This document shows positions 1 to 64,000 of a DNA stretch of 64,000 nucleotides, one piece after another. The DNA lies in contig NZ_ABCK01000010.1 in assembly GCF_000170755.1 (NCBI RefSeq), forward strand, positions 124,001 through 188,000, written 5' to 3'. The first letter of the stretch is position 1. Each line of letters begins with the position of its first letter. The position numbers were made by a program, and so were the translations under genes. The notes under the pieces are model-generated. The model did not search any database. It was given only the letters and a program-made list of their open reading frames with translations, and was not told where the DNA came from. The DNA is from Lentisphaera araneosa HTCC2155 (GTDB taxonomy: Bacteria; Verrucomicrobiota; Lentisphaeria; Lentisphaerales; Lentisphaeraceae).

Positions 1-519
1 TTTTTTATCACAACTTTTGCGATCTATGCACAAAATTCTCCCTCCTTAATCGACTCTAACAAAAGTGACTATTTTCTTACTATAAGTTCAGTAAAAAAAA
101 TAGAGGCCGAAACTTTTAACAAAAAATCCCAAGGAATGAAAATTGAAAACTGCTCAGAAGGTGGAAAACACCTTGCATACATTAATAATGGACACTGGAT
201 TATGTTCAAAGGGATAAAAAACCCAGATGGTTTTAGCCGTTTTACCGCTCGAGTCTCCTGCGGTAATAATCATGGTGGCACGATAGAAATTCGAATGGGA
301 AGTCAAACTGGTGAATTAATCGGCTCTTGCCACGTTAAACCTACGGGAGGCTGGACTAATTGGGAAAGTGTCTCATGTGAAATCAAGGAGCTGAAAAGTA
401 CCGTAAATCTCTATCTTGTTTTTACTGGCAACGCCAACGGCATCTTCAACTTAAATTGGTTTGGCTTTGAAAAAGGCGCCACAAAAATCAAGAAAAGCCC
501 TAAGCTTATATATATTTAA
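1..519 (+). CDS. CBM6-domain secreted protein, 5' end outside window
   Basis: The frame is open from base 1, so the start lies to the left. The first visible residues (about FFITTFAIYAQ) look like the end of a signal peptide. A carbohydrate-binding module family 6 fold follows: it opens with IEAETF, has a GHWIMFKGI strand in the middle and closes with the typical NWFGFEK end. No catalytic domain fits in the visible 172 residues, so this is either a small free-standing sugar-binding protein or the tail of a hydrolase. It precedes a run of secreted carbohydrate-processing genes, which fits a glycan-binding role. The CBM6 call is from motif memory; the start is unknown. Confidence 0.65.
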   Translation, partial: FFITTFAIYAQNSPSLIDSNKSDYFLTISSVKKIEAETFNKKSQGMKIENCSEGGKHLAYINNGHWIMFKGIKNPDGFSRFTARVSCGNNHGGTIEIRMGSQTGELIGSCHVKPTGGWTNWESVSCEIKELKSTVNLYLVFTGNANGIFNLNWFGFEKGATKIKKSPKLIYI

Positions 520-556
520 ACTGAACATTTTGATATGTGCTCATAAGAAATTTTAA

Positions 557-566
557 TTTGTTACGC
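557..566 (+). promoter_or_regulatory. TTGTTACGC motif upstream of secreted gene
   Basis: TTTGTTACGC lies 57 bases before the ATG at 624. The same core precedes the genes at 3676, 37539 (minus strand) at equal distance, and the pseudopilin genes. Candidate promoter or operator element; function inferred from recurrence only. Confidence 0.4.
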
Positions 567-623
567 TTATTGATTTTTCACCGCTTAGTATTAATAACAC
601 CATTATTAACTCGGTTGAATTCT

Positions 624-3563
624 ATGAAAAAAACGTTTCTAAGCCTCATGCTTATCAGCTCTTCCTTACTTGCAAAAGACGTCGCCCCATCAGTTAATGA
701 ACTCATTGCAAGCGGAGATTCAGTTTTAACTGCCAACGATCATTACCGCACTTATGAAATCAAAGGCGGAGCTGCTGAATTCTCGTGCAATCACTTACGC
801 CTTCGTATTGCCGCCAATACTAGACTTGTCTCCATTAAACATCTCCCAGACGGCAAAGAGCTTCTCAATACAAATTTTCCTAGCTTGGGTTTTTATCTCA
901 TTGGACGCAATGCTAAGCCCATTGCATTTGCTTCTCTACATAAGCTTGAGGACAATAGCTATATGGTGGTCTCTAAACGCGGCTCACAGAAAGTTATTTT
1001 TTCGGTCATAGAATCAGAAGAGTATATTGCTTTTCGAATTAAATCCCTTGTGGGTATCCCCAAATCGTCCAACTACACTCTTGCTTTTGGAATCAATGGT
1101 GACCATCGCTTACGTCCCATGCCATTAGACTACATGACTTTTTTCAGTGGCATGGACCCATTAAACCGTAAATTTCCTGTCACATGGCCTGCACTCTGGA
1201 TGGGTTCAGAAAACTACCTAGGTGAGCCTTTACCACGTGGTGGTTTTGCACTCTATTACGACGAAGGAGATGAAGCGGAGGACGAGATCTTCATTAATAT
1301 CTGGGCCAATGAAAAATTGCCCCACCCAAAGGTTGAATACGATTGGGATATTGCAGGAGTTAAGCGATGGATGAAAGACTGGACCAACACTTTCTCTGAT
1401 CGCAGTTCTTTTTGGTACTCACATGTCAAAGGAAGTGATGAATTTGAAAGGCTACTTCCCCACATCGATAAAATGGGGGTGCGTGAGGTTCATCTCTACC
1501 ACTGGACATGGCACGACAGCGCTCATCACTGTCGGGTAAAAAAAGGAGGCTTCTTTACCAATGGTCGCGAAGATCTAGTTAAGTTTGCTCAAACTTTAAA
1601 CAAAAGAGATAAAAGCCTCTCGCTGCACTATAACTGGTGTGAAATCAATCAAAATGACCCTGTTTTTATTGGGACCTCTCCTCGAAAAGATCTAGCCGAC
1701 TGGGGTAGTGGTACTCTAGCAAAGTCCATTGATGCAGATGAACAAACCATTTATTTTATCCCTGAAAAAGGACTTGAATTGCCAAGCAGAGAATGGCATG
1801 ATCAGCCCGCACCCGCACTCAATCACTGGGTGCACTATAACTTTATTCATGTTAATGATGAAATTATCAAGTTTGAGCAGGCTTTGAATACCGAAGGCAA
1901 AGTATGGGTTTTACGCAATTGCACTCGGGGCTTCGGCTCAACAAACCCCGCAGACCACACAAAAGGGTCTTCAGCTAAAGGTCTCTTGGCTAATTACGGC
2001 TCTCAGTTTATTCCCAAAACCCACAGTCCTCTTTTTTATGAAATGATCAATGAACAGGCTGACTTATGGAATGAAACCCAAATGACCAACATGAACTATG
2101 ATGGCGCCAACCCTCATTACTGGAGCGGAGCCAAGGGTATTCAGATTAGACTTTGGCTTCAGGAAGCTTACAAAAGATTTGATCATCCCACCTATTATGA
2201 TACCGGACACGGATGTCAACTTTGGGGGCACTTTGAACACTACATAAATACTTTCAAAAAGGCTGAACCTGTGAGAATGGGCTTCCGTGGTGATATGGGC
2301 GTTCGCCCACGCACCGCAAGTATCTCTCGCGCTGCTGCCACAGTTGACGAAGCTCATTTACGCATGGCTCAGGTCGCCTCTGTTAAGCATAGTGATTTTT
2401 CTATGCACCTACCCCTACACTACCCTGGTGACTGGGAGAAGTATGGCCGTTTCCAGGACTTGGTGGATCTTGTACGTGACTGGAAAGATATCAGCCCTAA
2501 ATTAAGTAACTCGCAGCGGAAAAGAATTAGATCAACGATGGAACCACCCCTAAATCGCGGCTTCACATCCAAAATGGTGTGGTGCTTGAAAAAAGAAGAT
2601 GGTAAAACAAAAATCTACCCTCAAAAAAACCCTCTGACGCGACGTAAAGGCGATGTTAAATGGGGCTGTCAGGGTGGAGAAGTTGGATGGGTAACTCCTC
2701 AGCAATACATTAAGTTCGGAGACAGCTTAGAACTTGAAAACCCTTTCCAAAAACAAGCACCTCAATTTACTCTACGCGTGATGTCCAAGGTGGACCCTAA
2801 AGACCATGAAAACATATCTCTTTTTGATCATTTTGAAGAAATTACCAATCCTACTGAGATGAAGTTAAGTCAAGTAGAAAATGGCTTAACCATCGACTTT
2901 AATAACCGTAATAAAAGTACCTTTAATGGCAAGGGTCACCCCATGCTAGCCACCTGGAAAAAGACACTTAACTTGCGCCAACACCGTGGCATCGGAATGA
3001 CGGTAAAAGGTGACAATTCAGGTGCTATTCTATTAATTCGAAGTGGCACTAAGCGCGACTATGCCATTAAGATAGATTTTAAGGGAGAAAAATATATTGA
3101 GATCCCCAATGGAGAAGCCTACTGGGCTGGCAGTGATTGGGGAGGTCCTCACAGATGCGGAGTTGCAGCGGATAATTACATGCCTAAGCAAATGCAAATT
3201 GGCCTAGCTCACGTGCCTGCGAATACGAATGTCAATATTACGGTACACAACATAAAAGCACTTAAAGAGCACCTTGAAATCGTTCATAATCCTCGCATTG
3301 TTCTCAACGGTGGCAAAGGTAGCCTCACTGTGAAAGGTTCCATAAAAAGCGGTCAATACTTAGATTATCGTGGTGGAAAAACTGCGCAACAATACGATAA
3401 AAACTGGAACCTCATAACCAATTTACCTGTTAAAAAAGATTCATATCTCATCGAGCGCGGTTACCAGAAGTTCCAAGTTACTGCAGATAACACCCCAGAT
3501 AAGGTATGGTTGTCAACCCGTTTTCTCACCGAAGGCAAACCTATCATTGTGGAACATGACTAA
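624..3563 (+). CDS. Large secreted protein, putative glycoside hydrolase of unassigned family
   Basis: 979 aa from the ATG at 624, which gives a clean signal peptide (MKKTFLSLMLISSSLLAK). An in-frame codon at 537 would add 29 residues that do not look like a signal peptide. I do not recognise a named family. The middle (about residues 250-620) alternates strands and helices like a TIM barrel, with HLYHWTWHD, YNWCEIN, NYDGANPHYW and GFRGDMG as likely active-site segments; a beta-rich C-terminal part follows. The promoter, leader and signal peptide are nearly identical to those of the next gene at 3676. Context (cytochrome dehydrogenases, sulfatases, fucosidases) suggests action on polysaccharide. 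Enzyme class is inference. Confidence 0.55.
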   Translation: MKKTFLSLMLISSSLLAKDVAPSVNELIASGDSVLTANDHYRTYEIKGGAAEFSCNHLRLRIAANTRLVSIKHLPDGKELLNTNFPSLGFYLIGRNAKPIAFASLHKLEDNSYMVVSKRGSQKVIFSVIESEEYIAFRIKSLVGIPKSSNYTLAFGINGDHRLRPMPLDYMTFFSGMDPLNRKFPVTWPALWMGSENYLGEPLPRGGFALYYDEGDEAEDEIFINIWANEKLPHPKVEYDWDIAGVKRWMKDWTNTFSDRSSFWYSHVKGSDEFERLLPHIDKMGVREVHLYHWTWHDSAHHCRVKKGGFFTNGREDLVKFAQTLNKRDKSLSLHYNWCEINQNDPVFIGTSPRKDLADWGSGTLAKSIDADEQTIYFIPEKGLELPSREWHDQPAPALNHWVHYNFIHVNDEIIKFEQALNTEGKVWVLRNCTRGFGSTNPADHTKGSSAKGLLANYGSQFIPKTHSPLFYEMINEQADLWNETQMTNMNYDGANPHYWSGAKGIQIRLWLQEAYKRFDHPTYYDTGHGCQLWGHFEHYINTFKKAEPVRMGFRGDMGVRPRTASISRAAATVDEAHLRMAQVASVKHSDFSMHLPLHYPGDWEKYGRFQDLVDLVRDWKDISPKLSNSQRKRIRSTMEPPLNRGFTSKMVWCLKKEDGKTKIYPQKNPLTRRKGDVKWGCQGGEVGWVTPQQYIKFGDSLELENPFQKQAPQFTLRVMSKVDPKDHENISLFDHFEEITNPTEMKLSQVENGLTIDFNNRNKSTFNGKGHPMLATWKKTLNLRQHRGIGMTVKGDNSGAILLIRSGTKRDYAIKIDFKGEKYIEIPNGEAYWAGSDWGGPHRCGVAADNYMPKQMQIGLAHVPANTNVNITVHNIKALKEHLEIVHNPRIVLNGGKGSLTVKGSIKSGQYLDYRGGKTAQQYDKNWNLITNLPVKKDSYLIERGYQKFQVTADNTPDKVWLSTRFLTEGKPIIVEHD

Positions 3564-3609
3564 GACCTAAGGAAGACTCATTTTCTTTTTCATGAATTAG
3601 TGTCAAAAG

Positions 3610-3618
3610 TTGTTACGC
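3610..3618 (+). promoter_or_regulatory. TTGTTACGC motif upstream of PVC dehydrogenase
   Basis: Same motif and same 57-base distance to the ATG (3676) as in the preceding gene. The whole leader between motif and start is a diverged copy of 557-623. Confidence 0.4.
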
Positions 3619-3675
3619 TTAATGATTTTTCACCGCTCAGTATTTATAACACAAGTATTAAATCGGTTGAATCCT

Positions 3676-5829
3676 ATGAAAAAAACGTTTCTAAGCCTCA
3701 TGCTTATCAGCTCTTCCTTAATGGCTGAGCAAGTCACTTCTCTTTATGAGCAAGTAAAAGCACTCAGCCCTGCAGAAAGCATGAAGACTATCCAAGTCCC
3801 CGAGGGCTACAAGCTACAAGTTGTCGCCTCTGAGCCCATGATCACCGAGCCGGTTGACTGTGTATGGGATGCCAATGGCGACATGTATGTGATTGAGATG
3901 AAAACCTACATGCAAGATGCCAATGCGACTGGTCAGTTTGACAAGACGAGCCGCGTTATGAAATTGACTGACACAGATGGCGATGGCACAATGGATAAGT
4001 CTTCCGTTTTTATTGACGGCTTAATGCTTCCCCGCATGATCCTACCCCTTGATGATCGCATTCTTGTGTGCGAAACCAATACTTTCGATATCTACTCCTA
4101 CCGCGATACCAATGGCGATGGGGAATCCGACGAGAAAAAAATATGGTTCAAGGGTGGACGTCGGGGTGGAAATATGGAGCACCAAGCCAGTGGCTTGATA
4201 TGGAATATGGATAATTGGATTTACACTACTAAAAGTGAATTCAGCCTTAAAATCGTCGATGGCAAAGTCCAAAAATCTTATCGTGGAAATCTAAAGGGCC
4301 AATGGGGATTAGGTCATGATGATGACGGCAATCTTGCCATCGGTGCTGCGGGTTATGAAAAAAGTTTTGAACATTTCCAAAACCCTGTCCTTTATTCAAA
4401 TAGCAAGTTTCCCAATGAACTGGAAAAGGATTTTAACAAAGTCTGGCCCATCGATAATATTCCCGACACTCAAGGAGGTCATAGAAGACTAAGAAAAGAC
4501 AATACGCTCAATAATGTCACTGCCGCCTGTGGACAAACTGTCTATCGCGGAGAGCTCATGCCTGAGTTTTATGGAAACTACCTCCTTGCAGAACCTGTGG
4601 GTCGCCTGATTCGCATGGCAAAAGTCGATACCTCACTTGCTTTCAAACAAATGCGTAACGCTTACCCCAATTCAGAATTTATTCGCTCCACAGATGCTAA
4701 TTTTCGCCCCATCAATTTAAAAACGGGCCCTGATGGAGCCCTCTATATCGTGGATATGTACCGTGGTATCATTCAGGAAGCTAACTGGACAAAAAAAGGT
4801 TCCTACCTACGTGGTATTATAGATCAATATGGACTCGCTAAAAATATCCAGATGGGCCGTATTTATCGCTTAATACCAAAAGACTACTCAGCCAAATTTA
4901 CTCGCCCCGATATCTTGAATAAAAGCTCCGAGGATATCATCCCCCTACTCGCAAAGAAAAATGGCTGGATGAGGAGCACCGCTAGGAAGGTACTCATACT
5001 TCGCAATGACAAGAGTATTGCCCCTCAGCTCAAAAGGGCTTTGTCAGAATCAAAAAATACTCAAGAAAAAATCGAACTCCTCTGGACTCTTGAGGGACTT
5101 CAAGCTTTGGATCCTAATTTTCTTGTCACACAAATGTCTTCAAATGATGAACGCCTTGCGGTTCACGCCATGCGAGCTTCTGAGCCTTGGCTCAAAGAAG
5201 CCAATAAAGATATCTTAGCCAGCTTTAAAAGCATTATAAACAATTCTCAATCTAACTCGATACTCACGCAAGCTTTCTTGAGTCTCAAAGACTCAAGCGC
5301 CAAGCAAAGTCTTCAAGAATTCTTGGCCAAACATCATCAAAATGATGCACTTAAACATCATTTCACTCAATGGAATAAATACAAGGAAAACAAGCGTAAA
5401 CAACAAGAACAGTTAGACTCTCTGGCTGGTAAGGGACCCATCTTTCAAAAGATTATGACTGCGGGTGACAAGCATTATAAATCATTGTGTTTCGCCTGTC
5501 ATGGTGCTAACGGCGAAGGCACCCCAATGGCTGGCACTGACACCATGCTCGCCCCGCCTTTTAAAGGCTCAAAAAGAGTTCTTGGCAACAAAGATAAGTT
5601 GATAAAAATAGCTCTTCACGGTCTCATGGGGCCCGTAGACGGCAAAACTTACCCAGGCGCCATGGAGTCACTTGCTTCCCACGATGATAAGTACATTTCT
5701 GAGGTTTTGACTTACATTCGCAATTCATGGGGAAATTCAGCTCAATTAGTTTCTCAGAAAGATGTAAAGCATACTCGAAAACACAATAAAAAACGTAAAA
5801 CACCATGGACTTTGAAGGAACTTAAATAA
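3676..5829 (+). CDS. PVC-type beta-propeller dehydrogenase with C-terminal cytochrome c
   Basis: 717 aa; the ATG at 3676 starts the same signal peptide as the preceding gene (MKKTFLSLMLISSS). Residues about 30-400 form the six-bladed propeller typical of the 'membrane-bound dehydrogenase' family of Planctomycetes and relatives (VPEGYKLQVVASEP, DTDGDGTMD, GPDGALYIVDMYRG). A helical HEAT-like stretch follows, then a cytochrome c domain with C605-F-A-C608-H. The basic tail may contact a membrane or partner. It heads a co-directional run with two more propeller/cytochrome genes (76 bases to the next). Likely periplasmic oxidation of sugars with electrons passed to c-type heme; substrate unknown. 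Confidence 0.8.
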   Translation: MKKTFLSLMLISSSLMAEQVTSLYEQVKALSPAESMKTIQVPEGYKLQVVASEPMITEPVDCVWDANGDMYVIEMKTYMQDANATGQFDKTSRVMKLTDTDGDGTMDKSSVFIDGLMLPRMILPLDDRILVCETNTFDIYSYRDTNGDGESDEKKIWFKGGRRGGNMEHQASGLIWNMDNWIYTTKSEFSLKIVDGKVQKSYRGNLKGQWGLGHDDDGNLAIGAAGYEKSFEHFQNPVLYSNSKFPNELEKDFNKVWPIDNIPDTQGGHRRLRKDNTLNNVTAACGQTVYRGELMPEFYGNYLLAEPVGRLIRMAKVDTSLAFKQMRNAYPNSEFIRSTDANFRPINLKTGPDGALYIVDMYRGIIQEANWTKKGSYLRGIIDQYGLAKNIQMGRIYRLIPKDYSAKFTRPDILNKSSEDIIPLLAKKNGWMRSTARKVLILRNDKSIAPQLKRALSESKNTQEKIELLWTLEGLQALDPNFLVTQMSSNDERLAVHAMRASEPWLKEANKDILASFKSIINNSQSNSILTQAFLSLKDSSAKQSLQEFLAKHHQNDALKHHFTQWNKYKENKRKQQEQLDSLAGKGPIFQKIMTAGDKHYKSLCFACHGANGEGTPMAGTDTMLAPPFKGSKRVLGNKDKLIKIALHGLMGPVDGKTYPGAMESLASHDDKYISEVLTYIRNSWGNSAQLVSQKDVKHTRKHNKKRKTPWTLKELK

Positions 5830-5905
5830 GAGAATTTATCCTATTCATCTTAGGCCAAGCAGTCCTACTTAACTAGCTCTATAAAACTCAACCAGAAAAA
5901 GGCTT

Positions 5906-7192
5906 ATGCAACTAAAAAATATATTAAACTTAGTCCTAATCTTTAGTAGCAGCCTGTTATTAAAAGCAGATGACCTTTCTGAACTGAGGGGCCAAAAGCT
6001 CTATGAAACCATCTGTTTTTCTTGCCATGGCAATAAACTAGAAGGAGCCACGGGGCCTAATTTAAAGGATGCTCAATGGCTTCACGGCAATTCAAAAAGT
6101 GATATAATTAAAAGTATCACTAATGGCTTTCCTGAAAAAGGCATGCTGGCATTTGGCACACTATATAAGCAAGAGCAGATAAATGATCTAGCTAATTTTA
6201 TTCTTTCTAGACAAGAAGGTTTAAGAAATGTTAAATACAAAATCTACCACGATCTTAGGCTAAATGACAAAGTCGATTTAGGTCAAATTAAAGCTAATAA
6301 AGAAAGATTATTACAGCCCCCTCATTTCAACCCTAATCTCCCCGAGGTCAATCAATTTGCGATATCTTTCACCGGTCAGCTTTTAATCCCCAAACACTTA
6401 GCTGGAAAATTTGTACTTGCTGGCGTAAGGAAACAGAGTGATGGTATAGATCTCTATATTGATGGAAAAAAAATCCCATTTCCAACGAGTAAACAACATC
6501 AGATCAAAATCCCTATAGAGCTCAGGGCGGGTACCCATGATATTCGACTTGAGTACATTAAGGATTTCAAAAGCACTGTCTTTTTTCTTGATCTAGTTGG
6601 CAAAGAAACGATTCCCTTGACGTCTGAATCCTACCGAAGGTCGATCACGAGTAGCCATATTCCCAAAGCAGAAAATGCATTTTTAATTATTCGTAAAAGA
6701 ATAACTCAAGCACCTCCCGGTTCCATTATAGTTAATCACATGGATAAGATAAGCTTTGCCATTGACCCAAAAACTTCCGACGTAAAAGCCCTATGGTTGG
6801 GTAAATCCCTAGATATAGGCCCTAATATTTACGCCCGTGGCCAGCAATTTGCTAAGCCCCTTGGCACCCATTTACTTTCTGCAGAACAATCCATTAACTT
6901 ATTCATTAACGAAAAACCAGCTAAACTCAAATATATTGGATATTCAGACAAGCCCCTACCTAAATTCATCTTTAAATCATCTGAAGGTGAAATATCACTC
7001 CAAAGTAAAATTGAAAATAATGCCCTCAAGTTGAGCTACAGTATAAAATCAAATCATGCCTTAGACATCAACTTAAAAATCCCCCAAGAACTCAATACAA
7101 AACTATCAAAAGGTAAAACAAAAAACGGTCTCTTCACTCCTGAATCACCACAAGACTTTTTTATCTCTATCCCTATCAAGGAGCTTAAATAA
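5906..7192 (+). CDS. Secreted cytochrome c protein with PA14-like domain
   Basis: 428 aa. Signal peptide (about 20 residues), then a monoheme cytochrome c domain with C37-F-S-C40-H41, then about 280 residues of beta-rich sequence. One segment (FVLAGVRKQSDGIDLYIDGK, then LRAGTHDIRLEY) resembles PA14-type sugar-binding domains. A purine-rich AGAAAAAGG precedes the ATG. Its stop overlaps the start of the next gene (TAATG), so the two are probably translationally coupled. It is likely an electron carrier or scaffold for the flanking propeller proteins; the partner relation is inferred from gene order. Confidence 0.7.
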   Translation: MQLKNILNLVLIFSSSLLLKADDLSELRGQKLYETICFSCHGNKLEGATGPNLKDAQWLHGNSKSDIIKSITNGFPEKGMLAFGTLYKQEQINDLANFILSRQEGLRNVKYKIYHDLRLNDKVDLGQIKANKERLLQPPHFNPNLPEVNQFAISFTGQLLIPKHLAGKFVLAGVRKQSDGIDLYIDGKKIPFPTSKQHQIKIPIELRAGTHDIRLEYIKDFKSTVFFLDLVGKETIPLTSESYRRSITSSHIPKAENAFLIIRKRITQAPPGSIIVNHMDKISFAIDPKTSDVKALWLGKSLDIGPNIYARGQQFAKPLGTHLLSAEQSINLFINEKPAKLKYIGYSDKPLPKFIFKSSEGEISLQSKIENNALKLSYSIKSNHALDINLKIPQELNTKLSKGKTKNGLFTPESPQDFFISIPIKELK

Positions 7193-8607
7193 TGCAAAAA
7201 TTTATCTTTTTAGGCTTAATCATACTGACGCAGTTTTTATTGGCAAACCCCAAAGGTTATAGCATAGAAACTATTACCACACCCAAGGATGTTTACTTTC
7301 ATATTGCAGGTCTTGATATAGATAAACAAGGTCGCGTTTACTGTGCCACTAGATACGGCGATGTATGGATCTTGGACAAGGGAAAATGGATTCAATTTGC
7401 CAAAGGTTTACAAGAACCCTGTGGTTTAGTGATCGATGATGACGGCTCTGTTGTGGTGACTCAGAAACCAGAGATGACTCGCTTGGTCGATTCTGATCAA
7501 GATGGTGTAGCCGACCTCTACCTAAACCTTTCCCATGAATGGGGCTTTCATAACAACTACCACGAATTTAACTTTGGTGGTATAAAAGATAAGCAAGGCA
7601 ACTTTATAGGCTCACTCAACCTTGCGGCCGGTCCCAAAGTTCCCGGACTGAAGCTAAGCGCCATGTCCACTGAGGGTGGCTACCGTGGCTGGGCATACAA
7701 GGTGAGCCCCGAAGGAAAATTCACCCCTATTGCCTCTGGTTTAAGATCCCCAGCTGGCTTGGGAAAAAATCCGCAAGGAGAACTCTTTTTTACTGATAAC
7801 CAGGGTGATTATCTGGCAAGCTCTACTCTGAATCAACTTGAACCTGGAAAATTTTACGGCCACCCAATTTCACTACTGGATAAACCTGAGTACAACATGA
7901 CTACTCTTAAAAACATGGATGATCAGGAATTCGATAAAATGAGAACCCTGCCCATTGTATGGATCCCCCAAGAAGAAATCGCCAATTCACCGGGCAATCC
8001 CGAGTGGAATGCCACAAAAGGCAAATTTGGTCCCTTTGAGAATCAATTTTTTATCGGCGATCAATCACGCTCAAATATTTTTCGCGTTTCACTGCAAAAG
8101 GTTGCTGGTCGTTACCAGGGAGCTGTTATTGATTTTATGTCTGGATTTCAGTGCGGTAATATTCGCTTAAAATTTGATCTAGAGGGTAATTTATGGGCTG
8201 GACAGACGAGTCGCGGCTGGGCCTCTCGTGGATTGCGTCCCTACGGCTTACAAAAAGTTGTTTGGGACCAAAAAACTATCCCCTTTGAAATCCTCGATGT
8301 AAAGTTGCAAAAAGAGTCTTTCAAAATTTACTTCACACAAAAAATAAATCCCCAAGATGCCAAGAAAATCAAAATATCACGTTGGTGGTACGAATACAGC
8401 CGTATGTATGGCGCACCTAAATCTGAACTTGAAGAACTCACTCCACAAGCAATTAAAATTAGCGCCGATGGAATGAGCATGACTATTTCTTGTGCCTTGA
8501 TGAAAGAACGTGTTTACTGTTTCGATTTCAGCGAACTCACCAATAACAACAATGACAAACTAGCGAATAAAAAAGCTTATTACACCATCATACACCTCAT
8601 TGAATAA
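7192..8607 (+). CDS. Secreted beta-propeller protein, sugar-dehydrogenase-like
   Basis: 471 aa with a signal peptide, starting inside the stop codon of the preceding gene (TAATG overlap). Propeller-type repeats such as ASGLRSPAGLGKNPQGELFF resemble PQQ-dependent glucose/sorbosone dehydrogenases and match the middle of the giant protein encoded at 33349-37539. The last 115 residues (from about WDQKTIPFEILDV) form a beta-rich module, also found in that giant. The DNA for this C-terminal module plus about 135 downstream bases is duplicated at 10861-11341. Third gene of the cytochrome/propeller run; no heme motif of its own, so electrons would leave through the two upstream cytochrome proteins. 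Confidence 0.7.
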   Translation: MQKFIFLGLIILTQFLLANPKGYSIETITTPKDVYFHIAGLDIDKQGRVYCATRYGDVWILDKGKWIQFAKGLQEPCGLVIDDDGSVVVTQKPEMTRLVDSDQDGVADLYLNLSHEWGFHNNYHEFNFGGIKDKQGNFIGSLNLAAGPKVPGLKLSAMSTEGGYRGWAYKVSPEGKFTPIASGLRSPAGLGKNPQGELFFTDNQGDYLASSTLNQLEPGKFYGHPISLLDKPEYNMTTLKNMDDQEFDKMRTLPIVWIPQEEIANSPGNPEWNATKGKFGPFENQFFIGDQSRSNIFRVSLQKVAGRYQGAVIDFMSGFQCGNIRLKFDLEGNLWAGQTSRGWASRGLRPYGLQKVVWDQKTIPFEILDVKLQKESFKIYFTQKINPQDAKKIKISRWWYEYSRMYGAPKSELEELTPQAIKISADGMSMTISCALMKERVYCFDFSELTNNNNDKLANKKAYYTIIHLIE

Positions 8608-8742
8608 CGCAATCATTTACATATAGGGACTTAAATAAAGAATAAGAAAGAATGAGGGACATCCATTTAGAATCTCTATAATCTTTTAGTTTAAATTTAT
8701 TTTTATTGTTACGCCCTGCCTCCCCTTGCCTCTTATATCCTA
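8262..8742 (+). repeat. Direct duplication, left copy (gene 3' end plus downstream leader)
   Basis: From TTGGGACCAAAAAAC through the gene end and the TTGTTACGC leader to about 8742 this matches 10861-11341 with few differences. The repeat joins the end of one gene to the leader of the next, so recombination between copies can swap downstream genes. Confidence 0.8.
8706..8742 (+). promoter_or_regulatory. Pseudopilin leader element (TTGTTACGC + CCTGCCTCCCC)
   Basis: TTGTTACGC followed by CCTGCCTCCCCTTGCCTCT, about 65 bases before the pseudopilin start. The same block occurs at 11305, 13727, 17647 and 20544. Candidate promoter; the long pyrimidine tract could also act in the transcript. Confidence 0.45.
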
Positions 8743-8781
8743 AAGAACGTTACTAAACGACAAAACTAAAGGAGCAATTTC

Positions 8782-9252
8782 ATGCAACATTTCTTTTTAA
8801 GAAAAAAAGGTGATTTTATGAAATCAAAATTCACTTTAATTGAGCTACTTGTGGTGGTAGCCATTATCGGGATTCTTGCATCTTTACTCTTACCAGTTTT
8901 GTCCAAAGCAAGGAGAACCTCCCAAATTGCTGTCTGCTTAAATAATGAAAAACAAATGTATCTTGGATTCTTTTTATTTTCCGAGGATAATGATGGGCGA
9001 TACCCACCAGCTCAAAGTATTGATGGTCAGCTAAGTCACAACGGTAGCTGGGATCGAAACATAGACCCTTACCTCGGAAATTCGATGGTAGATCAATGGG
9101 ATATAACAGATGACGACGGTGACTATGATATATATCAATGCCCTTTAGATACCGAACGTACTCACACCAATAGAAAAGCTATTGAAGTAGTTCTCGAAAA
9201 ACGAGGCTATATTACGATCATTAAAAAGGAATTAGTGTCAACCCTTTTTTGA
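8782..9252 (+). pseudogene. Pseudopilin gene copy 1, 5' part (interrupted)
   Basis: Encodes a type II/IV prepilin N-terminus: short basic leader then [23 protein letters not shown] sits 7-8 bases before ATG 8782; a second start at 8818 (MKSKFTLIE) also has a purine-rich leader. Homology to the paralog at 13802 holds to about RTHTN (near 9170). The remaining frame ([19 protein letters not shown]) is foreign and belongs to a 110-base repeat that recurs at 10433. The rest of the pseudopilin resumes at 10552, so 1.4 kb has been inserted. Such proteins normally form the cell-surface or pseudopilus subunits of secretion systems in PVC bacteria. Confidence 0.75.
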
Positions 9253-9290
9253 GTCCAAATGGAGACAGTTCGGCTTGGTAGCACAGTTAA
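9170..9290 (+). repeat. 110-120 bp repeat bounding the GH43 insert, left copy
   Basis: AGAAAAGCTATTGAAG to the AGTTCGGCTTGGTA end matches 10433-10540 with scattered substitutions. The pair brackets the GH43 relic and its terminator inside a pseudopilin gene. Confidence 0.65.
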
Positions 9291-9337
9291 GTAAGAACAT
9301 ATAAAAAAGAAGTACAAAATAATAAGGAATAACGAAG

Positions 9338-10290
9338 ATGAGATTACAAGTACGATTATTACTGGCCATTATTTTTGTGGGCGTTGCAAAAGTAGAGGGC
9401 ACAGCTGAGGCCGAGACAAATAACGCAGCCTATATCTTCACGTCGTTTAGGGGTGATGGGAAGGATGGACTTCACCTAGCCTACAGCAAGAACGGCCTGC
9501 AATGGACTGCTCTCAAGGGTGATAAGTCATTCCTGAAGCCTATGATCGGGGGAAAACTAATGCGTGACCCCTGTATCATTCAAGGACCAGACAAGGTCTT
9601 TCATATGGTCTGGACAACGAGTTGGGGCGATAAAGGCATCGGTATTGCCCATTCTAAAGATCTCATCAATTGGTCAGAACAAAAATTCATTCCTGTTATG
9701 GCGCATGAGCCAACGGCTCGAAATTGCTGGGCACCTGAGATTACGTGGGATCCGGACGGTAATCAGTATGTAATCTACTGGGCAACAACACTTCCTAACA
9801 AGTTCAAGGAAACGATCAAAAGCGCAGACAAGGGGTGGAATCATCGGATGTACTGTACCACTACCAAGGACTTCAAGAGTTACACGAAGACTCGTCTCTT
9901 CTATAACCCTGGCTTCAACGTAATCGATTCGACCATCATCCGTGTCGAGAATCAATACCTTATGATCACCAAGGATGAAACCAGATATCCGCCAGCTAAG
10001 AACCTTCATTTAGCAACTAGTGACAAGGTAACCGGACCCTGGAAAAGATCTCCGAGCCTTTCTCCCCCAAAGGGCTTTGGGTGGAAGGCGCAACGGTCCT
10101 AAAGGTTAAAGATTACTGGTACGTATATTTCGATGCCTATATGAAGCATAGATACGGGGCTATGCGAACGAAGGACTTCAAGAGTTGGGAGGACGTTTCG
10201 GACAAATTAGAAGTTCAGAAAGGGATGAGGCACGGAACAGTACTCTCGACTTCGAACGAGATACTGAATGGACTACTGAAGGAAAAATAG
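9338..10290 (+). pseudogene. GH43-like glycosidase, frameshifted
   Basis: Five-bladed-propeller glycoside hydrolase of the GH43 type with a signal peptide. Recognisable segments are MRDPCIIQGPDKVFHMVWTT (catalytic-base blade), NCWAPEITWDPDGNQYVIYW and, after a shift, LWVEGATVLKVKDYWYVYF. The reading frame breaks near 10065 in a run of five C's: the protein would read SPKGLWVEGA with one C fewer. This is either a real inactivating indel or a homopolymer error. It lies inside an interrupted pseudopilin gene and is followed by a strong terminator, so it arrived as a unit. Likely substrates would be arabinan, xylan or galactan oligomers; unproven. Confidence 0.75.
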
Positions 10291-10384
10291 AACGTCCACA
10301 AGGGTGTTGAAGGTTTTATCGCTAGCAGGTGGTTCATTAGATATGACCTTATGGAATAGGTTAGTTCAGTGAACTACATCAAAA

Positions 10385-10424
10385 AAATAACTTGTGGTTC
10401 TATTAGGACCACAAGTTATTTTTC
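10385..10424 (+). terminator. Rho-independent terminator after GH43
   Basis: A 16-bp stem (AAATAACTTGTGGT / ACCACAAGTTATTT core) with a 5-6 base loop runs directly into TTTTTC. Confidence 0.85.
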
Positions 10425-10432
10425 TAGACTAG

Positions 10433-10540
10433 AAAAGCTATTGAAGCAGTTCTCAAAAAACGAGGTTATATTACTGTCATTAAAAAGGGATTAGTGTCAA
10501 CCCTTTTTTGACCCCCCAAATGGAGGCAGTTCAGCTTGGT
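10433..10540 (+). repeat. 110-120 bp repeat bounding the GH43 insert, right copy
   Basis: Second copy of 9170-9290. Its right edge abuts the G-rich stretch (GGGGG at 10551) where the pseudopilin reading frame resumes. Confidence 0.65.
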
Positions 10541-10551
10541 AAGGGGCCTTG

Positions 10552-10860
10552 GGGGACAATTATGCCATTAATTCATATGCAACAAATAGTTTATGGTCGT
10601 GGTTTACACCCCAAGACACAACACCGTTAAACACTGATTTTGGAATAAACAGTAAATTTATTGGTAGAAAAATGTCAGAGATAAAAAGTGATACGATCAT
10701 ATTAATGGAAGGCATGCAAAGTCGAGTTGGCTTTTCCTGGTGGAGTTCACTAGAAACACATAACAATCAAAACATGCTTGATATCCAGGATTTTGATCAG
10801 CACAAGAATGGTAAAATGAACTTCCTATTTAACGACGGAAGTGCCGCGGCGAAAAATAAC
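10552..10860 (+). pseudogene. Pseudopilin gene copy 1, 3' part
   Basis: Continues the gene begun at 8782: GDNYAINSYATNSLW through the H-x9-DG motif (HKNGKMNFLFNDGS), almost identical to the 3' part of copy 2 at 16018-16363. After AAAKNN the frame runs into the duplicated 3' end of the propeller gene, so its own C-terminus is lost. No start of its own; a fragment. Confidence 0.75.
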
Positions 10861-11206
10861 TTGGGACCAAAAAACCATCCCTTTCGAGATCCTCGATGTA
10901 AAGCTTCAAAAGAATGGTTTCAAAATTGATTTCACTCAAACAATAAATTTCCAAGATGCCAAAAAAATTAAAATATCACGTTGGTGGTACGAATACAGCC
11001 GTAAATATGGCGCACCTAAATCTGACTTTGAAGATATCACACCCCAGTCAATCAAAGTCAGCGAAGATGGTATGAGCATGACTATTTCATGTTCATTGAT
11101 GAAAGAGCGTGTTTACTGTTTTGATTTCAGCGAACTCACCGATAACAAAAATGAAAAACTGGCTAATAAAAAAGCCTACTACACCATCATACACCTCATT
11201 GAGTAA
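10861..11206 (+). pseudogene. Duplicated C-terminal fragment of the propeller gene at 7192
   Basis: In the parent frame it encodes WDQKTIPFEILDVKLQ to YYTIIHLIE, the last 115 residues of the 7192-8607 protein with about 10% substitutions. No signal peptide or start belongs to it; it is fused behind pseudopilin debris. Divergence between copies is modest and mostly conservative, so the duplication is not very recent. Confidence 0.75.
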
Positions 11207-11304
11207 CGCAATCATTTACATATAGGGACTTAAATAAAGAATAAGAAAGAATGAGGGACATCCATTTAGAATCTCTATAATCTTTTAGTTTAAATTCATT
11301 TTTA

Positions 11305-11341
11305 TTGTTACGCCCTGCCTCCCCTTGCCTCTTATATCCTA
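11305..11341 (+). promoter_or_regulatory. Pseudopilin-type leader element, second copy
   Basis: TTGTTACGC plus CCTGCCTCCCC tract within the duplicated block. Here it lies about 100 bases before the glycosidase gene at 11417 rather than a pseudopilin, so that gene may have captured it. Confidence 0.4.
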
Positions 11342-11416
11342 ATAATCTTACTAAACGACAAAACCTAGTTTGAATTCTCACAAAATTTTAATGTAAATAA
11401 ATTTAGGTAATCTTTA

Positions 11417-13543
11417 ATGAACCTCACAAAAATCTATAAAGCGATGATGCTACATTCCTTTCTAATAGTAGCACAATTCACTTCAGCGGATGTTTTAGAA
11501 AAACAATCATTTAAACATTATGTCGACAAGTTTAACCAACAAGATAAAGAACTTTATCCTCAGCACGTTCCCAATAAAGATGCCTGGGTATTTTTGGAGG
11601 AGAATATCCCCTTCTTTGAGTGCCCTGACAAACAGATTGAAAAAAATTACTATTACCGCTGGTGGACCTTTCGTAAACATGTGAAGTCTACGCCGGATGG
11701 TTATGTTGTCACCGAATTTCTACCCAAAGTACCTTGGGCGGGGAAATATAACACAATCAGTTGTCCTGCGGGGCATCAATTCTATGAAGGGCGCTGGCTT
11801 CATGACACCAAAATCCTGGATGACTACTCATCCTTCTGGTTACGCAAGGGCGGAGAGCCGCGACGCTACAGTTTCTGGATCGCCGACTCATTTTATAAGC
11901 GTCACCTTGTGACTCCGAACAAAGATTTTATCATCGATTTTCTGGATGATTTAATTAAAAATTATCAGGCATGGGAAAAATCTCATAAAAAAGGCGACGT
12001 GCTATTTGCTCAATCCGCAGACAGAGATGGCATGGAATGGGCTATTGGCGGCGACGGCTTCAGACCGACGATCAACTCCTATATGTACGGTGATGCTCTA
12101 GCTATTGCTGAAATTGCCAAGCTTGCTGGCAAAACTGATATCTCACAAGAATACAAGGCTAAAGCTTTAGAGATTAAGCATGAAGTTCAGGCGAAACTCT
12201 GGGATAATGACGCAAAGTTCTTTAAAGTTCTGCGACCTCATAAAAATCAATTAGAAAAAGTTCGTGAGCTTCACGGCTACACTCCGTGGTACTTCAATCT
12301 GCCGGATAAAAACAAGGACTACGAAGCGGCTTGGGAGCAACTGATGGATGCCAAGGGATTTTACGCACCATATGGTCCAACCAGCGCAGAGCAACGTCAT
12401 CCTGGATTTCAAATATCCTACAGGGGTCATGAATGTCAGTGGAATGGGCCAAGCTGGCCATTTGCAACATCTCAAACTTTAACAGCTCTCACCAACGTGC
12501 TGAACCATTACCCACAGAATGTAGTATCTAAAGAGGACTACTTCGAAACCTTGAAGATCTACACCAAAAGCCACCAATTGAAGCGAGAAAACGGAGAGGT
12601 GGTTTCGTGGATTGACGAGAACCTGAATCCATACACAGGTGATTGGATCTCCAGAACAAGGTTAAAGCAATGGAAGAATGGCACCTGGGATAAAGGCAAA
12701 GGCGGCAAGGAACGCGGCAAGGATTATAATCACTCCACGTATAATGATTTAATCATCACCGGATTGGTAGGACTGCGTCCTCGTGCCGACAATGTGATAG
12801 AAGTAAATCCCTTGCTGCCGGATAAGACCTGGGACTATTTTTGTTTGGATAAGGTCCGCTATCACGACCGAATCCTCACGATCATCTGGGATAAGAGCGG
12901 AGAGAAGTACGGCAAAGGAAAAGGACTTTCCGTATATGCAAACGGTGAAAAGATCGCGGCAGCTCCAACCCTGACAAAGCTTACGGGAACACTTGACGGT
13001 ATTGCGCCTATTCCCTACGTGCAAAGAGCTCCTATTGCCACGGATGACTCCACTCATTTGAAAGTGCTGGCGGTAAGAGCTTCGCATACAAACACAAGTG
13101 ACACGACAAGCGGTCTGATCCAAAACAGTACCCCCTATGGATCAGGTGACGAGAGCATCAAACGATGGACCTCATGGCCGCAGACAGGCAAAAGCCAGTG
13201 GGTAGAGTTGGATCTCGGCGACAAAGCATCGGTTAAATCGCTCGGGGTATTCTGGTTTCAGGACAATGCTGGTGTCAAAGTTCCAACATCGTGGCATATA
13301 GAAGCCTCTGACGATCAGGCCGGTCCATGGCTTAAAGTGCCCTCCTCTGATGGTCAGTTCGGTGTCGAGCTGGACGACTATAATACCGTTCAGTTTAAAG
13401 AAACGCTAAAATCTCGCTATGTACGCATCCTTATGACACCCAGCAAGGGTAAAGCACTCGGAATTTTATCAGTAAAAGTAAAGACGATTAAGACAGTAAA
13501 AACCAAGAAGATTAAACCAGTAAAAAAGTATATAAATATTTAG
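11417..13543 (+). CDS. Secreted (alpha/alpha)6-barrel glycoside hydrolase with discoidin domain
   Basis: 708 aa, signal peptide ending near TSADV. The body (about 80-480) has the helical-barrel motifs of the MGH1/GH63-like trehalase fold: FAQSADRDGMEW, ECQWNGPSWPFATSQTL and DYNHSTYNDLIITGLVGLRP. Acidic residues in these are the likely catalytic pair. Residues about 560-690 look like an F5/8 type C (discoidin) domain (WVELDLGDKASVKSLGVFW). The lysine-rich tail is unusual. Base composition shifts to higher G+C in the middle of the gene, suggesting a different origin from its 5' flank. Substrate not predictable from sequence. Confidence 0.7.
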   Translation: MNLTKIYKAMMLHSFLIVAQFTSADVLEKQSFKHYVDKFNQQDKELYPQHVPNKDAWVFLEENIPFFECPDKQIEKNYYYRWWTFRKHVKSTPDGYVVTEFLPKVPWAGKYNTISCPAGHQFYEGRWLHDTKILDDYSSFWLRKGGEPRRYSFWIADSFYKRHLVTPNKDFIIDFLDDLIKNYQAWEKSHKKGDVLFAQSADRDGMEWAIGGDGFRPTINSYMYGDALAIAEIAKLAGKTDISQEYKAKALEIKHEVQAKLWDNDAKFFKVLRPHKNQLEKVRELHGYTPWYFNLPDKNKDYEAAWEQLMDAKGFYAPYGPTSAEQRHPGFQISYRGHECQWNGPSWPFATSQTLTALTNVLNHYPQNVVSKEDYFETLKIYTKSHQLKRENGEVVSWIDENLNPYTGDWISRTRLKQWKNGTWDKGKGGKERGKDYNHSTYNDLIITGLVGLRPRADNVIEVNPLLPDKTWDYFCLDKVRYHDRILTIIWDKSGEKYGKGKGLSVYANGEKIAAAPTLTKLTGTLDGIAPIPYVQRAPIATDDSTHLKVLAVRASHTNTSDTTSGLIQNSTPYGSGDESIKRWTSWPQTGKSQWVELDLGDKASVKSLGVFWFQDNAGVKVPTSWHIEASDDQAGPWLKVPSSDGQFGVELDDYNTVQFKETLKSRYVRILMTPSKGKALGILSVKVKTIKTVKTKKIKPVKKYINI

Positions 13544-13801
13544 CCTATAAACTTTTGAAACGGTCCTTTTGTCAAAGGAATTAGTCCCTTACTAAGCGAT
13601 ACAACAGAAAATTTATTAAGAAATCGATTTGGGCTGAAATGGCCTGACTGAAAGCAAATTCCTTAAGGTCTTAGTAGCGTACTCATTATGCGAATAGAAT
13701 ATTTCTTTCGAAAAAATTTATTTTTATTGTTACGCCCTGCCTCCCCTTGCCTCTTATATCCTAAAGAACGTTACTAAACTACAAAACCTAGGACGAAAAT
13801 T
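13544..13801 (+). promoter_or_regulatory. Intergenic region with pseudopilin leader (motif at 13727-13735)
   Basis: No gene seen. The last 80 bases repeat the TTGTTACGC / CCTGCCTCCCC / CTTATATCCTAAAGAACG leader of the pseudopilin at 8782 almost exactly. Confidence 0.45.
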
Positions 13802-14208
13802 ATGCAATATTTCTTTTCAAGAAAAAAAGGTGATTTTATGAAATCAAAATTCACTTTAATCGAATTACTTGTGGTGGTAGCCGTTATTGGGATTCTTGCA
13901 TCTTTACTCTTACCAGCTTTGTCCAAAGCGAGGAGAACCTCCAAAACTTCAGTCTGCTTGAACAATAACAAACAAATTTATTATGGATTCTTTTTATTTT
14001 CCGAGGACAATGAGGGGAGACACCCACCAGCTCAAAGTTTTGATGGTCTTAGTGAAGATTACAACGGTAGCTGGGATCGACACATAGACCCCTACCTTGG
14101 GGATTCGATGGTAGCTGGTGCTATAACAGATGACAATGGTGACTATGATATATATCAATGCCCTTTAGATACCAAACGTACTCGCACAGGGGCATTCGGG
14201 GGGGGGGG
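13802..14208 (+). pseudogene. Pseudopilin gene copy 2, 5' part (split by IS)
   Basis: Close paralog of the 8782 gene: same leader, same [18 protein letters not shown] segment, then RTRTGAFGG. The frame enters a run of 11 G's (14198-14208) and then an IS4-like element. The gene resumes after the right G-run at 16020 (GDNYAINSYATNSLW). Removing the element and one G-run copy would restore a protein of about 250 residues. Confidence 0.8.
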
Positions 14209-14290
14209 TAATGGGAGGGAACTTAAGGATTTTATCCCTCCCAATTATTCAGTAATAGAACTTTAATTTTATCATTTTTTGGCTATAATA

Positions 14291-14310
14291 GATATGTTTA
14301 TAAACATATC
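14291..14310. promoter_or_regulatory. Perfect 20-bp palindrome at IS left end
   Basis: GATATGTTTATAAACATATC is exactly self-complementary and lies just before the first IS gene, preceded by GGCTATAAT, a -10-like box. Possible operator or transcript hairpin. Confidence 0.45.
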
Positions 14311-14325
14311 TAATTGGATGTAGAA

Positions 14326-14622
14326 ATGGAAAAGTTTGAGTTGTTAGAAAAGCTGAATGAATTAAAGACTGAGTTGATTAAATCACCGTACTGGGTGGCT
14401 GGTACGGTGATTGAAACTACGAGGAAGCAAAGTAAAAAAGAGAAGCCCTTTTACTACCTATCTCAAAGTATCAAAGGTAAAACCAAAACGACCTATATAG
14501 CTGCTCGCCATTTGGAGGTGTTTAAAAAAGCAGAGGCTGAAGGTGAACGAATTAAGCAACTAATGACTGAAATAAATCGTATCAATATCCTTTTGATAAA
14601 AAGCGAGGTGAGTGATGCTTAA
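14326..14622 (+). CDS. Small IS-associated protein (DUF6788-like)
   Basis: 98 aa from ATG 14326 (a TTG at 14314 would add four residues). Helix-rich, with a central YWVAGTVIETTRKQSKKEKPFYYLSQS segment of beta character and a coiled-coil-like end. Small proteins of this type (DUF6788) accompany several DDE transposases; the assignment is from memory. Its end overlaps the start of the transposase remnant (ATG 14615), as in coupled IS genes. Role in transposition unknown. Confidence 0.55.
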   Translation: MEKFELLEKLNELKTELIKSPYWVAGTVIETTRKQSKKEKPFYYLSQSIKGKTKTTYIAARHLEVFKKAEAEGERIKQLMTEINRINILLIKSEVSDA

Positions 14623-15979
14623 AAGTAAAAAGTCGATTCAACTTGTGGAGAAGATCGAAAATATCTTTAGCGCTGAAGAACGGGCTATAGATACTACTAA
14701 AAAAGGGCGTTTTCTCGAACGCGTATTTTTACTGTAAAGGTATTATTAATCTCATTATTAGCCAATGCACAGTCAGGGTTCAAACTGGGGTATAAACAAT
14801 TACTCGCTCAGCTATTTGAACTCAAACTTTTCCCTGGAAATACCATTCCAACTGACAAATCATTTAGTAAGGCTTGTGACAAACTTCCTTTTAAAGCCGT
14901 AACCACATTACTCTCAGAATCCCATAAACAGGAATTCGATAGTTCTGGTCGCAAGTACCATGGATTAAAGATAATTATTCCTGATGGCACTAAGATTTCA
15001 CTACCACGAAGTACAAGCACACTTGAGCAGTATGGCCAAGCTTATGGACATTATCCACAATGTCTTGCGGTTGGTTTTTTCGAGCTCTCCACGGGAACAT
15101 TTGATGATTTCAAAATAGCTTCAAGAAGATTGCCCTGAACGAACTTTAGCATACGAGCATATGTTAGAGAATTCAGAGAAAAGTTTATACATGGCAGATG
15201 CAGGATATAACGGCATGGCGTTTATTGCCTTAGCAAAAGAGTTGGGCCACGAAGTTTTAATGCCGTTGAAAATGAGTCATCTAGCTCAGAAAATGAACGA
15301 TTCTAAGAAACGATCTCTTGTTCACGAGATTAAACTCACTCGTTCACACCTTAAAAACTATCCAGATCATCAACATTTACTAGGAACAACTCTTAAAATT
15401 CGTCTTATCAGAACACTGGGAACGTCCAAACTTAAATCGCAGGTTTTAATCACGACCTTACTGGATGACGCCAAATTCTCATGGAAAGAACTCTCAGGTT
15501 TATACCGTCAGCGCTATCTTGTGGAAGTAGCCTACCGACACCTGAAAGTTAACCTTAATCTGGAGTCGATTCGGAAGCGAAAATTTTCAAGAATTAAAAA
15601 GTTTATGTATGCCGCCATTGCTTTATACAACCTAGCGGCGGTATTACGGAATCGAATTAAACTACCTGAGATATTGCCAGAGGATCACGGCACGAAGATG
15701 TACTGCTTTTCCTTTTGCTTAAACCGTATTTGCGTTTTTTGCCTCGCGATCCTTAATCCATTTAGAGGCTCGAAAAAAGCATTGGCGAATTGCTTAAGAG
15801 CAGTCAAAAGCTGTTGGTATATTTATAAACCATGGAGGTCTTCTCCTAGAATATGTAATACTCCACCTTCAAAATTCACTGTGCACAAAGGAAAAGTAAA
15901 ATATAAAGAAATTGAAACTGCGCAATTCCTCAATGCTGAGTATCAAATATTAGGGGTTCAATATGGCCAGATTTCATGA
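14615..15979 (+). pseudogene. IS4-family DDE transposase, two frameshifts
   Basis: Three frame segments are needed. The first starts MLKSKKSIQLVEKIEN and stops near 14738. The second (AFSRTRIFTVKVLL to ASRRLP, to about 15138) carries the first Asp in PDGTKISLP. The third (LENSEKSLYMADAGYNG onward) carries the second Asp (ADAGYNG) and the Glu of the YRQRYLVEVAYRHLK signature. Catalytic residues are all present, but the frame breaks make it inactive unless sequencing errors or programmed shifts are involved. Confidence 0.8.
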
Positions 15980-16019
15980 TGAAAAATCCTTAAGTTCCCT
16001 CCCATTAGGGGGGGGGGGG

Positions 16020-16363
16020 ACAACTATGCCATTAATTCATATGCAACAAATAGTTTATGGTCGTTTTTTACACCCCAAGACACAACACCATTAAACACTG
16101 ATTTTGGAATAAACAGTAAATTTATTGGTAGACAAATGTCAGAGATAAAAAGTGATACAATCATATTAATGGAAGGCATGCAAAGTCGAGTTGGCTTTTC
16201 CTGGTGGAGTGCACTAACACTAAATGATCAAAATATGCTTGATATCCAGGCTTTTGATCAGCACAAGAACGACAAAATGAACTTCCTGTTTAACGACGGA
16301 AGTGCCGCAGCGAAAAACAACATAATTGTTAATGAAACTTCTGAATACTTAAAAATAAAATAA
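16020..16363 (+). pseudogene. Pseudopilin gene copy 2, 3' part
   Basis: Begins immediately after the right G-run with GDNYAINSYATNSLWSFF and continues through HKNDKMNFLFNDGSAAAK to a natural stop, giving the true C-terminus (NNIIVNETSEYLKIK) that copy 1 lacks. No start of its own. Ten bases downstream begins the mutarotase gene. Confidence 0.75.
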
Positions 16364-16373
16364 AAGTGTAGAA

Positions 16374-17546
16374 ATGAGAAAATTATTAGAATTGGCAATG
16401 CTTGGAGTACTTATTACAGGGTGCACCACAGCAAAACAGAGTGGTGCTTTAAAACTGAACAAGTCAGAGTTTGTAAAAACTATCGACGGTAAGAGGACAG
16501 ATCTCTATGTACTCAAAAACAGTAACGGTGTAGAGGTTGCTGTAAGCAACTACGGAGCCCGTACAGTCGGTATATCTGTTCCCGATAAAAATGGTCAATT
16601 CGAGGATGTCATCAGCGGTTTTAATACACTAGATGAATACATCAACTGCCCGGAGCCTTTTCACGGCCCCATAGTAGGTCGTGTAGGCAACCGTATTGCC
16701 AAAGGTAAATTCAAACTTGAAGGCAAAGAATACAATGTGTCGATCAACAACGGCCCGAATCACCTGCACGGCGGTCTCAAAGGCTTCCACCATCGTGTCT
16801 GGGATGTAAAAAGTGTGAGCGTTAAGGCTATCCACCTACATTACCTATCAAAAGATGGCGAGATGGGCTATCCGGGAAATCTCAGCGTCGATGTTCGCTA
16901 CGCTCTCAACGATAAAAATGAATTGTCCATATCCTATAAAGCAACAACGGATAAGAAAACAGTCGTCAACCTGACCTGGCACCCCTTCTTCAACCTTGCA
17001 GGAGAAGGCACGACAATCAATGATCATATCATGGAAATCAATGCCGATTACTACACACCGGTTGATGACATTCTGATTCCTCTTGGGAAAAATGTAAGCG
17101 TGAAAAATACTCCTTTTGATTTTCGCAAAACAAAGGCCATCGGCCGTGACTTGGATCAACAGAAAAACAATACACAGCTGAAACACGGTGCCGGATATGA
17201 TCATAACTGGGTGCTTAAGCGTCCTGATGACAATTCTATGGCCTTTGCTGCACGGGTTACTGAACCAAAAAGCGGTCGAGTTATGGAGATCTACACTCAG
17301 GAGCCTGGACTCCAATTTTACGGAGGAAACTTTTTTGATGGAAAGACGAATGGTAAAAACGGCAAGCCGCAGATCTATCGCGGTGCCATGGCACTTGAAA
17401 CACAAAAGTTCCCCGATGCTCCGAACCAGCCGAATTTCCCGTCTGTCGTTCTTGATAAAGGTGATACATACGCAACAAAGTCGATATATAAATTCACAAC
17501 AAGCAAAGAATCGCATGTAAAAAAGGGATCAATCGAGAAAAATTAA
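16374..17546 (+). CDS. Aldose 1-epimerase (mutarotase), lipoprotein
   Basis: 390 aa; lipobox LITGC near residue 17 predicts a membrane-anchored exported form. Family motifs are in order: NYGARTVGISVPD, GRVGNRIAKGKF, NNGPNHLHGG (first catalytic His region), NLTWHPFFNL (second His), PGLQFYGGNF and ALETQKFPDAPN with the catalytic Glu. It interconverts alpha and beta anomers of released sugars, useful beside fucosidases and sugar dehydrogenases. The last residues (SHVKKGSIEKN) are not family sequence: the DNA coding for them recurs at 32385-32420 and is the 5' flank of a sulfatase leader, so the C-terminus was rewritten by recombination. Confidence 0.9.
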   Translation: MRKLLELAMLGVLITGCTTAKQSGALKLNKSEFVKTIDGKRTDLYVLKNSNGVEVAVSNYGARTVGISVPDKNGQFEDVISGFNTLDEYINCPEPFHGPIVGRVGNRIAKGKFKLEGKEYNVSINNGPNHLHGGLKGFHHRVWDVKSVSVKAIHLHYLSKDGEMGYPGNLSVDVRYALNDKNELSISYKATTDKKTVVNLTWHPFFNLAGEGTTINDHIMEINADYYTPVDDILIPLGKNVSVKNTPFDFRKTKAIGRDLDQQKNNTQLKHGAGYDHNWVLKRPDDNSMAFAARVTEPKSGRVMEIYTQEPGLQFYGGNFFDGKTNGKNGKPQIYRGAMALETQKFPDAPNQPNFPSVVLDKGDTYATKSIYKFTTSKESHVKKGSIEKN

Positions 17547-17740
17547 GCACCTCCCTCACGATAGCTGCCCAGCCCTGTGCCGGTCAGCTATCTGCCCTGA
17601 AACTTTTTACCTCGCCCCGGACGAAAAAGCTCACCGACTAAAAAAAGTGTTACGGCCTGTCTCCCCCCGCCTCTTAAGTTTAAGTATCATGCTTAAATGA
17701 TGAGAAATTTAATACTGTATTTTATACTTAAAATTAATGT
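17512..17740 (+). repeat. Sulfatase-leader relic plus pseudopilin leader, copy 1
   Basis: The relic reads (frame at 17532) INREKLSTSLTIAAQPCAGQL then a short tail to a stop near 17641, matching the signal peptides of the sulfatase genes without a start codon. It continues into GTGTTACGG and the CCTGTCTCCCCCCGCCTC tract. A second copy of the composite lies at 20425-20640. Confidence 0.65.
17647..17680 (+). promoter_or_regulatory. Pseudopilin leader element, third version
   Basis: GTGTTACGG with CCTGTCTCCCCCCGCCTC, about 100 bases before the pseudopilin start at 17754. TAAGTTTAAGTATCATGCTTAAA follows in part as an imperfect inverted repeat. Confidence 0.4.
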
Positions 17741-17753
17741 AGGAGCGTTACGC

Positions 17754-18494
17754 ATGAAAGCACTTAAGAATTTTACCAATGACAGACTTGTTAAATCACC
17801 TGATGTACTGAATAGAGTGAAGAAATTCACTCTTATCGAACTATTGGTGGTAATTGCGATTATCGCAATTCTTGCATCATTGCTTTTACCGGTATTATCC
17901 AAGGCCAGGGAGAAAAGTAGGCAGGCAGCATGTTTATCCAATGAGAAACAGAATATTACGGGTTACCATATGTTTGCTTCGGACAATGATGGAAAATTTC
18001 CTTTGTCACCCGGAAAAGGCCTACACGAAAATGTAGGTAACGGCTCAGGCTACGGCTCATTTCCTTCATATGCTGACCGTTACTATGGTTTAGGTCGACT
18101 CTATAAAGATTACAATATTGATCCTCATGTATTCTACTGTCCGTCCGATGAGCTTGTTACGTATGACGGTCCTAATGGCTGGAAATATCATACAGGGAGT
18201 TGGAGTGGGGTTTGGCTTGCCGTTAGCTACTTTACAAGGGTAACAGATAAAGATCAACAGATATTATCAACAACGCATGACCCCGGTATGGCAATTATTT
18301 CCGATCCTCTTTCACTACGAGTAGGAGGGCCTAAGTATTATGACGGACCCCTCCATAGAAATGGGTTTAATGTTGCATATGTTGATGGTTCGGCGAAACA
18401 TGTTTTAAACTCAGGGAATTTGATGGCTATACCAGAACACCATAGAGACTGGAACAATCATAATATTATATGGGAACTGATGGATAGAGATTAA
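17754..18494 (+). CDS. Pseudopilin (prepilin-type N-terminus, H-x9-DG C-terminus)
   Basis: 246 aa from ATG 17754, chosen for AGGAG eight bases upstream. The prepilin segment [18 protein letters not shown] is preceded by an unusually long leader of about 30 residues ([15 protein letters not shown]). The exposed domain contains two Cys (after QAA and in VFYCPSDE) and ends with [17 protein letters not shown], the H-x9-DG motif. Proteins like this are abundant in Lentisphaerota and Planctomycetes; exported by a type II-like system and processed by prepilin peptidase, exact role unknown. This is the only intact pseudopilin gene in the window. Confidence 0.85.
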
Positions 18495-18607
18495 CTAAAG
18501 ATCGGTTGAAACCGTACAATAAGCGCTTGGGACGATGAGTGGAAGAAAATCACCCACTTCTAAAAAGTAGGCAGCCCCAATCGAAAAAATTAATAAAAGA
18601 ACATAGC

Positions 18608-20062
18608 ATGAACACCCAAAAAATAATAACCATGCTCACGGTAGTTGCCCTGGCCCTGGCCGGCCAGTTATCAGCTGCAGAAAACTCCAAGCCGCTTGCG
18701 GTGAGCAAGTCGAAACCGAACATCATTCTGGTTTTGACCGATGATATGGCGTGGGGAGAGTTGGGAATGAGCGGCAATCCAAAGATCAAAACGCCCAATA
18801 TTGATCGACTCTCTAAAGAGAGCCTTCGATTCACAAACTTTAATGTTGCTCCTACGTGCGCACCCTCAAGAGCTCAGATTATGAGTGGTAAACATGAATT
18901 TTCTGTTGGGGTGACTCATACGATATTAGATCGTATGAACCTCAGGGATGATATAACCATACTTCCTCAAATAATGAAACAAGGCGGTTATCAGACCGGT
19001 ATGGTTGGTAAATGGCATCTTTCAGAACCCGGTCACAAAACAGGTCTGACAGGGAAACCGTTGGAGCCTCATCGTCGTGGGTTTGATACAGCGATCTACA
19101 CCTTCAATCAGTTAGGGCGATTTAACCCGACTCTATCTCACAATGGAAAGAATAGTAAATATGAAGGTTATTGTGGGGATGTTGTTTTTGATGAGGGGAT
19201 AAAATGGATGGAGTCCTGCTCAAAAGAAAAGCCCTATTTTGCCTACCTTGCGACCAGTATACCTCATACCCCACTAGCGGCCCCACAGCGCTACAAAGAC
19301 TTGTATTCGGGTGCCAAGCTGAAAAATAATGAAAAAAACTACTATGCTATGATATCCGCAGTTGATGAGAATATAGGGAAGTTGATGACGTGGATGGCGA
19401 GTCGCAAAGACGATCGGGAGACCATTTTAATCTTTATGACAGATAATGGTCATGCCATTTCCGGACCAGACGGTGCTGGGCATAGTCGCGATGGAAGGTT
19501 GAAGAAGAACGGGCTCTATAATTTTGGTTTCCGTGGGGGAAAAACTCAATCATGGCGGGGTGCGACTTGTGTGCCATTCTTGATCCGGTGGCCTGGAGTG
19601 ACGACCTCGAATACAGAAAATAACACCTTGGCAAGTGGGATGGATATTCTTCCGACCTTTGCAGAAATTGCCGGAGTAGGCATAGATGATCTGGGGGTTC
19701 AAGGAGTGAGCCTGCTGCCTGATATTAAGGGTGAAAAATCAAACGTCACTAAAGACCGGTTATTGTTTAGTCATGTAGGCCGATGGAACGCCAGTGATCT
19801 TATGGAAACTTATAAATATAGATATGCAGCTATATTCAACAATCGCTACAGGTTGACCTGGGGAGAAAAAGGACACCCGGAGCTAAAAGATTACCTAAAT
19901 GATCGTGAAGAGGAGAAGGATATAACATCAGAACACCCAGAGCTGGTTCAGCGATTCAAACAAGAGTATGAGAAATGGTGGGAAGCTGCAAAAACAGGAA
20001 TGGTCAATGATCTTCATCAGCTCAAAACGGGAAAAATAAAGCGCCGCAAGGGAGGCGATTAG
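18608..20062 (+). CDS. Secreted S1 sulfatase
   Basis: 484 aa from ATG 18608, which starts a signal peptide (MNTQKIITMLTVVALALAGQL); the upstream in-frame extension to 18539 is not leader-like. The formylglycine site is CAPSR, with metal-binding LTDDMAWGE before it and GKWHL after it. TDNGHAISG is the distal metal site. It removes sulfate esters from glycans in the periplasm after Cys activation by a sulfatase-maturing enzyme (not in window). The stop codon sits directly at the junction with a copied fucosidase 3' end (20062), so the last residues may be non-native. Confidence 0.9.
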   Translation: MNTQKIITMLTVVALALAGQLSAAENSKPLAVSKSKPNIILVLTDDMAWGELGMSGNPKIKTPNIDRLSKESLRFTNFNVAPTCAPSRAQIMSGKHEFSVGVTHTILDRMNLRDDITILPQIMKQGGYQTGMVGKWHLSEPGHKTGLTGKPLEPHRRGFDTAIYTFNQLGRFNPTLSHNGKNSKYEGYCGDVVFDEGIKWMESCSKEKPYFAYLATSIPHTPLAAPQRYKDLYSGAKLKNNEKNYYAMISAVDENIGKLMTWMASRKDDRETILIFMTDNGHAISGPDGAGHSRDGRLKKNGLYNFGFRGGKTQSWRGATCVPFLIRWPGVTTSNTENNTLASGMDILPTFAEIAGVGIDDLGVQGVSLLPDIKGEKSNVTKDRLLFSHVGRWNASDLMETYKYRYAAIFNNRYRLTWGEKGHPELKDYLNDREEEKDITSEHPELVQRFKQEYEKWWEAAKTGMVNDLHQLKTGKIKRRKGGD

Positions 20063-20284
20063 AGACCTTCGTCGCTGCATCTTTGCGGGCATCCACTAAG
20101 CAATCTCTCGGAAGCTACCGCTGGATTGTGTGGGCAGTATCCCCTGTCACCATAGCGAGTGGCGGTGAAAATACCGCATTTCAAGAACTCTCGGTTGAAA
20201 CCGTAAAATAGGGGTCTAGGGACAATAGTCGGATGGTGCGTTCTTCACTATTTCGAATCACATTTTTTCAAAGGAAAAAATCGA
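20063..20284 (+). pseudogene. Duplicated 3' end of the fucosidase gene at 26321
   Basis: Encodes ETFVAASLRASTKQSLGSYR to the end of that protein (stop 20209-20211) plus about 70 bases of 3' flank; nearly identical to 28383-28603. No start. It is joined directly to the sulfatase stop codon, marking a recombination point. Confidence 0.85.
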
Positions 20285-20424
20285 ATCGGAGACCTAAGCG
20301 ACGGCTTCGATTATGGTAATCCGTAGATCCCAAGTCGCCTAAAGGAAAATTCAAAGGTAAGTTGCTAAAGTTGAACGTGAAATGATTTCAGCAGCGTTCG
20401 AAAAAATTAATAAAGGGATATAGC

Positions 20425-20650
20425 ATGATCACCCAAAAAATAACAACCATGCTCGCAGTAGCTACCCTGCCCCGTGCGGGTCAGCTATCTGCCCTGAAAA
20501 TTTTCACCTTGCCCCGGACGAAAAAGCTCACCGACTAAAAAAAGTGTTACGCCCTGCCTCCCCCTGCCTCTTAAGTTTAAGTATCATGCTTAAATGATGA
20601 AATTTAATACTTAAAATTAATGTAGGAGCTCTGCGTATGAAAGTTTTCAC
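20425..20650 (+). repeat. Orphan sulfatase signal peptide plus pseudopilin leader, copy 2
   Basis: ATG 20425 opens MITQKITTMLAVATLPRAGQ and stops at 20538 after 37 codons: a sulfatase signal peptide with no enzyme. The GTGTTACGC/CCTGCCTCCCC leader (20544) and AGGAG then lead to a pseudopilin start, MKVFTLIEG, that stops after nine codons (about 20638-20667). This is a second copy of 17530-17760 with both genes amputated. Confidence 0.7.
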
Positions 20651-20667
20651 TCTAATTGAAGGCTAAA

Positions 20668-20922
20668 TATTGGCTAAGACCGTGGGCAAAAATATAAAGC
20701 AATTACTGTGACAAATACTTGGGACTTTTGTAATATTCCTCGTACCAGTTCCTCAAGTTTTACCAGCTCGTGAAAAAAACAACATCCTGTTTTGTCTTTT
20801 ATAGATTCCCGCTAAACCAATACATAAACCCTAAGCAAAAATTCTTACACTTCCCATAGCCTATTTGCTAGAAAATAGACCAAAATATACTAGCTCAGTT
20901 AAACCCTAATATAGATTACTTT
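20668..20922. other. Intergenic region with no recognisable gene
   Basis: AT-rich spacer between the truncated pseudopilin start and the ThuA-fusion gene. No TTGTTACGC motif, no clear hairpin, no conserved reading frame seen. Confidence 0.5.
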
Positions 20923-23900
20923 ATGCGCTTTATTTCACTTTTAATTCTCCTTGCGATCAACGCAATGGCCTCGCAACCAAATATACTAATTTTCTCAAAA
21001 ACGGCTGGTTTTAGGCACGATTCCATTGAAGTTGGAGCTCAAGCCTTAAGTCAACTACTTGAAAAAAATGACTATAATTGCATACACTCAGAAGATAGTC
21101 AGCTTTTTAATGATAAAAATTTAAAACAATTCCGCGCAATTATTTTCTTGAGCACTACGGGTGATATTTTAAACAAAGAACAACAATTAGCATTTCAGCG
21201 TTTTATCCAAGCTGGAGGTGGTTTTGTTGGCATTCATGCTGCTAGTGATACCGAGTATAACTGGGCTTGGTACATGCGCTTAATCGGGGCACAATTTTCT
21301 AGTCACCCACAAACACAAACTGCTGTTCAAGAAAAATGTGCCTGCGAGCACCCCTCCACGGATTTTTTACCCAATCGTTGGAGTCGTAAAGATGAATGGT
21401 ATAATTTCAAAAATTTCTCTCCCAATATCACCCCACTCCTCAACTTAGATGAATCAACTTATCAAGGAGGTCAGAATGGCGACTACCATCCCTCGGCTTG
21501 GTTTCAAGAATACGATGGCGGGCGAATGTTTTATACCGCTGGTGGGCACACCAAAGAATCTTTTAAAGAACCCCTCTTTCTCAAGCACATCTTAGGGGGG
21601 GTCGACTACGTCTGCTCAGGACCTGAAATAGACTACAATAAGGTTTTACCCGATGATGAAAATTTTTCAATAAAAGAATTGAGCTCAGGTTTAGAGGACC
21701 CTATTGCAATTGCGGTCAGCGCAAGTGATCAAGTCTTCATTATTGAGCGCAAGGGTGCTGTAAAACTTCAAGCTCAGGGCCAAACGAAAAAAATATTTCA
21801 GCTCGATGCCATACATAAAGAGATCGCTCAAGGTGGCGATAATATCGCCAAAGAATGCGGAGGCCTTGGAATCGCTTTAGATCCAGATTTTTCACAAAAT
21901 CAATATATCTATATTTATTATTCGCCAAAAGAAAAGTCGTGTAATCGTCTGTCTCGCTTTACTTTTAAAAACAATACTTTGATTAACGAGGTCAAAATTC
22001 TAGATGTCGATACTGATCGCACTCATCAAACCTGCCACGAAGGTGGTAGCTTAGCCTTTGGCAATAATCGTCAACTCTTTATTTCCACAGGAGATAACAC
22101 CAACCCCTTTGCCTCCAATGGTTCTGCTCCAATTAACGAGAAGCCCGAGCAAAAATTTTACGACGCTCAACGTTCGGCTGCAAATAGTAATGATCTACGT
22201 GGATCCATTTTACGGATCACAATTAATAAAGATGCTAGTTACAGCATCCCGGCGGGAAACCTTTACCCACAAGGACAAGCTAAAACACGGCCCGAGATTT
22301 ATATCAAAGGCTGCCGTAACCCCTATAAAATGTCGCTTGACAAGGATACTGAGACTATTTATTGGGGAGAAGTTGGCCCCGATGCCAGCAATAATTCTAG
22401 ACGTGGTCCCATGGGTTATGACGAATTAAACCGTGCTAAGCGTGCTGGTTATTATGGTTGGCCCTACTTTGTCGGTGATCAAGCTTATAGTGACTTTGAT
22501 TTCAAAACAGCTCAGGTTTCGGCACCCTTTGCCAATCCCGCTAGTAATGATTCTCCCAATAATACGGGGCTGAATAAACTACCTGAGTTTAATGCCCCAA
22601 TTTTAATGTATCCCTATAAAAAGCTTGATAACTTTCCTGATTTAGGCAATGGCAGTCGTAATGCCATGGCAGGCCCTTTTTATAATCAACAAATGCGCAG
22701 CAAAAGTTTTCCCGCCTACTTTGATGAGACTCTTTTCTTTTATGATTGGGCCCGCGCAAAAATCTTCCTCATAAAATTTAATGAACAAAATAAAATCCAT
22801 TCTCTGACGCCCTTTTTGAGTAATCATTCTTTAGTTCATCCTATAGATATTCAACAAAGCCCAAAGGGAGAAATCTATATTTTGAATTATGGTTCTGGTT
22901 GGTGGAATAATAACGATGGTACACTCAAGAAAGTTACTTTTGAGGGCTTTAATCGTCGACCCATCATTAGTATGAGCGCTGATAAGCGTGATGGTCCCCT
23001 TCCCTTACAAGTTCAATTCTCAGCTCGCGATAGCTATGATAAAGATGGCGATAATTTAACTTATCACTGGGATTTTGGCAATGGTCAGAGTTCGCAGGAA
23101 ATCAATCCAAAAATCACCTACACTAAGCCTAGTATTTATACTGTAAAATTAACCATAAAAGATAGTGCTGGTAAAATGAGCACTAAACAAATACAAATTT
23201 TTGCTGGCAATGAACGGCCACAGGTCGAACTCCTAAGTCTGAGTACCGGCCCTAAGCTGTTTACATGGGGTAAAGAAATAAGCTATGTGGTCAAGGCTAC
23301 AGATAAAGAAGATGGCCTTATTGATCCCAGTTTAATTGAAGTCACTGCGGAGTATCGCCCAGATGGCTCCCTCCCCACCACTAATGATGAGCTTGCAGAC
23401 CCACGCCTTGAAGGAATGAATCTATTACATGAAGGAACTCAACTGATCGTCTCTAATAATTGCTTGACTTGTCACCAATCACAAGCTAAGTCGATTGGGC
23501 CTTCTTATGCGCAAATCGCAGAAAAATACGCTGATAGTGCCAAAAATAGGAATTACCTTATCAAAAAATTAAAAACTGGTGGTAATGGCGCTTGGGGTCA
23601 CATGCCCATGCCTCCACAAGCTCACATTAATGATGATAAACTCAATAAAATGGTCTCTGCAATCATGGAGATGGCTAAGCCATCCAACTTAATTAGTAAA
23701 GGCAAAAACGGTCGCCTACGCTTTATCGAAAAACCCAAAAAACAGCGCGATAGCCAAGGCATTTATGTTGTCAAAGCCAGCTATAAAGATAAGGGCAATT
23801 CTTTGGTGCCAAGCCTCATGGGTACATCAAAGACCTTTGTACTCTCTCCAGCCATTTTAATCGATGACAACAAGGCCGTACTAAATACACGTCAAGCTAT

Positions 23901-24255
23901 CATTGATGGTACTCATGCCCGCAAGGAAGGTGATCATAATATTGGTTATTATGAAAATATCGATACGTCTATCTATTGGAATTTATATGTTGATAATCCA
24001 GGTAAGTATAATGTTACCTTGTACCAATCTTGCCCCAAAGATAAAGCAGGTAGTAGCTTTGAACTGCAAGTTCCCGGTAGTCAATTAAAGGGGATTATTA
24101 AAGGTACTAATAACTGGACGGATTACACCAGAGTAGAACTCGGGGTGATAAATATACCTCACCCTGGCACACAAAAATTTATCTTTAAGCCTACACAAAT
24201 TAATCATGGTGTCTTAGCCAATATCAAGAGCATCGTTTTACAGCGACTGAAATAG
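20923..24255 (+). CDS. ThuA / sugar-dehydrogenase propeller / PKD / cytochrome c / CBM fusion
   Basis: 1110 aa with a signal peptide. Order: a ThuA-like domain (about 18-235; KTAGFRHDSIEVG, GGFVGIHAASDTEYNW, YTAGGHTKESF); a PQQ/GSDH-type propeller (about 250-680; ECGGLGIALDPDF, YIYYSP, NSNDLRGSILRI); a PKD domain (about 690-770; YHWDFGNGQSSQE); a cytochrome c domain with C847-L-T-C850-H and Met in HMPMPP; then a CBM6/jelly-roll end (about 965-1110). The design suggests a secreted sugar oxidase with its own electron outlet and glycan anchor. Such fusions are characteristic of PVC and Bacteroidetes genomes. Substrate unknown. Confidence 0.85.
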   Translation: MRFISLLILLAINAMASQPNILIFSKTAGFRHDSIEVGAQALSQLLEKNDYNCIHSEDSQLFNDKNLKQFRAIIFLSTTGDILNKEQQLAFQRFIQAGGGFVGIHAASDTEYNWAWYMRLIGAQFSSHPQTQTAVQEKCACEHPSTDFLPNRWSRKDEWYNFKNFSPNITPLLNLDESTYQGGQNGDYHPSAWFQEYDGGRMFYTAGGHTKESFKEPLFLKHILGGVDYVCSGPEIDYNKVLPDDENFSIKELSSGLEDPIAIAVSASDQVFIIERKGAVKLQAQGQTKKIFQLDAIHKEIAQGGDNIAKECGGLGIALDPDFSQNQYIYIYYSPKEKSCNRLSRFTFKNNTLINEVKILDVDTDRTHQTCHEGGSLAFGNNRQLFISTGDNTNPFASNGSAPINEKPEQKFYDAQRSAANSNDLRGSILRITINKDASYSIPAGNLYPQGQAKTRPEIYIKGCRNPYKMSLDKDTETIYWGEVGPDASNNSRRGPMGYDELNRAKRAGYYGWPYFVGDQAYSDFDFKTAQVSAPFANPASNDSPNNTGLNKLPEFNAPILMYPYKKLDNFPDLGNGSRNAMAGPFYNQQMRSKSFPAYFDETLFFYDWARAKIFLIKFNEQNKIHSLTPFLSNHSLVHPIDIQQSPKGEIYILNYGSGWWNNNDGTLKKVTFEGFNRRPIISMSADKRDGPLPLQVQFSARDSYDKDGDNLTYHWDFGNGQSSQEINPKITYTKPSIYTVKLTIKDSAGKMSTKQIQIFAGNERPQVELLSLSTGPKLFTWGKEISYVVKATDKEDGLIDPSLIEVTAEYRPDGSLPTTNDELADPRLEGMNLLHEGTQLIVSNNCLTCHQSQAKSIGPSYAQIAEKYADSAKNRNYLIKKLKTGGNGAWGHMPMPPQAHINDDKLNKMVSAIMEMAKPSNLISKGKNGRLRFIEKPKKQRDSQGIYVVKASYKDKGNSLVPSLMGTSKTFVLSPAILIDDNKAVLNTRQAIIDGTHARKEGDHNIGYYENIDTSIYWNLYVDNPGKYNVTLYQSCPKDKAGSSFELQVPGSQLKGIIKGTNNWTDYTRVELGVINIPHPGTQKFIFKPTQINHGVLANIKSIVLQRLK

Positions 24256-24355
24256 TTTAAAGTTCAATGACTAAGGTGCTGAATGAGCATCCATAAGCAC
24301 CTGAGTTCATCTCTTTCCACAAAAACTTAGTTAAACAAACAACAACAAACCAAAC

Positions 24356-26299
24356 ATGATAAAAACACTCATATTCACAGTAGTTGCACTGACCATGACA
24401 AGTCAGTTATCTGCCGCCGAAACAGCTAGCAAAAAGCCCAACTTCATGTTTATCTTTGCCGATGATCAAAGCTATGAATCGATCGGTGCGTACGGACAAT
24501 TGAATATAAAAACGCCGAATCTTGACCGTTTGGTGAAACGTGGGATATCATTTACCCATACCTATAATATGGGAGCTTGGGGTGGAGCAGTATGTGTTGC
24601 CAGCCGGGCCATGCTCAACTCGGGTCGCTTTGTCAACCGAGCTGAGAAAGGTGTGAAACAGTACCCGCACTGGTCTCAAATTATGAATAGCGCCGGCTAT
24701 ACCACGTACATGACAGGTAAATGGCACGTACACGGTAACCCGCGTTTTGACGTCATGAAGGATGTACGTGGTGGTATGCCGAACCAGACTCCAGCACGCT
24801 ACAAACGTACCTTTAAGCCCGAGCTCTATGAGAGCGAGTGGTTGCCGTGGGACAAAAGACAGCAAGGGTTTTGGAGAGGCGGGACCCACTGGACTCAGGT
24901 GGTGGCCGACAATACCCTGACCTTCTTTGAAAAGGTCAAGAATGATAACAAGCCCTTCTTCATGTACCTGGCCTTTAACGCGCCCCATGACCCTCGTCAG
25001 GCTCCGAAAGAGTATGTGGATATGTACCCGCTTGATTCTATCAAAATCCCGGAGAACTATATGCCTGAGTACCCGTATGCAGCAGAGATTTGCGGAAAAA
25101 AACTACGAGACGAAGTTCTGGCACCCTATCCGCGTACGACGTATGCCGTAAAACGAAACCGTCAGGAGTACTATGCCTCCATCACCTATATGGACCACCA
25201 TATCGGGCGTATGCTGGATGCTTTGGAAGCGAGTGGAAAAGCGGAAAATACCTACATTATCTTTACTGCTGACCACGGTCTGGCTGCAGGCCATCACGGA
25301 CTCATGGGCAAACAGAGCATGTATGAGCACTCCATGCGTCCTCCTTTTATTGTTGTCGGGCCGGGAATCAAGCAAAATTCCAAAATTGATACGCCAATCT
25401 ACCTTCAGGATGCGATGGCTACAGCAATTGAGCTGGCTGGAGTGGAGAAGCCGGCACATGTGGAATTCAAAAGTCTGATGCCTTTGATCAAGGGAGAGAA
25501 GACGGTTCAGTACGATAGGATTTACGGCAAGTATATGAACACTCAGCGCATGATTCTGAAGGATGACTGGAAACTTATCTTCTATCCACATGCGGCAAAG
25601 AAAATGCGCCTTTTCAACATTAAGAACGATCCGGCTGAGATGAATGATTTAATCGATAACCCTGAGTACGCCACAAAGATACAGGAGTTAAAGAGAGAAT
25701 TTGTTGAACTTCAGAAAGAGATGGGAGATCCACTCGATGTTGATAAGCCCGGTAAACTGATTACGTGGGAGTCACAAAACAAAGGGTACGCTGACAAATT
25801 GACGCGCCATTGGGCTGCGAATAAAGGGCATAAGAATGCTGCCACAAAATCATCAAAACCACGACTGGATGCGTCGGTCAGTGCCAGTGCAAACACTGAA
25901 GGCAAACACAGACCAGAGACACTGGTGGACGGGAACTACGGCACCAAATATTTCCATGGCAACCCCACATTTCCGGCCTCCTTTGTTTTCTCATTAAAAG
26001 GGTCGTCAATGACAGCAACAACATACACCATTGTCAGTGGCAATGACATGCCTGAGCGCGATCCGAAGTCATGGGAGCTTTTGGGCTCCAATGATGGAAA
26101 AAACTGGACGTCGCTGGATAAACGTACCGATGAGCAGTTCACCTCCCGTCTTCAAGCGCGAGATTTCAAAGTAGCCACTGGTCAGGCATTCAGCAAGTAC
26201 AAACTTGTGGTTACAGAATCAGTTAAAAAGTCCTCTGGTCTTCAATTCGCCGAAGTACACCTGGACACAAAGCCAGCAGCTTCAAAGGCTGAATATTAA
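24356..26299 (+). CDS. Secreted S1 sulfatase with C-terminal discoidin-like domain
   Basis: 647 aa, signal peptide MIKTLIFTVVALTMTSQLSA. The formylglycine motif is CVASR, so Ala replaces the usual Pro or Ala/Ser set, still within the C-x-[PA]-S-R rule. FADDQSYESIGAYG, GKWHVHGNP and TADHGLAAGHHGLMGK complete the active site. Residues about 505-640 form a discoidin-type domain (HRPETLVDGNYGTKY, KSWELLGSNDGKNW) that may bind glycan. The gene and its neighbour to 28531 are visibly richer in G+C than the cytochrome genes, suggesting joint acquisition. It is followed after 21 bases by a fucosidase. Confidence 0.9.
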   Translation: MIKTLIFTVVALTMTSQLSAAETASKKPNFMFIFADDQSYESIGAYGQLNIKTPNLDRLVKRGISFTHTYNMGAWGGAVCVASRAMLNSGRFVNRAEKGVKQYPHWSQIMNSAGYTTYMTGKWHVHGNPRFDVMKDVRGGMPNQTPARYKRTFKPELYESEWLPWDKRQQGFWRGGTHWTQVVADNTLTFFEKVKNDNKPFFMYLAFNAPHDPRQAPKEYVDMYPLDSIKIPENYMPEYPYAAEICGKKLRDEVLAPYPRTTYAVKRNRQEYYASITYMDHHIGRMLDALEASGKAENTYIIFTADHGLAAGHHGLMGKQSMYEHSMRPPFIVVGPGIKQNSKIDTPIYLQDAMATAIELAGVEKPAHVEFKSLMPLIKGEKTVQYDRIYGKYMNTQRMILKDDWKLIFYPHAAKKMRLFNIKNDPAEMNDLIDNPEYATKIQELKREFVELQKEMGDPLDVDKPGKLITWESQNKGYADKLTRHWAANKGHKNAATKSSKPRLDASVSASANTEGKHRPETLVDGNYGTKYFHGNPTFPASFVFSLKGSSMTATTYTIVSGNDMPERDPKSWELLGSNDGKNWTSLDKRTDEQFTSRLQARDFKVATGQAFSKYKLVVTESVKKSSGLQFAEVHLDTKPAASKAEY

Positions 26300-26320
26300 A
26301 AAATCCTTAAAGGATATAGC

Positions 26321-28531
26321 ATGATCACAAAAAAAATAAAAACTAGCCTCACGGTTGCTTCCCTAGTCCTTGCCGGCCAGTCATCATTCGCGAACGATAG
26401 CGATAAGCATAAGCCTGCAGGGGAGTTCGTTCAATCGAAAGAGGCCGAATCGCTAACGCCGGAGAATGCATTGCCCGTGTACGACGGCAGTTGGGAAGCA
26501 CTGCAAAAGATGCCGGTCCCCGCCTGGTTTGATGACGGTAAGATAGGGATCTTCATTCACTGGGGACCTTATAGTGTGATTGGCTACCACAAGAACGGAC
26601 GCGGCTATGCCGAACATGTACCCAAGATGATTTACAGGGATAAGCATAATTATTACGGCTCTATGAAGAAGCGCTGGGGCAGTAAGCCTCCAGAATTTGG
26701 ATATAAGGACATTATTCCCGAGTTCAAGGCCGAAAAATGGGATCCCGACGCGTGGGCTAAACTGTTCAAAGATGTCGGCGCTAAATATGTGGTACTGACG
26801 GCAGAACACCATGATGGCTGGGCCAACTGGGATTCCGAACTTACACCGTGGAATGCCGTCGATAGAGGTCCGAAACGGGACATTGTCGGCGACCTGGGCG
26901 AAGCGGTGAAAAAACTGGGACTCAAATATGCGCCTTCTTATCACCGAGAGCGGCACCAGACTTTCTTTGCGAAGAAATCTTATACGGTGAACGCGGAGCC
27001 TCTGCCGGATATTGCGGAGGAGATAAAGCGCGTGCCTGAAGCTGCCTCCCTCTATGGCCCATTTGGCGTAACGAAAGCATTTGTCGATGACTACGTGGCG
27101 CGTTGGAAGGAAATCCAGGAGAAATACCATCCCGACTTTCTGTGGATGGATGACTTCCCGATCTATACCCGTGATGGCAACAATGTGCGAGCAGGAGTCG
27201 CTAGACCGGAGGTCAAATATTTCGACGACCAAGTCCGAGGCATGATCACCGACTTCATGAACCACGGTGCTGCGCGTGGACAGGCGGTCTACGTGAACAA
27301 CAAGGGTGGCAACCGCAACTGGCCGGATGGGGTCGGGTGTCTCGAGAAGGACAACCTGAAGCTCAAGGTGATCGGTCCAAAGTGGCAAAGCTGCACGACC
27401 TTTGGCACCTCTTTTGGCTTCCTCGAAAATGATCAATATAAATCTATAAAAAACATTATCCACGAGATGATCGAGGTCGTCAGTCGCAACGGAAACTTCT
27501 TGGTCAACATCGGGCCGAAAGCCGATGGGACGATTCCGGAGCCGCAGATGGAGCGTTTGCGTGCCATGGGCGAGTGGTTAAAAATCAATGCCGCTGCTAT
27601 TTATGGTAGTCGTTACTGGAAAGTCTGTGGTCAGAAGCGTGACCATATCGCCTTCACCACCAACGGAAAGAAGCTCTACGCGATCAAGCTGCAAGAACCG
27701 AAGGCCGCTTTCACCATCACCGGCACGGCAGGCTGGAGCGCGGAGCAGATTCAGGGCGTTCGCTTGTTAGGCTCGGATGCTACAATTGCATGGCAGATGA
27801 CTGAACAAGGCCTACGCATTACACCGCCCGCAGACTTGGGCACGAGCATGTACGCATGGACTTTTGAGATCATGACTGACGAGGAGCAGCATACCCCCAA
27901 CGTGATCGTCAAGAGCGCTGCGATAGCCCTGAAGGGAACGAAGCAGGTCGATCTTGACGGGTACCATCATGGTCCGGCTCGTCACCCAAAGGTAAAGCCT
28001 TTCATCATCGAAGGAGCCGCGATAAGCACCGAAGTATCGTCAAAAAGAGATGGATTTAAGAAAATATCAGCCCCAAAGGCATCTGAATATCAGGTATATT
28101 CAAATCAGCCAACGAACAATGACCCCATTGCGACTTTGACCGATGGTAAACTTAGTAATGGCTTCGGTCCCATTTTTGGCAATGGCACCCACAATGGAGC
28201 TTACAAAATGGATCTCGGCACGGTTAAAGAAGTGTCTGCTATTACGACTTGGTCGGCGAATAAAAAGAATGTTCGCGGCGCACAAAAATTAGTGATCTAT
28301 GCGAGTCGCTCGGAGACCGACCCCGGTTGGGATCTAAGTAAGTACAGCGTATTGGGAATCATCGACACAGGTAAGGCGAAAGAGACCTTCGTCGCTGCAT
28401 CTTTGCGGGCATCCGCTAAGCAATCTCTCGGAAGCTACCGCTGGATTGTGTGGGCAGTATCCCCTGTCACCACAGCGAGTGGCGGTGAAAATACCGCATT
28501 TCAAGAACTCTCGGTTGAAACCGTAAAATAA
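26321..28531 (+). CDS. Alpha-L-fucosidase, GH29, with discoidin-like C-terminus
   Basis: 736 aa; AAGGA precedes ATG 26321 by six bases. Signal peptide ends near QSSFAN. GH29 core: WFDDGKIGIFIHWGPYS, KYVVLTAEHHDGWANWDS, HPDFLWMDDFPIY with the probable nucleophile Asp, and NFLVNIGPKADGTIPE. The last 150 residues are discoidin-like (PIATLTDGKLSNGFGP). Probably an operon with the sulfatase just upstream: together they would strip sulfate and fucose from fucoidan-type glycans. Part of its 3' end is copied at 20063. A minus-strand frame inside it is only a shadow. Confidence 0.9.
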   Translation: MITKKIKTSLTVASLVLAGQSSFANDSDKHKPAGEFVQSKEAESLTPENALPVYDGSWEALQKMPVPAWFDDGKIGIFIHWGPYSVIGYHKNGRGYAEHVPKMIYRDKHNYYGSMKKRWGSKPPEFGYKDIIPEFKAEKWDPDAWAKLFKDVGAKYVVLTAEHHDGWANWDSELTPWNAVDRGPKRDIVGDLGEAVKKLGLKYAPSYHRERHQTFFAKKSYTVNAEPLPDIAEEIKRVPEAASLYGPFGVTKAFVDDYVARWKEIQEKYHPDFLWMDDFPIYTRDGNNVRAGVARPEVKYFDDQVRGMITDFMNHGAARGQAVYVNNKGGNRNWPDGVGCLEKDNLKLKVIGPKWQSCTTFGTSFGFLENDQYKSIKNIIHEMIEVVSRNGNFLVNIGPKADGTIPEPQMERLRAMGEWLKINAAAIYGSRYWKVCGQKRDHIAFTTNGKKLYAIKLQEPKAAFTITGTAGWSAEQIQGVRLLGSDATIAWQMTEQGLRITPPADLGTSMYAWTFEIMTDEEQHTPNVIVKSAAIALKGTKQVDLDGYHHGPARHPKVKPFIIEGAAISTEVSSKRDGFKKISAPKASEYQVYSNQPTNNDPIATLTDGKLSNGFGPIFGNGTHNGAYKMDLGTVKEVSAITTWSANKKNVRGAQKLVIYASRSETDPGWDLSKYSVLGIIDTGKAKETFVAASLRASAKQSLGSYRWIVWAVSPVTTASGGENTAFQELSVETVK

Positions 28532-28673
28532 GGGTCTGGGGACGATAGTCGGATGGTGCGTTCTTCACTATTTCGAATCACATCTTTTCAAAGGAAAAAT
28601 CGGATTTTCAGTGGAATGTTCTGCATGATTTCCATTAAGACTTAGTTAAATAAACAACAAGGAATGAAATAAA

Positions 28674-30503
28674 ATGAAAGAAAAAAACAAATATCACCTC
28701 CAGCTTGTGCTGGCGCTAATAATGGCCCTGCCATTTATGACGGCAAGAGCCGATGAAATAGCTGACAGCGCTATGGATAAACTTTGGGGAGAACGCCTCG
28801 AACTCGATGCCGGTGAACGCGGCTCCTGGTTCAAACAGGCAAAATATGCCATGTTTATTCATTGGGGCCTTTACTCAGAATTAGCGGGTGACTGGAAGGG
28901 AAAGACCTATTTTGGAATTGGCGAATGGATCATGAATAAGTATTTGGCGGGTATATCGGTTGATGATTACCGCGCTTTAGCAAAGGATTTCAATCCGGTA
29001 AAATTTGATGCCAAGGCATGGGTTAGCTTAGCTAAGCAGTCGGGCATGAAATATATTGTCATTACGGCTAAGCATCACGATGGTTTTGCCATGTATGGCT
29101 CAAAAGCGAGTTCATATAACATCGTTGATGCCAGTCCCTTCAAACGCGATCCGCTGAAAGAACTGGCAGATGAGTGCCGCAAGCAGGGCTTAGGCTTTGG
29201 CTTTTATTACTCTCAGTATCAGGATTGGAACGAAAAAGATGCCTATGGTAATGCATGGGACTTTAATCCTAAAGATGCTCAGTTTGATAAATATTTCAAA
29301 GAGAAGTGTGAACCACAGGTGAGAGAATTAGTAACTCAATACGGTGATTTGGCGGTATTATGGTTTGATACACCAGGTAAGATGACTAAAGAGCACTCAA
29401 TGGCCTTGGTTAATTTGGTGAGAGAACATCAGCCCCGTTGCCTAATCAACAGTCGCATTGGTAATGGCGTTGGTGATTATTCATCTCTAGGTGATATGGA
29501 GATCCCACCCGAGAATGTCGGAGGTCTATGGGAATGTGTTGATACGACGAATAATTCTTGGTCCTATGCTTGGTATGATCAGAACTGGAAAAGCACGAAA
29601 CAAATTGCTAAGAATGTAATTTCAGTGGTGGCCCGTGGGGGTACCTATATGCTCAATATCGGTCCTCGTAGCGATGGATCCATTCCTGTGAATGCTCAGG
29701 AATCTTTACTTGGTGCGGGCAAATGGATCAAAAGTCACGCTGCGACAATCTATGGTGCGCAAGCATCTCCTTGGGAGAAAGCTTTTTCATGGGGTGATGT
29801 AACGGTAAAAGGGAATAAGCTTTACCTCCATGTTTTCAAATGGCCAAGCAGTGGCAAAATTTATCTGCCTGGACTCAGCAACTCGATTAGTGAAGCTTCT
29901 ATTATTGGTTTATCCTCTCAAATAACAATTGCTAAAGAAGGCGATTGGACCGTAGTCAACATACCGAAAATTCAACCCAATGATATGATACCCGTGATTC
30001 AGTTGAACCTAAAGGGTGAACTAAAAGTGGATCATGGACTTGCTTTTGATGGTGAGACTCCTGCTTCGCTCTTATCGGTTTTTTCGAAAACAAAGAATTG
30101 CGAAGTCAAGCAACTACGTTGGATGGAGAAGTTTGGTGAGTGGAAGCATGCCGAGATGGTGAATGGCTGGAGCGAGTCCTCTGAGGTGACCTGGGAAGTC
30201 AATCTTAGAAAGCCAGGTAAATACGCCTTGGAGATGACTTATTCCTGTGATGACAAAGCTGATTTTAGTGAATTTGAAATTTTAACCGGTTTGCAAGCCA
30301 TGACGATCCAAGCCTTGGATACGGGCGATCGCACACCTTCCAAGCGCATGTTTGGACGAGGTCTTTTACCGCGTGTGCGAACACTTCGCTTAGGTGTTGT
30401 GGAGTTTGATAAAGCGGGTAAGCAAAAAGTCATATTCAAAACAAAGAAAGGGACTTTTGAAGGCTTTAACCTGAAAGCGCTGGAATTAAAAAAATACCAG
30501 TAA
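28674..30503 (+). CDS. Alpha-L-fucosidase, GH29
   Basis: 609 aa with a signal peptide (to about TARAD); AAGGAATG lies upstream. GH29 motifs: WFKQAKYAMFIHWGLYSEL, KYIVITAKHHDGFAMY, DLAVLWFDTPG (probable nucleophile Asp) and YMLNIGPRSDGSIP. A C-terminal jelly-roll-like segment (about 470-609) follows. Only the core resembles the upstream fucosidase and the G+C is lower, so it is not a tandem duplicate. The ACTTAGTTAAA(C/T)AAACAACAA leader is shared with the sulfatase gene at 24356, hinting at common control or shared leader ancestry. Confidence 0.9.
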   Translation: MKEKNKYHLQLVLALIMALPFMTARADEIADSAMDKLWGERLELDAGERGSWFKQAKYAMFIHWGLYSELAGDWKGKTYFGIGEWIMNKYLAGISVDDYRALAKDFNPVKFDAKAWVSLAKQSGMKYIVITAKHHDGFAMYGSKASSYNIVDASPFKRDPLKELADECRKQGLGFGFYYSQYQDWNEKDAYGNAWDFNPKDAQFDKYFKEKCEPQVRELVTQYGDLAVLWFDTPGKMTKEHSMALVNLVREHQPRCLINSRIGNGVGDYSSLGDMEIPPENVGGLWECVDTTNNSWSYAWYDQNWKSTKQIAKNVISVVARGGTYMLNIGPRSDGSIPVNAQESLLGAGKWIKSHAATIYGAQASPWEKAFSWGDVTVKGNKLYLHVFKWPSSGKIYLPGLSNSISEASIIGLSSQITIAKEGDWTVVNIPKIQPNDMIPVIQLNLKGELKVDHGLAFDGETPASLLSVFSKTKNCEVKQLRWMEKFGEWKHAEMVNGWSESSEVTWEVNLRKPGKYALEMTYSCDDKADFSEFEILTGLQAMTIQALDTGDRTPSKRMFGRGLLPRVRTLRLGVVEFDKAGKQKVIFKTKKGTFEGFNLKALELKKYQ

Positions 30504-30514
30504 GTAGGCCAATT

Positions 30515-30666
30515 GTTTGTGAGCGTAAATGCTTTAAAGCTGACACAGCTTGCCACCATGATCATTTACGTTCACAAACCACCATAATTGCAGTCGGAAA
30601 GGTAGCTGACTTAAGCTTTTCAGAGCATGAACAATTACTGAATTATTTACATGACCGAAGAAGATA
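30515..30666 (+). other. Inverted repeat and possible gene-tail relic
   Basis: A 17-bp inverted repeat with one mismatch (30515-30531 and 30563-30579) encloses a smaller hairpin (AAGCTG/CAGCTT). A frame through it reads ADTACHHDHLRSQTTIIAVG onward to LLNYLHDRRR and stops at about 30666, with the look of a real protein C-terminus but no start. Could be a decayed mobile element; not identified. Confidence 0.3.
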
Positions 30667-30754
30667 GTCGCGCAAAAAATGATTATGTATACTACCTCAA
30701 ATAAAAATTAACTCTCATCAATCTAACTATTCAAATAAATGAGATTTTTTATAT

Positions 30755-32377
30755 ATGAAAATTTTTGCTCTATCAGCTATCCTTTATAATTCACTTTTAG
30801 TTGGGACAAATTACAAAGTAAGAAAATTGTTGATCAAAGTTGTACCCAAGAGATTTATTGTACTTATCTTGCTGGCATTTGGTCCTGCTGCACTAGCAGC
30901 GGATCGTCCAAACATCGTCATCATTCTCGCTGACGATGCGGGATTCTCGGATCTTGGCTGTTTCGGCGGGGAAATAGAGACTCCCAACCTTGACTCTCTG
31001 GCAGCCAAAGGGCTTCGCTTCACCGAGTTTTATAACTCGGCACGCTGTTGGCCGAGCCGAGCTGCCCTCATGACCGGGAGTTATGACAATTATCTCAATA
31101 AAAACCGCATAACCATACCTCAGGTTCTTAAGACAACGGGATATAAAACGGCCATGGTTGGAAAATGGCACCTTGGAGGGAAAAGCTTTGATCCAAACGG
31201 TCCGAACGCTCCGATGAATCGGGGATTCGATGACTTTTACGGCACCCTGCATGGAGCTGGTTCCTATTATGATCCAATGACTCTGACCCGCAATAGAAAG
31301 AGCATGGAGCCCGACCATGAGAGCTTTTACTACACCGACAAGATCGGCGAGGAGGCTGTTCGCCAGATCAAAGCTCTGGCCAAAGCTGAACAACCCTTCT
31401 TCCAATATATTGCCTTCACTGCACCACATTGGCCCATTCACGCTCCGGAAAAAACCATTCAGAAGTATATCAAACGATACGAGGGTGGCTGGGAGAAACT
31501 GCGCAAAGACAGGTATACGCGCATGCTCAAGATGGGGATCATTGATGAAAAGCGCTTCCCTTTGCCGCCGATGGAGCCGAACGTCAAACCATGGGACAAG
31601 GTGGATCATAAACCCTGGCGCATCCGCAACATGGCCGTCTATGCCGCAATGGTTGACCATATGGACCAGGCTATCGGCCGAGTCATTGATGCTCTGAAAA
31701 GCTCCGAACAATTTGACAATACATTCATCTTCTATTGTCACGACAACGGTGCCTGTTCTGAAGTACTTCACGGAAATGGCTGGGGTACTGCCGACAACAT
31801 CCTGGCCAAGGTCAAACAACAGGGCAAAAAGCTTGCCGTGGGCAATGTTAACAGCGTCCCCATGGGAGGACCGTTGACTTACGGCAGTGTGGGCCCGAAC
31901 TGGGCCTGTACCCAGAACACTCCGATGCGCCGTTACAAGAAGAACGTTCACAATGGCGGCGCATGCACACCCGCAATCATGCACTGGCCCGTCGGTCTAA
32001 AGGCGGAACCCGGCTCCATCTCCCGGCAAAGGGGGCATGTGGTCGACTTGATGGCTACCTGCCTTGAGCTTGCAGGTGCCAAGTATCCCGAAACGCTTAA
32101 CGGCATTCCCCTCAAACCGCATGCAAGCCTCTCTCTGGTTCCTGCCATCGTCGGCAAGGACCTACCGCGGGATCATGCTTATTTCTTTGATCACGGGGGC
32201 ACGCACGCCCTTGTAATAGGCAATTACAAGCTTGTTCGCGAACCCAATAGCCCCTGGGAGCTCTATAACCTATCTGAGAACCGAACCGAGACCAAGAATA
32301 TTGTCCGGGAACACCCTGAGGTGGTCAGCGAACTCTCCAAGCTATGGAAACGCTGGTCCACAAAAAAACTCAATTAG
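30755..32377 (+). CDS. Secreted S1 sulfatase (arylsulfatase A-like)
   Basis: 540 aa. The hydrophobic export signal lies at residues 30-48 (FIVLILLAFGPAALA), so a start later than ATG 30755 is possible, for instance near PKRFIVL. Active site: ILADDAGFSDLGCFGG, CWPSR with formylglycine Cys, GKWHLGG and YCHDNGACSEV. It ends with ELYNLSENRTETKN, the usual C-terminal sulfatase strand. The G+C-rich composition matches the 24-28 kb block. It likely acts on sulfated glycan fragments in the periplasm. Confidence 0.9.
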   Translation: MKIFALSAILYNSLLVGTNYKVRKLLIKVVPKRFIVLILLAFGPAALAADRPNIVIILADDAGFSDLGCFGGEIETPNLDSLAAKGLRFTEFYNSARCWPSRAALMTGSYDNYLNKNRITIPQVLKTTGYKTAMVGKWHLGGKSFDPNGPNAPMNRGFDDFYGTLHGAGSYYDPMTLTRNRKSMEPDHESFYYTDKIGEEAVRQIKALAKAEQPFFQYIAFTAPHWPIHAPEKTIQKYIKRYEGGWEKLRKDRYTRMLKMGIIDEKRFPLPPMEPNVKPWDKVDHKPWRIRNMAVYAAMVDHMDQAIGRVIDALKSSEQFDNTFIFYCHDNGACSEVLHGNGWGTADNILAKVKQQGKKLAVGNVNSVPMGGPLTYGSVGPNWACTQNTPMRRYKKNVHNGGACTPAIMHWPVGLKAEPGSISRQRGHVVDLMATCLELAGAKYPETLNGIPLKPHASLSLVPAIVGKDLPRDHAYFFDHGGTHALVIGNYKLVREPNSPWELYNLSENRTETKNIVREHPEVVSELSKLWKRWSTKKLN

Positions 32378-32384
32378 CAAGAGA

Positions 32385-32938
32385 TTGCATGTAAAAAAGG
32401 GATCAATCGAGAAAAATTAAGCACCTCTCTCACGATAACTGCCCTGCCCTGTGCCGGTCAGTTGTCAGCCGCGGAAACTGCCACCACCTCCCCTAACCTT
32501 ATCGTCATTTTTACCGATGATCAAGGCTACGAGGACTTGGGCTACTTCGGTGCTCCCAAAATCAAAACTCCCCATATCGACCGCATGGCAAATGAAGGCA
32601 TGCGCTTTACCGACTTCTATGTAGCCAACTCGGTCTGCTCACCTTCACGGGCAGCGCTTCTGACAGCTTGTTATCCGGATCGCGTCGGAATTCCCAATAT
32701 ACTCTTTCCAGGCCAAAGCCTCAATCCGGAAGAAACAAGCATTGTCGATTTGCTCAAGGCCAAAGGCTACGCCAACATGTGCGTGGGTAAATGGCATATA
32801 GGTCACAAGCCGGAACGCCTCCCTACTCGTCACGTTTTTGACGCCTATTACGGCATCCCTTATAGCAATGACATGGAACTCGATCCCACTGCTATTTTTA
32901 TAATCTCCTGTCCCTCTAGAATCCCCCTGTCCCTCTAG
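32385..32938 (+). pseudogene. Sulfatase fragment, truncated at both ends
   Basis: The frame reads INREKLSTSLTITALPCAGQ then AAETATTSPNLIVIFTDDQG, CSPSR, and VGKWHIGHKPERLP. It lacks an ATG: the leader is the same start-less relic as at 17512. The sulfatase sequence stops near 32895 in a short CCCTCTAGAATC tandem repeat, after about 140 residues of an enzyme that should have 450 or more. The metal- and substrate-binding C-terminal half is missing, so it is inactive. Confidence 0.8.
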
Positions 32939-33345
32939 AATCTCCCTCTAGAATCTCGCTCGATGGTAACTGAAAGAAAGCTCGAGAATGAGATGTGAAT
33001 TGATTCCATCCTCGGTAAGGGCGAATAAGAAACGCAGAGTTCGCCACCTTCGGCGACGCTTTGTTATTTAGGTTTTTTCCCTGGGTTCCCTACGGTCACC
33101 ACAGGGCTAAAATTATTTGCCACCTTCAGCGACACCTTTTAATCGTGGGAACCTTTCTATTAATAAAATAATTTGCGGACCTCGCACTATACATCTTGCT
33201 AAGCTATCGAATGATCTCTTGATGATAGCACAAGAAAGAGGGACAATTGCCCTCCCCTTTACACTCAAGTATTACTTACTTCTTCGCTTATTATTTTATC
33301 TTACTCCACCAACTTTAATTCTTTTAATATTAAATGATTAGGTCA
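32900..33345. other. Non-coding debris between truncated sulfatase and minus-strand gene
   Basis: Starts with three imperfect CCCTCTAGAATC units, then holds two CGCCACCTTC(G/A)GCGAC hairpin-forming motifs (33044 and 33118) of the REP type. Short frames here have no recognisable product. Both flanking genes point toward it, so it should contain terminators, but no strong hairpin with a T-tract was seen. Confidence 0.4.
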
Positions 33346-33348
33346 AAA

Positions 33349-36300
33349 TCATTTTTCATTCAATGATTTAAGGTATTGGAAAATGGCTTCAAATTGCTTC
33401 TCGGCATCATTTCCATAATCCGGCAAAGTTGATTTACCCTCGTCATCGGCATATTTGGGCATGCGCGTGGTTGGCACAATATGAGCCGGGTTCATCATCC
33501 AGCGATGATAAAAATCATTATTTAAGCGATCAGCTGAGTATTGAAGATTGACGCCCTTGACCTCAAAGGCCGCCATGGCTTTCTCGATCCCCACATCATG
33601 ACAAATGATACATCCAAAGCCACCAGTACCCACGAGCTTTTTACCCACGGTGAATTGCTCAGAACTGCCTTGCTCGTCTTCATTTAATTGATATGTCCCA
33701 TGCTCTAAGGCCATGCTTTTGGCTAATTTTTCTGCTCTTGCAGGGAAGCTTGGCATGCGCGCTAGCAACCATTCTCTACTATTGTATTCAAGGCTTCCAT
33801 CCAAGTACTTTTGTAAAGTATGCTTTTGAATTTTTTCACCTGCATAAGTCAACTGCGGACGACTTTGATCTAAGTGGCCACGGTCTTTATGATGAGTTTT
33901 TAAATCCTTGATATCATTGGCAAAGGATTCCCACTTTGCGGCTGCATTATCTCGACTATGGCAGGCATTGCAATTGAGAGTTTCGATTTGTCTCTCACTG
34001 AATTCATGGGGTGACTGCGATTCTATAGCATGCTTTTTGTCATTAAATAGAGTTCTAAATACATATTTATCTTTGCCAGTAAAGCCAAAGTTTATTTTAG
34101 GTCTCCAGCCCAGGCATCCCTTGCGTTTTCCTTCGAGATCTTCGAAGGGAATTGCCGCAAAATGATTTTCATGATCACCACCATGACAGTTGATACATCC
34201 ACGTTCAGAAAAGAGCTGTTTACCCAATGATTTATCGGCTTTAAAATCTGCAATCTGCGACGCACCTGACTTTTTCAATAAGTAGGCACTTAAATCGGAG
34301 GCCTCAGTTTCGGATAATTTAAAGTTGGGCATTTTTGTCCATTTAAACAATTTCTCAGGTGATAAGAGGTAGTCCTTAAGCGCCTGACTTTTAAACTTAT
34401 TTGCCACATTACTGAGCAATAGACGTTCGCCTTTAATCTGTGTTTCTTCAGGTCGAGTGTGACAAGAGATACATCCCAGATCATAGAAGAGCTCGGCTCC
34501 AATTGTGCTGTTTCCTTTGATCGACTCAGACTTATCTTCCTCCATTTCACTCGCAAGAAATTCCGCAATATGTTTTGCTTCCTGTTCATTCGCCAGGGAT
34601 GGCATATTGCTGTGCTGATTGAATTTCTTGGGGTTGGCAATCCACTCCGCCATCCAATTTTTATTTAAACGCCCGCCAACATTGACTAAGGAAGGTGAAT
34701 CCATATAAAATTCCGGCATTAAATTCTTGTCATCCGTTTTGTGGCAGGAAATACAACGCGACTCAGCCATTTTTAAACGTCCATCTCGCATGCGTTTAAA
34801 CTCATCTGCCATGGCATTTATTTTGTGACGCAAGCTATTTGGACTTATGGGACCTAAGGGAAACTTCTTACCTTGCCATTTGAGGTTAAAATAAGATTCT
34901 TGCTCGGTAGTGGATTTGAAAGTCAATTTAAATTTGTGCGCACCCGGGGCCAATTGTATGTGATCTGAACTAATTGTCTTGTTGAATTCCTTGCCTGCAA
35001 GAACCGTTTTGCCATTTAATTCAAAATGAAAATCCCCCTTCAGCAAAGTACTAAATTTAACTTTATCATTCTCGGAAGAAATCAAGTAACCTTCATAAGT
35101 TTGGCTAAAAGGTCCCTGACCTAAAAATGGACTCGGCAAGCTTCCCTTCTCAAGTTGCAGGGTAAGCAAACGAGATACTTTCACGTCGTATTCCCAGTCA
35201 TTGGAGCTCTTCATTTCGAGAGCCGCCCCCAAGGGATAAGTATTAATTTTTTCCTGCAACTCAAGATCCGCAACAGAAATCATGTCCGCAAGTTCTCTAT
35301 TGTCTTCAGCTAATTGATAAATGGTATTATATATCTGTGAATTTAGCTCCTGCCCCCCTGCTGTTTTCACTGCATAACTCACTTTCATATTATCGGCTGG
35401 CTTCATGTTGTGAAGCTTTAGAAAAACCGTTTTTTGATCATCCAAGAGTGTAACGGCTTTGACGTATACCTTTTCACCATCCTGATTTTTTGGAAAGCCA
35501 ATGCGCCCCACTGCTTTACTCTGACGCTTTTTAAATTCTTCCAAAACCTTTTCAGGCGTATCTGTTGCAAAATGAGCTGAACCATACTGTTCGGAGTAAA
35601 GGTAGTTCCATCTTTCAACGGAGTAGTTATCTAAACTTTTCACTGATTGCTCATCGAGTTTTTCATTAAAAGTTAAGTAGAGGCCTTGAGTCGTTGATCT
35701 GACTTCAAGTGGGCGAAGCATCTTTTTACCCTTGTAGCGCACACGGTTTATAGCTGTATTCAAAGTGGCGTTGGTCTGCCAGCCTTTGAAGCCTGTAATA
35801 ATAGCCTCTTCACTTTTTATTGGATTAAAACGTATGCGCATGCCAGATGACATTAATTGAATGGGCAACTCAACAACGCCACCCTGAGTCTGGCCATTAA
35901 CCTCCTCTTGAAATACTGTGTAGGCCTTACTCTGGCCATAGGATAAATGAATTAAGTTACCACCTAAATCACCCCAGGAGTTTTCGGGAACCCAAACTTG
36001 ACCTCCGCCGGAATTGTCCAAACTGATGGGAAGATAACACAAGGGATCTTGATATTTATCTGTCTCTTTCATACCATTTCCAGGATGCAGGACACCAGCA
36101 TAGTCGCCCTTTTTAAGATAATTGATTTTACAGGCTTGTACGTAAGTCCCCTCATTTTCCCCAGTCGTGGCTATTGTTCCTTCCTCATTGATCGCCATGC
36201 CCCCTGGTGCCCGTAAACCACTGGCAAAAATTTCTGAATTTTTGCCATCAGCGCTAACCTTATAGACTACGCCATGATGCTCGTGAGTCTCGTCAAAACC

Positions 36301-37539
36301 GCGACCACCATGGAGAACTGGAGCCGCCTTAGCAAAATAGAGATTGCCATATTTATCGGCGTCTAAATCAAAAGTAAACTCGTGAAAGTTTTTAGTGATC
36401 TTGCAATCATTATTAAAATTCTCATAGAAGTCAGCTTCCCCATCCTTGTTGAGGTCATGTAAACGGGTGATTTGATCTTTACCGTTGACAAAGATTTCAT
36501 CATTCACAATGCATAGGCCTAGGGTCTCATTCATACCTGCAGCAAAGCGTTTCCACTCTACATTTTGAAGATCATCATTTAGATTAGATACGATCCAAAC
36601 ATCGCCATTCCAAGTACAAAAAGCCGCCTTATCACCATCCGAAAAGTAATCAAAACCAGCGATTCTCATGAATGAGCCCCAGGGATTTTTTTCGGGAATG
36701 GGGATTTGATCAACGATAAAATAATCTGACTCGTAGCCCTTCAATTCCCCCTTCATATTGATCACTTGAGGCCAACGAGCATCGCTACCTTGAGTATAAC
36801 TTTGCAAATCACCTCGAGTTTTAATTTCACTCAATGGCTTTGCGGAATAGGATACGGAAAAATGAAGATCTTTCGATCCTGCTGGAATACGAATAAAGTG
36901 GAGACCCTGACCATTATTCTCAATTTTAAATTCAGATGCCTTAATAAAGTAATTTTTACCAAGTTTAAGATCTTTATTATCAATTACTTTTAAAAGTAAC
37001 TCTTCTTTACTTGCAGCAATACTAAAATGACGCGTAAAAACGCCCTCATTATTAAGCTCTGGCATTTCAAAAACAGAGCTTACCTTATCCCCTACAGTGT
37101 AGGAATAAACGAGTGAATCTCCGTGGAGATAATAACCTTTATAATGCACGTAATTTTTAGGCAATGGACCAAAGTCCTTTTCCCTTGGATCCTGCCATGA
37201 GCCCTTGTAAGCCCAAGCCAAACTTGGCGATGAAGATAAATACATATCGCCCTCAATAATCGAATTCCCCCCATGAGCCCCATCCCAAGGTGTGCCCTTG
37301 AAGGAAATGCGACCTGCACTCAGGTAGCGAAAGTTCATTGAACCTGAGTCGTAATAAGCCGTGACTTTATTTTTCCGCTGATTAAACTCGATGGCATGAC
37401 CGCGTAAAATAACCGGGTCATCTTTATAGGAAACTACCTGAGAAACTACAGGTCCGAAATCGTAGGTATTGTACCAGGGACTCGCCATCACTTGAAATAA
37501 GCAAGAGCTAAGCAAAGCAAATAAAGTTTTCTTGAACAT
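33349..37539 (-). CDS. Giant secreted propeller protein with five cytochrome c motifs
   Basis: 1396 aa; signal peptide to about QVMAS. The N-terminal 290 residues resemble the DUF6797-type module of PVC proteins. A propeller part (about 290-620) and an Ig/Cna-like segment (LRPLEVRSTTQGLYLTFNEK) match the protein encoded at 7192. A PA14-like domain (about 760-890) precedes the heme region. CxxCH motifs have first Cys at 929, 1023, 1115, 1190 and 1310, five hemes in all. Distal Met candidates include NMPSL, KMPNF and RMPKY. It probably oxidises a sugar and relays electrons along a heme wire. A GTGTTACGC motif lies 57 bases upstream, as for 624 and 3676. Confidence 0.8.
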   Translation of the reverse strand: MFKKTLFALLSSCLFQVMASPWYNTYDFGPVVSQVVSYKDDPVILRGHAIEFNQRKNKVTAYYDSGSMNFRYLSAGRISFKGTPWDGAHGGNSIIEGDMYLSSSPSLAWAYKGSWQDPREKDFGPLPKNYVHYKGYYLHGDSLVYSYTVGDKVSSVFEMPELNNEGVFTRHFSIAASKEELLLKVIDNKDLKLGKNYFIKASEFKIENNGQGLHFIRIPAGSKDLHFSVSYSAKPLSEIKTRGDLQSYTQGSDARWPQVINMKGELKGYESDYFIVDQIPIPEKNPWGSFMRIAGFDYFSDGDKAAFCTWNGDVWIVSNLNDDLQNVEWKRFAAGMNETLGLCIVNDEIFVNGKDQITRLHDLNKDGEADFYENFNNDCKITKNFHEFTFDLDADKYGNLYFAKAAPVLHGGRGFDETHEHHGVVYKVSADGKNSEIFASGLRAPGGMAINEEGTIATTGENEGTYVQACKINYLKKGDYAGVLHPGNGMKETDKYQDPLCYLPISLDNSGGGQVWVPENSWGDLGGNLIHLSYGQSKAYTVFQEEVNGQTQGGVVELPIQLMSSGMRIRFNPIKSEEAIITGFKGWQTNATLNTAINRVRYKGKKMLRPLEVRSTTQGLYLTFNEKLDEQSVKSLDNYSVERWNYLYSEQYGSAHFATDTPEKVLEEFKKRQSKAVGRIGFPKNQDGEKVYVKAVTLLDDQKTVFLKLHNMKPADNMKVSYAVKTAGGQELNSQIYNTIYQLAEDNRELADMISVADLELQEKINTYPLGAALEMKSSNDWEYDVKVSRLLTLQLEKGSLPSPFLGQGPFSQTYEGYLISSENDKVKFSTLLKGDFHFELNGKTVLAGKEFNKTISSDHIQLAPGAHKFKLTFKSTTEQESYFNLKWQGKKFPLGPISPNSLRHKINAMADEFKRMRDGRLKMAESRCISCHKTDDKNLMPEFYMDSPSLVNVGGRLNKNWMAEWIANPKKFNQHSNMPSLANEQEAKHIAEFLASEMEEDKSESIKGNSTIGAELFYDLGCISCHTRPEETQIKGERLLLSNVANKFKSQALKDYLLSPEKLFKWTKMPNFKLSETEASDLSAYLLKKSGASQIADFKADKSLGKQLFSERGCINCHGGDHENHFAAIPFEDLEGKRKGCLGWRPKINFGFTGKDKYVFRTLFNDKKHAIESQSPHEFSERQIETLNCNACHSRDNAAAKWESFANDIKDLKTHHKDRGHLDQSRPQLTYAGEKIQKHTLQKYLDGSLEYNSREWLLARMPSFPARAEKLAKSMALEHGTYQLNEDEQGSSEQFTVGKKLVGTGGFGCIICHDVGIEKAMAAFEVKGVNLQYSADRLNNDFYHRWMMNPAHIVPTTRMPKYADDEGKSTLPDYGNDAEKQFEAIFQYLKSLNEK

Positions 37540-37596
37540 AAGGCCTCTATAAAATTGGAATTAAACTTTCTATTCCTAGAGGAACCAAACTCAAAA

Positions 37597-37605
37597 GCGT
37601 AACAC
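37597..37605 (-). promoter_or_regulatory. GTGTTACGC motif upstream of the pentaheme gene
   Basis: On the minus strand it reads GTGTTACGC, 57 bases before the ATG at 37539: the same spacing as at 557 and 3610. This independent, unduplicated context strengthens the case for a promoter element. Confidence 0.45.
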
Positions 37606-37897
37606 TAAATAAACTAAAACTCGATAAATTTCACCCTAGCCTATCAGAGAAATATAAAACTCAGTAAATGATGAGATAAAAATACTACAAAAAATTAGCA
37701 ATGTAGTGAAATTATCACGAAAGGTAAATATGGATCATTTTAGAAAACCCCTTTCAGCAAATAGATAAGCTTTAACAATAAAACCTTGACTAACTCACCC
37801 TTGAAATTCTCTAATCATTTAAAATTAATCAACATGTCAAAAAACAGCCAAAAAGGTTTCAAAACTACCCAAAAAGGGATCATTTTCTTGCTTAGAT

Positions 37898-37945
37898 GAT
37901 TGTCTGGGGGACATGGTGTCGCAGGTTCAAATCCTGTCGTTCCGA
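37898..37945 (+). pseudogene. tRNA-Pro(GGG) 3' half
   Basis: The stretch contains an anticodon loop CTGGGGG, a T-arm GCAGGTTCAAATCCTGT and an acceptor 3' strand CGTTCCGA. The matching 5' acceptor strand (CGGAACG) and D-arm are absent upstream, and the anticodon stem is only three base pairs. So only the 3' half of a proline tRNA is here, as expected at a recombination site of an integrated element. Confidence 0.6.
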
Positions 37946-37956
37946 CTTTGACAATC

Positions 37957-37988
37957 AAGCACTTACAGAAATGTGAGTGCTTTTTTGT
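37957..37988 (+). terminator. Rho-independent terminator behind the tRNA fragment
   Basis: An 11-bp stem with GAAA loop (AAGCACTTACA / TGTGAGTGCTT) runs into TTTTTT. It would be the native tRNA terminator. Confidence 0.85.
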
Positions 37989-38021
37989 TCAAAAAAAAGC
38001 TTGCAAAACTCAAGATTGCCC

Positions 38022-38120
38022 TTCCGCTCGTCGATGGCTAGCAAACCTCGAAGGGATGGGGACAGCGTCCCTACACTTCCGACTCAATTCTTTTATGGGA
38101 TCGCTGAGCTCCTGCTCGGC
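38022..38120. repeat. GC-rich short repeat, family B copy 1
   Basis: GTCGATGGCTAGCAAACCTC, GGGATGGGGACAGCGTCCC and GATCGCTGAGCTCCTGCTCG recur together at 39980-40080. It contains self-complementary segments. No gene. Confidence 0.6.
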
Positions 38121-38150
38121 ATCAACTCCAGAATAAACTTCCTCAACCTC

Positions 38151-38192
38151 TTCCGCCCGCGGTGGCAGCCGCAACCCGCTGTTAAGCGAAGC
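38151..38192. repeat. GC-rich short repeat, family A copy 1
   Basis: CCGCCCGCGGTGGCAGCCGC followed by AACCCGCTGTTAAGCGAAGC. Further copies are at 38452 and 39878. The stretch 38193-38450 between copies shows no gene. Confidence 0.65.
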
Positions 38193-38451
38193 CCTTAGAC
38201 TCATTCCATCTTTGCGGACAACGCAATTCAAAACTGCTCGGCATGTCTTTCTTGGCGCCTTAGCATCTTGACGTGAAATATTATATCCATTTTGTTGTCG
38301 GATTAGAACATGGAATTGTCTCTAGGACTCTCTCGCGAAGACGCCAAGACACGAAGTTTTTGTTCCGTATTTAGTTTAAGAAACTATTCACCATAGAGCG
38401 CGCAGAGGTAAACAATTCAAAATTTATAATTCAACATTCAAAATTACCCTT

Positions 38452-38493
38452 TTCCGCCCGCGGTGGCAGCCGCAACCCGCTGTTAAGCGAAGC
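38452..38493. repeat. GC-rich short repeat, family A copy 2
   Basis: Same 40-base unit as 38151, placed 70 bases beyond the 3' end of the intact integrase gene. Confidence 0.65.
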
Positions 38494-38562
38494 TCTTAAA
38501 CTCATCCCATTTCAATTCTGACCATTCATAATTATCCTTTCCCTTACTGCCCCTCTCCCCCC

Positions 38563-39825
38563 TTATTTCGGTGGAGGCAAACGCAACTTATCTAGGGGAC
38601 TTGTCACGTTGGATTTATGCTTGCCCATGACATGCGTATAAATTTGCGTTGTATTCACATCATTGTGCCCCATTAACTCCTGCAAGGTTCTTATATCATA
38701 ACCATCCTCTAGCACATGAGTCGCAAAGCTATGGCGTAGGGTATGAATTGTTGCGACCTTCGCAATCCCTGCCGCTCGCAGAGCCTGCTTATATGGCCCA
38801 CTTAAATAAGACGACAACACATGATGCCGGCGAATTTTATTGGCTCGTGGGTCATTGGATAAAACATTGGCAGGAAAAAGCCAAAACCAGCCCCACTCTT
38901 TCCCCGCATTGGGATATTTATTCTCTAGTGCCCCAGGTAAATAGCAGCCCTCTACCCCATTCGAACGATCCTCATCATAGATCTCTCGTATTTTCTTTAA
39001 ATGTTCATGTAACTCTTCTACCAGACTTTCTCCTAGGGGAACTTCACGATCCTTATCGCCCTTGCCACTTTTTACCGTTAAGCACATGCGTTCCATATCC
39101 ACATCCTTCACACGCATGCGATAGGCCTCACTATGCCGTAAACCACCCCCATAAATCAATCGAACCATCAACAAAGGCACCCCTTCCATCTTTGCCATGA
39201 TCTTACAAACTTCTTCGCGAGTGAGGACTAATGGCAACTTGCTCTTTCGTATTGCTCTTAGAGTCTGCGACAAATCTCCCACTTCTTTTTCTAAAACATA
39301 ACGAAAGAAAAATACTAAAGCATTGAAAGCTTGGTTTTGAGTAGAAGACGCCACATTTTTTTCAACCGCCAAATGACTCACAAAACGACTCACATTCTCG
39401 CCACTTAATTCTTCGCCTTTCACGAAAACCAAGTAACGTTGAATCCAGCTGCAATAAGCCTGCTCAGTCTTGTAACTCTTTCTCTGCAAACGCATCACTT
39501 CAACTAATTTAGCAATGAGTTCTGCCAAAGCTTGATCGTCTGCCCCACTCACTTGTCTAGCTTGAGGTACCGACACATCAGTTTTTCGACGCCAATAAAT
39601 ATAATGCCTCACGGCTTTGCCCGCTTGTTCAACTTGCCAATCTTCATGCGATGATCGCAAACGAGTTTCATACCCTGTCAAAGATTCACTCTGCCAGGGC
39701 TCGATATTTTTAGACTTACAAAACCTAGCAAAATCCTCTACCCAATGACAATAATACTTGAGCTCCTTTTCCTTTACCCGCTGACCCTTTAAATAGGCCT
39801 CAAAATCCTTCATTTTTGCCATCAT
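38563..39825 (-). CDS. intI: Integron integrase IntI (tyrosine recombinase)
   Basis: 420 aa. The catalytic domain has GGGLRHSE (Arg I), SGKGDKDR (Lys), IHTLRHSFATH (His-Leu-Arg), LMGHNDV (His) and the nucleophile Tyr in IYTHV. The insertion LPGALENKYPNAGKEWGW followed by FPA is the hallmark of IntI proteins, the extra helix that grips bases flipped out of folded attC. Unlike class 1 IntI it has an additional N-terminal domain of about 75 residues before the usual SAM-like domain (LAELIAKLVEVMRLQRKSY). Several Met codons crowd the start. It is oriented away from the array, as in known integrons, but a second integrase paralog lies between it and attI. Confidence 0.9.
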   Translation of the reverse strand: MMAKMKDFEAYLKGQRVKEKELKYYCHWVEDFARFCKSKNIEPWQSESLTGYETRLRSSHEDWQVEQAGKAVRHYIYWRRKTDVSVPQARQVSGADDQALAELIAKLVEVMRLQRKSYKTEQAYCSWIQRYLVFVKGEELSGENVSRFVSHLAVEKNVASSTQNQAFNALVFFFRYVLEKEVGDLSQTLRAIRKSKLPLVLTREEVCKIMAKMEGVPLLMVRLIYGGGLRHSEAYRMRVKDVDMERMCLTVKSGKGDKDREVPLGESLVEELHEHLKKIREIYDEDRSNGVEGCYLPGALENKYPNAGKEWGWFWLFPANVLSNDPRANKIRRHHVLSSYLSGPYKQALRAAGIAKVATIHTLRHSFATHVLEDGYDIRTLQELMGHNDVNTTQIYTHVMGKHKSNVTSPLDKLRLPPPK

Positions 39826-39877
39826 TCATCTCCATACCTTTCCATTTAATTTCAAATCACTCAATCAAAAAAACATT

Positions 39878-39916
39878 TCCGCCCGCGGTGGCAAACGCAA
39901 CCCGCTGTTAAGCTAA
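39878..39916. repeat. GC-rich short repeat, family A copy 3
   Basis: TTCCGCCCGCGGTGGCAAAC then GCAACCCGCTGTTAAGC, in the spacer between the two integrase genes. Confidence 0.6.
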
Positions 39917-39979
39917 GCTCCCCTACAAACCGACTCAACACACTGCTGACAACTCACATTCAAATTACCCTTTCCCTTC

Positions 39980-40080
39980 TGCCCGTCGATGGCTGGCAAG
40001 CCTCGCAGGGATGGGGACAGCGTCCCTAAACTCCCGACTCAACTCTTCCCTGGGATCGCTGAGCTCCTGCTCGGCAGCTC
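39980..40080. repeat. GC-rich short repeat, family B copy 2
   Basis: Second copy of 38022-38120, immediately downstream of the second integrase gene. Each integrase gene is thus followed by the same repeats, suggesting duplication of an integrase-plus-repeat unit. Confidence 0.6.
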
Positions 40081-40098
40081 CTTCAAAAAAACTTCACT

Positions 40099-41247
40099 TT
40101 ATAAATTATCTAAAGGACTACGAATCCTCCGTTTATTGAGCTGCGTTAAATCATTATAGATCATGGTTTGCCCCACTTTTTGATGTCCTAATAATTTCTG
40201 TAACGTACGTATATCTCCCCCACCTTCCAAATAGTGCACCGCAAAACTATCTCGAAACGAGGCTAATTTAAAAACTCCCTTGTGCCCCATCTCATCGAGA
40301 ACTTGACTGAATTTCCGTCGCAAAATTCGATCACTAAAACACTTCCGCTGCAGCTTCAAACCTTGTTGATTACGATGTAGATCTAACGCTGGAAATAAAT
40401 AGTAAGTCGACCAATCATCCGCAACCCCCAATTTATAATCATTCTCATAAAGTTCCTTGACCCATTTGAGATGATTTTTGAGTTCTTTGTGCAAAATAAT
40501 TGGAAGAAAATTAACGCGCTTCACTTTCCCTGAACCATCCACAACTCGTATAACTTCTTCACTAAAGTCTATATCACCCACACGAAGTTTGTATAACTCT
40601 CCACTCCTAAGCCCACAACCATAAAGCATTTTAACCATGACGAATTCTACACCATTTAATCGACTAAAAATTTCACTGATCATTTCTCGACTCATAATCA
40701 TTGGCAGCCGAGTTTTCTTGCGTGCGCGCAAAGCTTTGCTTTCTTCTCCCACACTAATAAACAAAACTTTTTCATAAAAGTAATTTAAGGATGTGATTGC
40801 CTGATTTTGAGTATTTACTGACACTTGATCTTCTAACACAATTTTATTGACATAAGCCCTAAAATCATCAATCCCCCAACCTTTCTCCCTGTCACTCCAC
40901 TTTAAAAATTTATTTATCCAAGCTGAATAGAGACATTTTGTTTTTTCTGACTTAGCATCACCCTGTAAAACTTCTTTAAATTTACTAAGCAAATTTTCAA
41001 AGAGTATTTCTTTCTTTCCCTTTCGCCAATACATATATTGACGAATGGCATCTTCTGATTGAACCACTTTCCAATTGGCATTCAAACGCCCATTCTCTAA
41101 AAGATAATTCTGAAGACTTTCCTCCGCCCAATAATCCAATTGGCGGTCATCGCAAAATTGCGCATACTGCCTCACCCAAGCAAGGTAATAACCCGCCTGC
41201 TGTGTCGTCAATCCAATTGACCCCAAATACTTTTTAAACCCTTCCAC
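40099..41247 (-). CDS. Divergent IntI paralog, probably altered catalysis
   Basis: 382 aa, alignable end to end with the neighbouring IntI, including the extra N-terminal domain (FKKYLGSIGLTTQQAGYYLA). Retained: GCGLRSGE (Arg), the second Arg in SFRDSF, LLGHQKV (His) and Tyr in MIYNDL. Changed: the HxxR histidine is Ala (LASFRDSF against IHTLRHSF), and the IntI-specific insertion has shrunk to GVADDWSTYYLFPA, losing the KYPNAGKEWGW core. It is the integrase nearest attI and carries two palindromes upstream. It may be inactive, a DNA-binding regulator, or specialised for attI. The long intact frame argues against simple decay. Confidence 0.8.
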   Translation of the reverse strand: MEGFKKYLGSIGLTTQQAGYYLAWVRQYAQFCDDRQLDYWAEESLQNYLLENGRLNANWKVVQSEDAIRQYMYWRKGKKEILFENLLSKFKEVLQGDAKSEKTKCLYSAWINKFLKWSDREKGWGIDDFRAYVNKIVLEDQVSVNTQNQAITSLNYFYEKVLFISVGEESKALRARKKTRLPMIMSREMISEIFSRLNGVEFVMVKMLYGCGLRSGELYKLRVGDIDFSEEVIRVVDGSGKVKRVNFLPIILHKELKNHLKWVKELYENDYKLGVADDWSTYYLFPALDLHRNQQGLKLQRKCFSDRILRRKFSQVLDEMGHKGVFKLASFRDSFAVHYLEGGGDIRTLQKLLGHQKVGQTMIYNDLTQLNKRRIRSPLDNL

Positions 41248-41268
41248 CTTTCCTCACTCTATTTTTTT

Positions 41269-41302
41269 AGGCAAAATATCGGAGATGTCCGCTATTTTGC
41301 CT
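41269..41302. promoter_or_regulatory. 34-bp imperfect palindrome 22 bases before the IntI paralog start
   Basis: Arms AGGCAAAATA / TATTTTGCCT flank a CGGAGATGTCCG centre, closely related to the 41410 palindrome (CGGACATGTCCG). Candidate operator covering the paralog's promoter or leader. Confidence 0.55.
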
Positions 41303-41409
41303 TTTATCCATTTCCAAGCTCAAAATCCGTAAAAATTTAGTCCTTTAAAATTCACAAAACAAGCTTTTTACCATTTTTGGTCAAATTTCGGACAAGTAAG
41401 TGCTAACCA

Positions 41410-41449
41410 TTTAGGATAATTATCGGACATGTCCGATAATTATCCTAAA
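41410..41449. promoter_or_regulatory. 40-bp perfect palindrome
   Basis: Every base from TTTAGG to CCTAAA is self-complementary, centred on CGGACATGTCCG. It lies 160 bases before the integrase start and 340 before attI. An isolated TCGGACA half-site lies at 41388-41394. Probable operator for a dimeric regulator; the regulator is unknown. Confidence 0.6.
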
Positions 41450-41459
41450 AAGTTATCAT

Positions 41460-41779
41460 TTACATAAATCCACCTTCTTGAACTGCGCTTTCACTTGAAA
41501 GATTTACAGCGCAATACTAAACTAAATCACATTAAAACTGGAGAGGAGTTTTCATAAGCACAGATAAAATACTTACTTTTTACACTCATGCCCACGGCAT
41601 TTGTGATGCGGAGCCTGCCTTGCCCAACTCAACTACCACAACAAATTCAACTAAAAACATCAAGCCCAACATCATCCACATATCGCCCAAAAACCCTAGT
41701 CCGAAAATGACCCCTTTTTCAAAAAACCGCCCCAAAACACCAAATCCCAGCAAAAAACAGTCATTTACGACCACTGGTC
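41460..41779. other. Leader region between integrase operators and attI
   Basis: Skewed, CA-rich top strand with no convincing gene. By analogy it should hold attI accessory sites and the cassette promoter Pc, but no clear -35/-10 pair could be picked by eye. A 62-residue minus-strand frame (41586-41774) lacks a ribosome site. Confidence 0.4.
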
Positions 41780-41798
41780 GATAATAACAATGTTGTAC
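41780..41798 (+). other. attI: attI simple site
   Basis: ATAAC-AAT-GTTGTAC mirrors the class 1 attI core (AAAAC-AAA-GTTAGGC): an L box, three bases, then R with the crossover between G 41792 and T 41793. The first cassette starts exactly there. Confidence 0.7.
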
Positions 41799-41880
41799 TA
41801 AAAAACAATTAAAAAAACATACTAAGAATTGTAAGCTAAGCTCACATGTATTATTTACCTAAATAAGGTAGGTAAAAGGT

Positions 41881-43049
41881 ATGAAACAAAGGACAGAGCA
41901 TAGTGTAGGAGAGGTTTTCGACGATTTGGTCAAGCTTACGAAGCCACACACGGATTGCAAAAAGAGCAACGAAAAACATTACAAGATATAGCTATGTGCC
42001 GAACTGCCTACCTTGGAGGACATAAGGAAATATGCTGTAAATGCGGAAATGAACGGCCAGTCTATAATTCATGCGGAAACACCAACTGTCCAATGTGTCA
42101 GGGTATACGCCGAAGAAGATGGTTAAAAGACCGATTAGATGAATTATTACCCGTATCTTATTTCCATAGTATTTTCACCCTGCCTCATGATCTGAACCCG
42201 ATAGCAAGATTTAACCAAAGAGAGATTTATAACTTACTCTTCAGAACTGCCGCAGACACACTGCTTTATCTGAGTCAAAAATATCATGATGCGACTCCCG
42301 CAATTATCGCCACACTTCATACTTGGGGTCAAGATTTATGTCTCCACCCTCATGTACATATTCTGGTCACAAGTGGGGGAATGAAAAAAGATGGGACATG
42401 GAAAGCTGGAAGAAACGACTACTTATTTGACGTTTTTGAAGCCTCAGAAGAATTCAAAAAAAGGTTTCTCCGAAAACTCAAAAATCTCAACAAACATAAG
42501 AAGTTAGTGAATGCGCAAGGCTTCCCTGAAATATATAAAATCATCGAAGAGAAACCCTGGGTCGTGAATATTCAAAAACCCTTTTCAGGTGCTGAAGTTG
42601 TTGTCGAATACTTGAGTCGTTATGTTTATCGAAGTGCCATCGCTAATGGTAGAATTACAGCAGTTGAAAATTCATTCATAAGTTTTGATATCAAAGATTA
42701 TAAAGATTTGGACGAGAAAGGAATTCCTCGACATAAAGATATCAGAATGAAACCTCAGGAATTCATCAGAAGATTTATGCAGCATGTACTACCCAAAGGA
42801 TTTCGAAGATCAAGGTTTTATGGCCTTTTTGCAGGAGCTCAACGAACCACAAGTAAGGAATACTGTAAGATACTCTTTGCTGAACTACTCAAAGAATTCA
42901 CCGGTAGCGAACGATTCAAAGAAGATGCTTGGCAACCCAAAGTCTGTGATTGCTGTGGCTACAGTGATTTTAAACGCGGCCAGGATATCCAGAATGAGAG
43001 ACCTCCTCCAATACTCTTTCACTATCAGGGGAGAAGGTTACATGCATAA
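41881..43049 (+). pseudogene. IS91-like HUH transposase, frameshifted copy
   Basis: Starts ATG 41881 (MKQRTEHSVGE) but has four T's at 41915-41918 where the other two copies have five, shifting the frame after about 12 codons. Translation could restart only well inside, beyond the N-terminal end, so a normal product is unlikely unless slippage occurs. The rest (zinc-binding Cys cluster, HPHVH, YLSRY) is unchanged. As the first cassette after attI it would be the most recent arrival under normal integron behaviour, consistent with a single mutation. Confidence 0.85.
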
Positions 43050-43260
43050 GAAACGAATCAGAGAGTCAACAATCCCTGACAAGAAGTACTTGATGCCGAA
43101 GTCGATAAAAAGAGCTCTTTATAAGGTAATGAAGCCTCTAATAGATGAAAATTTAGAGCCACATAGTTTCGAAGCCCGCCTAGACAGTAAAAAGCACCTG
43201 ATCACAGCATCAACTACACCCATATTAACTTGTTCAACAAAACAAAAACAGTTAGTTTAG
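43042..43260 (+). CDS. Small ORF downstream of transposase, copy 1
   Basis: 72 aa, basic (MHKKRIRESTIPDKKYLMP). Its ATG overlaps the transposase stop (ATGCATAA) and has a strong GGGGAGAAGG ribosome site five bases before it, so it is probably translated by coupling. No recognised domain. It is present unchanged in all three transposase cassettes. A longer frame from 42784 overlaps the transposase and is unlikely. Confidence 0.5.
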   Translation: MHKKRIRESTIPDKKYLMPKSIKRALYKVMKPLIDENLEPHSFEARLDSKKHLITASTTPILTCSTKQKQLV

Positions 43261-43305
43261 CACCATAGGGAAAGGAAATATGGGATCATCAATAATTGAA
43301 ATAAA

Positions 43306-43372
43306 GTACAACAAATCGTTGGAACTGAGGTTCTCGCTTAGGCTCGAACACAGCTCAACTCGAACGTTAGAC
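43306..43372 (+). repeat. attC: attC of cassette 1
   Basis: 67 bp. R'' GTACAAC complements the cassette's own start GTTGTAC; R' GTTAGAC opens cassette 2. Central hairpin TTCTCGCTTAGGCTCGAA. Confidence 0.9.
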
Positions 43373-43383
43373 TAGAATAAAAA

Positions 43384-43806
43384 ATGAAAAAATATTACTC
43401 AATAAAATGCATTTTTGTATATGAACCCGAAGACTCTGAATACCTTTACAGGTATGAAGAACGGATAACGCTTTGGCACACAAAAGATATGGATGAAGCA
43501 ATTAAACTAGCTGAGGAAGAAGCCACACAATATGCGAAAAAATCTAATAGTGAATATATAAAATATTGTGTCTCACATAAACTAGATGAAAAATATGGCG
43601 AAGGTAAGTCAGTCTATTCAACCAAAAGAAACTCAGATTTAGAGCCTGAACAATATTTAGATAATTTTTATGATACAGGAGATGAATGTATAATTAGTGA
43701 TGATCCTATTGGTGAATTGGAGAACTGTCTAGATTACGAACAAACTCTTCTAAAAGCTCTTGAGATGAATAAACGAAAAATCAAAAAATTGAAAACAGAA
43801 ATATAA
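43384..43806 (+). CDS. Cassette 2 protein, DUF4288-like
   Basis: 140 aa, soluble and acidic. The N-terminal half (YYSIKCIFVYE, then YRYEERITLWHTKDMDEAI and KLAEEEATQYA) resembles the DUF4288 family of small proteins with a strand-then-helix 'EERI...A' pattern; function unknown. The C-terminal 30 residues form a Lys-rich helix. The start lies 17 bases after the cassette boundary, the usual place; there is no clear ribosome site, as for several cassettes here. Family call is tentative. Confidence 0.6.
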   Translation: MKKYYSIKCIFVYEPEDSEYLYRYEERITLWHTKDMDEAIKLAEEEATQYAKKSNSEYIKYCVSHKLDEKYGEGKSVYSTKRNSDLEPEQYLDNFYDTGDECIISDDPIGELENCLDYEQTLLKALEMNKRKIKKLKTEI

Positions 43807-43812
43807 CACAAA

Positions 43813-43893
43813 GTCTAACCAAAAAATCGAACTGATATTTTCGTTTTGAATCAAATTTTAAATAGAAAATACAGCTCATTTAGGTCGTTCTAC
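43813..43893 (+). repeat. attC: attC of cassette 2
   Basis: 81 bp. R'' GTCTAAC pairs with the cassette start GTTAGAC; R' GTTCTAC belongs to cassette 3. Confidence 0.9.
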
Positions 43894-43922
43894 ATGAATA
43901 AAATAAAGGATAGAATTTGATA

Positions 43923-44216
43923 ATGGACACAGGAACTATTGGTGCAATTGCTGGAGCAATAATTGGCTTATTAGGATCATTTATTGGTGTCTATTGCAGT
44001 ATAAGCCAGAGTAAATCAGAAGATGAACGACAGTATGTTATTAAATCTAGTGTTGTCTTTACATTTGGTGTTTTAGCCTTTTTAGGACTCTTGTTTTATT
44101 TACCAAAGCCATATAATCATTTGATATGGATTCCCTATTCAATCTTGCTCCCTATCTCAATTAAAAAGATGAATAAACGAATAGAAGAAATTAGAAATAA
44201 AGAAACGAAAATGTAG
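43923..44216 (+). CDS. Cassette 3 small membrane protein
   Basis: 97 aa from ATG 43923 (a TTG at 43917 sits at better distance from AAGGA and is the alternative start). Glycine-rich first helix (GTIGAIAGAIIGLLGSFIGV), then two further membrane helices (VVFTFGVLAFLGLLFY and LIWIPYSILLPISI) and a charged cytoplasmic tail. No family recognised; compact multi-helix proteins recur in this array. Confidence 0.6.
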   Translation: MDTGTIGAIAGAIIGLLGSFIGVYCSISQSKSEDERQYVIKSSVVFTFGVLAFLGLLFYLPKPYNHLIWIPYSILLPISIKKMNKRIEEIRNKETKM

Positions 44217-44279
44217 AACCAAAAGCCGGAAGGAAGATTTTCGCTAAGGCTCAAATCTCCCTCAGCTTAGACGTTCTGC
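44213..44279 (+). repeat. attC: attC of cassette 3
   Basis: 67 bp. R'' GTAGAAC matches own start GTTCTAC; R' GTTCTGC. It overlaps the stop codon of the cassette gene (TAG in GTAGAAC). Confidence 0.9.
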
Positions 44280-44290
44280 ATAAATAAAAT

Positions 44291-44602
44291 ATGAATAAAT
44301 CAGCAGCAATAATAAATAATCAAACGAACTGTTCTGTAGTTCAAATGCCAGATAGAAAATTCCCTGGAATAGTTCTTCAGGGTGATAGTCTAAATATTAT
44401 TTATTCTAACTTGATGAAAGTTCTTGAACAAACAGAAGGTAAAATTTCAAAAGAAGAATTTTTAATTATTCTAGAACAAGCTGAATTGATTGAAGGTTAT
44501 TTAAATCAATATGAAAAGTCTCTAGATGAATCATCAATTGAATTACCCTATTCTAAATCATTCAATAAAACGACAAAAGATTATAAACATTACTGGGAAT
44601 AG
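44291..44602 (+). CDS. Cassette 4 protein, DUF6959-like
   Basis: 103 aa. The pattern NNQTNCSVVQMPDRKFPGIV, then LQGDSLNIIYSNLMKVLE and a C-terminal helix ending IELPY resembles the DUF6959 family (recalled R-x-FPG-hydrophobic-QGD signature). Soluble and acidic; function of the family unknown. The start is 17 bases after the boundary. Reasonably confident it is a real gene, less so of the family. Confidence 0.6.
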   Translation: MNKSAAIINNQTNCSVVQMPDRKFPGIVLQGDSLNIIYSNLMKVLEQTEGKISKEEFLIILEQAELIEGYLNQYEKSLDESSIELPYSKSFNKTTKDYKHYWE

Positions 44603-44607
44603 AAAAA

Positions 44608-44673
44608 GCAGAACCAACAAATCGAAGGAAGATTTTCGTTTCACTCAAATCTCCCTCATTTAAATCGTTAGAT
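44608..44673 (+). repeat. attC: attC of cassette 4
   Basis: 66 bp. R'' GCAGAAC against own start GTTCTGC; R' GTTAGAT. Confidence 0.9.
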
Positions 44674-44870
44674 CAGAATAAAATTTATAAGAATTGATGG
44701 AAATTCGCATCTTAAAAAGCAACTCACTTTATTCTTGGAATCACAGAATTAAGCTGAATAAATGCGAACTCAGCAATTCACCAAAAGTGAACGCAAACTG
44801 TGCATCAAATACGATTCCAAGTATATGCGGAATCAGCAATAAAAAAGAAAAATTAGTATTATTATCAACA

Positions 44871-46590
44871 CCTAAATCGTACGATTTTATTTCCCAAAGG
44901 TCGTGATACGCGTGTATAGACTATTTTAGGCATTACAAAAGGGATGATTTTTCTCCTTGAAGTCCATCTCGTTTATCAATTTGACTCCATTGCTCCAGAG
45001 ATCAGTTTATGGAGTTTTTCGATCTTCAGATTGTGATTTCTGTGTATTTCATCCATTATTTGGGCGTGAGGATCCTGGCGCTTATTGAAAAGCACCCGTT
45101 TTTAAAATGTATATTCAGCAACTAAAGAACAGGAAGAACCCAAGGCGTAAGTGATTTCTCCCATATTTGATCAAATTTCAACTCCCTCATTTTCCATGGG
45201 GTAATTTTGAGTGTCAATGAGCGTCCTTTATTAATGATTTTTCCTGCTAAATCAAAAAGTTTACGACGTACCGTAGTGGGGTAGCAGTTCCAAGAAAAAC
45301 CCGCAATGTTGCGTTTGAAAATCTGAAAGAGATTGAAGGATACAATACCCATTGAGTACCAAAGGGAGTTAGCGTGAAAGTCGAGACATGGCATCCTCTC
45401 ACTTGCGAAATCTTTAGCTGCACGGTGAGTGAGTTCATCAGCTCCGCGGGAATGATCATAATCAATTATTTCTTGATCGGAGCAAGATTTTACGTCAAGA
45501 TTTGTAAGGATAATACGACTTTCTAAACCTAATAAAGCTTCGCCATTCTCTTCTGTAGGCCGTAAAAACAAAGCTCGATACGCCATCTCTTTGGGCCAAG
45601 ATTTACGACGTTCTTGAAAAGTAAGGTAATGCCAAGTACAAGCTTTTTTACGATAGACGCCATCGAAGTTTTCGAGTTTTGTATTGGCATGAATCTTGTG
45701 ATCTGAATAGCGTTTCCCTGCACAAATAAAGTTGATTTTAAGCGCGTCGCAAGCAGCAAAATCTTTTGATCGTAATAACCACCATCCATTCGACGATGAC
45801 TGAATGTCTTCTCCAAGATTTTCACGAATCATTGGTACGATTTCTTGTAACATCTCAATAGCAACCCCATCGTGATTTGTTGAGCAATGACCTGATTGGA
45901 AATAAGTATCGATATACATGCCGTCCCATATGAGGTTGATTGGGTGATAGCCTTCTTTTTTCTTGTAGGTACATTTTACTCCCGCGCGGCATTTAGCGCC
46001 GTCGTTATCGTAGACACTGGAGTCTAGAAAGAGAATGACTTTATTCGGATTTTTAGCTTTGAGCGCACTAAGAAAAACCCTGCGGATTAAAGGACGAATC
46101 ATCTCAACATCTACTGTATAAGCTTTGTGAAGGATTCTTTTTAATGCAGCCGTACCTAGAGCAACTTCACAGCCTAAAAGTTTTTGCCAAGCTTCGTTTT
46201 CCTTCAGCGTATCAAAGGTGTTTAAACTACTTTCACGACCGTCCGCAAAAAAGAGTACAAGCTGTAAAAAAGCTTCTTCAAGCTCTATGCCTTTCTTGCT
46301 TTTTCTTAGATCTTTAAATACCTGTGCGAGCTCATCACAAATACCTGTGCCATTAATGAAATTAACAAAAGGTGCTAATCCTGCTTGAGAACTTAAGCAG
46401 TTTGTGGTGATTCCAATTTTTTTGATTTTTCTTCGACATTCTTTCTTGGATTTTCTAGTTTTTTTGATTTTCTTGGGCATCGTAAGTACGTGGTTTTTGG
46501 GTTGAGGTTTTTTGGTCGAAGCTAATTTAACCCAAACTCCACTTTTCACCCACCCAGTGAAGCTTTTATACACAATTCGTACTTCTTAGG
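44871..46590 (-). mobile_element. IS1380-like insertion sequence
   Basis: 1720 bp. Imperfect inverted ends CCTAAATCGTACGA and CCTAAGAAGTACGA, flanked by a 5-bp target duplication CAACA. It carries one transposase gene on the minus strand and lies inside cassette 5. Confidence 0.85.
45122..46573 (-). CDS. IS1380-family DDE transposase
   Basis: 483 aa; MPKKIKKTRKSKK at 46480 is the alternative start. Family-type segments: GTGICDELAQVF, LFFADGRESSLNTFDTL, KVILFLDSSVYDNDG (first Asp region), the long central strand domain, and SRGADELTHRAAKDFASERM (Glu region) ending in a C-terminal helix pair. The frame is intact, so the element may be active. It sits antiparallel to the cassettes and would block read-through transcription from upstream. 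Confidence 0.8.
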   Translation of the reverse strand: MYKSFTGWVKSGVWVKLASTKKPQPKNHVLTMPKKIKKTRKSKKECRRKIKKIGITTNCLSSQAGLAPFVNFINGTGICDELAQVFKDLRKSKKGIELEEAFLQLVLFFADGRESSLNTFDTLKENEAWQKLLGCEVALGTAALKRILHKAYTVDVEMIRPLIRRVFLSALKAKNPNKVILFLDSSVYDNDGAKCRAGVKCTYKKKEGYHPINLIWDGMYIDTYFQSGHCSTNHDGVAIEMLQEIVPMIRENLGEDIQSSSNGWWLLRSKDFAACDALKINFICAGKRYSDHKIHANTKLENFDGVYRKKACTWHYLTFQERRKSWPKEMAYRALFLRPTEENGEALLGLESRIILTNLDVKSCSDQEIIDYDHSRGADELTHRAAKDFASERMPCLDFHANSLWYSMGIVSFNLFQIFKRNIAGFSWNCYPTTVRRKLFDLAGKIINKGRSLTLKITPWKMRELKFDQIWEKSLTPWVLPVL

Positions 46591-46641
46591 CAACAGTAAA
46601 AAAGAAAAATTAGTATTATTATCAACAGTAAAAAAGAAGAG

Positions 46642-46705
46642 ATCTAACCATTAGATGCACCTGATACTCTCGTACCTCGAGCACAGGTGATCTAGGACGT
46701 TCGAT
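46642..46705 (+). repeat. attC: attC of cassette 5
   Basis: 64 bp. R'' ATCTAAC against own start GTTAGAT, 1.9 kb away because of the IS; R' GTTCGAT. Confidence 0.9.
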
Positions 46706-46711
46706 AATAAA

Positions 46712-47200
46712 ATGAAAAACTTACAAACATTAATCTGTGCATTAACGATATGTATTTATTTAAGTATAGGGCTAATTGGATCTATTTTAGCAAACCCATT
46801 AACACATAACTATAATAGTGGTAACCCAAATGCAGGATTAACGGAATTTGTACTTGTTTTTTTCGAACAAAATCAACCTTTATTTTTCTACACCATCACG
46901 CCGTTTGTTATCTGCATGAGTTTATTTTCATTAATTTCTCGAACAAACATAAAAATCTCTAAGTTATTTTGGTATTTTTATCTAACTCAAATTTTAGTAT
47001 TTATTTTGTACCTAGTTACAATTATTTTTTCTTTTGCTATTAACGAAGTGTCATTGATGCAAAACATGTATTCTGAACGACCAAAGGAACTTAATCAAAT
47101 GACTATTATTTTATTTATAGTCAATCTAAGCTTTATAATTGCAAGCTATCCTATATACAAACTAAATCGAACAAGTGAATCGAAGGAAGATCTTCGCTAA
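46712..47200 (+). CDS. Cassette 6 four-helix membrane protein
   Basis: 162 aa with four hydrophobic segments (about 5-27, 58-75, 87-112, 128-148) and a polar tail. No family recognised. The coding frame runs past the R'' box, and its stop lies in the loop of attC, so the last nine or so residues (TSESKEDLR) are encoded by recombination-site DNA and would change if the attC diverged. Confidence 0.65.
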   Translation: MKNLQTLICALTICIYLSIGLIGSILANPLTHNYNSGNPNAGLTEFVLVFFEQNQPLFFYTITPFVICMSLFSLISRTNIKISKLFWYFYLTQILVFILYLVTIIFSFAINEVSLMQNMYSERPKELNQMTIILFIVNLSFIIASYPIYKLNRTSESKEDLR

Positions 47201-47231
47201 GGCTCGATCTCCCTCATTCTAGTCGTTAGAT
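47166..47231 (+). repeat. attC: attC of cassette 6
   Basis: 66 bp. R'' ATCGAAC against own start GTTCGAT; R' GTTAGAT. Overlaps the 3' end of the gene. Confidence 0.9.
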
Positions 47232-47518
47232 CAGAATAAATTTAAAATATATTTTATCTTATTACATCATCTACTTAGCGACTCACTTTATTCTTGGAAT
47301 CACAGAATTAAGCTGAGTAAATGCGAACTCAGCAATTCACCAGAATTCAACGCAAACTGTGCATCGAATACGATTCCAAGTAGATGCGGAATCAGCAAAT
47401 AAAAAGAAATAAAAATCTAATTATCAACAGTAAAAAAGAAAAGATCTAACAAACGGATCGATCTGATACTTTCGTTATGAGTCAAATTTTAGATAGAAAG
47501 CACAGATCATCCTCGACG
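47226..47518 (+). other. Cassette 7: ORF-less, family I
   Basis: 293 bp, reference copy of the family. Structures: CTTGGAATC (47293-47301) can pair with GATTCCAAG (47372-47380); hairpin 1 GCTGAGT/ACTCAGC (47312-47333); hairpin 2 GATTCC/GGAATC (47372-47393), which competes with the long-range pairing. The frame through it lacks a start codon. Confidence 0.7.
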
Positions 47519-47524
47519 TTAGAT
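47444..47524 (+). repeat. attC: attC of cassette 7
   Basis: 81 bp, the commonest type in the array. R'' ATCTAAC; R' GTTAGAT. Confidence 0.9.
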
Positions 47525-47810
47525 CAGAATAAAATTCATAAGAATTGATAGAAATTCGCATCTTAAAAAGCGACTCACTTTATTCTTGGAATCACAGAAT
47601 TAAGCTGAGTAAATGCGATGTCAGCAATTCACCAAAAGTAAACGCAAACTGTGCATCGAACACGATTCCAAGTATATGCGGAATCAGCAAATAAAAAGAA
47701 ATAAAAGTCTAATTATCAACAGTAAAAAAGAAAAGATCTAACAAACGGATCGATCTGATACTTTCGTTATGAGTCAAATTTTAGATAGAAAGTACAGATC
47801 ATCCTCGACG
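47519..47810 (+). other. Cassette 8: ORF-less, family I
   Basis: 292 bp. It has a different left arm from cassette 7 (AAATTCGCATCTTAAAAAG type) and the same hairpin block with GATGTC in place of GAACTC, a variant shared only with cassette 33. Confidence 0.7.
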
Positions 47811-47816
47811 TTGTAC
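47736..47816 (+). repeat. attC: attC of cassette 8
   Basis: 81 bp. R'' ATCTAAC; R' GTTGTAC, the start of the second transposase cassette. Confidence 0.9.
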
Positions 47817-47898
47817 TAAAAAACAATTAAAAAAACATACTAAGAATTGTAAGCTAAGCTCACATGTATTATTTACCTAAATAAGGTAGGTAAAAGGT

Positions 47899-49068
47899 AT
47901 GAAACAAAGGACAGAGCATAGTGTAGGAGAGGTTTTTCGACGATTTGGTCAAGCTTACGAAGCCACACACGGATTGCAAAAAGAGCAACGAAAAACATTA
48001 CAAGATATAGCTATGTGCCGAACTGCCTACCTTGGAGGACATAAGGAAATATGCTGTAAATGCGGAAATGAACGGCCAGTCTATAATTCATGCGGAAACA
48101 CCAACTGTCCAATGTGTCAGGGTATACGCCGAAGAAGATGGTTAAAAGACCGATTAGATGAATTATTACCCGTATCTTATTTCCATAGTATTTTCACCCT
48201 GCCTCATGATCTGAACCCGATAGCAAGATTTAACCAAAGAGAGATTTATAACTTACTCTTCAGAACTGCCGCAGACACACTGCTTTATCTGAGTCAAAAA
48301 TATCATGATGCGACTCCCGCAATTATCGCCACACTTCATACTTGGGGTCAAGATTTATGTCTCCACCCTCATGTACATATTCTGGTCACAAGTGGGGGAA
48401 TGAAAAAAGATGGGACATGGAAAGCTGGAAGAAACGACTACTTATTTGACGTTTTTGAAGCCTCAGAAGAATTCAAAAAAAGGTTTCTCCGAAAACTCAA
48501 AAATCTCAACAAACATAAGAAGTTAGTGAATGCGCAAGGCTTCCCTGAAATATATAAAATCATCGAAGAGAAACCCTGGGTCGTGAATATTCAAAAACCC
48601 TTTTCAGGTGCTGAAGTTGTTGTCGAATACTTGAGTCGTTATGTTTATCGAAGTGCCATCGCTAATGGTAGAATTACAGCAGTTGAAAATTCATTCATAA
48701 GTTTTGATATCAAAGATTATAAAGATTTGGACGAGAAAGGAATTCCTCGACATAAAGATATCAGAATGAAACCTCAGGAATTCATCAGAAGATTTATGCA
48801 GCATGTACTACCCAAAGGATTTCGAAGATCAAGGTTTTATGGCCTTTTTGCAGGAGCTCAACGAACCACAAGTAAGGAATACTGTAAGATACTCTTTGCT
48901 GAACTACTCAAAGAATTCACCGGTAGCGAACGATTCAAAGAAGATGCTTGGCAACCCAAAGTCTGTGATTGCTGTGGCTACAGTGATTTTAAACGCGGCC
49001 AGGATATCCAGAATGAGAGACCTCCTCCAATACTCTTTCACTATCAGGGGAGAAGGTTACATGCATAA
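47899..49068 (+). CDS. IS91-like HUH transposase
   Basis: 389 aa. An N-terminal zinc-binding cluster (Cys 52, 53, 55, 65, 70, 73; GNTNCPMCQ) precedes the HUH motif HPHVH (156-160) and the catalytic tyrosine motif VEYLSRYVYRSAIANGRI (Tyr 244 and 248), the arrangement of IS91/ISCR transposases. A CDCCGY pair near 366 may bind a second zinc. It would nick single-stranded DNA and move by rolling circle. AAAAGGT directly abuts the ATG, and a hairpin covers the leader. The gene is embedded as an ordinary integron cassette. Full-length and intact. Confidence 0.88.
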   Translation: MKQRTEHSVGEVFRRFGQAYEATHGLQKEQRKTLQDIAMCRTAYLGGHKEICCKCGNERPVYNSCGNTNCPMCQGIRRRRWLKDRLDELLPVSYFHSIFTLPHDLNPIARFNQREIYNLLFRTAADTLLYLSQKYHDATPAIIATLHTWGQDLCLHPHVHILVTSGGMKKDGTWKAGRNDYLFDVFEASEEFKKRFLRKLKNLNKHKKLVNAQGFPEIYKIIEEKPWVVNIQKPFSGAEVVVEYLSRYVYRSAIANGRITAVENSFISFDIKDYKDLDEKGIPRHKDIRMKPQEFIRRFMQHVLPKGFRRSRFYGLFAGAQRTTSKEYCKILFAELLKEFTGSERFKEDAWQPKVCDCCGYSDFKRGQDIQNERPPPILFHYQGRRLHA

Positions 49069-49279
49069 GAAACGAATCAGAGAGTCAACAATCCCTGACA
49101 AGAAGTACTTGATGCCGAAGTCGATAAAAAGAGCTCTTTATAAGGTAATGAAGCCTCTAATAGATGAAAATTTAGAGCCACATAGTTTCGAAGCCCGCCT
49201 AGACAGTAAAAAGCACCTGATCACAGCATCAACTACACCCATATTAACTTGTTCAACAAAACAAAAACAGTTAGTTTAG
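49061..49279 (+). CDS. Small ORF downstream of transposase, copy 2
   Basis: 72 aa; same sequence and same stop-start overlap as at 43042, here behind an intact transposase. The Shine-Dalgarno GGGGAGAAGG lies inside the transposase 3' end. Perhaps an accessory DNA-binding protein, given its basic charge; unproven. Confidence 0.5.
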   Translation: MHKKRIRESTIPDKKYLMPKSIKRALYKVMKPLIDENLEPHSFEARLDSKKHLITASTTPILTCSTKQKQLV

Positions 49280-49324
49280 CACCATAGGGAAAGGAAATAT
49301 GGGATCATCAATAATTGAAATAAA

Positions 49325-49391
49325 GTACAACAAATCGTTGGAACTGAGGTTCTCGCTTAGGCTCGAACACAGCTCAACTCGAACGTTAGAA
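49325..49391 (+). repeat. attC: attC of cassette 9
   Basis: 67 bp. R'' GTACAAC; R' GTTAGAA. Confidence 0.9.
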
Positions 49392-49403
49392 CAGGAATAT
49401 ACA

Positions 49404-49766
49404 ATGACGATAATTATCCCAACAATATTCTTTATCATTGCATTAATCTCTATTTATAACAAAAAACGAAACGCTTCATTAATTGCGGTATCCGCATTAT
49501 TTATTTCTATTTATTTGCTGAATATGCAAAATACAGTTCATCATGGTTATCAACACAGTGCTTCAATTAAAGCATTTTATAAAATTTCGGAAGAATTAAA
49601 AAAACAAAACGTACAACCAGTAATTGAGTCAATTGATGAATCTTTAAAGATTAGTTGGGAAGAGCAGTCTGGAGATAAATTTATTGGTTATATGATTGAT
49701 GAAAGAATTAAAAAGAAAACAAAAGAAATTGAGAAAGAAAAAGTTCTAACCAACGGATCGAACTGA
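49404..49766 (+). CDS. Cassette 10 protein with N-terminal membrane helices
   Basis: 120 aa from ATG 49404; AGGA lies eight bases before it. A longer frame would begin in the previous cassette and is rejected. Two hydrophobic segments (TIIIPTIFFIIALISIY and ASLIAVSALFISIYLL) are followed by a charged helical tail rich in Lys/Glu. The last residues (VLTNGSN) run into attC. No family recognised. Confidence 0.6.
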   Translation: MTIIIPTIFFIIALISIYNKKRNASLIAVSALFISIYLLNMQNTVHHGYQHSASIKAFYKISEELKKQNVQPVIESIDESLKISWEEQSGDKFIGYMIDERIKKKTKEIEKEKVLTNGSN

Positions 49767-49833
49767 TGACCATGCTACGCATGGACATCAATCCGATCCG
49801 TAGTTAATTCACAGCTCATCCTCAACGTTAGTT
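49744..49833 (+). repeat. attC: attC of cassette 10
   Basis: 90 bp with an extra terminal hairpin CCATGCTACGCATGG. R'' TTCTAAC; R' GTTAGTT. Confidence 0.9.
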
Positions 49834-50075
49834 TGTAATAAAATTAAAAATAAATTGTAGAAATGAGAGTCCAAATAAATCGCAGATGCACGAATTTAGA
49901 ATTATCTGAATTAAGAGAATTTTAGAACAAAACTAGATCTGAATTATTTATCTCAAATAATAGAATTTTATAAATATAGAAACAAGAAATAAAAGACAAA
50001 AACTAACAAACGGATCGATCTGATACTTTCGTTGTGAGTCACAATTTAGATAGAAAGTACAAATCATCCTGGACG
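49828..50075 (+). other. Cassette 11: ORF-less, family II
   Basis: 248 bp. Family core: TCGCAGATGCACGAA with TTAGAATTATCTGAA, able to form a CAGAT/ATCTG stem. Related to cassettes 22, 23 and 25. Confidence 0.65.
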
Positions 50076-50081
50076 TTAGTG
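50001..50081 (+). repeat. attC: attC of cassette 11
   Basis: 81 bp. R'' AACTAAC; R' GTTAGTG. Confidence 0.9.
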
Positions 50082-50090
50082 TAACACATA

Positions 50091-50531
50091 ATGAAAAGTC
50101 CGCATAAAAGAATTATTCTAAGCAGTATTCTGATTCCCATAATTGGAACTATTCTTACTATTTCTTCAGGAATTTACACAAGTATATCTGAAGGAGAAGA
50201 AATCATTCTAATTGAACGTCTAGAAGGAATTCCTCTATTACTAATTTTTGCATACTTCTTTGTAGGTTGTCAAAGTGTTCTTTTTTCTTTAGCCCTAGAG
50301 CTGGTAATACAAAACAGAATAAAGGTCGAATTTCAGTTTTATATCATATCTACAATCTTAGGTTTTTTATTAGGTATGAGTTTACTTCATATATATTTCG
50401 GAATAATTGGAGCAATTACGGGATTAATAATTGGAGTAATTGTACGAACTAATTATCTAAAACACAAAACACTAACCAAGGATCGGAGTGAATACTCTCG
50501 TACCTCGAGTATCACTCAATCCAGACGTTAG
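50091..50531 (+). CDS. Cassette 12 membrane protein with attC-encoded tail
   Basis: 146 aa, with four hydrophobic segments; the last (IIGAITGLIIGVIV) is glycine-rich. After HKT the frame crosses the whole attC, giving the tail LTKDRSEYSRTSSITQSRR, and the stop TAG lies within the R' box, so termination depends on the sequence of the following cassette boundary. No family recognised. This is an unusual gene-site overlap, and the tail is probably not functional sequence. Confidence 0.6.
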   Translation: MKSPHKRIILSSILIPIIGTILTISSGIYTSISEGEEIILIERLEGIPLLLIFAYFFVGCQSVLFSLALELVIQNRIKVEFQFYIISTILGFLLGMSLLHIYFGIIGAITGLIIGVIVRTNYLKHKTLTKDRSEYSRTSSITQSRR

Positions 50532-50532
50532 A
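50470..50532 (+). repeat. attC: attC of cassette 12
   Basis: 63 bp, the shortest in the array. R'' CACTAAC; R' GTTAGAC. Fully inside coding sequence. Confidence 0.9.
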
Positions 50533-50546
50533 CTAGAATAAATAAT

Positions 50547-50810
50547 ATGAAACACAAAAGCACATTACTTTTATCCACAGTATGGATCGTATCCAGCATT
50601 TATAGAATCAGAGGATTTTGGGAAGACACAATATGGTTTATTAAATTTGGAGAATTAGACTCTAGAACATTACCAATGATCGAAAGTTCAAAAGTATGGA
50701 ATGCAAGTCATGGAATCACACTATTAATTGGTATAATTGTATTTAGTATTTTTGGAGTCAACAGTGCTCTCCAAATAATGATAGAAAGAAAAGAAAATGA
50801 AAAAGTCTAA
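50547..50810 (+). CDS. Cassette 13 small membrane protein
   Basis: 87 aa. Hydrophobic segments at about 5-20 (TLLLSTVWIVSSIY) and 55-75 (GITLLIGIIVFSIFG), with a short loop rich in Trp and Phe between them. The stop codon lies in R'' (GTCTAAC). No family recognised. Confidence 0.55.
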   Translation: MKHKSTLLLSTVWIVSSIYRIRGFWEDTIWFIKFGELDSRTLPMIESSKVWNASHGITLLIGIIVFSIFGVNSALQIMIERKENEKV

Positions 50811-50887
50811 CCAGAAACTGGAGTTGATACTTTCGTTGTGAGTCACAATTTAGATACGAAAGTACAAACTCAGTTTAGTCGTTAGAC
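50805..50887 (+). repeat. attC: attC of cassette 13
   Basis: 83 bp. R'' GTCTAAC; R' GTTAGAC. Confidence 0.9.
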
Positions 50888-50898
50888 ATACACAAAAT

Positions 50899-51312
50899 AT
50901 GATTAAAAACGAATATTCAACAAGAACACCTTTCATACTCATGATTGGATTAATATTCTTTTGGGGAGCCGTTGCTGTATTTCACTATGGAACTAGTAAC
51001 TCAAAAATATATGTAATTATTTTTTTGATAGTTCTATCAACAATTTGTTTATATAAATTCATTGTTCCTTGGAAAGCTCATGGTCATATTTCCACAAATG
51101 AAATAACATGGTCTGATGGCAAGAAATTAGAACAAATATTAAAAAACGAAATAAAAGATATCACATTCAGTTTAAGAGGTGAATCATCTGAAATGATTAT
51201 TCGAACTACAGGAAAAAGAGTAACAATAAATGAACCTTTTTGTTACTTTGGTGATCTAAATAAAGCCATTAAATTCTTAAAAGAAAACGGATATAAAATA
51301 ATAGAAAAATAG
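50899..51312 (+). CDS. Cassette 14 two-helix membrane protein with soluble domain
   Basis: 137 aa. Two membrane helices (FILMIGLIFFWGAVAVF and IYVIIFLIVLSTICLY), then a beta-rich domain (HGHISTNEITWSDGKKLEQI, DITFSLRGESSEMIIRT) and a helix (NKAIKFLKENG). This layout resembles small PH-like/DUF membrane proteins that sense or anchor at the membrane, but no family is assigned. A related layout is seen in cassette 34. Confidence 0.6.
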   Translation: MIKNEYSTRTPFILMIGLIFFWGAVAVFHYGTSNSKIYVIIFLIVLSTICLYKFIVPWKAHGHISTNEITWSDGKKLEQILKNEIKDITFSLRGESSEMIIRTTGKRVTINEPFCYFGDLNKAIKFLKENGYKIIEK

Positions 51313-51392
51313 TCTAACCAGAAACTGGAGTTGATACTTTCGTTATGAGTCAAATTTTAGATAGAAAGTACAACTCAGTTTAGACGTTAGAC
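51312..51392 (+). repeat. attC: attC of cassette 14
   Basis: 81 bp. R'' GTCTAAC; R' GTTAGAC. Confidence 0.9.
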
Positions 51393-51403
51393 AATAATAA
51401 AAA

Positions 51404-51847
51404 ATGAAACCTACTACACAAAAACAATGGCTTATACTTGGAGCCATATTCATAACACTTCCATCAACTGTATCACTTTCATATGGTCTTATACACAAAA
51501 CTCACATGGCTATTCATTACCCGAATTCCTCAAATATAGGAGTTTTACCGTTTTGGGGAACAATGATTTATTCCTTATTCTCAATATGGAAAATGACATA
51601 TTATTCACTTATGAAAAAAGTGGAATCTAAGAGTTCCCTAAAAAAACATACACGTATAATGTGGATCGCTCCTATAGTAACGACTTTAGCAATTCTAGCA
51701 TGTATTGTACCTGATCTAACTTTTATTATGAACATTTTCTTCTTTCAAGAAGAGTTCAAATTGTTAGCTGTGTTTTGTCCACTTACGATTATAACTATTC
51801 ATATCCATTATAAATTCAGACACTATGATTATGAGCACAACAAATAA
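51404..51847 (+). CDS. Cassette 15 membrane protein
   Basis: 147 aa, about four hydrophobic segments (WLILGAIFITLPSTVSLSYG; LPFWGTMIYSLFSIW; IAPIVTTLAILACIV; LLAVFCPLTIITIHIHY). No conserved motif recognised. The start is 17 bases into the cassette; no clear ribosome-binding sequence. Confidence 0.55.
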   Translation: MKPTTQKQWLILGAIFITLPSTVSLSYGLIHKTHMAIHYPNSSNIGVLPFWGTMIYSLFSIWKMTYYSLMKKVESKSSLKKHTRIMWIAPIVTTLAILACIVPDLTFIMNIFFFQEEFKLLAVFCPLTIITIHIHYKFRHYDYEHNK

Positions 51848-51853
51848 AACCAT

Positions 51854-51943
51854 GTCTAACCAACGGATCGAACTGATGACTTTGCTACGCAAAGTTCATC
51901 ATCTCGATCCACAGAATTACACAGCTCATCCTGAGCGTTATCT
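51854..51943 (+). repeat. attC: attC of cassette 15
   Basis: 90 bp with terminal hairpin ACTTTGCTACGCAAAGT. R'' GTCTAAC; R' GTTATCT. Confidence 0.9.
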
Positions 51944-51963
51944 ATTAAAAATAGGAAATAAAA

Positions 51964-52812
51964 ATGAAACTAAAAGTAATAATCTTTTTACTAACATTCA
52001 CATTCAGCATTTATCCTCAATCTCTTGAAAGCGAATTTAAAAAATTTGGAGAAAAAATATTACAAGAAATCATGAAAGGTGATTTAGAACTTACTAATTA
52101 TATAGCACCTCAAGAATATAGAATTAAAATTTACGCTGCATCGGAAAACTTAGATGAAAAAGAACTTAAAAAAAGTTGGTCAAACGTAGAACGTAATGAA
52201 AAAAAATATTTTAAATATTTCAATCAAAAATATGAATTGTTTCACATCAAAAATGAAGAGTTCAGTATTTCTGAAGATAAAATACAAATAAAAAAAATGA
52301 AGGGACTCAACCTAGGGGGTTATGAATCAATTTTTTATACAAAAAAAGCAAAATATGAATTCAAAGCAAGTTTAGTAAAAATTGATAACAAAATTTATTT
52401 ATCATCACCTGCTGGTATGGGTGCTATAATTACTTTGGTAATTACTGGCAATTTTAAAGTTAACAAAGGCTCGAACCTATCAAGAGATACCAATAAAGCT
52501 TTAAAAGTTACTAAAGATTATATTGCCTCTATGTATAATGGAAATTATGAAGCGTTCAAAAAAGTGTTAGATAAAAAGTCATCAGAAGATTTAACATCAA
52601 AAACATCTATTTTTCATCAAAAAAGTCAAAAAGAAATTTCTGAAATGTTGAAAAAATTCATTAGTCAAGAAATTGGACCTAATGATGGTACTCACACATA
52701 TAAATATGATAAAAACTTAATGACTGTATACATTTATCGAAACAATAAAAAAACTAAATTTAAAATAAAATTAATTGAAGAAAACAAGCAATTAAAAATA
52801 AAATTAAGATAA
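51964..52812 (+). CDS. Cassette 16 secreted protein of unknown function
   Basis: 282 aa, the largest non-transposase cassette product. Signal peptide MKLKVIIFLLTFTFSIYPQS; AGGA lies ten bases upstream. Two similar helix-plus-sheet halves are suggested (SEFKKFGEKILQEIMKGDLE near the start and VTKDYIASMYNGNYEAFKKV later), both like the start of NTF2/SnoaL-type cones with a low-complexity Lys-rich composition. The stop TAA is part of the R'' box (AGATAAC). No family recognised. Confidence 0.6.
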   Translation: MKLKVIIFLLTFTFSIYPQSLESEFKKFGEKILQEIMKGDLELTNYIAPQEYRIKIYAASENLDEKELKKSWSNVERNEKKYFKYFNQKYELFHIKNEEFSISEDKIQIKKMKGLNLGGYESIFYTKKAKYEFKASLVKIDNKIYLSSPAGMGAIITLVITGNFKVNKGSNLSRDTNKALKVTKDYIASMYNGNYEAFKKVLDKKSSEDLTSKTSIFHQKSQKEISEMLKKFISQEIGPNDGTHTYKYDKNLMTVYIYRNNKKTKFKIKLIEENKQLKIKLR

Positions 52813-52896
52813 CCAACGGATCGAACTGATGAATTCGCATAGCGAATTTCATCAGCCCAATCCGATTTTAATCACAGCTCATCCTCAGCGTTAGAT
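52807..52896 (+). repeat. attC: attC of cassette 16
   Basis: 90 bp with terminal hairpin AATTCGCATAGCGAATT. R'' AGATAAC; R' GTTAGAT. Confidence 0.9.
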
Positions 52897-53184
52897 CAGA
52901 ATAAATTTTAAATATATTTTATCTTATTACGTCATCTACTTAGCGACTCACTTTATTCTTGGAATCACAGAATTAAGCTGAGTAAATGCGAAGTCAGCAA
53001 TTCACCAAAAGTGAACGCAAATTGTGCATCAAATACGATTCCAAGTATATGCGGAATCAGCAAATGAAAAAAAAATAAAAGTCTAATTATCAACAATAAA
53101 AGAGAAAAGATCTAACAAATCACTGGAGTAGATACTTTCGTTTGGAGTCAAATTTTAAATAGAAAGTACTACTCAGTTCAGACG
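52891..53184 (+). other. Cassette 17: ORF-less, family I
   Basis: 294 bp; left arm as in cassette 7. Hairpin block with GAAGTC variant; CTTGGAATC/GATTCCAAG pairing conserved. Confidence 0.7.
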
Positions 53185-53190
53185 TTAGAT
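53110..53190 (+). repeat. attC: attC of cassette 17
   Basis: 81 bp, the CACTGGAGTAGATAC subtype. R'' ATCTAAC; R' GTTAGAT. Confidence 0.9.
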
Positions 53191-53533
53191 TGTAATAAAA
53201 TTAAAAATATATTTTATCTGATCACGTCATCTATAAAGCAAATCATCCTAAGCTCAGAGTCATATTTTCAAACACAATCTATAACACACAGTCTTAATCT
53301 GTATAAATGCGAAGTCAGCATTTCACCAGAAGTAAACGCAAACTATGCATCAAATATGATTCCGAGTAAATGCGGAATCAGCAATTGATCGAATCAGAAT
53401 TTGAATCAAAATAAATCTAATTATCAGCAATTAAAAACATAAAATCTAACCATTAGATCCACCTGATACTTTCCTCTGGCACTCAAAATGCGGAGCATTT
53501 TTCATGCCATCAGAGTACAGGTGATCTAGGTCG
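53185..53533 (+). other. Cassette 18: ORF-less, diverged family I
   Basis: 349 bp. Only the two ATGCG-loop hairpin segments (ATAAATGCGAAGTCAGCA and GTAAATGCGGAATCAGCA) and GATTCC are kept; the upstream partner CTTGGAATC is replaced. Confidence 0.6.
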
Positions 53534-53539
53534 TTAGTC
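53444..53539 (+). repeat. attC: attC of cassette 18
   Basis: 96 bp with a terminal stem AAAATGCGGAGCATTTTT. R'' ATCTAAC; R' GTTAGTC. Confidence 0.9.
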
Positions 53540-53548
53540 AAATAAAAA

Positions 53549-53872
53549 ATGAAATCGAAAAAACTCATACCATTATCAATTCTAAGTCTCATAGCTGCTA
53601 TATGCACATTTGGGACGGGAAGAACAATGTTATTCCTTTGGAGTAAAGTCTTAGAAGGTGAGCCTCTTCCAGATATCACGATAGTTGGAACAAAATATGG
53701 TTTTATATTACCAATATTATTTTCTATAATTACTCTTATTTCCCATTTTAAATTTGACGATAAAAAGAAAGATTTGATTTATGAAATAATAACAAGTTTA
53801 GAGATATTATATTTATCCGTAATTGGGTTCACATATTTCATGCCTCTTACCAAAATCACATGGAGTATGTAG
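53549..53872 (+). CDS. Cassette 19 small membrane protein
   Basis: 107 aa, three hydrophobic segments (LIPLSILSLIAAICTF; YGFILPILFSIITLIS; IITSLEILYLSVIGFTYF). A short polar stretch (FDDKKKDL) separates the last two. No family recognised. It follows a long-attC ORF-less cassette. Confidence 0.55.
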   Translation: MKSKKLIPLSILSLIAAICTFGTGRTMLFLWSKVLEGEPLPDITIVGTKYGFILPILFSIITLISHFKFDDKKKDLIYEIITSLEILYLSVIGFTYFMPLTKITWSM

Positions 53873-53884
53873 AAATGAACAAAA

Positions 53885-53951
53885 GACTAACCATGAGCTG
53901 CAGTGAAGATTTTCGCTTAGGCTCAAATCTCACTAATCTCGGTCGTTAGGT
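53885..53951 (+). repeat. attC: attC of cassette 19
   Basis: 67 bp. R'' GACTAAC; R' GTTAGGT. Loop similar to the transposase-cassette attC (TTCGCTTAGGCTC). Confidence 0.9.
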
Positions 53952-53962
53952 GATCAAAAATT

Positions 53963-54319
53963 ATGTCGAATAGAACTTACCTATGCATTAAATGCAGAAC
54001 ATCTAAACGAGCAGAAGCTAGATACGGATTAAACTCTAATTTTAGATGCTCTAATTGCCAACAAGATCTATGGGAATTAGAATGGAGATGGAGAATTCCA
54101 AAAAAAACAGATGACAAGGCATGGGAAGAGTTAGAAGAAAAAGTTATTTCTGAATCGGAAGAATGGTTAAAACGTAGAACTGAAATTGGACAAGAGAAAA
54201 TAGAAAAGATTGAACGGTTAATTATTCATTTTGAGAAACAAAAAGATTCAGAAAGAAAATACAAAAAACTAAAATCTCTAAAAACAGAAATCGAAACAAT
54301 TAAAAAGAAATACACCTAA
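53963..54319 (+). CDS. Cassette 20 zinc-ribbon and coiled-coil protein
   Basis: 118 aa. The N-terminal zinc ribbon has CIKC (8-11) and CSNC (29-32) spaced as in rubredoxin-like knuckles, followed by WELEWRWRIP. From about residue 45 it is one long charged helix (EEWLKRRTEIGQEKIEKIER onward) likely to dimerise as a coiled coil. Suggests a small nucleic-acid- or protein-binding factor; no named family. Cytoplasmic, unlike most cassette products here. Confidence 0.65.
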   Translation: MSNRTYLCIKCRTSKRAEARYGLNSNFRCSNCQQDLWELEWRWRIPKKTDDKAWEELEEKVISESEEWLKRRTEIGQEKIEKIERLIIHFEKQKDSERKYKKLKSLKTEIETIKKKYT

Positions 54320-54411
54320 CAAACGGGTCGAACTGATACTTTCGTATGTCATGAAACATGTTTACACATGTTATCACGCCATACTCGTACAGCTCACCCT
54401 CAGCGTTAGAT
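54314..54411 (+). repeat. attC: attC of cassette 20
   Basis: 98 bp with a long terminal structure (GAAACATGTTTAC inside). R'' ACCTAAC; R' GTTAGAT. Confidence 0.9.
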
Positions 54412-54697
54412 CAGAATAAATTTAAAATATATTTTATCTTAATACGTCATCTACTTAGCGACTCTCTTTATTCTTGGAATCACAGAATTAAGCTGATTAA
54501 ATGCGAACTCAGCAATTCAACAGAAGCAAGCGCAAACTACGCATCAAATACGATTCCAAGTATATGCGGAATCGCAAATAAAAAGAAATAAAAGTCTAAT
54601 TATAAACAATCAAAGAGAAAAGATCTAACAAATCACTGGAGTAGATACTTTCGTTTGGAGTCAAATTTTAAATAGAAAGTACTACTCAGTTCAGACG
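54406..54697 (+). other. Cassette 21: ORF-less, family I
   Basis: 292 bp, apparently identical to cassette 41 although 7.7 kb apart. Variant loop GCTGATTAAATGCGAACTC; hairpin 2 has lost CAG (GGAATCGCAAAT). Confidence 0.7.
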
Positions 54698-54703
54698 TTA
54701 GTT
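54623..54703 (+). repeat. attC: attC of cassette 21
   Basis: 81 bp. R'' ATCTAAC; R' GTTAGTT. Confidence 0.9.
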
Positions 54704-54945
54704 TGTAATAAAATTAAAAACAAATTGTAGAAATGAGAGTCCAAATAAATCGCAGATGCACGAAGTTAGAATTATCTGAAGTAAGATGATTTTAGAACAA
54801 AATCAGATCTGAATTAATTATCTCAAATGATAGAATTTTATAAATATAGAAATCAGAAATAAAAGACAAAAACTAACAAATCACTGGAGTAGATACTTTC
54901 GTTTGGAGTCAAAATTTAAATAGAAAGTACTACTCAGTTCAGACG
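54698..54945 (+). other. Cassette 22: ORF-less, family II
   Basis: 248 bp, an exact tandem twin of cassette 23, indicating a very recent duplication or re-insertion. Confidence 0.7.
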
Positions 54946-54951
54946 TTAGTT
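54871..54951 (+). repeat. attC: attC of cassette 22
   Basis: 81 bp. R'' AACTAAC; R' GTTAGTT. Confidence 0.9.
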
Positions 54952-55193
54952 TGTAATAAAATTAAAAACAAATTGTAGAAATGAGAGTCCAAATAAATCG
55001 CAGATGCACGAAGTTAGAATTATCTGAAGTAAGATGATTTTAGAACAAAATCAGATCTGAATTAATTATCTCAAATGATAGAATTTTATAAATATAGAAA
55101 TCAGAAATAAAAGACAAAAACTAACAAATCACTGGAGTAGATACTTTCGTTTGGAGTCAAAATTTAAATAGAAAGTACTACTCAGTTCAGACG
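54946..55193 (+). other. Cassette 23: ORF-less, family II
   Basis: 248 bp twin of cassette 22, including the attC. Confidence 0.7.
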
Positions 55194-55199
55194 TTAGTA
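55119..55199 (+). repeat. attC: attC of cassette 23
   Basis: 81 bp. R'' AACTAAC; R' GTTAGTA. Confidence 0.9.
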
Positions 55200-55430
55200 T
55201 ATAATAAATTTAGATGATAGAAACGATTATCCCAGAATCGCGGATGCACGAATTTAGAATTATCTGAACCTATAATTTTAGAGCTAAATTGAATCAGAAA
55301 TAATGATCCGATAATGATCAGAATTTTTAAATAAAAAACAAGAAAAAGAAAAAATACTAACAAGAAACTGGAGTTGATACTTTCGTTGTGAGTCACAATT
55401 TAGATAGAAAGTACGAACTCAGTTTAGACG
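55194..55430 (+). other. Cassette 24: ORF-less, family III
   Basis: 237 bp, identical to cassette 27. It shares the GATGCACGAATTTAGAATTA core with family II; in the stem CGGAT/ATCTG a G-T wobble replaces the A-T pair, so pairing is kept. A CGATT/AATCG hairpin precedes it. Confidence 0.65.
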
Positions 55431-55436
55431 TTAGTT
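55355..55436 (+). repeat. attC: attC of cassette 24
   Basis: 82 bp, the GAAACTGGAGTTGATAC subtype. R'' TACTAAC; R' GTTAGTT. Confidence 0.9.
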
Positions 55437-55678
55437 TATAATAAAATTAAAAATAAATTGTAGAAATGAGAGTCCAAATAAATCGCAGATGCACGAAGTT
55501 AGAATTATCTGAATCAAGATGATTTTAGAACAAAATCAGATCTGAATTATTTATCTCAAATGATAGAATTTTATAAATATAGAAATAAGAAATAAAAGAC
55601 AAAAACTAACAAACGGATCGATCTGATACTTTCGTTGTGAGTCACAATTTAGATAGAAAGTACAAATCATCCTGGACG
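55431..55678 (+). other. Cassette 25: ORF-less, family II
   Basis: 248 bp. The body is close to cassette 22 but the attC is of the CGGATCGATCTGATAC subtype, so bodies and attC types are reassorted. Confidence 0.65.
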
Positions 55679-55684
55679 TTAGAT
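55604..55684 (+). repeat. attC: attC of cassette 25
   Basis: 81 bp. R'' AACTAAC; R' GTTAGAT. Confidence 0.9.
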
Positions 55685-55972
55685 CAGAATAAAATTCATA
55701 AGAATTGATGGTAAAACACATCTTACAAAGCAAGTCACTTTATTCTTGGAATCACAGAATGAAGCTGAGTAAATGCGAACTCAGCAATTCACCAGAAGTA
55801 AACGCAAACTGTGCATCGAATACGATTCCAAGTATATGCGAAGTCAGCAAATAAAAAGAAAAATAAGTCTAATTATCAACAATTAAAAAAGAAAAGATCT
55901 AACAAGAAACTGGAGTTGATACTTTCGTTGTGAGTCACAATCTAGATAGAAAGTACGAACTCAGTTTAGACG
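55679..55972 (+). other. Cassette 26: ORF-less, family I
   Basis: 294 bp with the cassette 8 type left arm. Hairpin 2 is weakened (ATGCGAAGTCAGC instead of ATGCGGAATCAGC), while the long-range CTTGGAATC pairing is kept. Confidence 0.65.
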
Positions 55973-55978
55973 TTAGTA
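55897..55978 (+). repeat. attC: attC of cassette 26
   Basis: 82 bp. R'' ATCTAAC; R' GTTAGTA. Confidence 0.9.
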
Positions 55979-56209
55979 TATAATAAATTTAGATGATAGA
56001 AACGATTATCCCAGAATCGCGGATGCACGAATTTAGAATTATCTGAACCTATAATTTTAGAGCTAAATTGAATCAGAAATAATGATCCGATAATGATCAG
56101 AATTTTTAAATAAAAAACAAGAAAAAGAAAAAATACTAACAAGAAACTGGAGTTGATACTTTCGTTGTGAGTCACAATTTAGATAGAAAGTACGAACTCA
56201 GTTTAGACG
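55973..56209 (+). other. Cassette 27: ORF-less, family III
   Basis: 237 bp, second identical copy of cassette 24, with two other cassettes in between. Confidence 0.65.
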
Positions 56210-56215
56210 TTAGTG
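56134..56215 (+). repeat. attC: attC of cassette 27
   Basis: 82 bp. R'' TACTAAC; R' GTTAGTG. Confidence 0.9.
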
Positions 56216-56227
56216 AGAAATAAAAAT

Positions 56228-56605
56228 ATGAATAATAAAATAAACAACATCGAATTCAAAAAAGAACGTTGGAGATACTTTTCATTTGCATACATAAGTA
56301 TAGCATTTTTTCCCATTGTTCTAGGAATGTCCTACGAATCAATACAATCAAAAAATTCATTCGGAATTGCTTTATGTAGCATACTTACAATTTCATACTT
56401 GATAATAATTGTGAAATCATGCGTTAACCTTACCAAGATTGTAAAAGCTATTAAAAACAAAAAAGAATATATTGATATAAGCCCAGTTAATATCGTAACA
56501 TCAGTCACTAATAGATCACTAGAAAAACGGGAATATAAGTTCTTATTCGCGTTTGCTACACTGATTTACATATCCATAATAATTGGAATAATAATGGAAA
56601 GATAA
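56228..56605 (+). CDS. Cassette 28 membrane protein
   Basis: 125 aa from ATG 56228; an upstream in-frame codon at 56213 sits inside the R' box and is rejected. Three hydrophobic segments (YISIAFFPIVLGMSY; IALCSILTISYLIIIV; FLFAFATLIYISIIIGII) with a basic loop between the second and third (KAIKNKKEY). It ends just before the longest attC in the array. No family recognised. Confidence 0.55.
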   Translation: MNNKINNIEFKKERWRYFSFAYISIAFFPIVLGMSYESIQSKNSFGIALCSILTISYLIIIVKSCVNLTKIVKAIKNKKEYIDISPVNIVTSVTNRSLEKREYKFLFAFATLIYISIIIGIIMER

Positions 56606-56606
56606 T

Positions 56607-56725
56607 CACTAACCAACGGATCGAGCTGATACCTACGTATGTCATGAAACATGTTAGAGGTATCAACTCTTAACGTGAAACATGTTTCACGCCAAACGGG
56701 TACAAGCTCATCCTCAACGTTCTGT
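56607..56725 (+). repeat. attC: attC of cassette 28
   Basis: 119 bp, VCR-sized. It contains a GTGAAACATGTTTCAC perfect palindrome in its terminal structure. R'' CACTAAC; R' GTTCTGT. Confidence 0.9.
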
Positions 56726-57017
56726 AGGAATAATGAAAAATAATTTTAGAGCAAAGCGAATCTTAAAAAGCAACTCACTCTATTCTTGGAATCACAGAAT
56801 TAAGCTGAGTAAATGCGAACTCAGCAATTCACCAGAAGTAAACGCAAACTGTGCATCAAATACGATTCCGAGTATATGCGGAATCAGCAAATAGAATGTA
56901 GTCTTATAGAAATGAAAAATAGAAAATACAGAACAAACGGATGCACCTGATACTTTAGCTTGGCACTCAAAATGCGAAGCATTTTTCACGCCAATCTAGT
57001 ACAGGTAATCCTCAACG
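56720..57017 (+). other. Cassette 29: family I element with a possible 53-codon frame
   Basis: 298 bp. Here the family I frame does have an ATG (56733; MKNNFRAKRILKSNSLYSWN onward), ending at 56894. GATTCCGAG keeps pairing with CTTGGAATC through one G-U. Because other members lack a start, structure rather than protein is favoured. Confidence 0.55.
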
Positions 57018-57023
57018 TTCTGT
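56928..57023 (+). repeat. attC: attC of cassette 29
   Basis: 96 bp, with stem AAAATGCGAAGCATTTTT. R'' ACAGAAC; R' GTTCTGT. Confidence 0.9.
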
Positions 57024-57358
57024 AGGAATAATGAAAAATATGTTTTGAGTAAAACGAATCTGAAAAAGCAGATCTCCAAAGTCTCAATAATTAATCAACC
57101 ATTTCAAGAAACTACGGAACATAAATCAATCACATCAAAGTGAATCACCTACTCTACTGAACGCAGATTTAATCTGAGTAAATGCGGAATCAGCATTTCA
57201 CCAAACTTAAACGCAAATCATTCCTCAAAAAACGATTCCGAGTATATGCGGAATCAGCAATTAAAAAAAGAATAAAAGACAATACAGAACCAACGGATCG
57301 ATCTGATACTTTCGTTATGAGTCAAATTTTAGATAGAAAGTACAGATCATCCTCGACG
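57018..57358 (+). other. Cassette 30: ORF-less, diverged family I
   Basis: 341 bp. It keeps both ATGCGGAATCAGCA loops and GATTCCGAG. A one-base length change between the hairpins breaks the reading frame seen in other members. Confidence 0.6.
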
Positions 57359-57364
57359 TTATAC
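57284..57364 (+). repeat. attC: attC of cassette 30
   Basis: 81 bp. R'' ACAGAAC; R' GTTATAC. Confidence 0.9.
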
Positions 57365-57384
57365 TAAAAGGAAAAAATGAAAAA

Positions 57385-57849
57385 ATGAAAAAAATATTAT
57401 TATCCACAATCACTTTTTTGATCCTTCAACTGAGTAGTTATGCCACTACTAATTCAAAATATGATTTAATGAAAACCCCCACATATTTATTAGATAAACG
57501 TTTTGATTATAAAAAAGCGACTGTTAATGGAATTAAAATTGGAGATGAAATTTCAAAAATTAATTCTGACAACATAAAAGAGGATATATCTGACTATATT
57601 CACATGAAAGATGGAAGTCGCTATAAAATCAAAGATCAAACTGTAGTTGCTATAGGACTCCCACCTAATGTAGTGAAAAATTTAGGCATTAATTCTGAAC
57701 AGAAATTATTTAAAATTTTTGGACCTCATACTGATAAAAGAAGTAACGCTGTAATGATAAGGTATTATTTTGAAAAACAACATTTAAACTTTTTTTGGAA
57801 CCATCGTAAGTCAAGAAATGAACACTTATTCATTGGTAATAAATTTTAA
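57385..57849 (+). CDS. Cassette 31 secreted protein
   Basis: 154 aa, signal peptide MKKILLSTITFLILQLSSYA. The mature part contains a repeated GI-x-IGDEISKINSD / G-SRYKIKDQTVVAIGLP pattern reminiscent of small beta-sandwich inhibitors, not assignable. A two-codon mini-frame (ATG 57377) sits between the AAGG site and the true start at 57385. It ends just before its attC. Confidence 0.6.
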   Translation: MKKILLSTITFLILQLSSYATTNSKYDLMKTPTYLLDKRFDYKKATVNGIKIGDEISKINSDNIKEDISDYIHMKDGSRYKIKDQTVVAIGLPPNVVKNLGINSEQKLFKIFGPHTDKRSNAVMIRYYFEKQHLNFFWNHRKSRNEHLFIGNKF

Positions 57850-57851
57850 AA

Positions 57852-57932
57852 GTATAACCAGAAACTGGAGTTGATACTTTCGTTATGAGTCAAATTTTAG
57901 ATAGAAAGTACAACTCAGTTTAGTCGTTAGAT
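57852..57932 (+). repeat. attC: attC of cassette 31
   Basis: 81 bp. R'' GTATAAC; R' GTTAGAT. Confidence 0.9.
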
Positions 57933-58219
57933 CAGAATAAAATTCATAAGAATTGATGGAAATTCGCATCATAAGAAGCGACTCACTTTATTCTTAGAAT
58001 CACAGAATTAAGCTGAGTAAATGCGAACTCAGCAATTCACCAGAAGTAAACGCAAACTGTGCATCGAATACGATTCCAAGTATATGCGGAATCAGCAAAT
58101 AAAAAGAAATAAAAATCTAATTATCAACAGTAAAAAAGAAAAGATCTAACAAGAAACTGGAGTTGATACTTTCGTTGTGAATCAAATTTTAGATAGAAAG
58201 TACGAACTCAGTTTAGACG
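57927..58219 (+). other. Cassette 32: ORF-less, family I
   Basis: 293 bp with cassette 8 type left arm. Upstream helix strand is CTTAGAATC: the change leaves an A opposite C in the long-range pairing, one of the few mismatches in the family. Confidence 0.65.
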
Positions 58220-58225
58220 TTAGAT
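58144..58225 (+). repeat. attC: attC of cassette 32
   Basis: 82 bp. R'' ATCTAAC; R' GTTAGAT. Confidence 0.9.
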
Positions 58226-58512
58226 CAAAATAAATTTAAAATAAATTTTGTCTCAATACGTCATCTAGTGAGTAACTCACTTTATTCTTGGAATCACAGA
58301 ATTAAGCTGAGTAAATGCGATGTCAGCAATTCACCAAAAGTAAACGCAAACTGTGCATCGAACACGATTCCAAGTATATGCGGAATCAGCAAATAAAAAG
58401 AAATAAAAGTCTAATTATCAACAGTAAAAAAGAAAAGATCTAACAAACGGATCGATCTGATACTTTCGTTATGAGTCAAATTTTAGATAGAAAGTACAGA
58501 TCATCCTGGACG
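58220..58512 (+). other. Cassette 33: ORF-less, family I (mosaic)
   Basis: 293 bp. A cassette 7 type left arm is joined to the right half found in cassette 8 (GATGTC and CGAACACG variants), evidence for recombination within the family. Confidence 0.65.
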
Positions 58513-58518
58513 TTATGT
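58438..58518 (+). repeat. attC: attC of cassette 33
   Basis: 81 bp. R'' ATCTAAC; R' GTTATGT. Confidence 0.9.
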
Positions 58519-58533
58519 GACAACAAATAAACA

Positions 58534-59181
58534 ATGTATACACTCATAAAACACGAAAATAGAACTAGAGGTTGGATTCCAATTATAGTTGCAACCATAT
58601 TTTTGGGCCCATTAACACACGATGGAGAACTGATAGAAAAAAACAGTGAAATTCAAAAAATTTCAGACTATTTTATAATAGAAAATTTCATACTTCTATT
58701 TTGTCTGTTTGGTATATTAAATGGAATTAAAATTTTTATAAAACCTTATCATTTTATGTCGTGTAATTATAAGGGAATAAATATTGGTAAGAATAAACAA
58801 TTTTTCACTTGGGAACAAATAGCTGACATATCCAAAGGCCAAATACAAACAGGAGGTAAGATTAACGACCCTAAATACAGTCCTGCAATAGTTATAAAGT
58901 TAACTAATGACCTTTTTGAACATGGCATGTTCATGCATGAACATGCAAAATATATAAGTGAAAATACATTTACGTTTAAAGATGATAATCCAGAAGAAAC
59001 AATAGATAACATCCTTAAATTTTGGACCAATGATCATAAATCTAGTATACAAAATGAAATGGATCCTGAAATTAAACAATTAGTAGAATCAGGAGACACT
59101 TTAAATGCTCTTAAATTATGCAAAGAAAAATTGAACTTATCTCTCAAAGAATCACACGACTATATTAAGAAAAGCACATAA
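58534..59181 (+). CDS. Cassette 34 membrane protein with L7/L12 C-terminal-like tail
   Basis: 215 aa. Two N-terminal membrane helices (WIPIIVATIFLGP; IENFILLFCLFGILNGI), then a strand-rich segment (KQFFTWEQIADISKGQIQTG) like the PH-type domain of cassette 14. The last 35 residues (LVESGDTLNALKLCKEKLNL, then LKESHDYIKK) match the helix-turn-helix fold of the ribosomal L7/L12 C-terminus, seen in many small membrane proteins. The stop lies within R''. Possible membrane-bound sensor; function unknown. Confidence 0.6.
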   Translation: MYTLIKHENRTRGWIPIIVATIFLGPLTHDGELIEKNSEIQKISDYFIIENFILLFCLFGILNGIKIFIKPYHFMSCNYKGINIGKNKQFFTWEQIADISKGQIQTGGKINDPKYSPAIVIKLTNDLFEHGMFMHEHAKYISENTFTFKDDNPEETIDNILKFWTNDHKSSIQNEMDPEIKQLVESGDTLNALKLCKEKLNLSLKESHDYIKKST

Positions 59182-59257
59182 CAAGAAACTGGAGTTGATA
59201 CTTTCGTTGTGAATCAAATTTTAGATAGAAAGTACGAACTCAGTTTAGACGTTAGAT
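59176..59257 (+). repeat. attC: attC of cassette 34
   Basis: 82 bp. R'' ACATAAC; R' GTTAGAT. Confidence 0.9.
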
Positions 59258-59543
59258 CAGAATAAAATTTATAATAATTGATGGAAATTCGCATCTTAAA
59301 AAGCAACTCACTTTATTCTTGGAATCACAGAATTAAGCTGAGTAAATGCGAACTCAGCAATTCACCAAAAGTAAACGCAAACTGTGCATCGAATACGATT
59401 CCAAGTAGATGCGGAATCAGCAAATAAAAAGAAATAAAAGTCTAATTATCAACAGTAAAAAAGAAAAGATCTAACAAACGGATCGATCTGATACTTTCGT
59501 TATGAGTCAAATTTTAGATAGAAAGTACAGATCATCCTCGACG
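59252..59543 (+). other. Cassette 35: ORF-less, family I
   Basis: 292 bp with cassette 8 type left arm; all three helices intact. Confidence 0.7.
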
Positions 59544-59549
59544 TTAGTA
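59469..59549 (+). repeat. attC: attC of cassette 35
   Basis: 81 bp. R'' ATCTAAC; R' GTTAGTA. Confidence 0.9.
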
Positions 59550-59760
59550 TAGAATAAATTTTAATGGTAGAAACGATTATCCAATAAATCGCGGATGCAT
59601 GAATTTAGAATTATCTGAACCAAGAATTTGTTAGAACAAATTGAATCTGAAGTTTTAAATAAAAAACAAGAAATAGAAAAAAAATACTAACCAGAAACTG
59701 GAGTTGATACTTTCGTTGTGAATCAAATTTTAGATAGAAAGTACGAACTCAGTTTAGACG
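59544..59760 (+). other. Cassette 36: ORF-less, family III
   Basis: 217 bp, the shortest cassette. Diverged from cassettes 24 and 27 and missing about 20 bases downstream of the shared core. Confidence 0.65.
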
Positions 59761-59766
59761 TTAGGT
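59685..59766 (+). repeat. attC: attC of cassette 36
   Basis: 82 bp. R'' TACTAAC; R' GTTAGGT. Confidence 0.9.
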
Positions 59767-59778
59767 TGAACATAAAAA

Positions 59779-60018
59779 ATGAAAAATAAATCCATATTCT
59801 TCTTGGTAGCAGCTACCTTTTTATTCTCTGGAATTATCATATTATCATCTCATGAAAACAAAAATGTAGAATATGTAATTACAGATTCAAATGGACAAAT
59901 AATTGAAGCACCCGAAAATGAGAATTCTCGAAGATTGAAGCGACTTGGGTACTTTCAATTCACAGCTAGTTTTATCTTTCTAATCTATGGAATTAAACTA
60001 AAAAAGAACAAAACCTAA
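59779..60018 (+). CDS. Cassette 37 two-helix small membrane protein
   Basis: 79 aa: an N-terminal helix (SIFFLVAATFLFSGIIIL), a polar loop of about 30 residues (VEYVITDSNGQIIEAPEN) and a second helix (FQFTASFIFLIYGI) with a lysine tail. Hairpin topology with the loop outside. The stop TAA falls within R''. No family recognised. Confidence 0.55.
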   Translation: MKNKSIFFLVAATFLFSGIIILSSHENKNVEYVITDSNGQIIEAPENENSRRLKRLGYFQFTASFIFLIYGIKLKKNKT

Positions 60019-60094
60019 CAAGAAACTGGAGTTGATACTTTCGTTGTGAGTCACAATTTAGATAGAAAGTACGAACTCAGTTTAGACGTTCTGT
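60013..60094 (+). repeat. attC: attC of cassette 37
   Basis: 82 bp. R'' ACCTAAC; R' GTTCTGT. Confidence 0.9.
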
Positions 60095-60118
60095 AAAAAA
60101 TAAAAAAGAAGAGAAACA

Positions 60119-60931
60119 ATGGAAAACATAATCAACTATTCACTGTTTATATACCTACTAACACTCCTGATTTTAATCACTCCTCTAGAGTGGTCACAAA
60201 ACAGCAACGTAAAGCATATTAAAACACTATTTGGTATACTTACATATTTTGGAGTTATGGCTACAGGTTATACAATTGGTATATTACCTGCATTAGGGAC
60301 ATGGGTTATTTTTACCGCATATAGTATGGGTATGTTTTATTATGTCGGTCATTTAAGAGTAAATGTATATAAAATACCTCTAGATGAAAAAAACTCTTTT
60401 TTATCAGTCTTTATTATGCAGTTTATATGTTGGCCTTTTAGCCAAGGTAATATTCACAATGTATATAAATTTTCAGTTTTAAGAAAAACAGGTGCTATTA
60501 GTCCTCATAAAACTGAAAAGAAATTAAAAATTAAATCTGTTGATCAATTACTACAAACAGAATTTAATGATTGTGGTTATTGTTATGGTGTTAGTTATAG
60601 AACTGACTTAAAATTCAGAAATTCTGATGCAGTTCAAATGTTAGCTCATGACATAGGGCACATGGACTCTCACATTCCTCCCAACGGTATCAAGACATAT
60701 CTTGACCACATGAATATTGACATTGTTGCACAAGGGTTAAAAACCCTTAAAACGCTTAACTCACCTAATCATACCATTTTGAAAAATGCAATGAATAAGG
60801 TGGAAGTGGATGAAGAAGGATATATAGAAACAGAAAACTATAACGATTTAGAGGATTGGGATCAATGGGATTACGATGATGAAAATCGTTTCAAAGAATT
60901 TTTAGAAGAAAATAGAGATAAATTTAAATAA
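60119..60931 (+). CDS. Cassette 38 membrane protein with soluble acidic C-terminus
   Basis: 270 aa; AGAAGAGAAA before the ATG is the best ribosome site in the array. Three N-terminal hydrophobic segments (LFIYLLTLLILITPLEW; LFGILTYFGVMATGYTIG; WVIFTAYSMGMFYYVG), then a cytoplasmic domain with DCGYCYGVSYRTD and MLAHDIGHMDSHIPP (possible metal ligands His/Asp/Cys), then a very acidic tail (DLEDWDQWDYDDENRF). No family recognised. Confidence 0.6.
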   Translation: MENIINYSLFIYLLTLLILITPLEWSQNSNVKHIKTLFGILTYFGVMATGYTIGILPALGTWVIFTAYSMGMFYYVGHLRVNVYKIPLDEKNSFLSVFIMQFICWPFSQGNIHNVYKFSVLRKTGAISPHKTEKKLKIKSVDQLLQTEFNDCGYCYGVSYRTDLKFRNSDAVQMLAHDIGHMDSHIPPNGIKTYLDHMNIDIVAQGLKTLKTLNSPNHTILKNAMNKVEVDEEGYIETENYNDLEDWDQWDYDDENRFKEFLEENRDKFK

Positions 60932-60936
60932 ATAAT

Positions 60937-61000
60937 ACAGAACCAAGGATCGCAGTGAATACTCTCGTTCCTCGAGTATCACTAAATCCAGACGTTAGGC
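60937..61000 (+). repeat. attC: attC of cassette 38
   Basis: 64 bp with stem ATACTCTCGTTCCTCGAGTAT. R'' ACAGAAC; R' GTTAGGC. Confidence 0.9.
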
Positions 61001-61010
61001 TGTAATAATA

Positions 61011-61427
61011 ATGAAAAAAGATAAAGATCATTTTGGATTAGGAACATTATTTGGCATAATTCTTTTTGGAATAAAAATCATATCAAATGATTCGTTGCTC
61101 ATTCAAATTACTGAAAAGAATTATTATCAACCCTCAAAAGTTGCATGTGTTCTATTTTTAATAATTGTTGCCATATACTTATTTTTGAAAATTTTTAAAG
61201 AATATAAACACTTTACGAAATTCATAAAAACTTATATAACTTTAGATATAGCCATATTAATAATTATCTTTTATATAGATATATTTTTCGATAAATACTT
61301 TTCTTATAAATCTAGATCATACTCAAGGTACAATTTTTCTGGACTGTACCCTTTAATAATCTTTATCTGTACATTCTATAGTTTAATCACATCTATCAAA
61401 TCACTAAAAAATAAGACAATAGCCTAA
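61011..61427 (+). CDS. Cassette 39 four-helix membrane protein
   Basis: 138 aa; hydrophobic segments near 9-25, 44-60, 75-92 and 112-128, with basic and tyrosine-rich loops (YFSYKSRSYSRYNFS). No conserved motif recognised. It ends inside R'' (GCCTAAC supplies TAA). Confidence 0.55.
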   Translation: MKKDKDHFGLGTLFGIILFGIKIISNDSLLIQITEKNYYQPSKVACVLFLIIVAIYLFLKIFKEYKHFTKFIKTYITLDIAILIIIFYIDIFFDKYFSYKSRSYSRYNFSGLYPLIIFICTFYSLITSIKSLKNKTIA

Positions 61428-61503
61428 CAAGAAACTGGAGTTGATACTTTCGTTATGAATCAAATTTTAGATAGAAAGTACGAACTCAGTTTAGACGTTA
61501 TGG
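61422..61503 (+). repeat. attC: attC of cassette 39
   Basis: 82 bp. R'' GCCTAAC; R' GTTATGG. Confidence 0.9.
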
Positions 61504-61525
61504 TAATAAATAAAGACAGAAAATA

Positions 61526-62068
61526 GTGCGAACCCCACTTACAAAAAAAACTCAGATAGTTATAGCTATTTTTATTCTTTTGTTATTTGGCCTAAGTTTA
61601 AAATTTAAATATTCTGAATCTAACATAAAAGATTTTAAAAAGACTTGGGCAAACACTTACTTAAAAAAGTTTTTCAACATAAATCAGGTTAACTCAAGAA
61701 AACAATTTCAATTAACTGATTCTATGATGGGACGCACATATTGTGCGTTAAAAGGATCAGCAACAGTTAAAAGTGAAAAATCATTAGAGAGCTTCATAAA
61801 GAAATTAAGCTCACAGAAAGTTAACAAAATTGAAGTTCTCAATGACAAGCAATTAATTTTACACTTTGTACAAAGAGAAGTTCATTTCTTTTACCCCAAT
61901 GCGAAATCATTAAGAAATCAAATTATGAATCGCGCTCAAGGTTATGTTTATTACTTTTATGTAAACGAAGGTGCTCCTATTCTCATTTTCAAAAGCGATG
62001 AAACTACATTTAAAATCAAATCCTATTTCCCATGGAACAACACAGTACTCGAAAAAGGAAAACCATAA
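61526..62068 (+). CDS. Cassette 40 single-span membrane-anchored protein
   Basis: 180 aa with a GTG start at 61526; no in-frame ATG lies closer to the cassette boundary. One N-terminal helix (IVIAIFILLLFGLSL), then a soluble domain of about 150 residues with alternating strands (KKLSSQKVNKIEVLNDKQLI; RAQGYVYYFYVNEGAPILIF). No family recognised. The stop TAA lies in the R'' box (CCATAAC). Confidence 0.55.
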   Translation: MRTPLTKKTQIVIAIFILLLFGLSLKFKYSESNIKDFKKTWANTYLKKFFNINQVNSRKQFQLTDSMMGRTYCALKGSATVKSEKSLESFIKKLSSQKVNKIEVLNDKQLILHFVQREVHFFYPNAKSLRNQIMNRAQGYVYYFYVNEGAPILIFKSDETTFKIKSYFPWNNTVLEKGKP

Positions 62069-62126
62069 CCAAGGATCGGAGTTGAGATTCTCGTACCTCG
62101 AATCCAACTCAATCCAGACGTTAGAT
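62063..62126 (+). repeat. attC: attC of cassette 40
   Basis: 64 bp. R'' CCATAAC; R' GTTAGAT. Confidence 0.9.
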
Positions 62127-62412
62127 CAGAATAAATTTAAAATATATTTTATCTTAATACGTCATCTACTTAGCGACTCTCTTTATTCTTGGAATCACAG
62201 AATTAAGCTGATTAAATGCGAACTCAGCAATTCAACAGAAGCAAGCGCAAACTACGCATCAAATACGATTCCAAGTATATGCGGAATCGCAAATAAAAAG
62301 AAATAAAAGTCTAATTATAAACAATCAAAGAGAAAAGATCTAACAAATCACTGGAGTAGATACTTTCGTTTGGAGTCAAATTTTAAATAGAAAGTACTAC
62401 TCAGTTCAGACG
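62121..62412 (+). other. Cassette 41: ORF-less, family I
   Basis: 292 bp, apparently identical to cassette 21 and placed directly before a transposase cassette, as cassette 8 is. Confidence 0.7.
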
Positions 62413-62418
62413 TTGTAC
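62338..62418 (+). repeat. attC: attC of cassette 41
   Basis: 81 bp. R'' ATCTAAC; R' GTTGTAC. Confidence 0.9.
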
Positions 62419-62500
62419 TAAAAAACAATTAAAAAAACATACTAAGAATTGTAAGCTAAGCTCACATGTATTATTTACCTAAATAAGGTAGGTAAAAGGT

Positions 62501-63670
62501 ATGAAACAAAGGACAGAGCATAGTGTAGGAGAGGTTTTTCGACGATTTGGTCAAGCTTACGAAGCCACACACGGATTGCAAAAAGAGCAACGAAAAACAT
62601 TACAAGATATAGCTATGTGCCGAACTGCCTACCTTGGAGGACATAAGGAAATATGCTGTAAATGCGGAAATGAACGGCCAGTCTATAATTCATGCGGAAA
62701 CACCAACTGTCCAATGTGTCAGGGTATACGCCGAAGAAGATGGTTAAAAGACCGATTAGATGAATTATTACCCGTATCTTATTTCCATAGTATTTTCACC
62801 CTGCCTCATGATCTGAACCCGATAGCAAGATTTAACCAAAGAGAGATTTATAACTTACTCTTCAGAACTGCCGCAGACACACTGCTTTATCTGAGTCAAA
62901 AATATCATGATGCGACTCCCGCAATTATCGCCACACTTCATACTTGGGGTCAAGATTTATGTCTCCACCCTCATGTACATATTCTGGTCACAAGTGGGGG
63001 AATGAAAAAAGATGGGACATGGAAAGCTGGAAGAAACGACTACTTATTTGACGTTTTTGAAGCCTCAGAAGAATTCAAAAAAAGGTTTCTCCGAAAACTC
63101 AAAAATCTCAACAAACATAAGAAGTTAGTGAATGCGCAAGGCTTCCCTGAAATATATAAAATCATCGAAGAGAAACCCTGGGTCGTGAATATTCAAAAAC
63201 CCTTTTCAGGTGCTGAAGTTGTTGTCGAATACTTGAGTCGTTATGTTTATCGAAGTGCCATCGCTAATGGTAGAATTACAGCAGTTGAAAATTCATTCAT
63301 AAGTTTTGATATCAAAGATTATAAAGATTTGGACGAGAAAGGAATTCCTCGACATAAAGATATCAGAATGAAACCTCAGGAATTCATCAGAAGATTTATG
63401 CAGCATGTACTACCCAAAGGATTTCGAAGATCAAGGTTTTATGGCCTTTTTGCAGGAGCTCAACGAACCACAAGTAAGGAATACTGTAAGATACTCTTTG
63501 CTGAACTACTCAAAGAATTCACCGGTAGCGAACGATTCAAAGAAGATGCTTGGCAACCCAAAGTCTGTGATTGCTGTGGCTACAGTGATTTTAAACGCGG
63601 CCAGGATATCCAGAATGAGAGACCTCCTCCAATACTCTTTCACTATCAGGGGAGAAGGTTACATGCATAA
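62501..63670 (+). CDS. IS91-like HUH transposase
   Basis: 389 aa, same sequence as the protein at 47899: zinc cluster, HPHVH and YLSRY motifs intact. That two full-length copies 14.6 kb apart show no visible difference indicates very recent copying, or gene conversion. The host-like codon use and clean ribosome site suggest it is expressible from its own leader without Pc. Confidence 0.88.
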   Translation: MKQRTEHSVGEVFRRFGQAYEATHGLQKEQRKTLQDIAMCRTAYLGGHKEICCKCGNERPVYNSCGNTNCPMCQGIRRRRWLKDRLDELLPVSYFHSIFTLPHDLNPIARFNQREIYNLLFRTAADTLLYLSQKYHDATPAIIATLHTWGQDLCLHPHVHILVTSGGMKKDGTWKAGRNDYLFDVFEASEEFKKRFLRKLKNLNKHKKLVNAQGFPEIYKIIEEKPWVVNIQKPFSGAEVVVEYLSRYVYRSAIANGRITAVENSFISFDIKDYKDLDEKGIPRHKDIRMKPQEFIRRFMQHVLPKGFRRSRFYGLFAGAQRTTSKEYCKILFAELLKEFTGSERFKEDAWQPKVCDCCGYSDFKRGQDIQNERPPPILFHYQGRRLHA

Positions 63671-63881
63671 GAAACGAATCAGAGAGTCAACAATCCCTGA
63701 CAAGAAGTACTTGATGCCGAAGTCGATAAAAAGAGCTCTTTATAAGGTAATGAAGCCTCTAATAGATGAAAATTTAGAGCCACATAGTTTCGAAGCCCGC
63801 CTAGACAGTAAAAAGCACCTGATCACAGCATCAACTACACCCATATTAACTTGTTCAACAAAACAAAAACAGTTAGTTTAG
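63663..63881 (+). CDS. Small ORF downstream of transposase, copy 3
   Basis: 72 aa, unchanged from the copies at 43042 and 49061; overlaps the transposase stop by the same ATGCATAA arrangement. Conservation in three identical cassettes is uninformative about selection, so its reality rests on the strong ribosome site and tight overlap. Confidence 0.5.
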   Translation: MHKKRIRESTIPDKKYLMPKSIKRALYKVMKPLIDENLEPHSFEARLDSKKHLITASTTPILTCSTKQKQLV

Positions 63882-63926
63882 CACCATAGGGAAAGGAAAT
63901 ATGGGATCATCAATAATTGAAATAAA

Positions 63927-63993
63927 GTACAACAAATCGTTGGAACTGAGGTTCTCGCTTAGGCTCGAACACAGCTCAACTCGAACGTTCGAT
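63927..63993 (+). repeat. attC: attC of cassette 42
   Basis: 67 bp. R'' GTACAAC; R' GTTCGAT, the first bases of cassette 43. Confidence 0.9.
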
Positions 63994-64000
63994 TGAATAA

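Follow-up and report, generated by a model that had tools for sequence, protein, structure and literature searches.

The window analyzed here, meaning the whole 64,000-nucleotide stretch of DNA under study (C10:124001-188000), comes from the genome of Lentisphaera araneosa (6.02 Mb in 81 contigs), a species already in the literature among integron-bearing organisms (PMC3108266). It holds an integron in which the integrase gene is followed by an IntI paralogue, attI, and a long cassette array that reaches near the contig end (Table 1). The paralogue is without the IntI-specific insert, and the His of its HxxR motif is replaced by Ala; the two other IntI-like paralogues, at L031 10848-12038 and L068 7612-8805, have Asp there. 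The tandem of intI and paralogue is found again on C47 and in a congener, G005.

We built an attC covariance model from 14 cassettes, all other than the IS91 cassette described below. Its stems are backed by covariation (0.266 versus 0.098 in shuffles, with slid controls at 0.001 to 0.088), and its matches occur throughout the window array, while the 41 kb before the array yielded a single match, at an E value of 0.5. A search of the array with Rfam gave no credible match. Short gene-less cassettes of ~250 to 300 bp, at many places between positions 44613 and 62418, are highly repeated at 60 to 99% identity, far above the repetition of coding cassettes. The region of cassette 5 contains an IS1380-type transposase on the minus strand (45122-46573), present in 3 copies in this genome's arrays.

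Table 1. Features of the integron and of the two IS91-type elements. Positions are those of the window except in the last two rows; the arrow marks the crossover.
Feature	Position	Strand	Basis or remark
Integron integrase gene, intI	38563..39825	-	TIGR02249, E=3.1e-117, passes the cut-off
Second IntI-like recombinase, between intI and attI	40099..41247	-	TIGR02249, 212.7 bits, cut-off 265
attI end of the integron, ahead of cassette 1	41780..41792	+	...AACAATG↓; resembles AAAACCATG↓
Element 1, copy 1 (cassette 1), 1574 bp	41793..43366	+	one-base deletion, transposase frame broken near start
attC of copy 1, including R' bases of the next cassette	43306..43372	+	attC model, 40.3 bits, E=1.2e-6; fold
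Element 1, copy 2 (cassette 9), 1575 bp, intact	47811..49385	+	
IS91-family transposase of copy 2, 389 aa, intact	47899..49068	+	NF033538, E=4.6e-111; PF04986, PF14319
Reported small ORF, 158 aa, overlapping the transposase	48803..49279	+	no family match
attC of copy 2	49325..49391	+	attC model, 35 bits, E=2.8e-5
Element 1, copy 3 (cassette 42), 1575 bp, intact	62413..63987	+	
IS91-family transposase of copy 3, 389 aa	62501..63670	+	identical to copy 2
attC of copy 3	63927..63993	+	attC model, 38.3 bits, E=4.1e-6
Copies of element 2	L008 (C10:188.6-191.9 kb), L035, L037, L038, L041		
Relatives of element 2	L083/L090/L093, L086/L091/L094, L084/L089		

Cassettes 1, 9, and 42, numbered by counting attC model matches along the array, are one 1,575-bp unit with an IS91-family transposase and its own folded attC, which we call element 1. 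These numbers are exactly those given in the first-pass annotation. Copies 2 and 3 are identical, and copy 1 has lost one T from a T-run close to the start codon. Two further copies lie in two other integrons of the genome (C13 and C33), the former as the first cassette, at attI, and the latter as the third cassette, adjoining an intI fragment at the contig end; all copies in this genome other than copy 1 match at 100%. Two of the five are located directly at attI (window copy 1 and the C13 copy). The sequence AAAACCATG↓ precedes the first cassettes of C13, C33, and G005, and the attI end of the window is similar; the attI of C13 leads into the IS91 cassette, while those of C33 and G005 lead into other cassettes.

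The borders proposed earlier as crossover-exact proved to be so. All five copies show G↓TTGTAC as their left border and ...CTCGAACG↓TT as their right border, and with the copies of G005 included the G↓TT crossover is present at both ends in 11 of 11, all at integron core sites, at junctions with attI or attC, across five integron arrays in two species. No copy was found outside arrays in either genome, a search that the first-pass annotation had called for. The attC upstream of element 1 stays whole, and element 1 supplies one of its own. The attC model, trained on other cassettes, recovered the attC of all 11 copies, and its R'' box (GTACAAC) pairs at seven of seven positions with GTTGTAC, the 5' end of the cassette itself. 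The bottom strand folds into R and L stems with an unpaired spacer and an extrahelical base (z=-2.97), the fold of the G005 cassette attC being weaker (z=-1.49). Between the species, the attC is 93.5% identical, compared with 53.5% in the noncoding leader 5' of the gene and 65.6% in the noncoding stretch that follows it. The evidence is good that the unit is an integron gene cassette and bears its own attC.

The transposase matches the NCBIfam IS91 transposase model and the Pfam domains Y2_Tnp and Zn_Tnp_IS91, and the HUH motif HPHVH and the Y2 motif YLSRY can be read in its sequence, so that the feature of the IS91 family, an HUH Y2 transposase with an N-terminal zinc domain, is present. Comparison with the G005 version gave a dN of 0.059 against a dS of 0.714 (dN/dS, 0.08), and the gene is therefore kept by selection. 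The small ORF that the first-pass annotation had listed in the cassette was rejected as a second gene. It is open in the window and interrupted by a stop in G005, has no family match, and in the 72 codons downstream of the transposase has evolved neutrally, with 24, 27, and 25 differences at codon positions 1, 2, and 3 and a dN/dS of about 0.96.

In G005, an 89%-identical version is present in six copies, five identical and one with 12 differing positions; they are spread over two integrons, and their ends are of the same type. Directly after one of these copies (L033, about 15478-15591) lies an extra partial attC of ~50 bp (GTTGAACTGATC...CTCGAACGTT) with GTT on either side. An IntI product or a one-ended product was considered for this repeat, and plain tandem duplication fits equally. 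Beyond the genus, no relative above about 41% identity appeared among matches with E values of at most 1e-60 in 388 genomes of the phylum; no close relatives were found in GTDB contigs or viral contigs, and plasmid matches were all below 60% identity.

The transposase gene of element 1 has multiplied more than any other intact cassette gene in both related genomes. Among 278 ORFs of at least 90 aa in those arrays of this genome that were read, element 1, with five copies, and a second IS91 element, with four to six hits per ORF, lead; the IS1380-type transposase and a 122-aa ORF have three each, and all remaining ORFs have at most two. Among 62 ORFs in G005, element 1 has six copies, and no other ORF has more than two. 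These numbers fit the suggestion that such a cassette could multiply inside arrays and start new ones, with five copies in three integrons here and six in two integrons in G005, outnumbering every nontransposase ORF in both species. The gene-less cassettes are many times repeated too, but are less alike than the copies of element 1, which are identical while their neighbors are unlike, the identity ending exactly at the crossover; duplication of whole blocks is therefore no explanation.

The second IS91 element (element 2) is 2,474 bp long, and combines a XerD-like recombinase with an IS91 transposase about 30% identical to that of element 1. Counting full and partial copies together, there are about eight. 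Each copy that can be read lies in an attC, its insertion point falling precisely at R'' (...TAAC or ATAAC, then the element, then the rest of the attC). Read along its transposase, the element is followed by GTTRRRY on the bottom strand, and its other end supplies a new R'' box, GTTCAAC. Element 2 thus interrupts the attC of its host cassette, as IS1111-attC elements do, whereas element 1 does not. Relatives of element 2 at ~40% identity in three other genomes of the phylum (G023, G273, and G177) are similarly placed in attC-like sites, judged by eye from hairpins and core. The 3' end of element 2 plus GTTRRRY gives a weak match to the attC model (E values of 0.014 to 0.22 over 310 kb; 20.2 bits with filters off), and shuffled sequences fold as well as it does. 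The corresponding end of the G023 relative folds strongly and matches its own 5' end at seven of seven positions. Every IS91-family gene found in L. araneosa and G005 is at a core site. So element 2 and its relatives make up an attC-choosing IS91 clade with a preference for integron core sites, and an IS91 oriIS, a hairpin plus GTT, has a layout close to that of attC.

Elements of the IS91 family carry an oriIS and a terIS, transpose by a rolling-circle route, and have a 3' end that abuts the target GTTC (or CTTG), with no target duplication. Insertion sites of IS91 and ISCR elements have been given as GAAC/GTTC or GTTC/CTTG (PMC7758954, PMC6052338). The 3' flank of element 1 begins with GTT in all 11 copies (GTTA in eight, GTTC in two, and GTTG in one), and GTT is also the integron core. 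In element 1, the IS91-type target (element end, then GTT) and the cassette crossover (G↓TTRRRY) coincide. Since insertion by IntI and an IS91-type insertion before GTT give the same borders, the borders cannot decide the mover. IS91-type ends unlike the cassette borders, which had been put forward as the sign of a chance cassette fit, were not seen; that contrast, however, does not discriminate, as GTT serves both.

As to what moves the unit, we lean, with some reserve, toward an IS91-family element that has turned gene cassette and that would be moved both by IntI and by its own HUH enzyme, with the attC as oriIS. IntI would excise the unit and insert it at attI like an ordinary cassette. 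The HUH transposase would act on it too, using the 3' hairpin, which is the attC, as its oriIS and treating the adjoining GTTRRRY core as an IS91-type target, and the element would copy itself between integron core sites, being a cassette at every step. Mobility by IntI, as predicted from sequence, is well supported by the anatomy, and core-to-core copying by the element's own enzyme is what we infer in addition. More tentatively, and as something we would hesitate to call probable, one hairpin might serve two unrelated systems, the cassette attC being the oriIS of the transposase, with core-to-core copying by the HUH enzyme and with oriIS and attC interconvertible in evolution. We favor the dual element because of its complete attC, its attI copies together with selection on its transposase, its copy number, the restriction of IS91 genes to core sites, and the behavior of element 2. 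Conservation of the attC, selection on the enzyme, and the leading copy number among unlike neighbors all speak for it, as does the insertion of element 2 and its relatives in three genomes beside an attC core, with the oriIS side against GTT. Other observations speak against it. The site chosen by element 2 is R'', on the opposite strand, rather than R', which makes the analogy inexact, and its attC-like end is weak by both model and fold. The 3' flanks of element 1 are mostly GTTA where GTTC is canonical. Insertion at attI, with no hairpin beside the target, fits IntI better.

In a rival account, the unit is an ordinary cassette whose gene just happens to be that of a transposase; IntI alone moves it, and the enzyme is idle in the spread through arrays. 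Canonical attC and crossovers speak for it, as does the location of two of the five copies at attI, the site that IntI prefers. Were copies placed at random over some 205 core sites, including five attI sites, that location would have a chance of about 0.6%, by a rough estimate, although an attI position could also arise through deletion of the cassettes in between. Gene-less cassettes gain high copy number by the same route and are repeated as well, and IntI alone can therefore raise copy number. This account leaves unexplained the top copy number in both species and the purifying selection on the transposase, as an enzyme that is only along for the ride should decay, and we consider it rather unlikely. 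Still less probable is a self-moving IS91 element that targets GTTRRRY at attC and attI junctions, never moved by IntI, its cassette form a by-product. The coincidence of the IS91-type target with the core fits this, and element 2 and its relatives in other genomes do target attC without IntI-like placement. Self-movement alone, however, needs neither an R'' that matches the 5' end of the element itself at seven of seven positions nor a conserved whole attC, and the attI copies have no hairpin beside the target. That a single real copy was placed several times in assembly is hardly credible. The assembly is still a draft, in 81 contigs, several of which end within the 2.5-kb element 2; against this, identity stops exactly at the crossover with flanks unlike, and G005, in two contigs, independently has six copies with the same ends.

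Integron biology has long asked where cassettes get their attC sites. With elements that have an HUH single-strand nickase and integron core ends, one of them with a complete attC, it becomes directly testable whether cassettes are made, copied, or spread by enzymes of the IS91 type. ISCR elements and class 1 integrons meet in resistance plasmids, and the shared GTT target may bear on the formation of ISCR/class 1 integron complexes. More generally, one jumping-gene system may ride on, or work through, another.

A search of the open-access literature shows that an IS91-like cassette is not new in kind, with ISShvi3 and ISCR28 reported earlier. In Shewanella, an IS91-like element forming a cassette structure, ISShvi3, has been mentioned (PMC9229058), which likewise joins an IS91-like element and attC in cassette form; that mention is one sentence on one case, which reports neither copy number nor conservation across species, nor that R'' matches the 5' end of the element itself. 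ISCR28 of the sul4 modules, for which attCs are reported at the ends (PMC12772301), similarly has an IS91-like transposase with attC at its end or right after, and its authors also leave undecided whether IntI or the transposase is the mover. The attC data are not shown there, and ISCR28 is tied to resistance modules and is not multiplied through a large chromosomal array, unlike element 1. A cassette in the plasmid integron of Vibrio salmonicida codes for a transposase (PMC1382264), as element 1 does, although its transposase family and copy behavior are not given in that report. Other mobile elements that choose attC sites, the IS1111-attC elements and group IIC-attC introns (PMC11187229, PMC7923331), use other enzymes and insert into the attC of another cassette, whereas element 1 brings its own; element 2 is the closer to them in behavior. 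What is new here, relative to these systems, is a multicopy, two-species case backed by selection, in which the IS91 target coincides with the cassette border.
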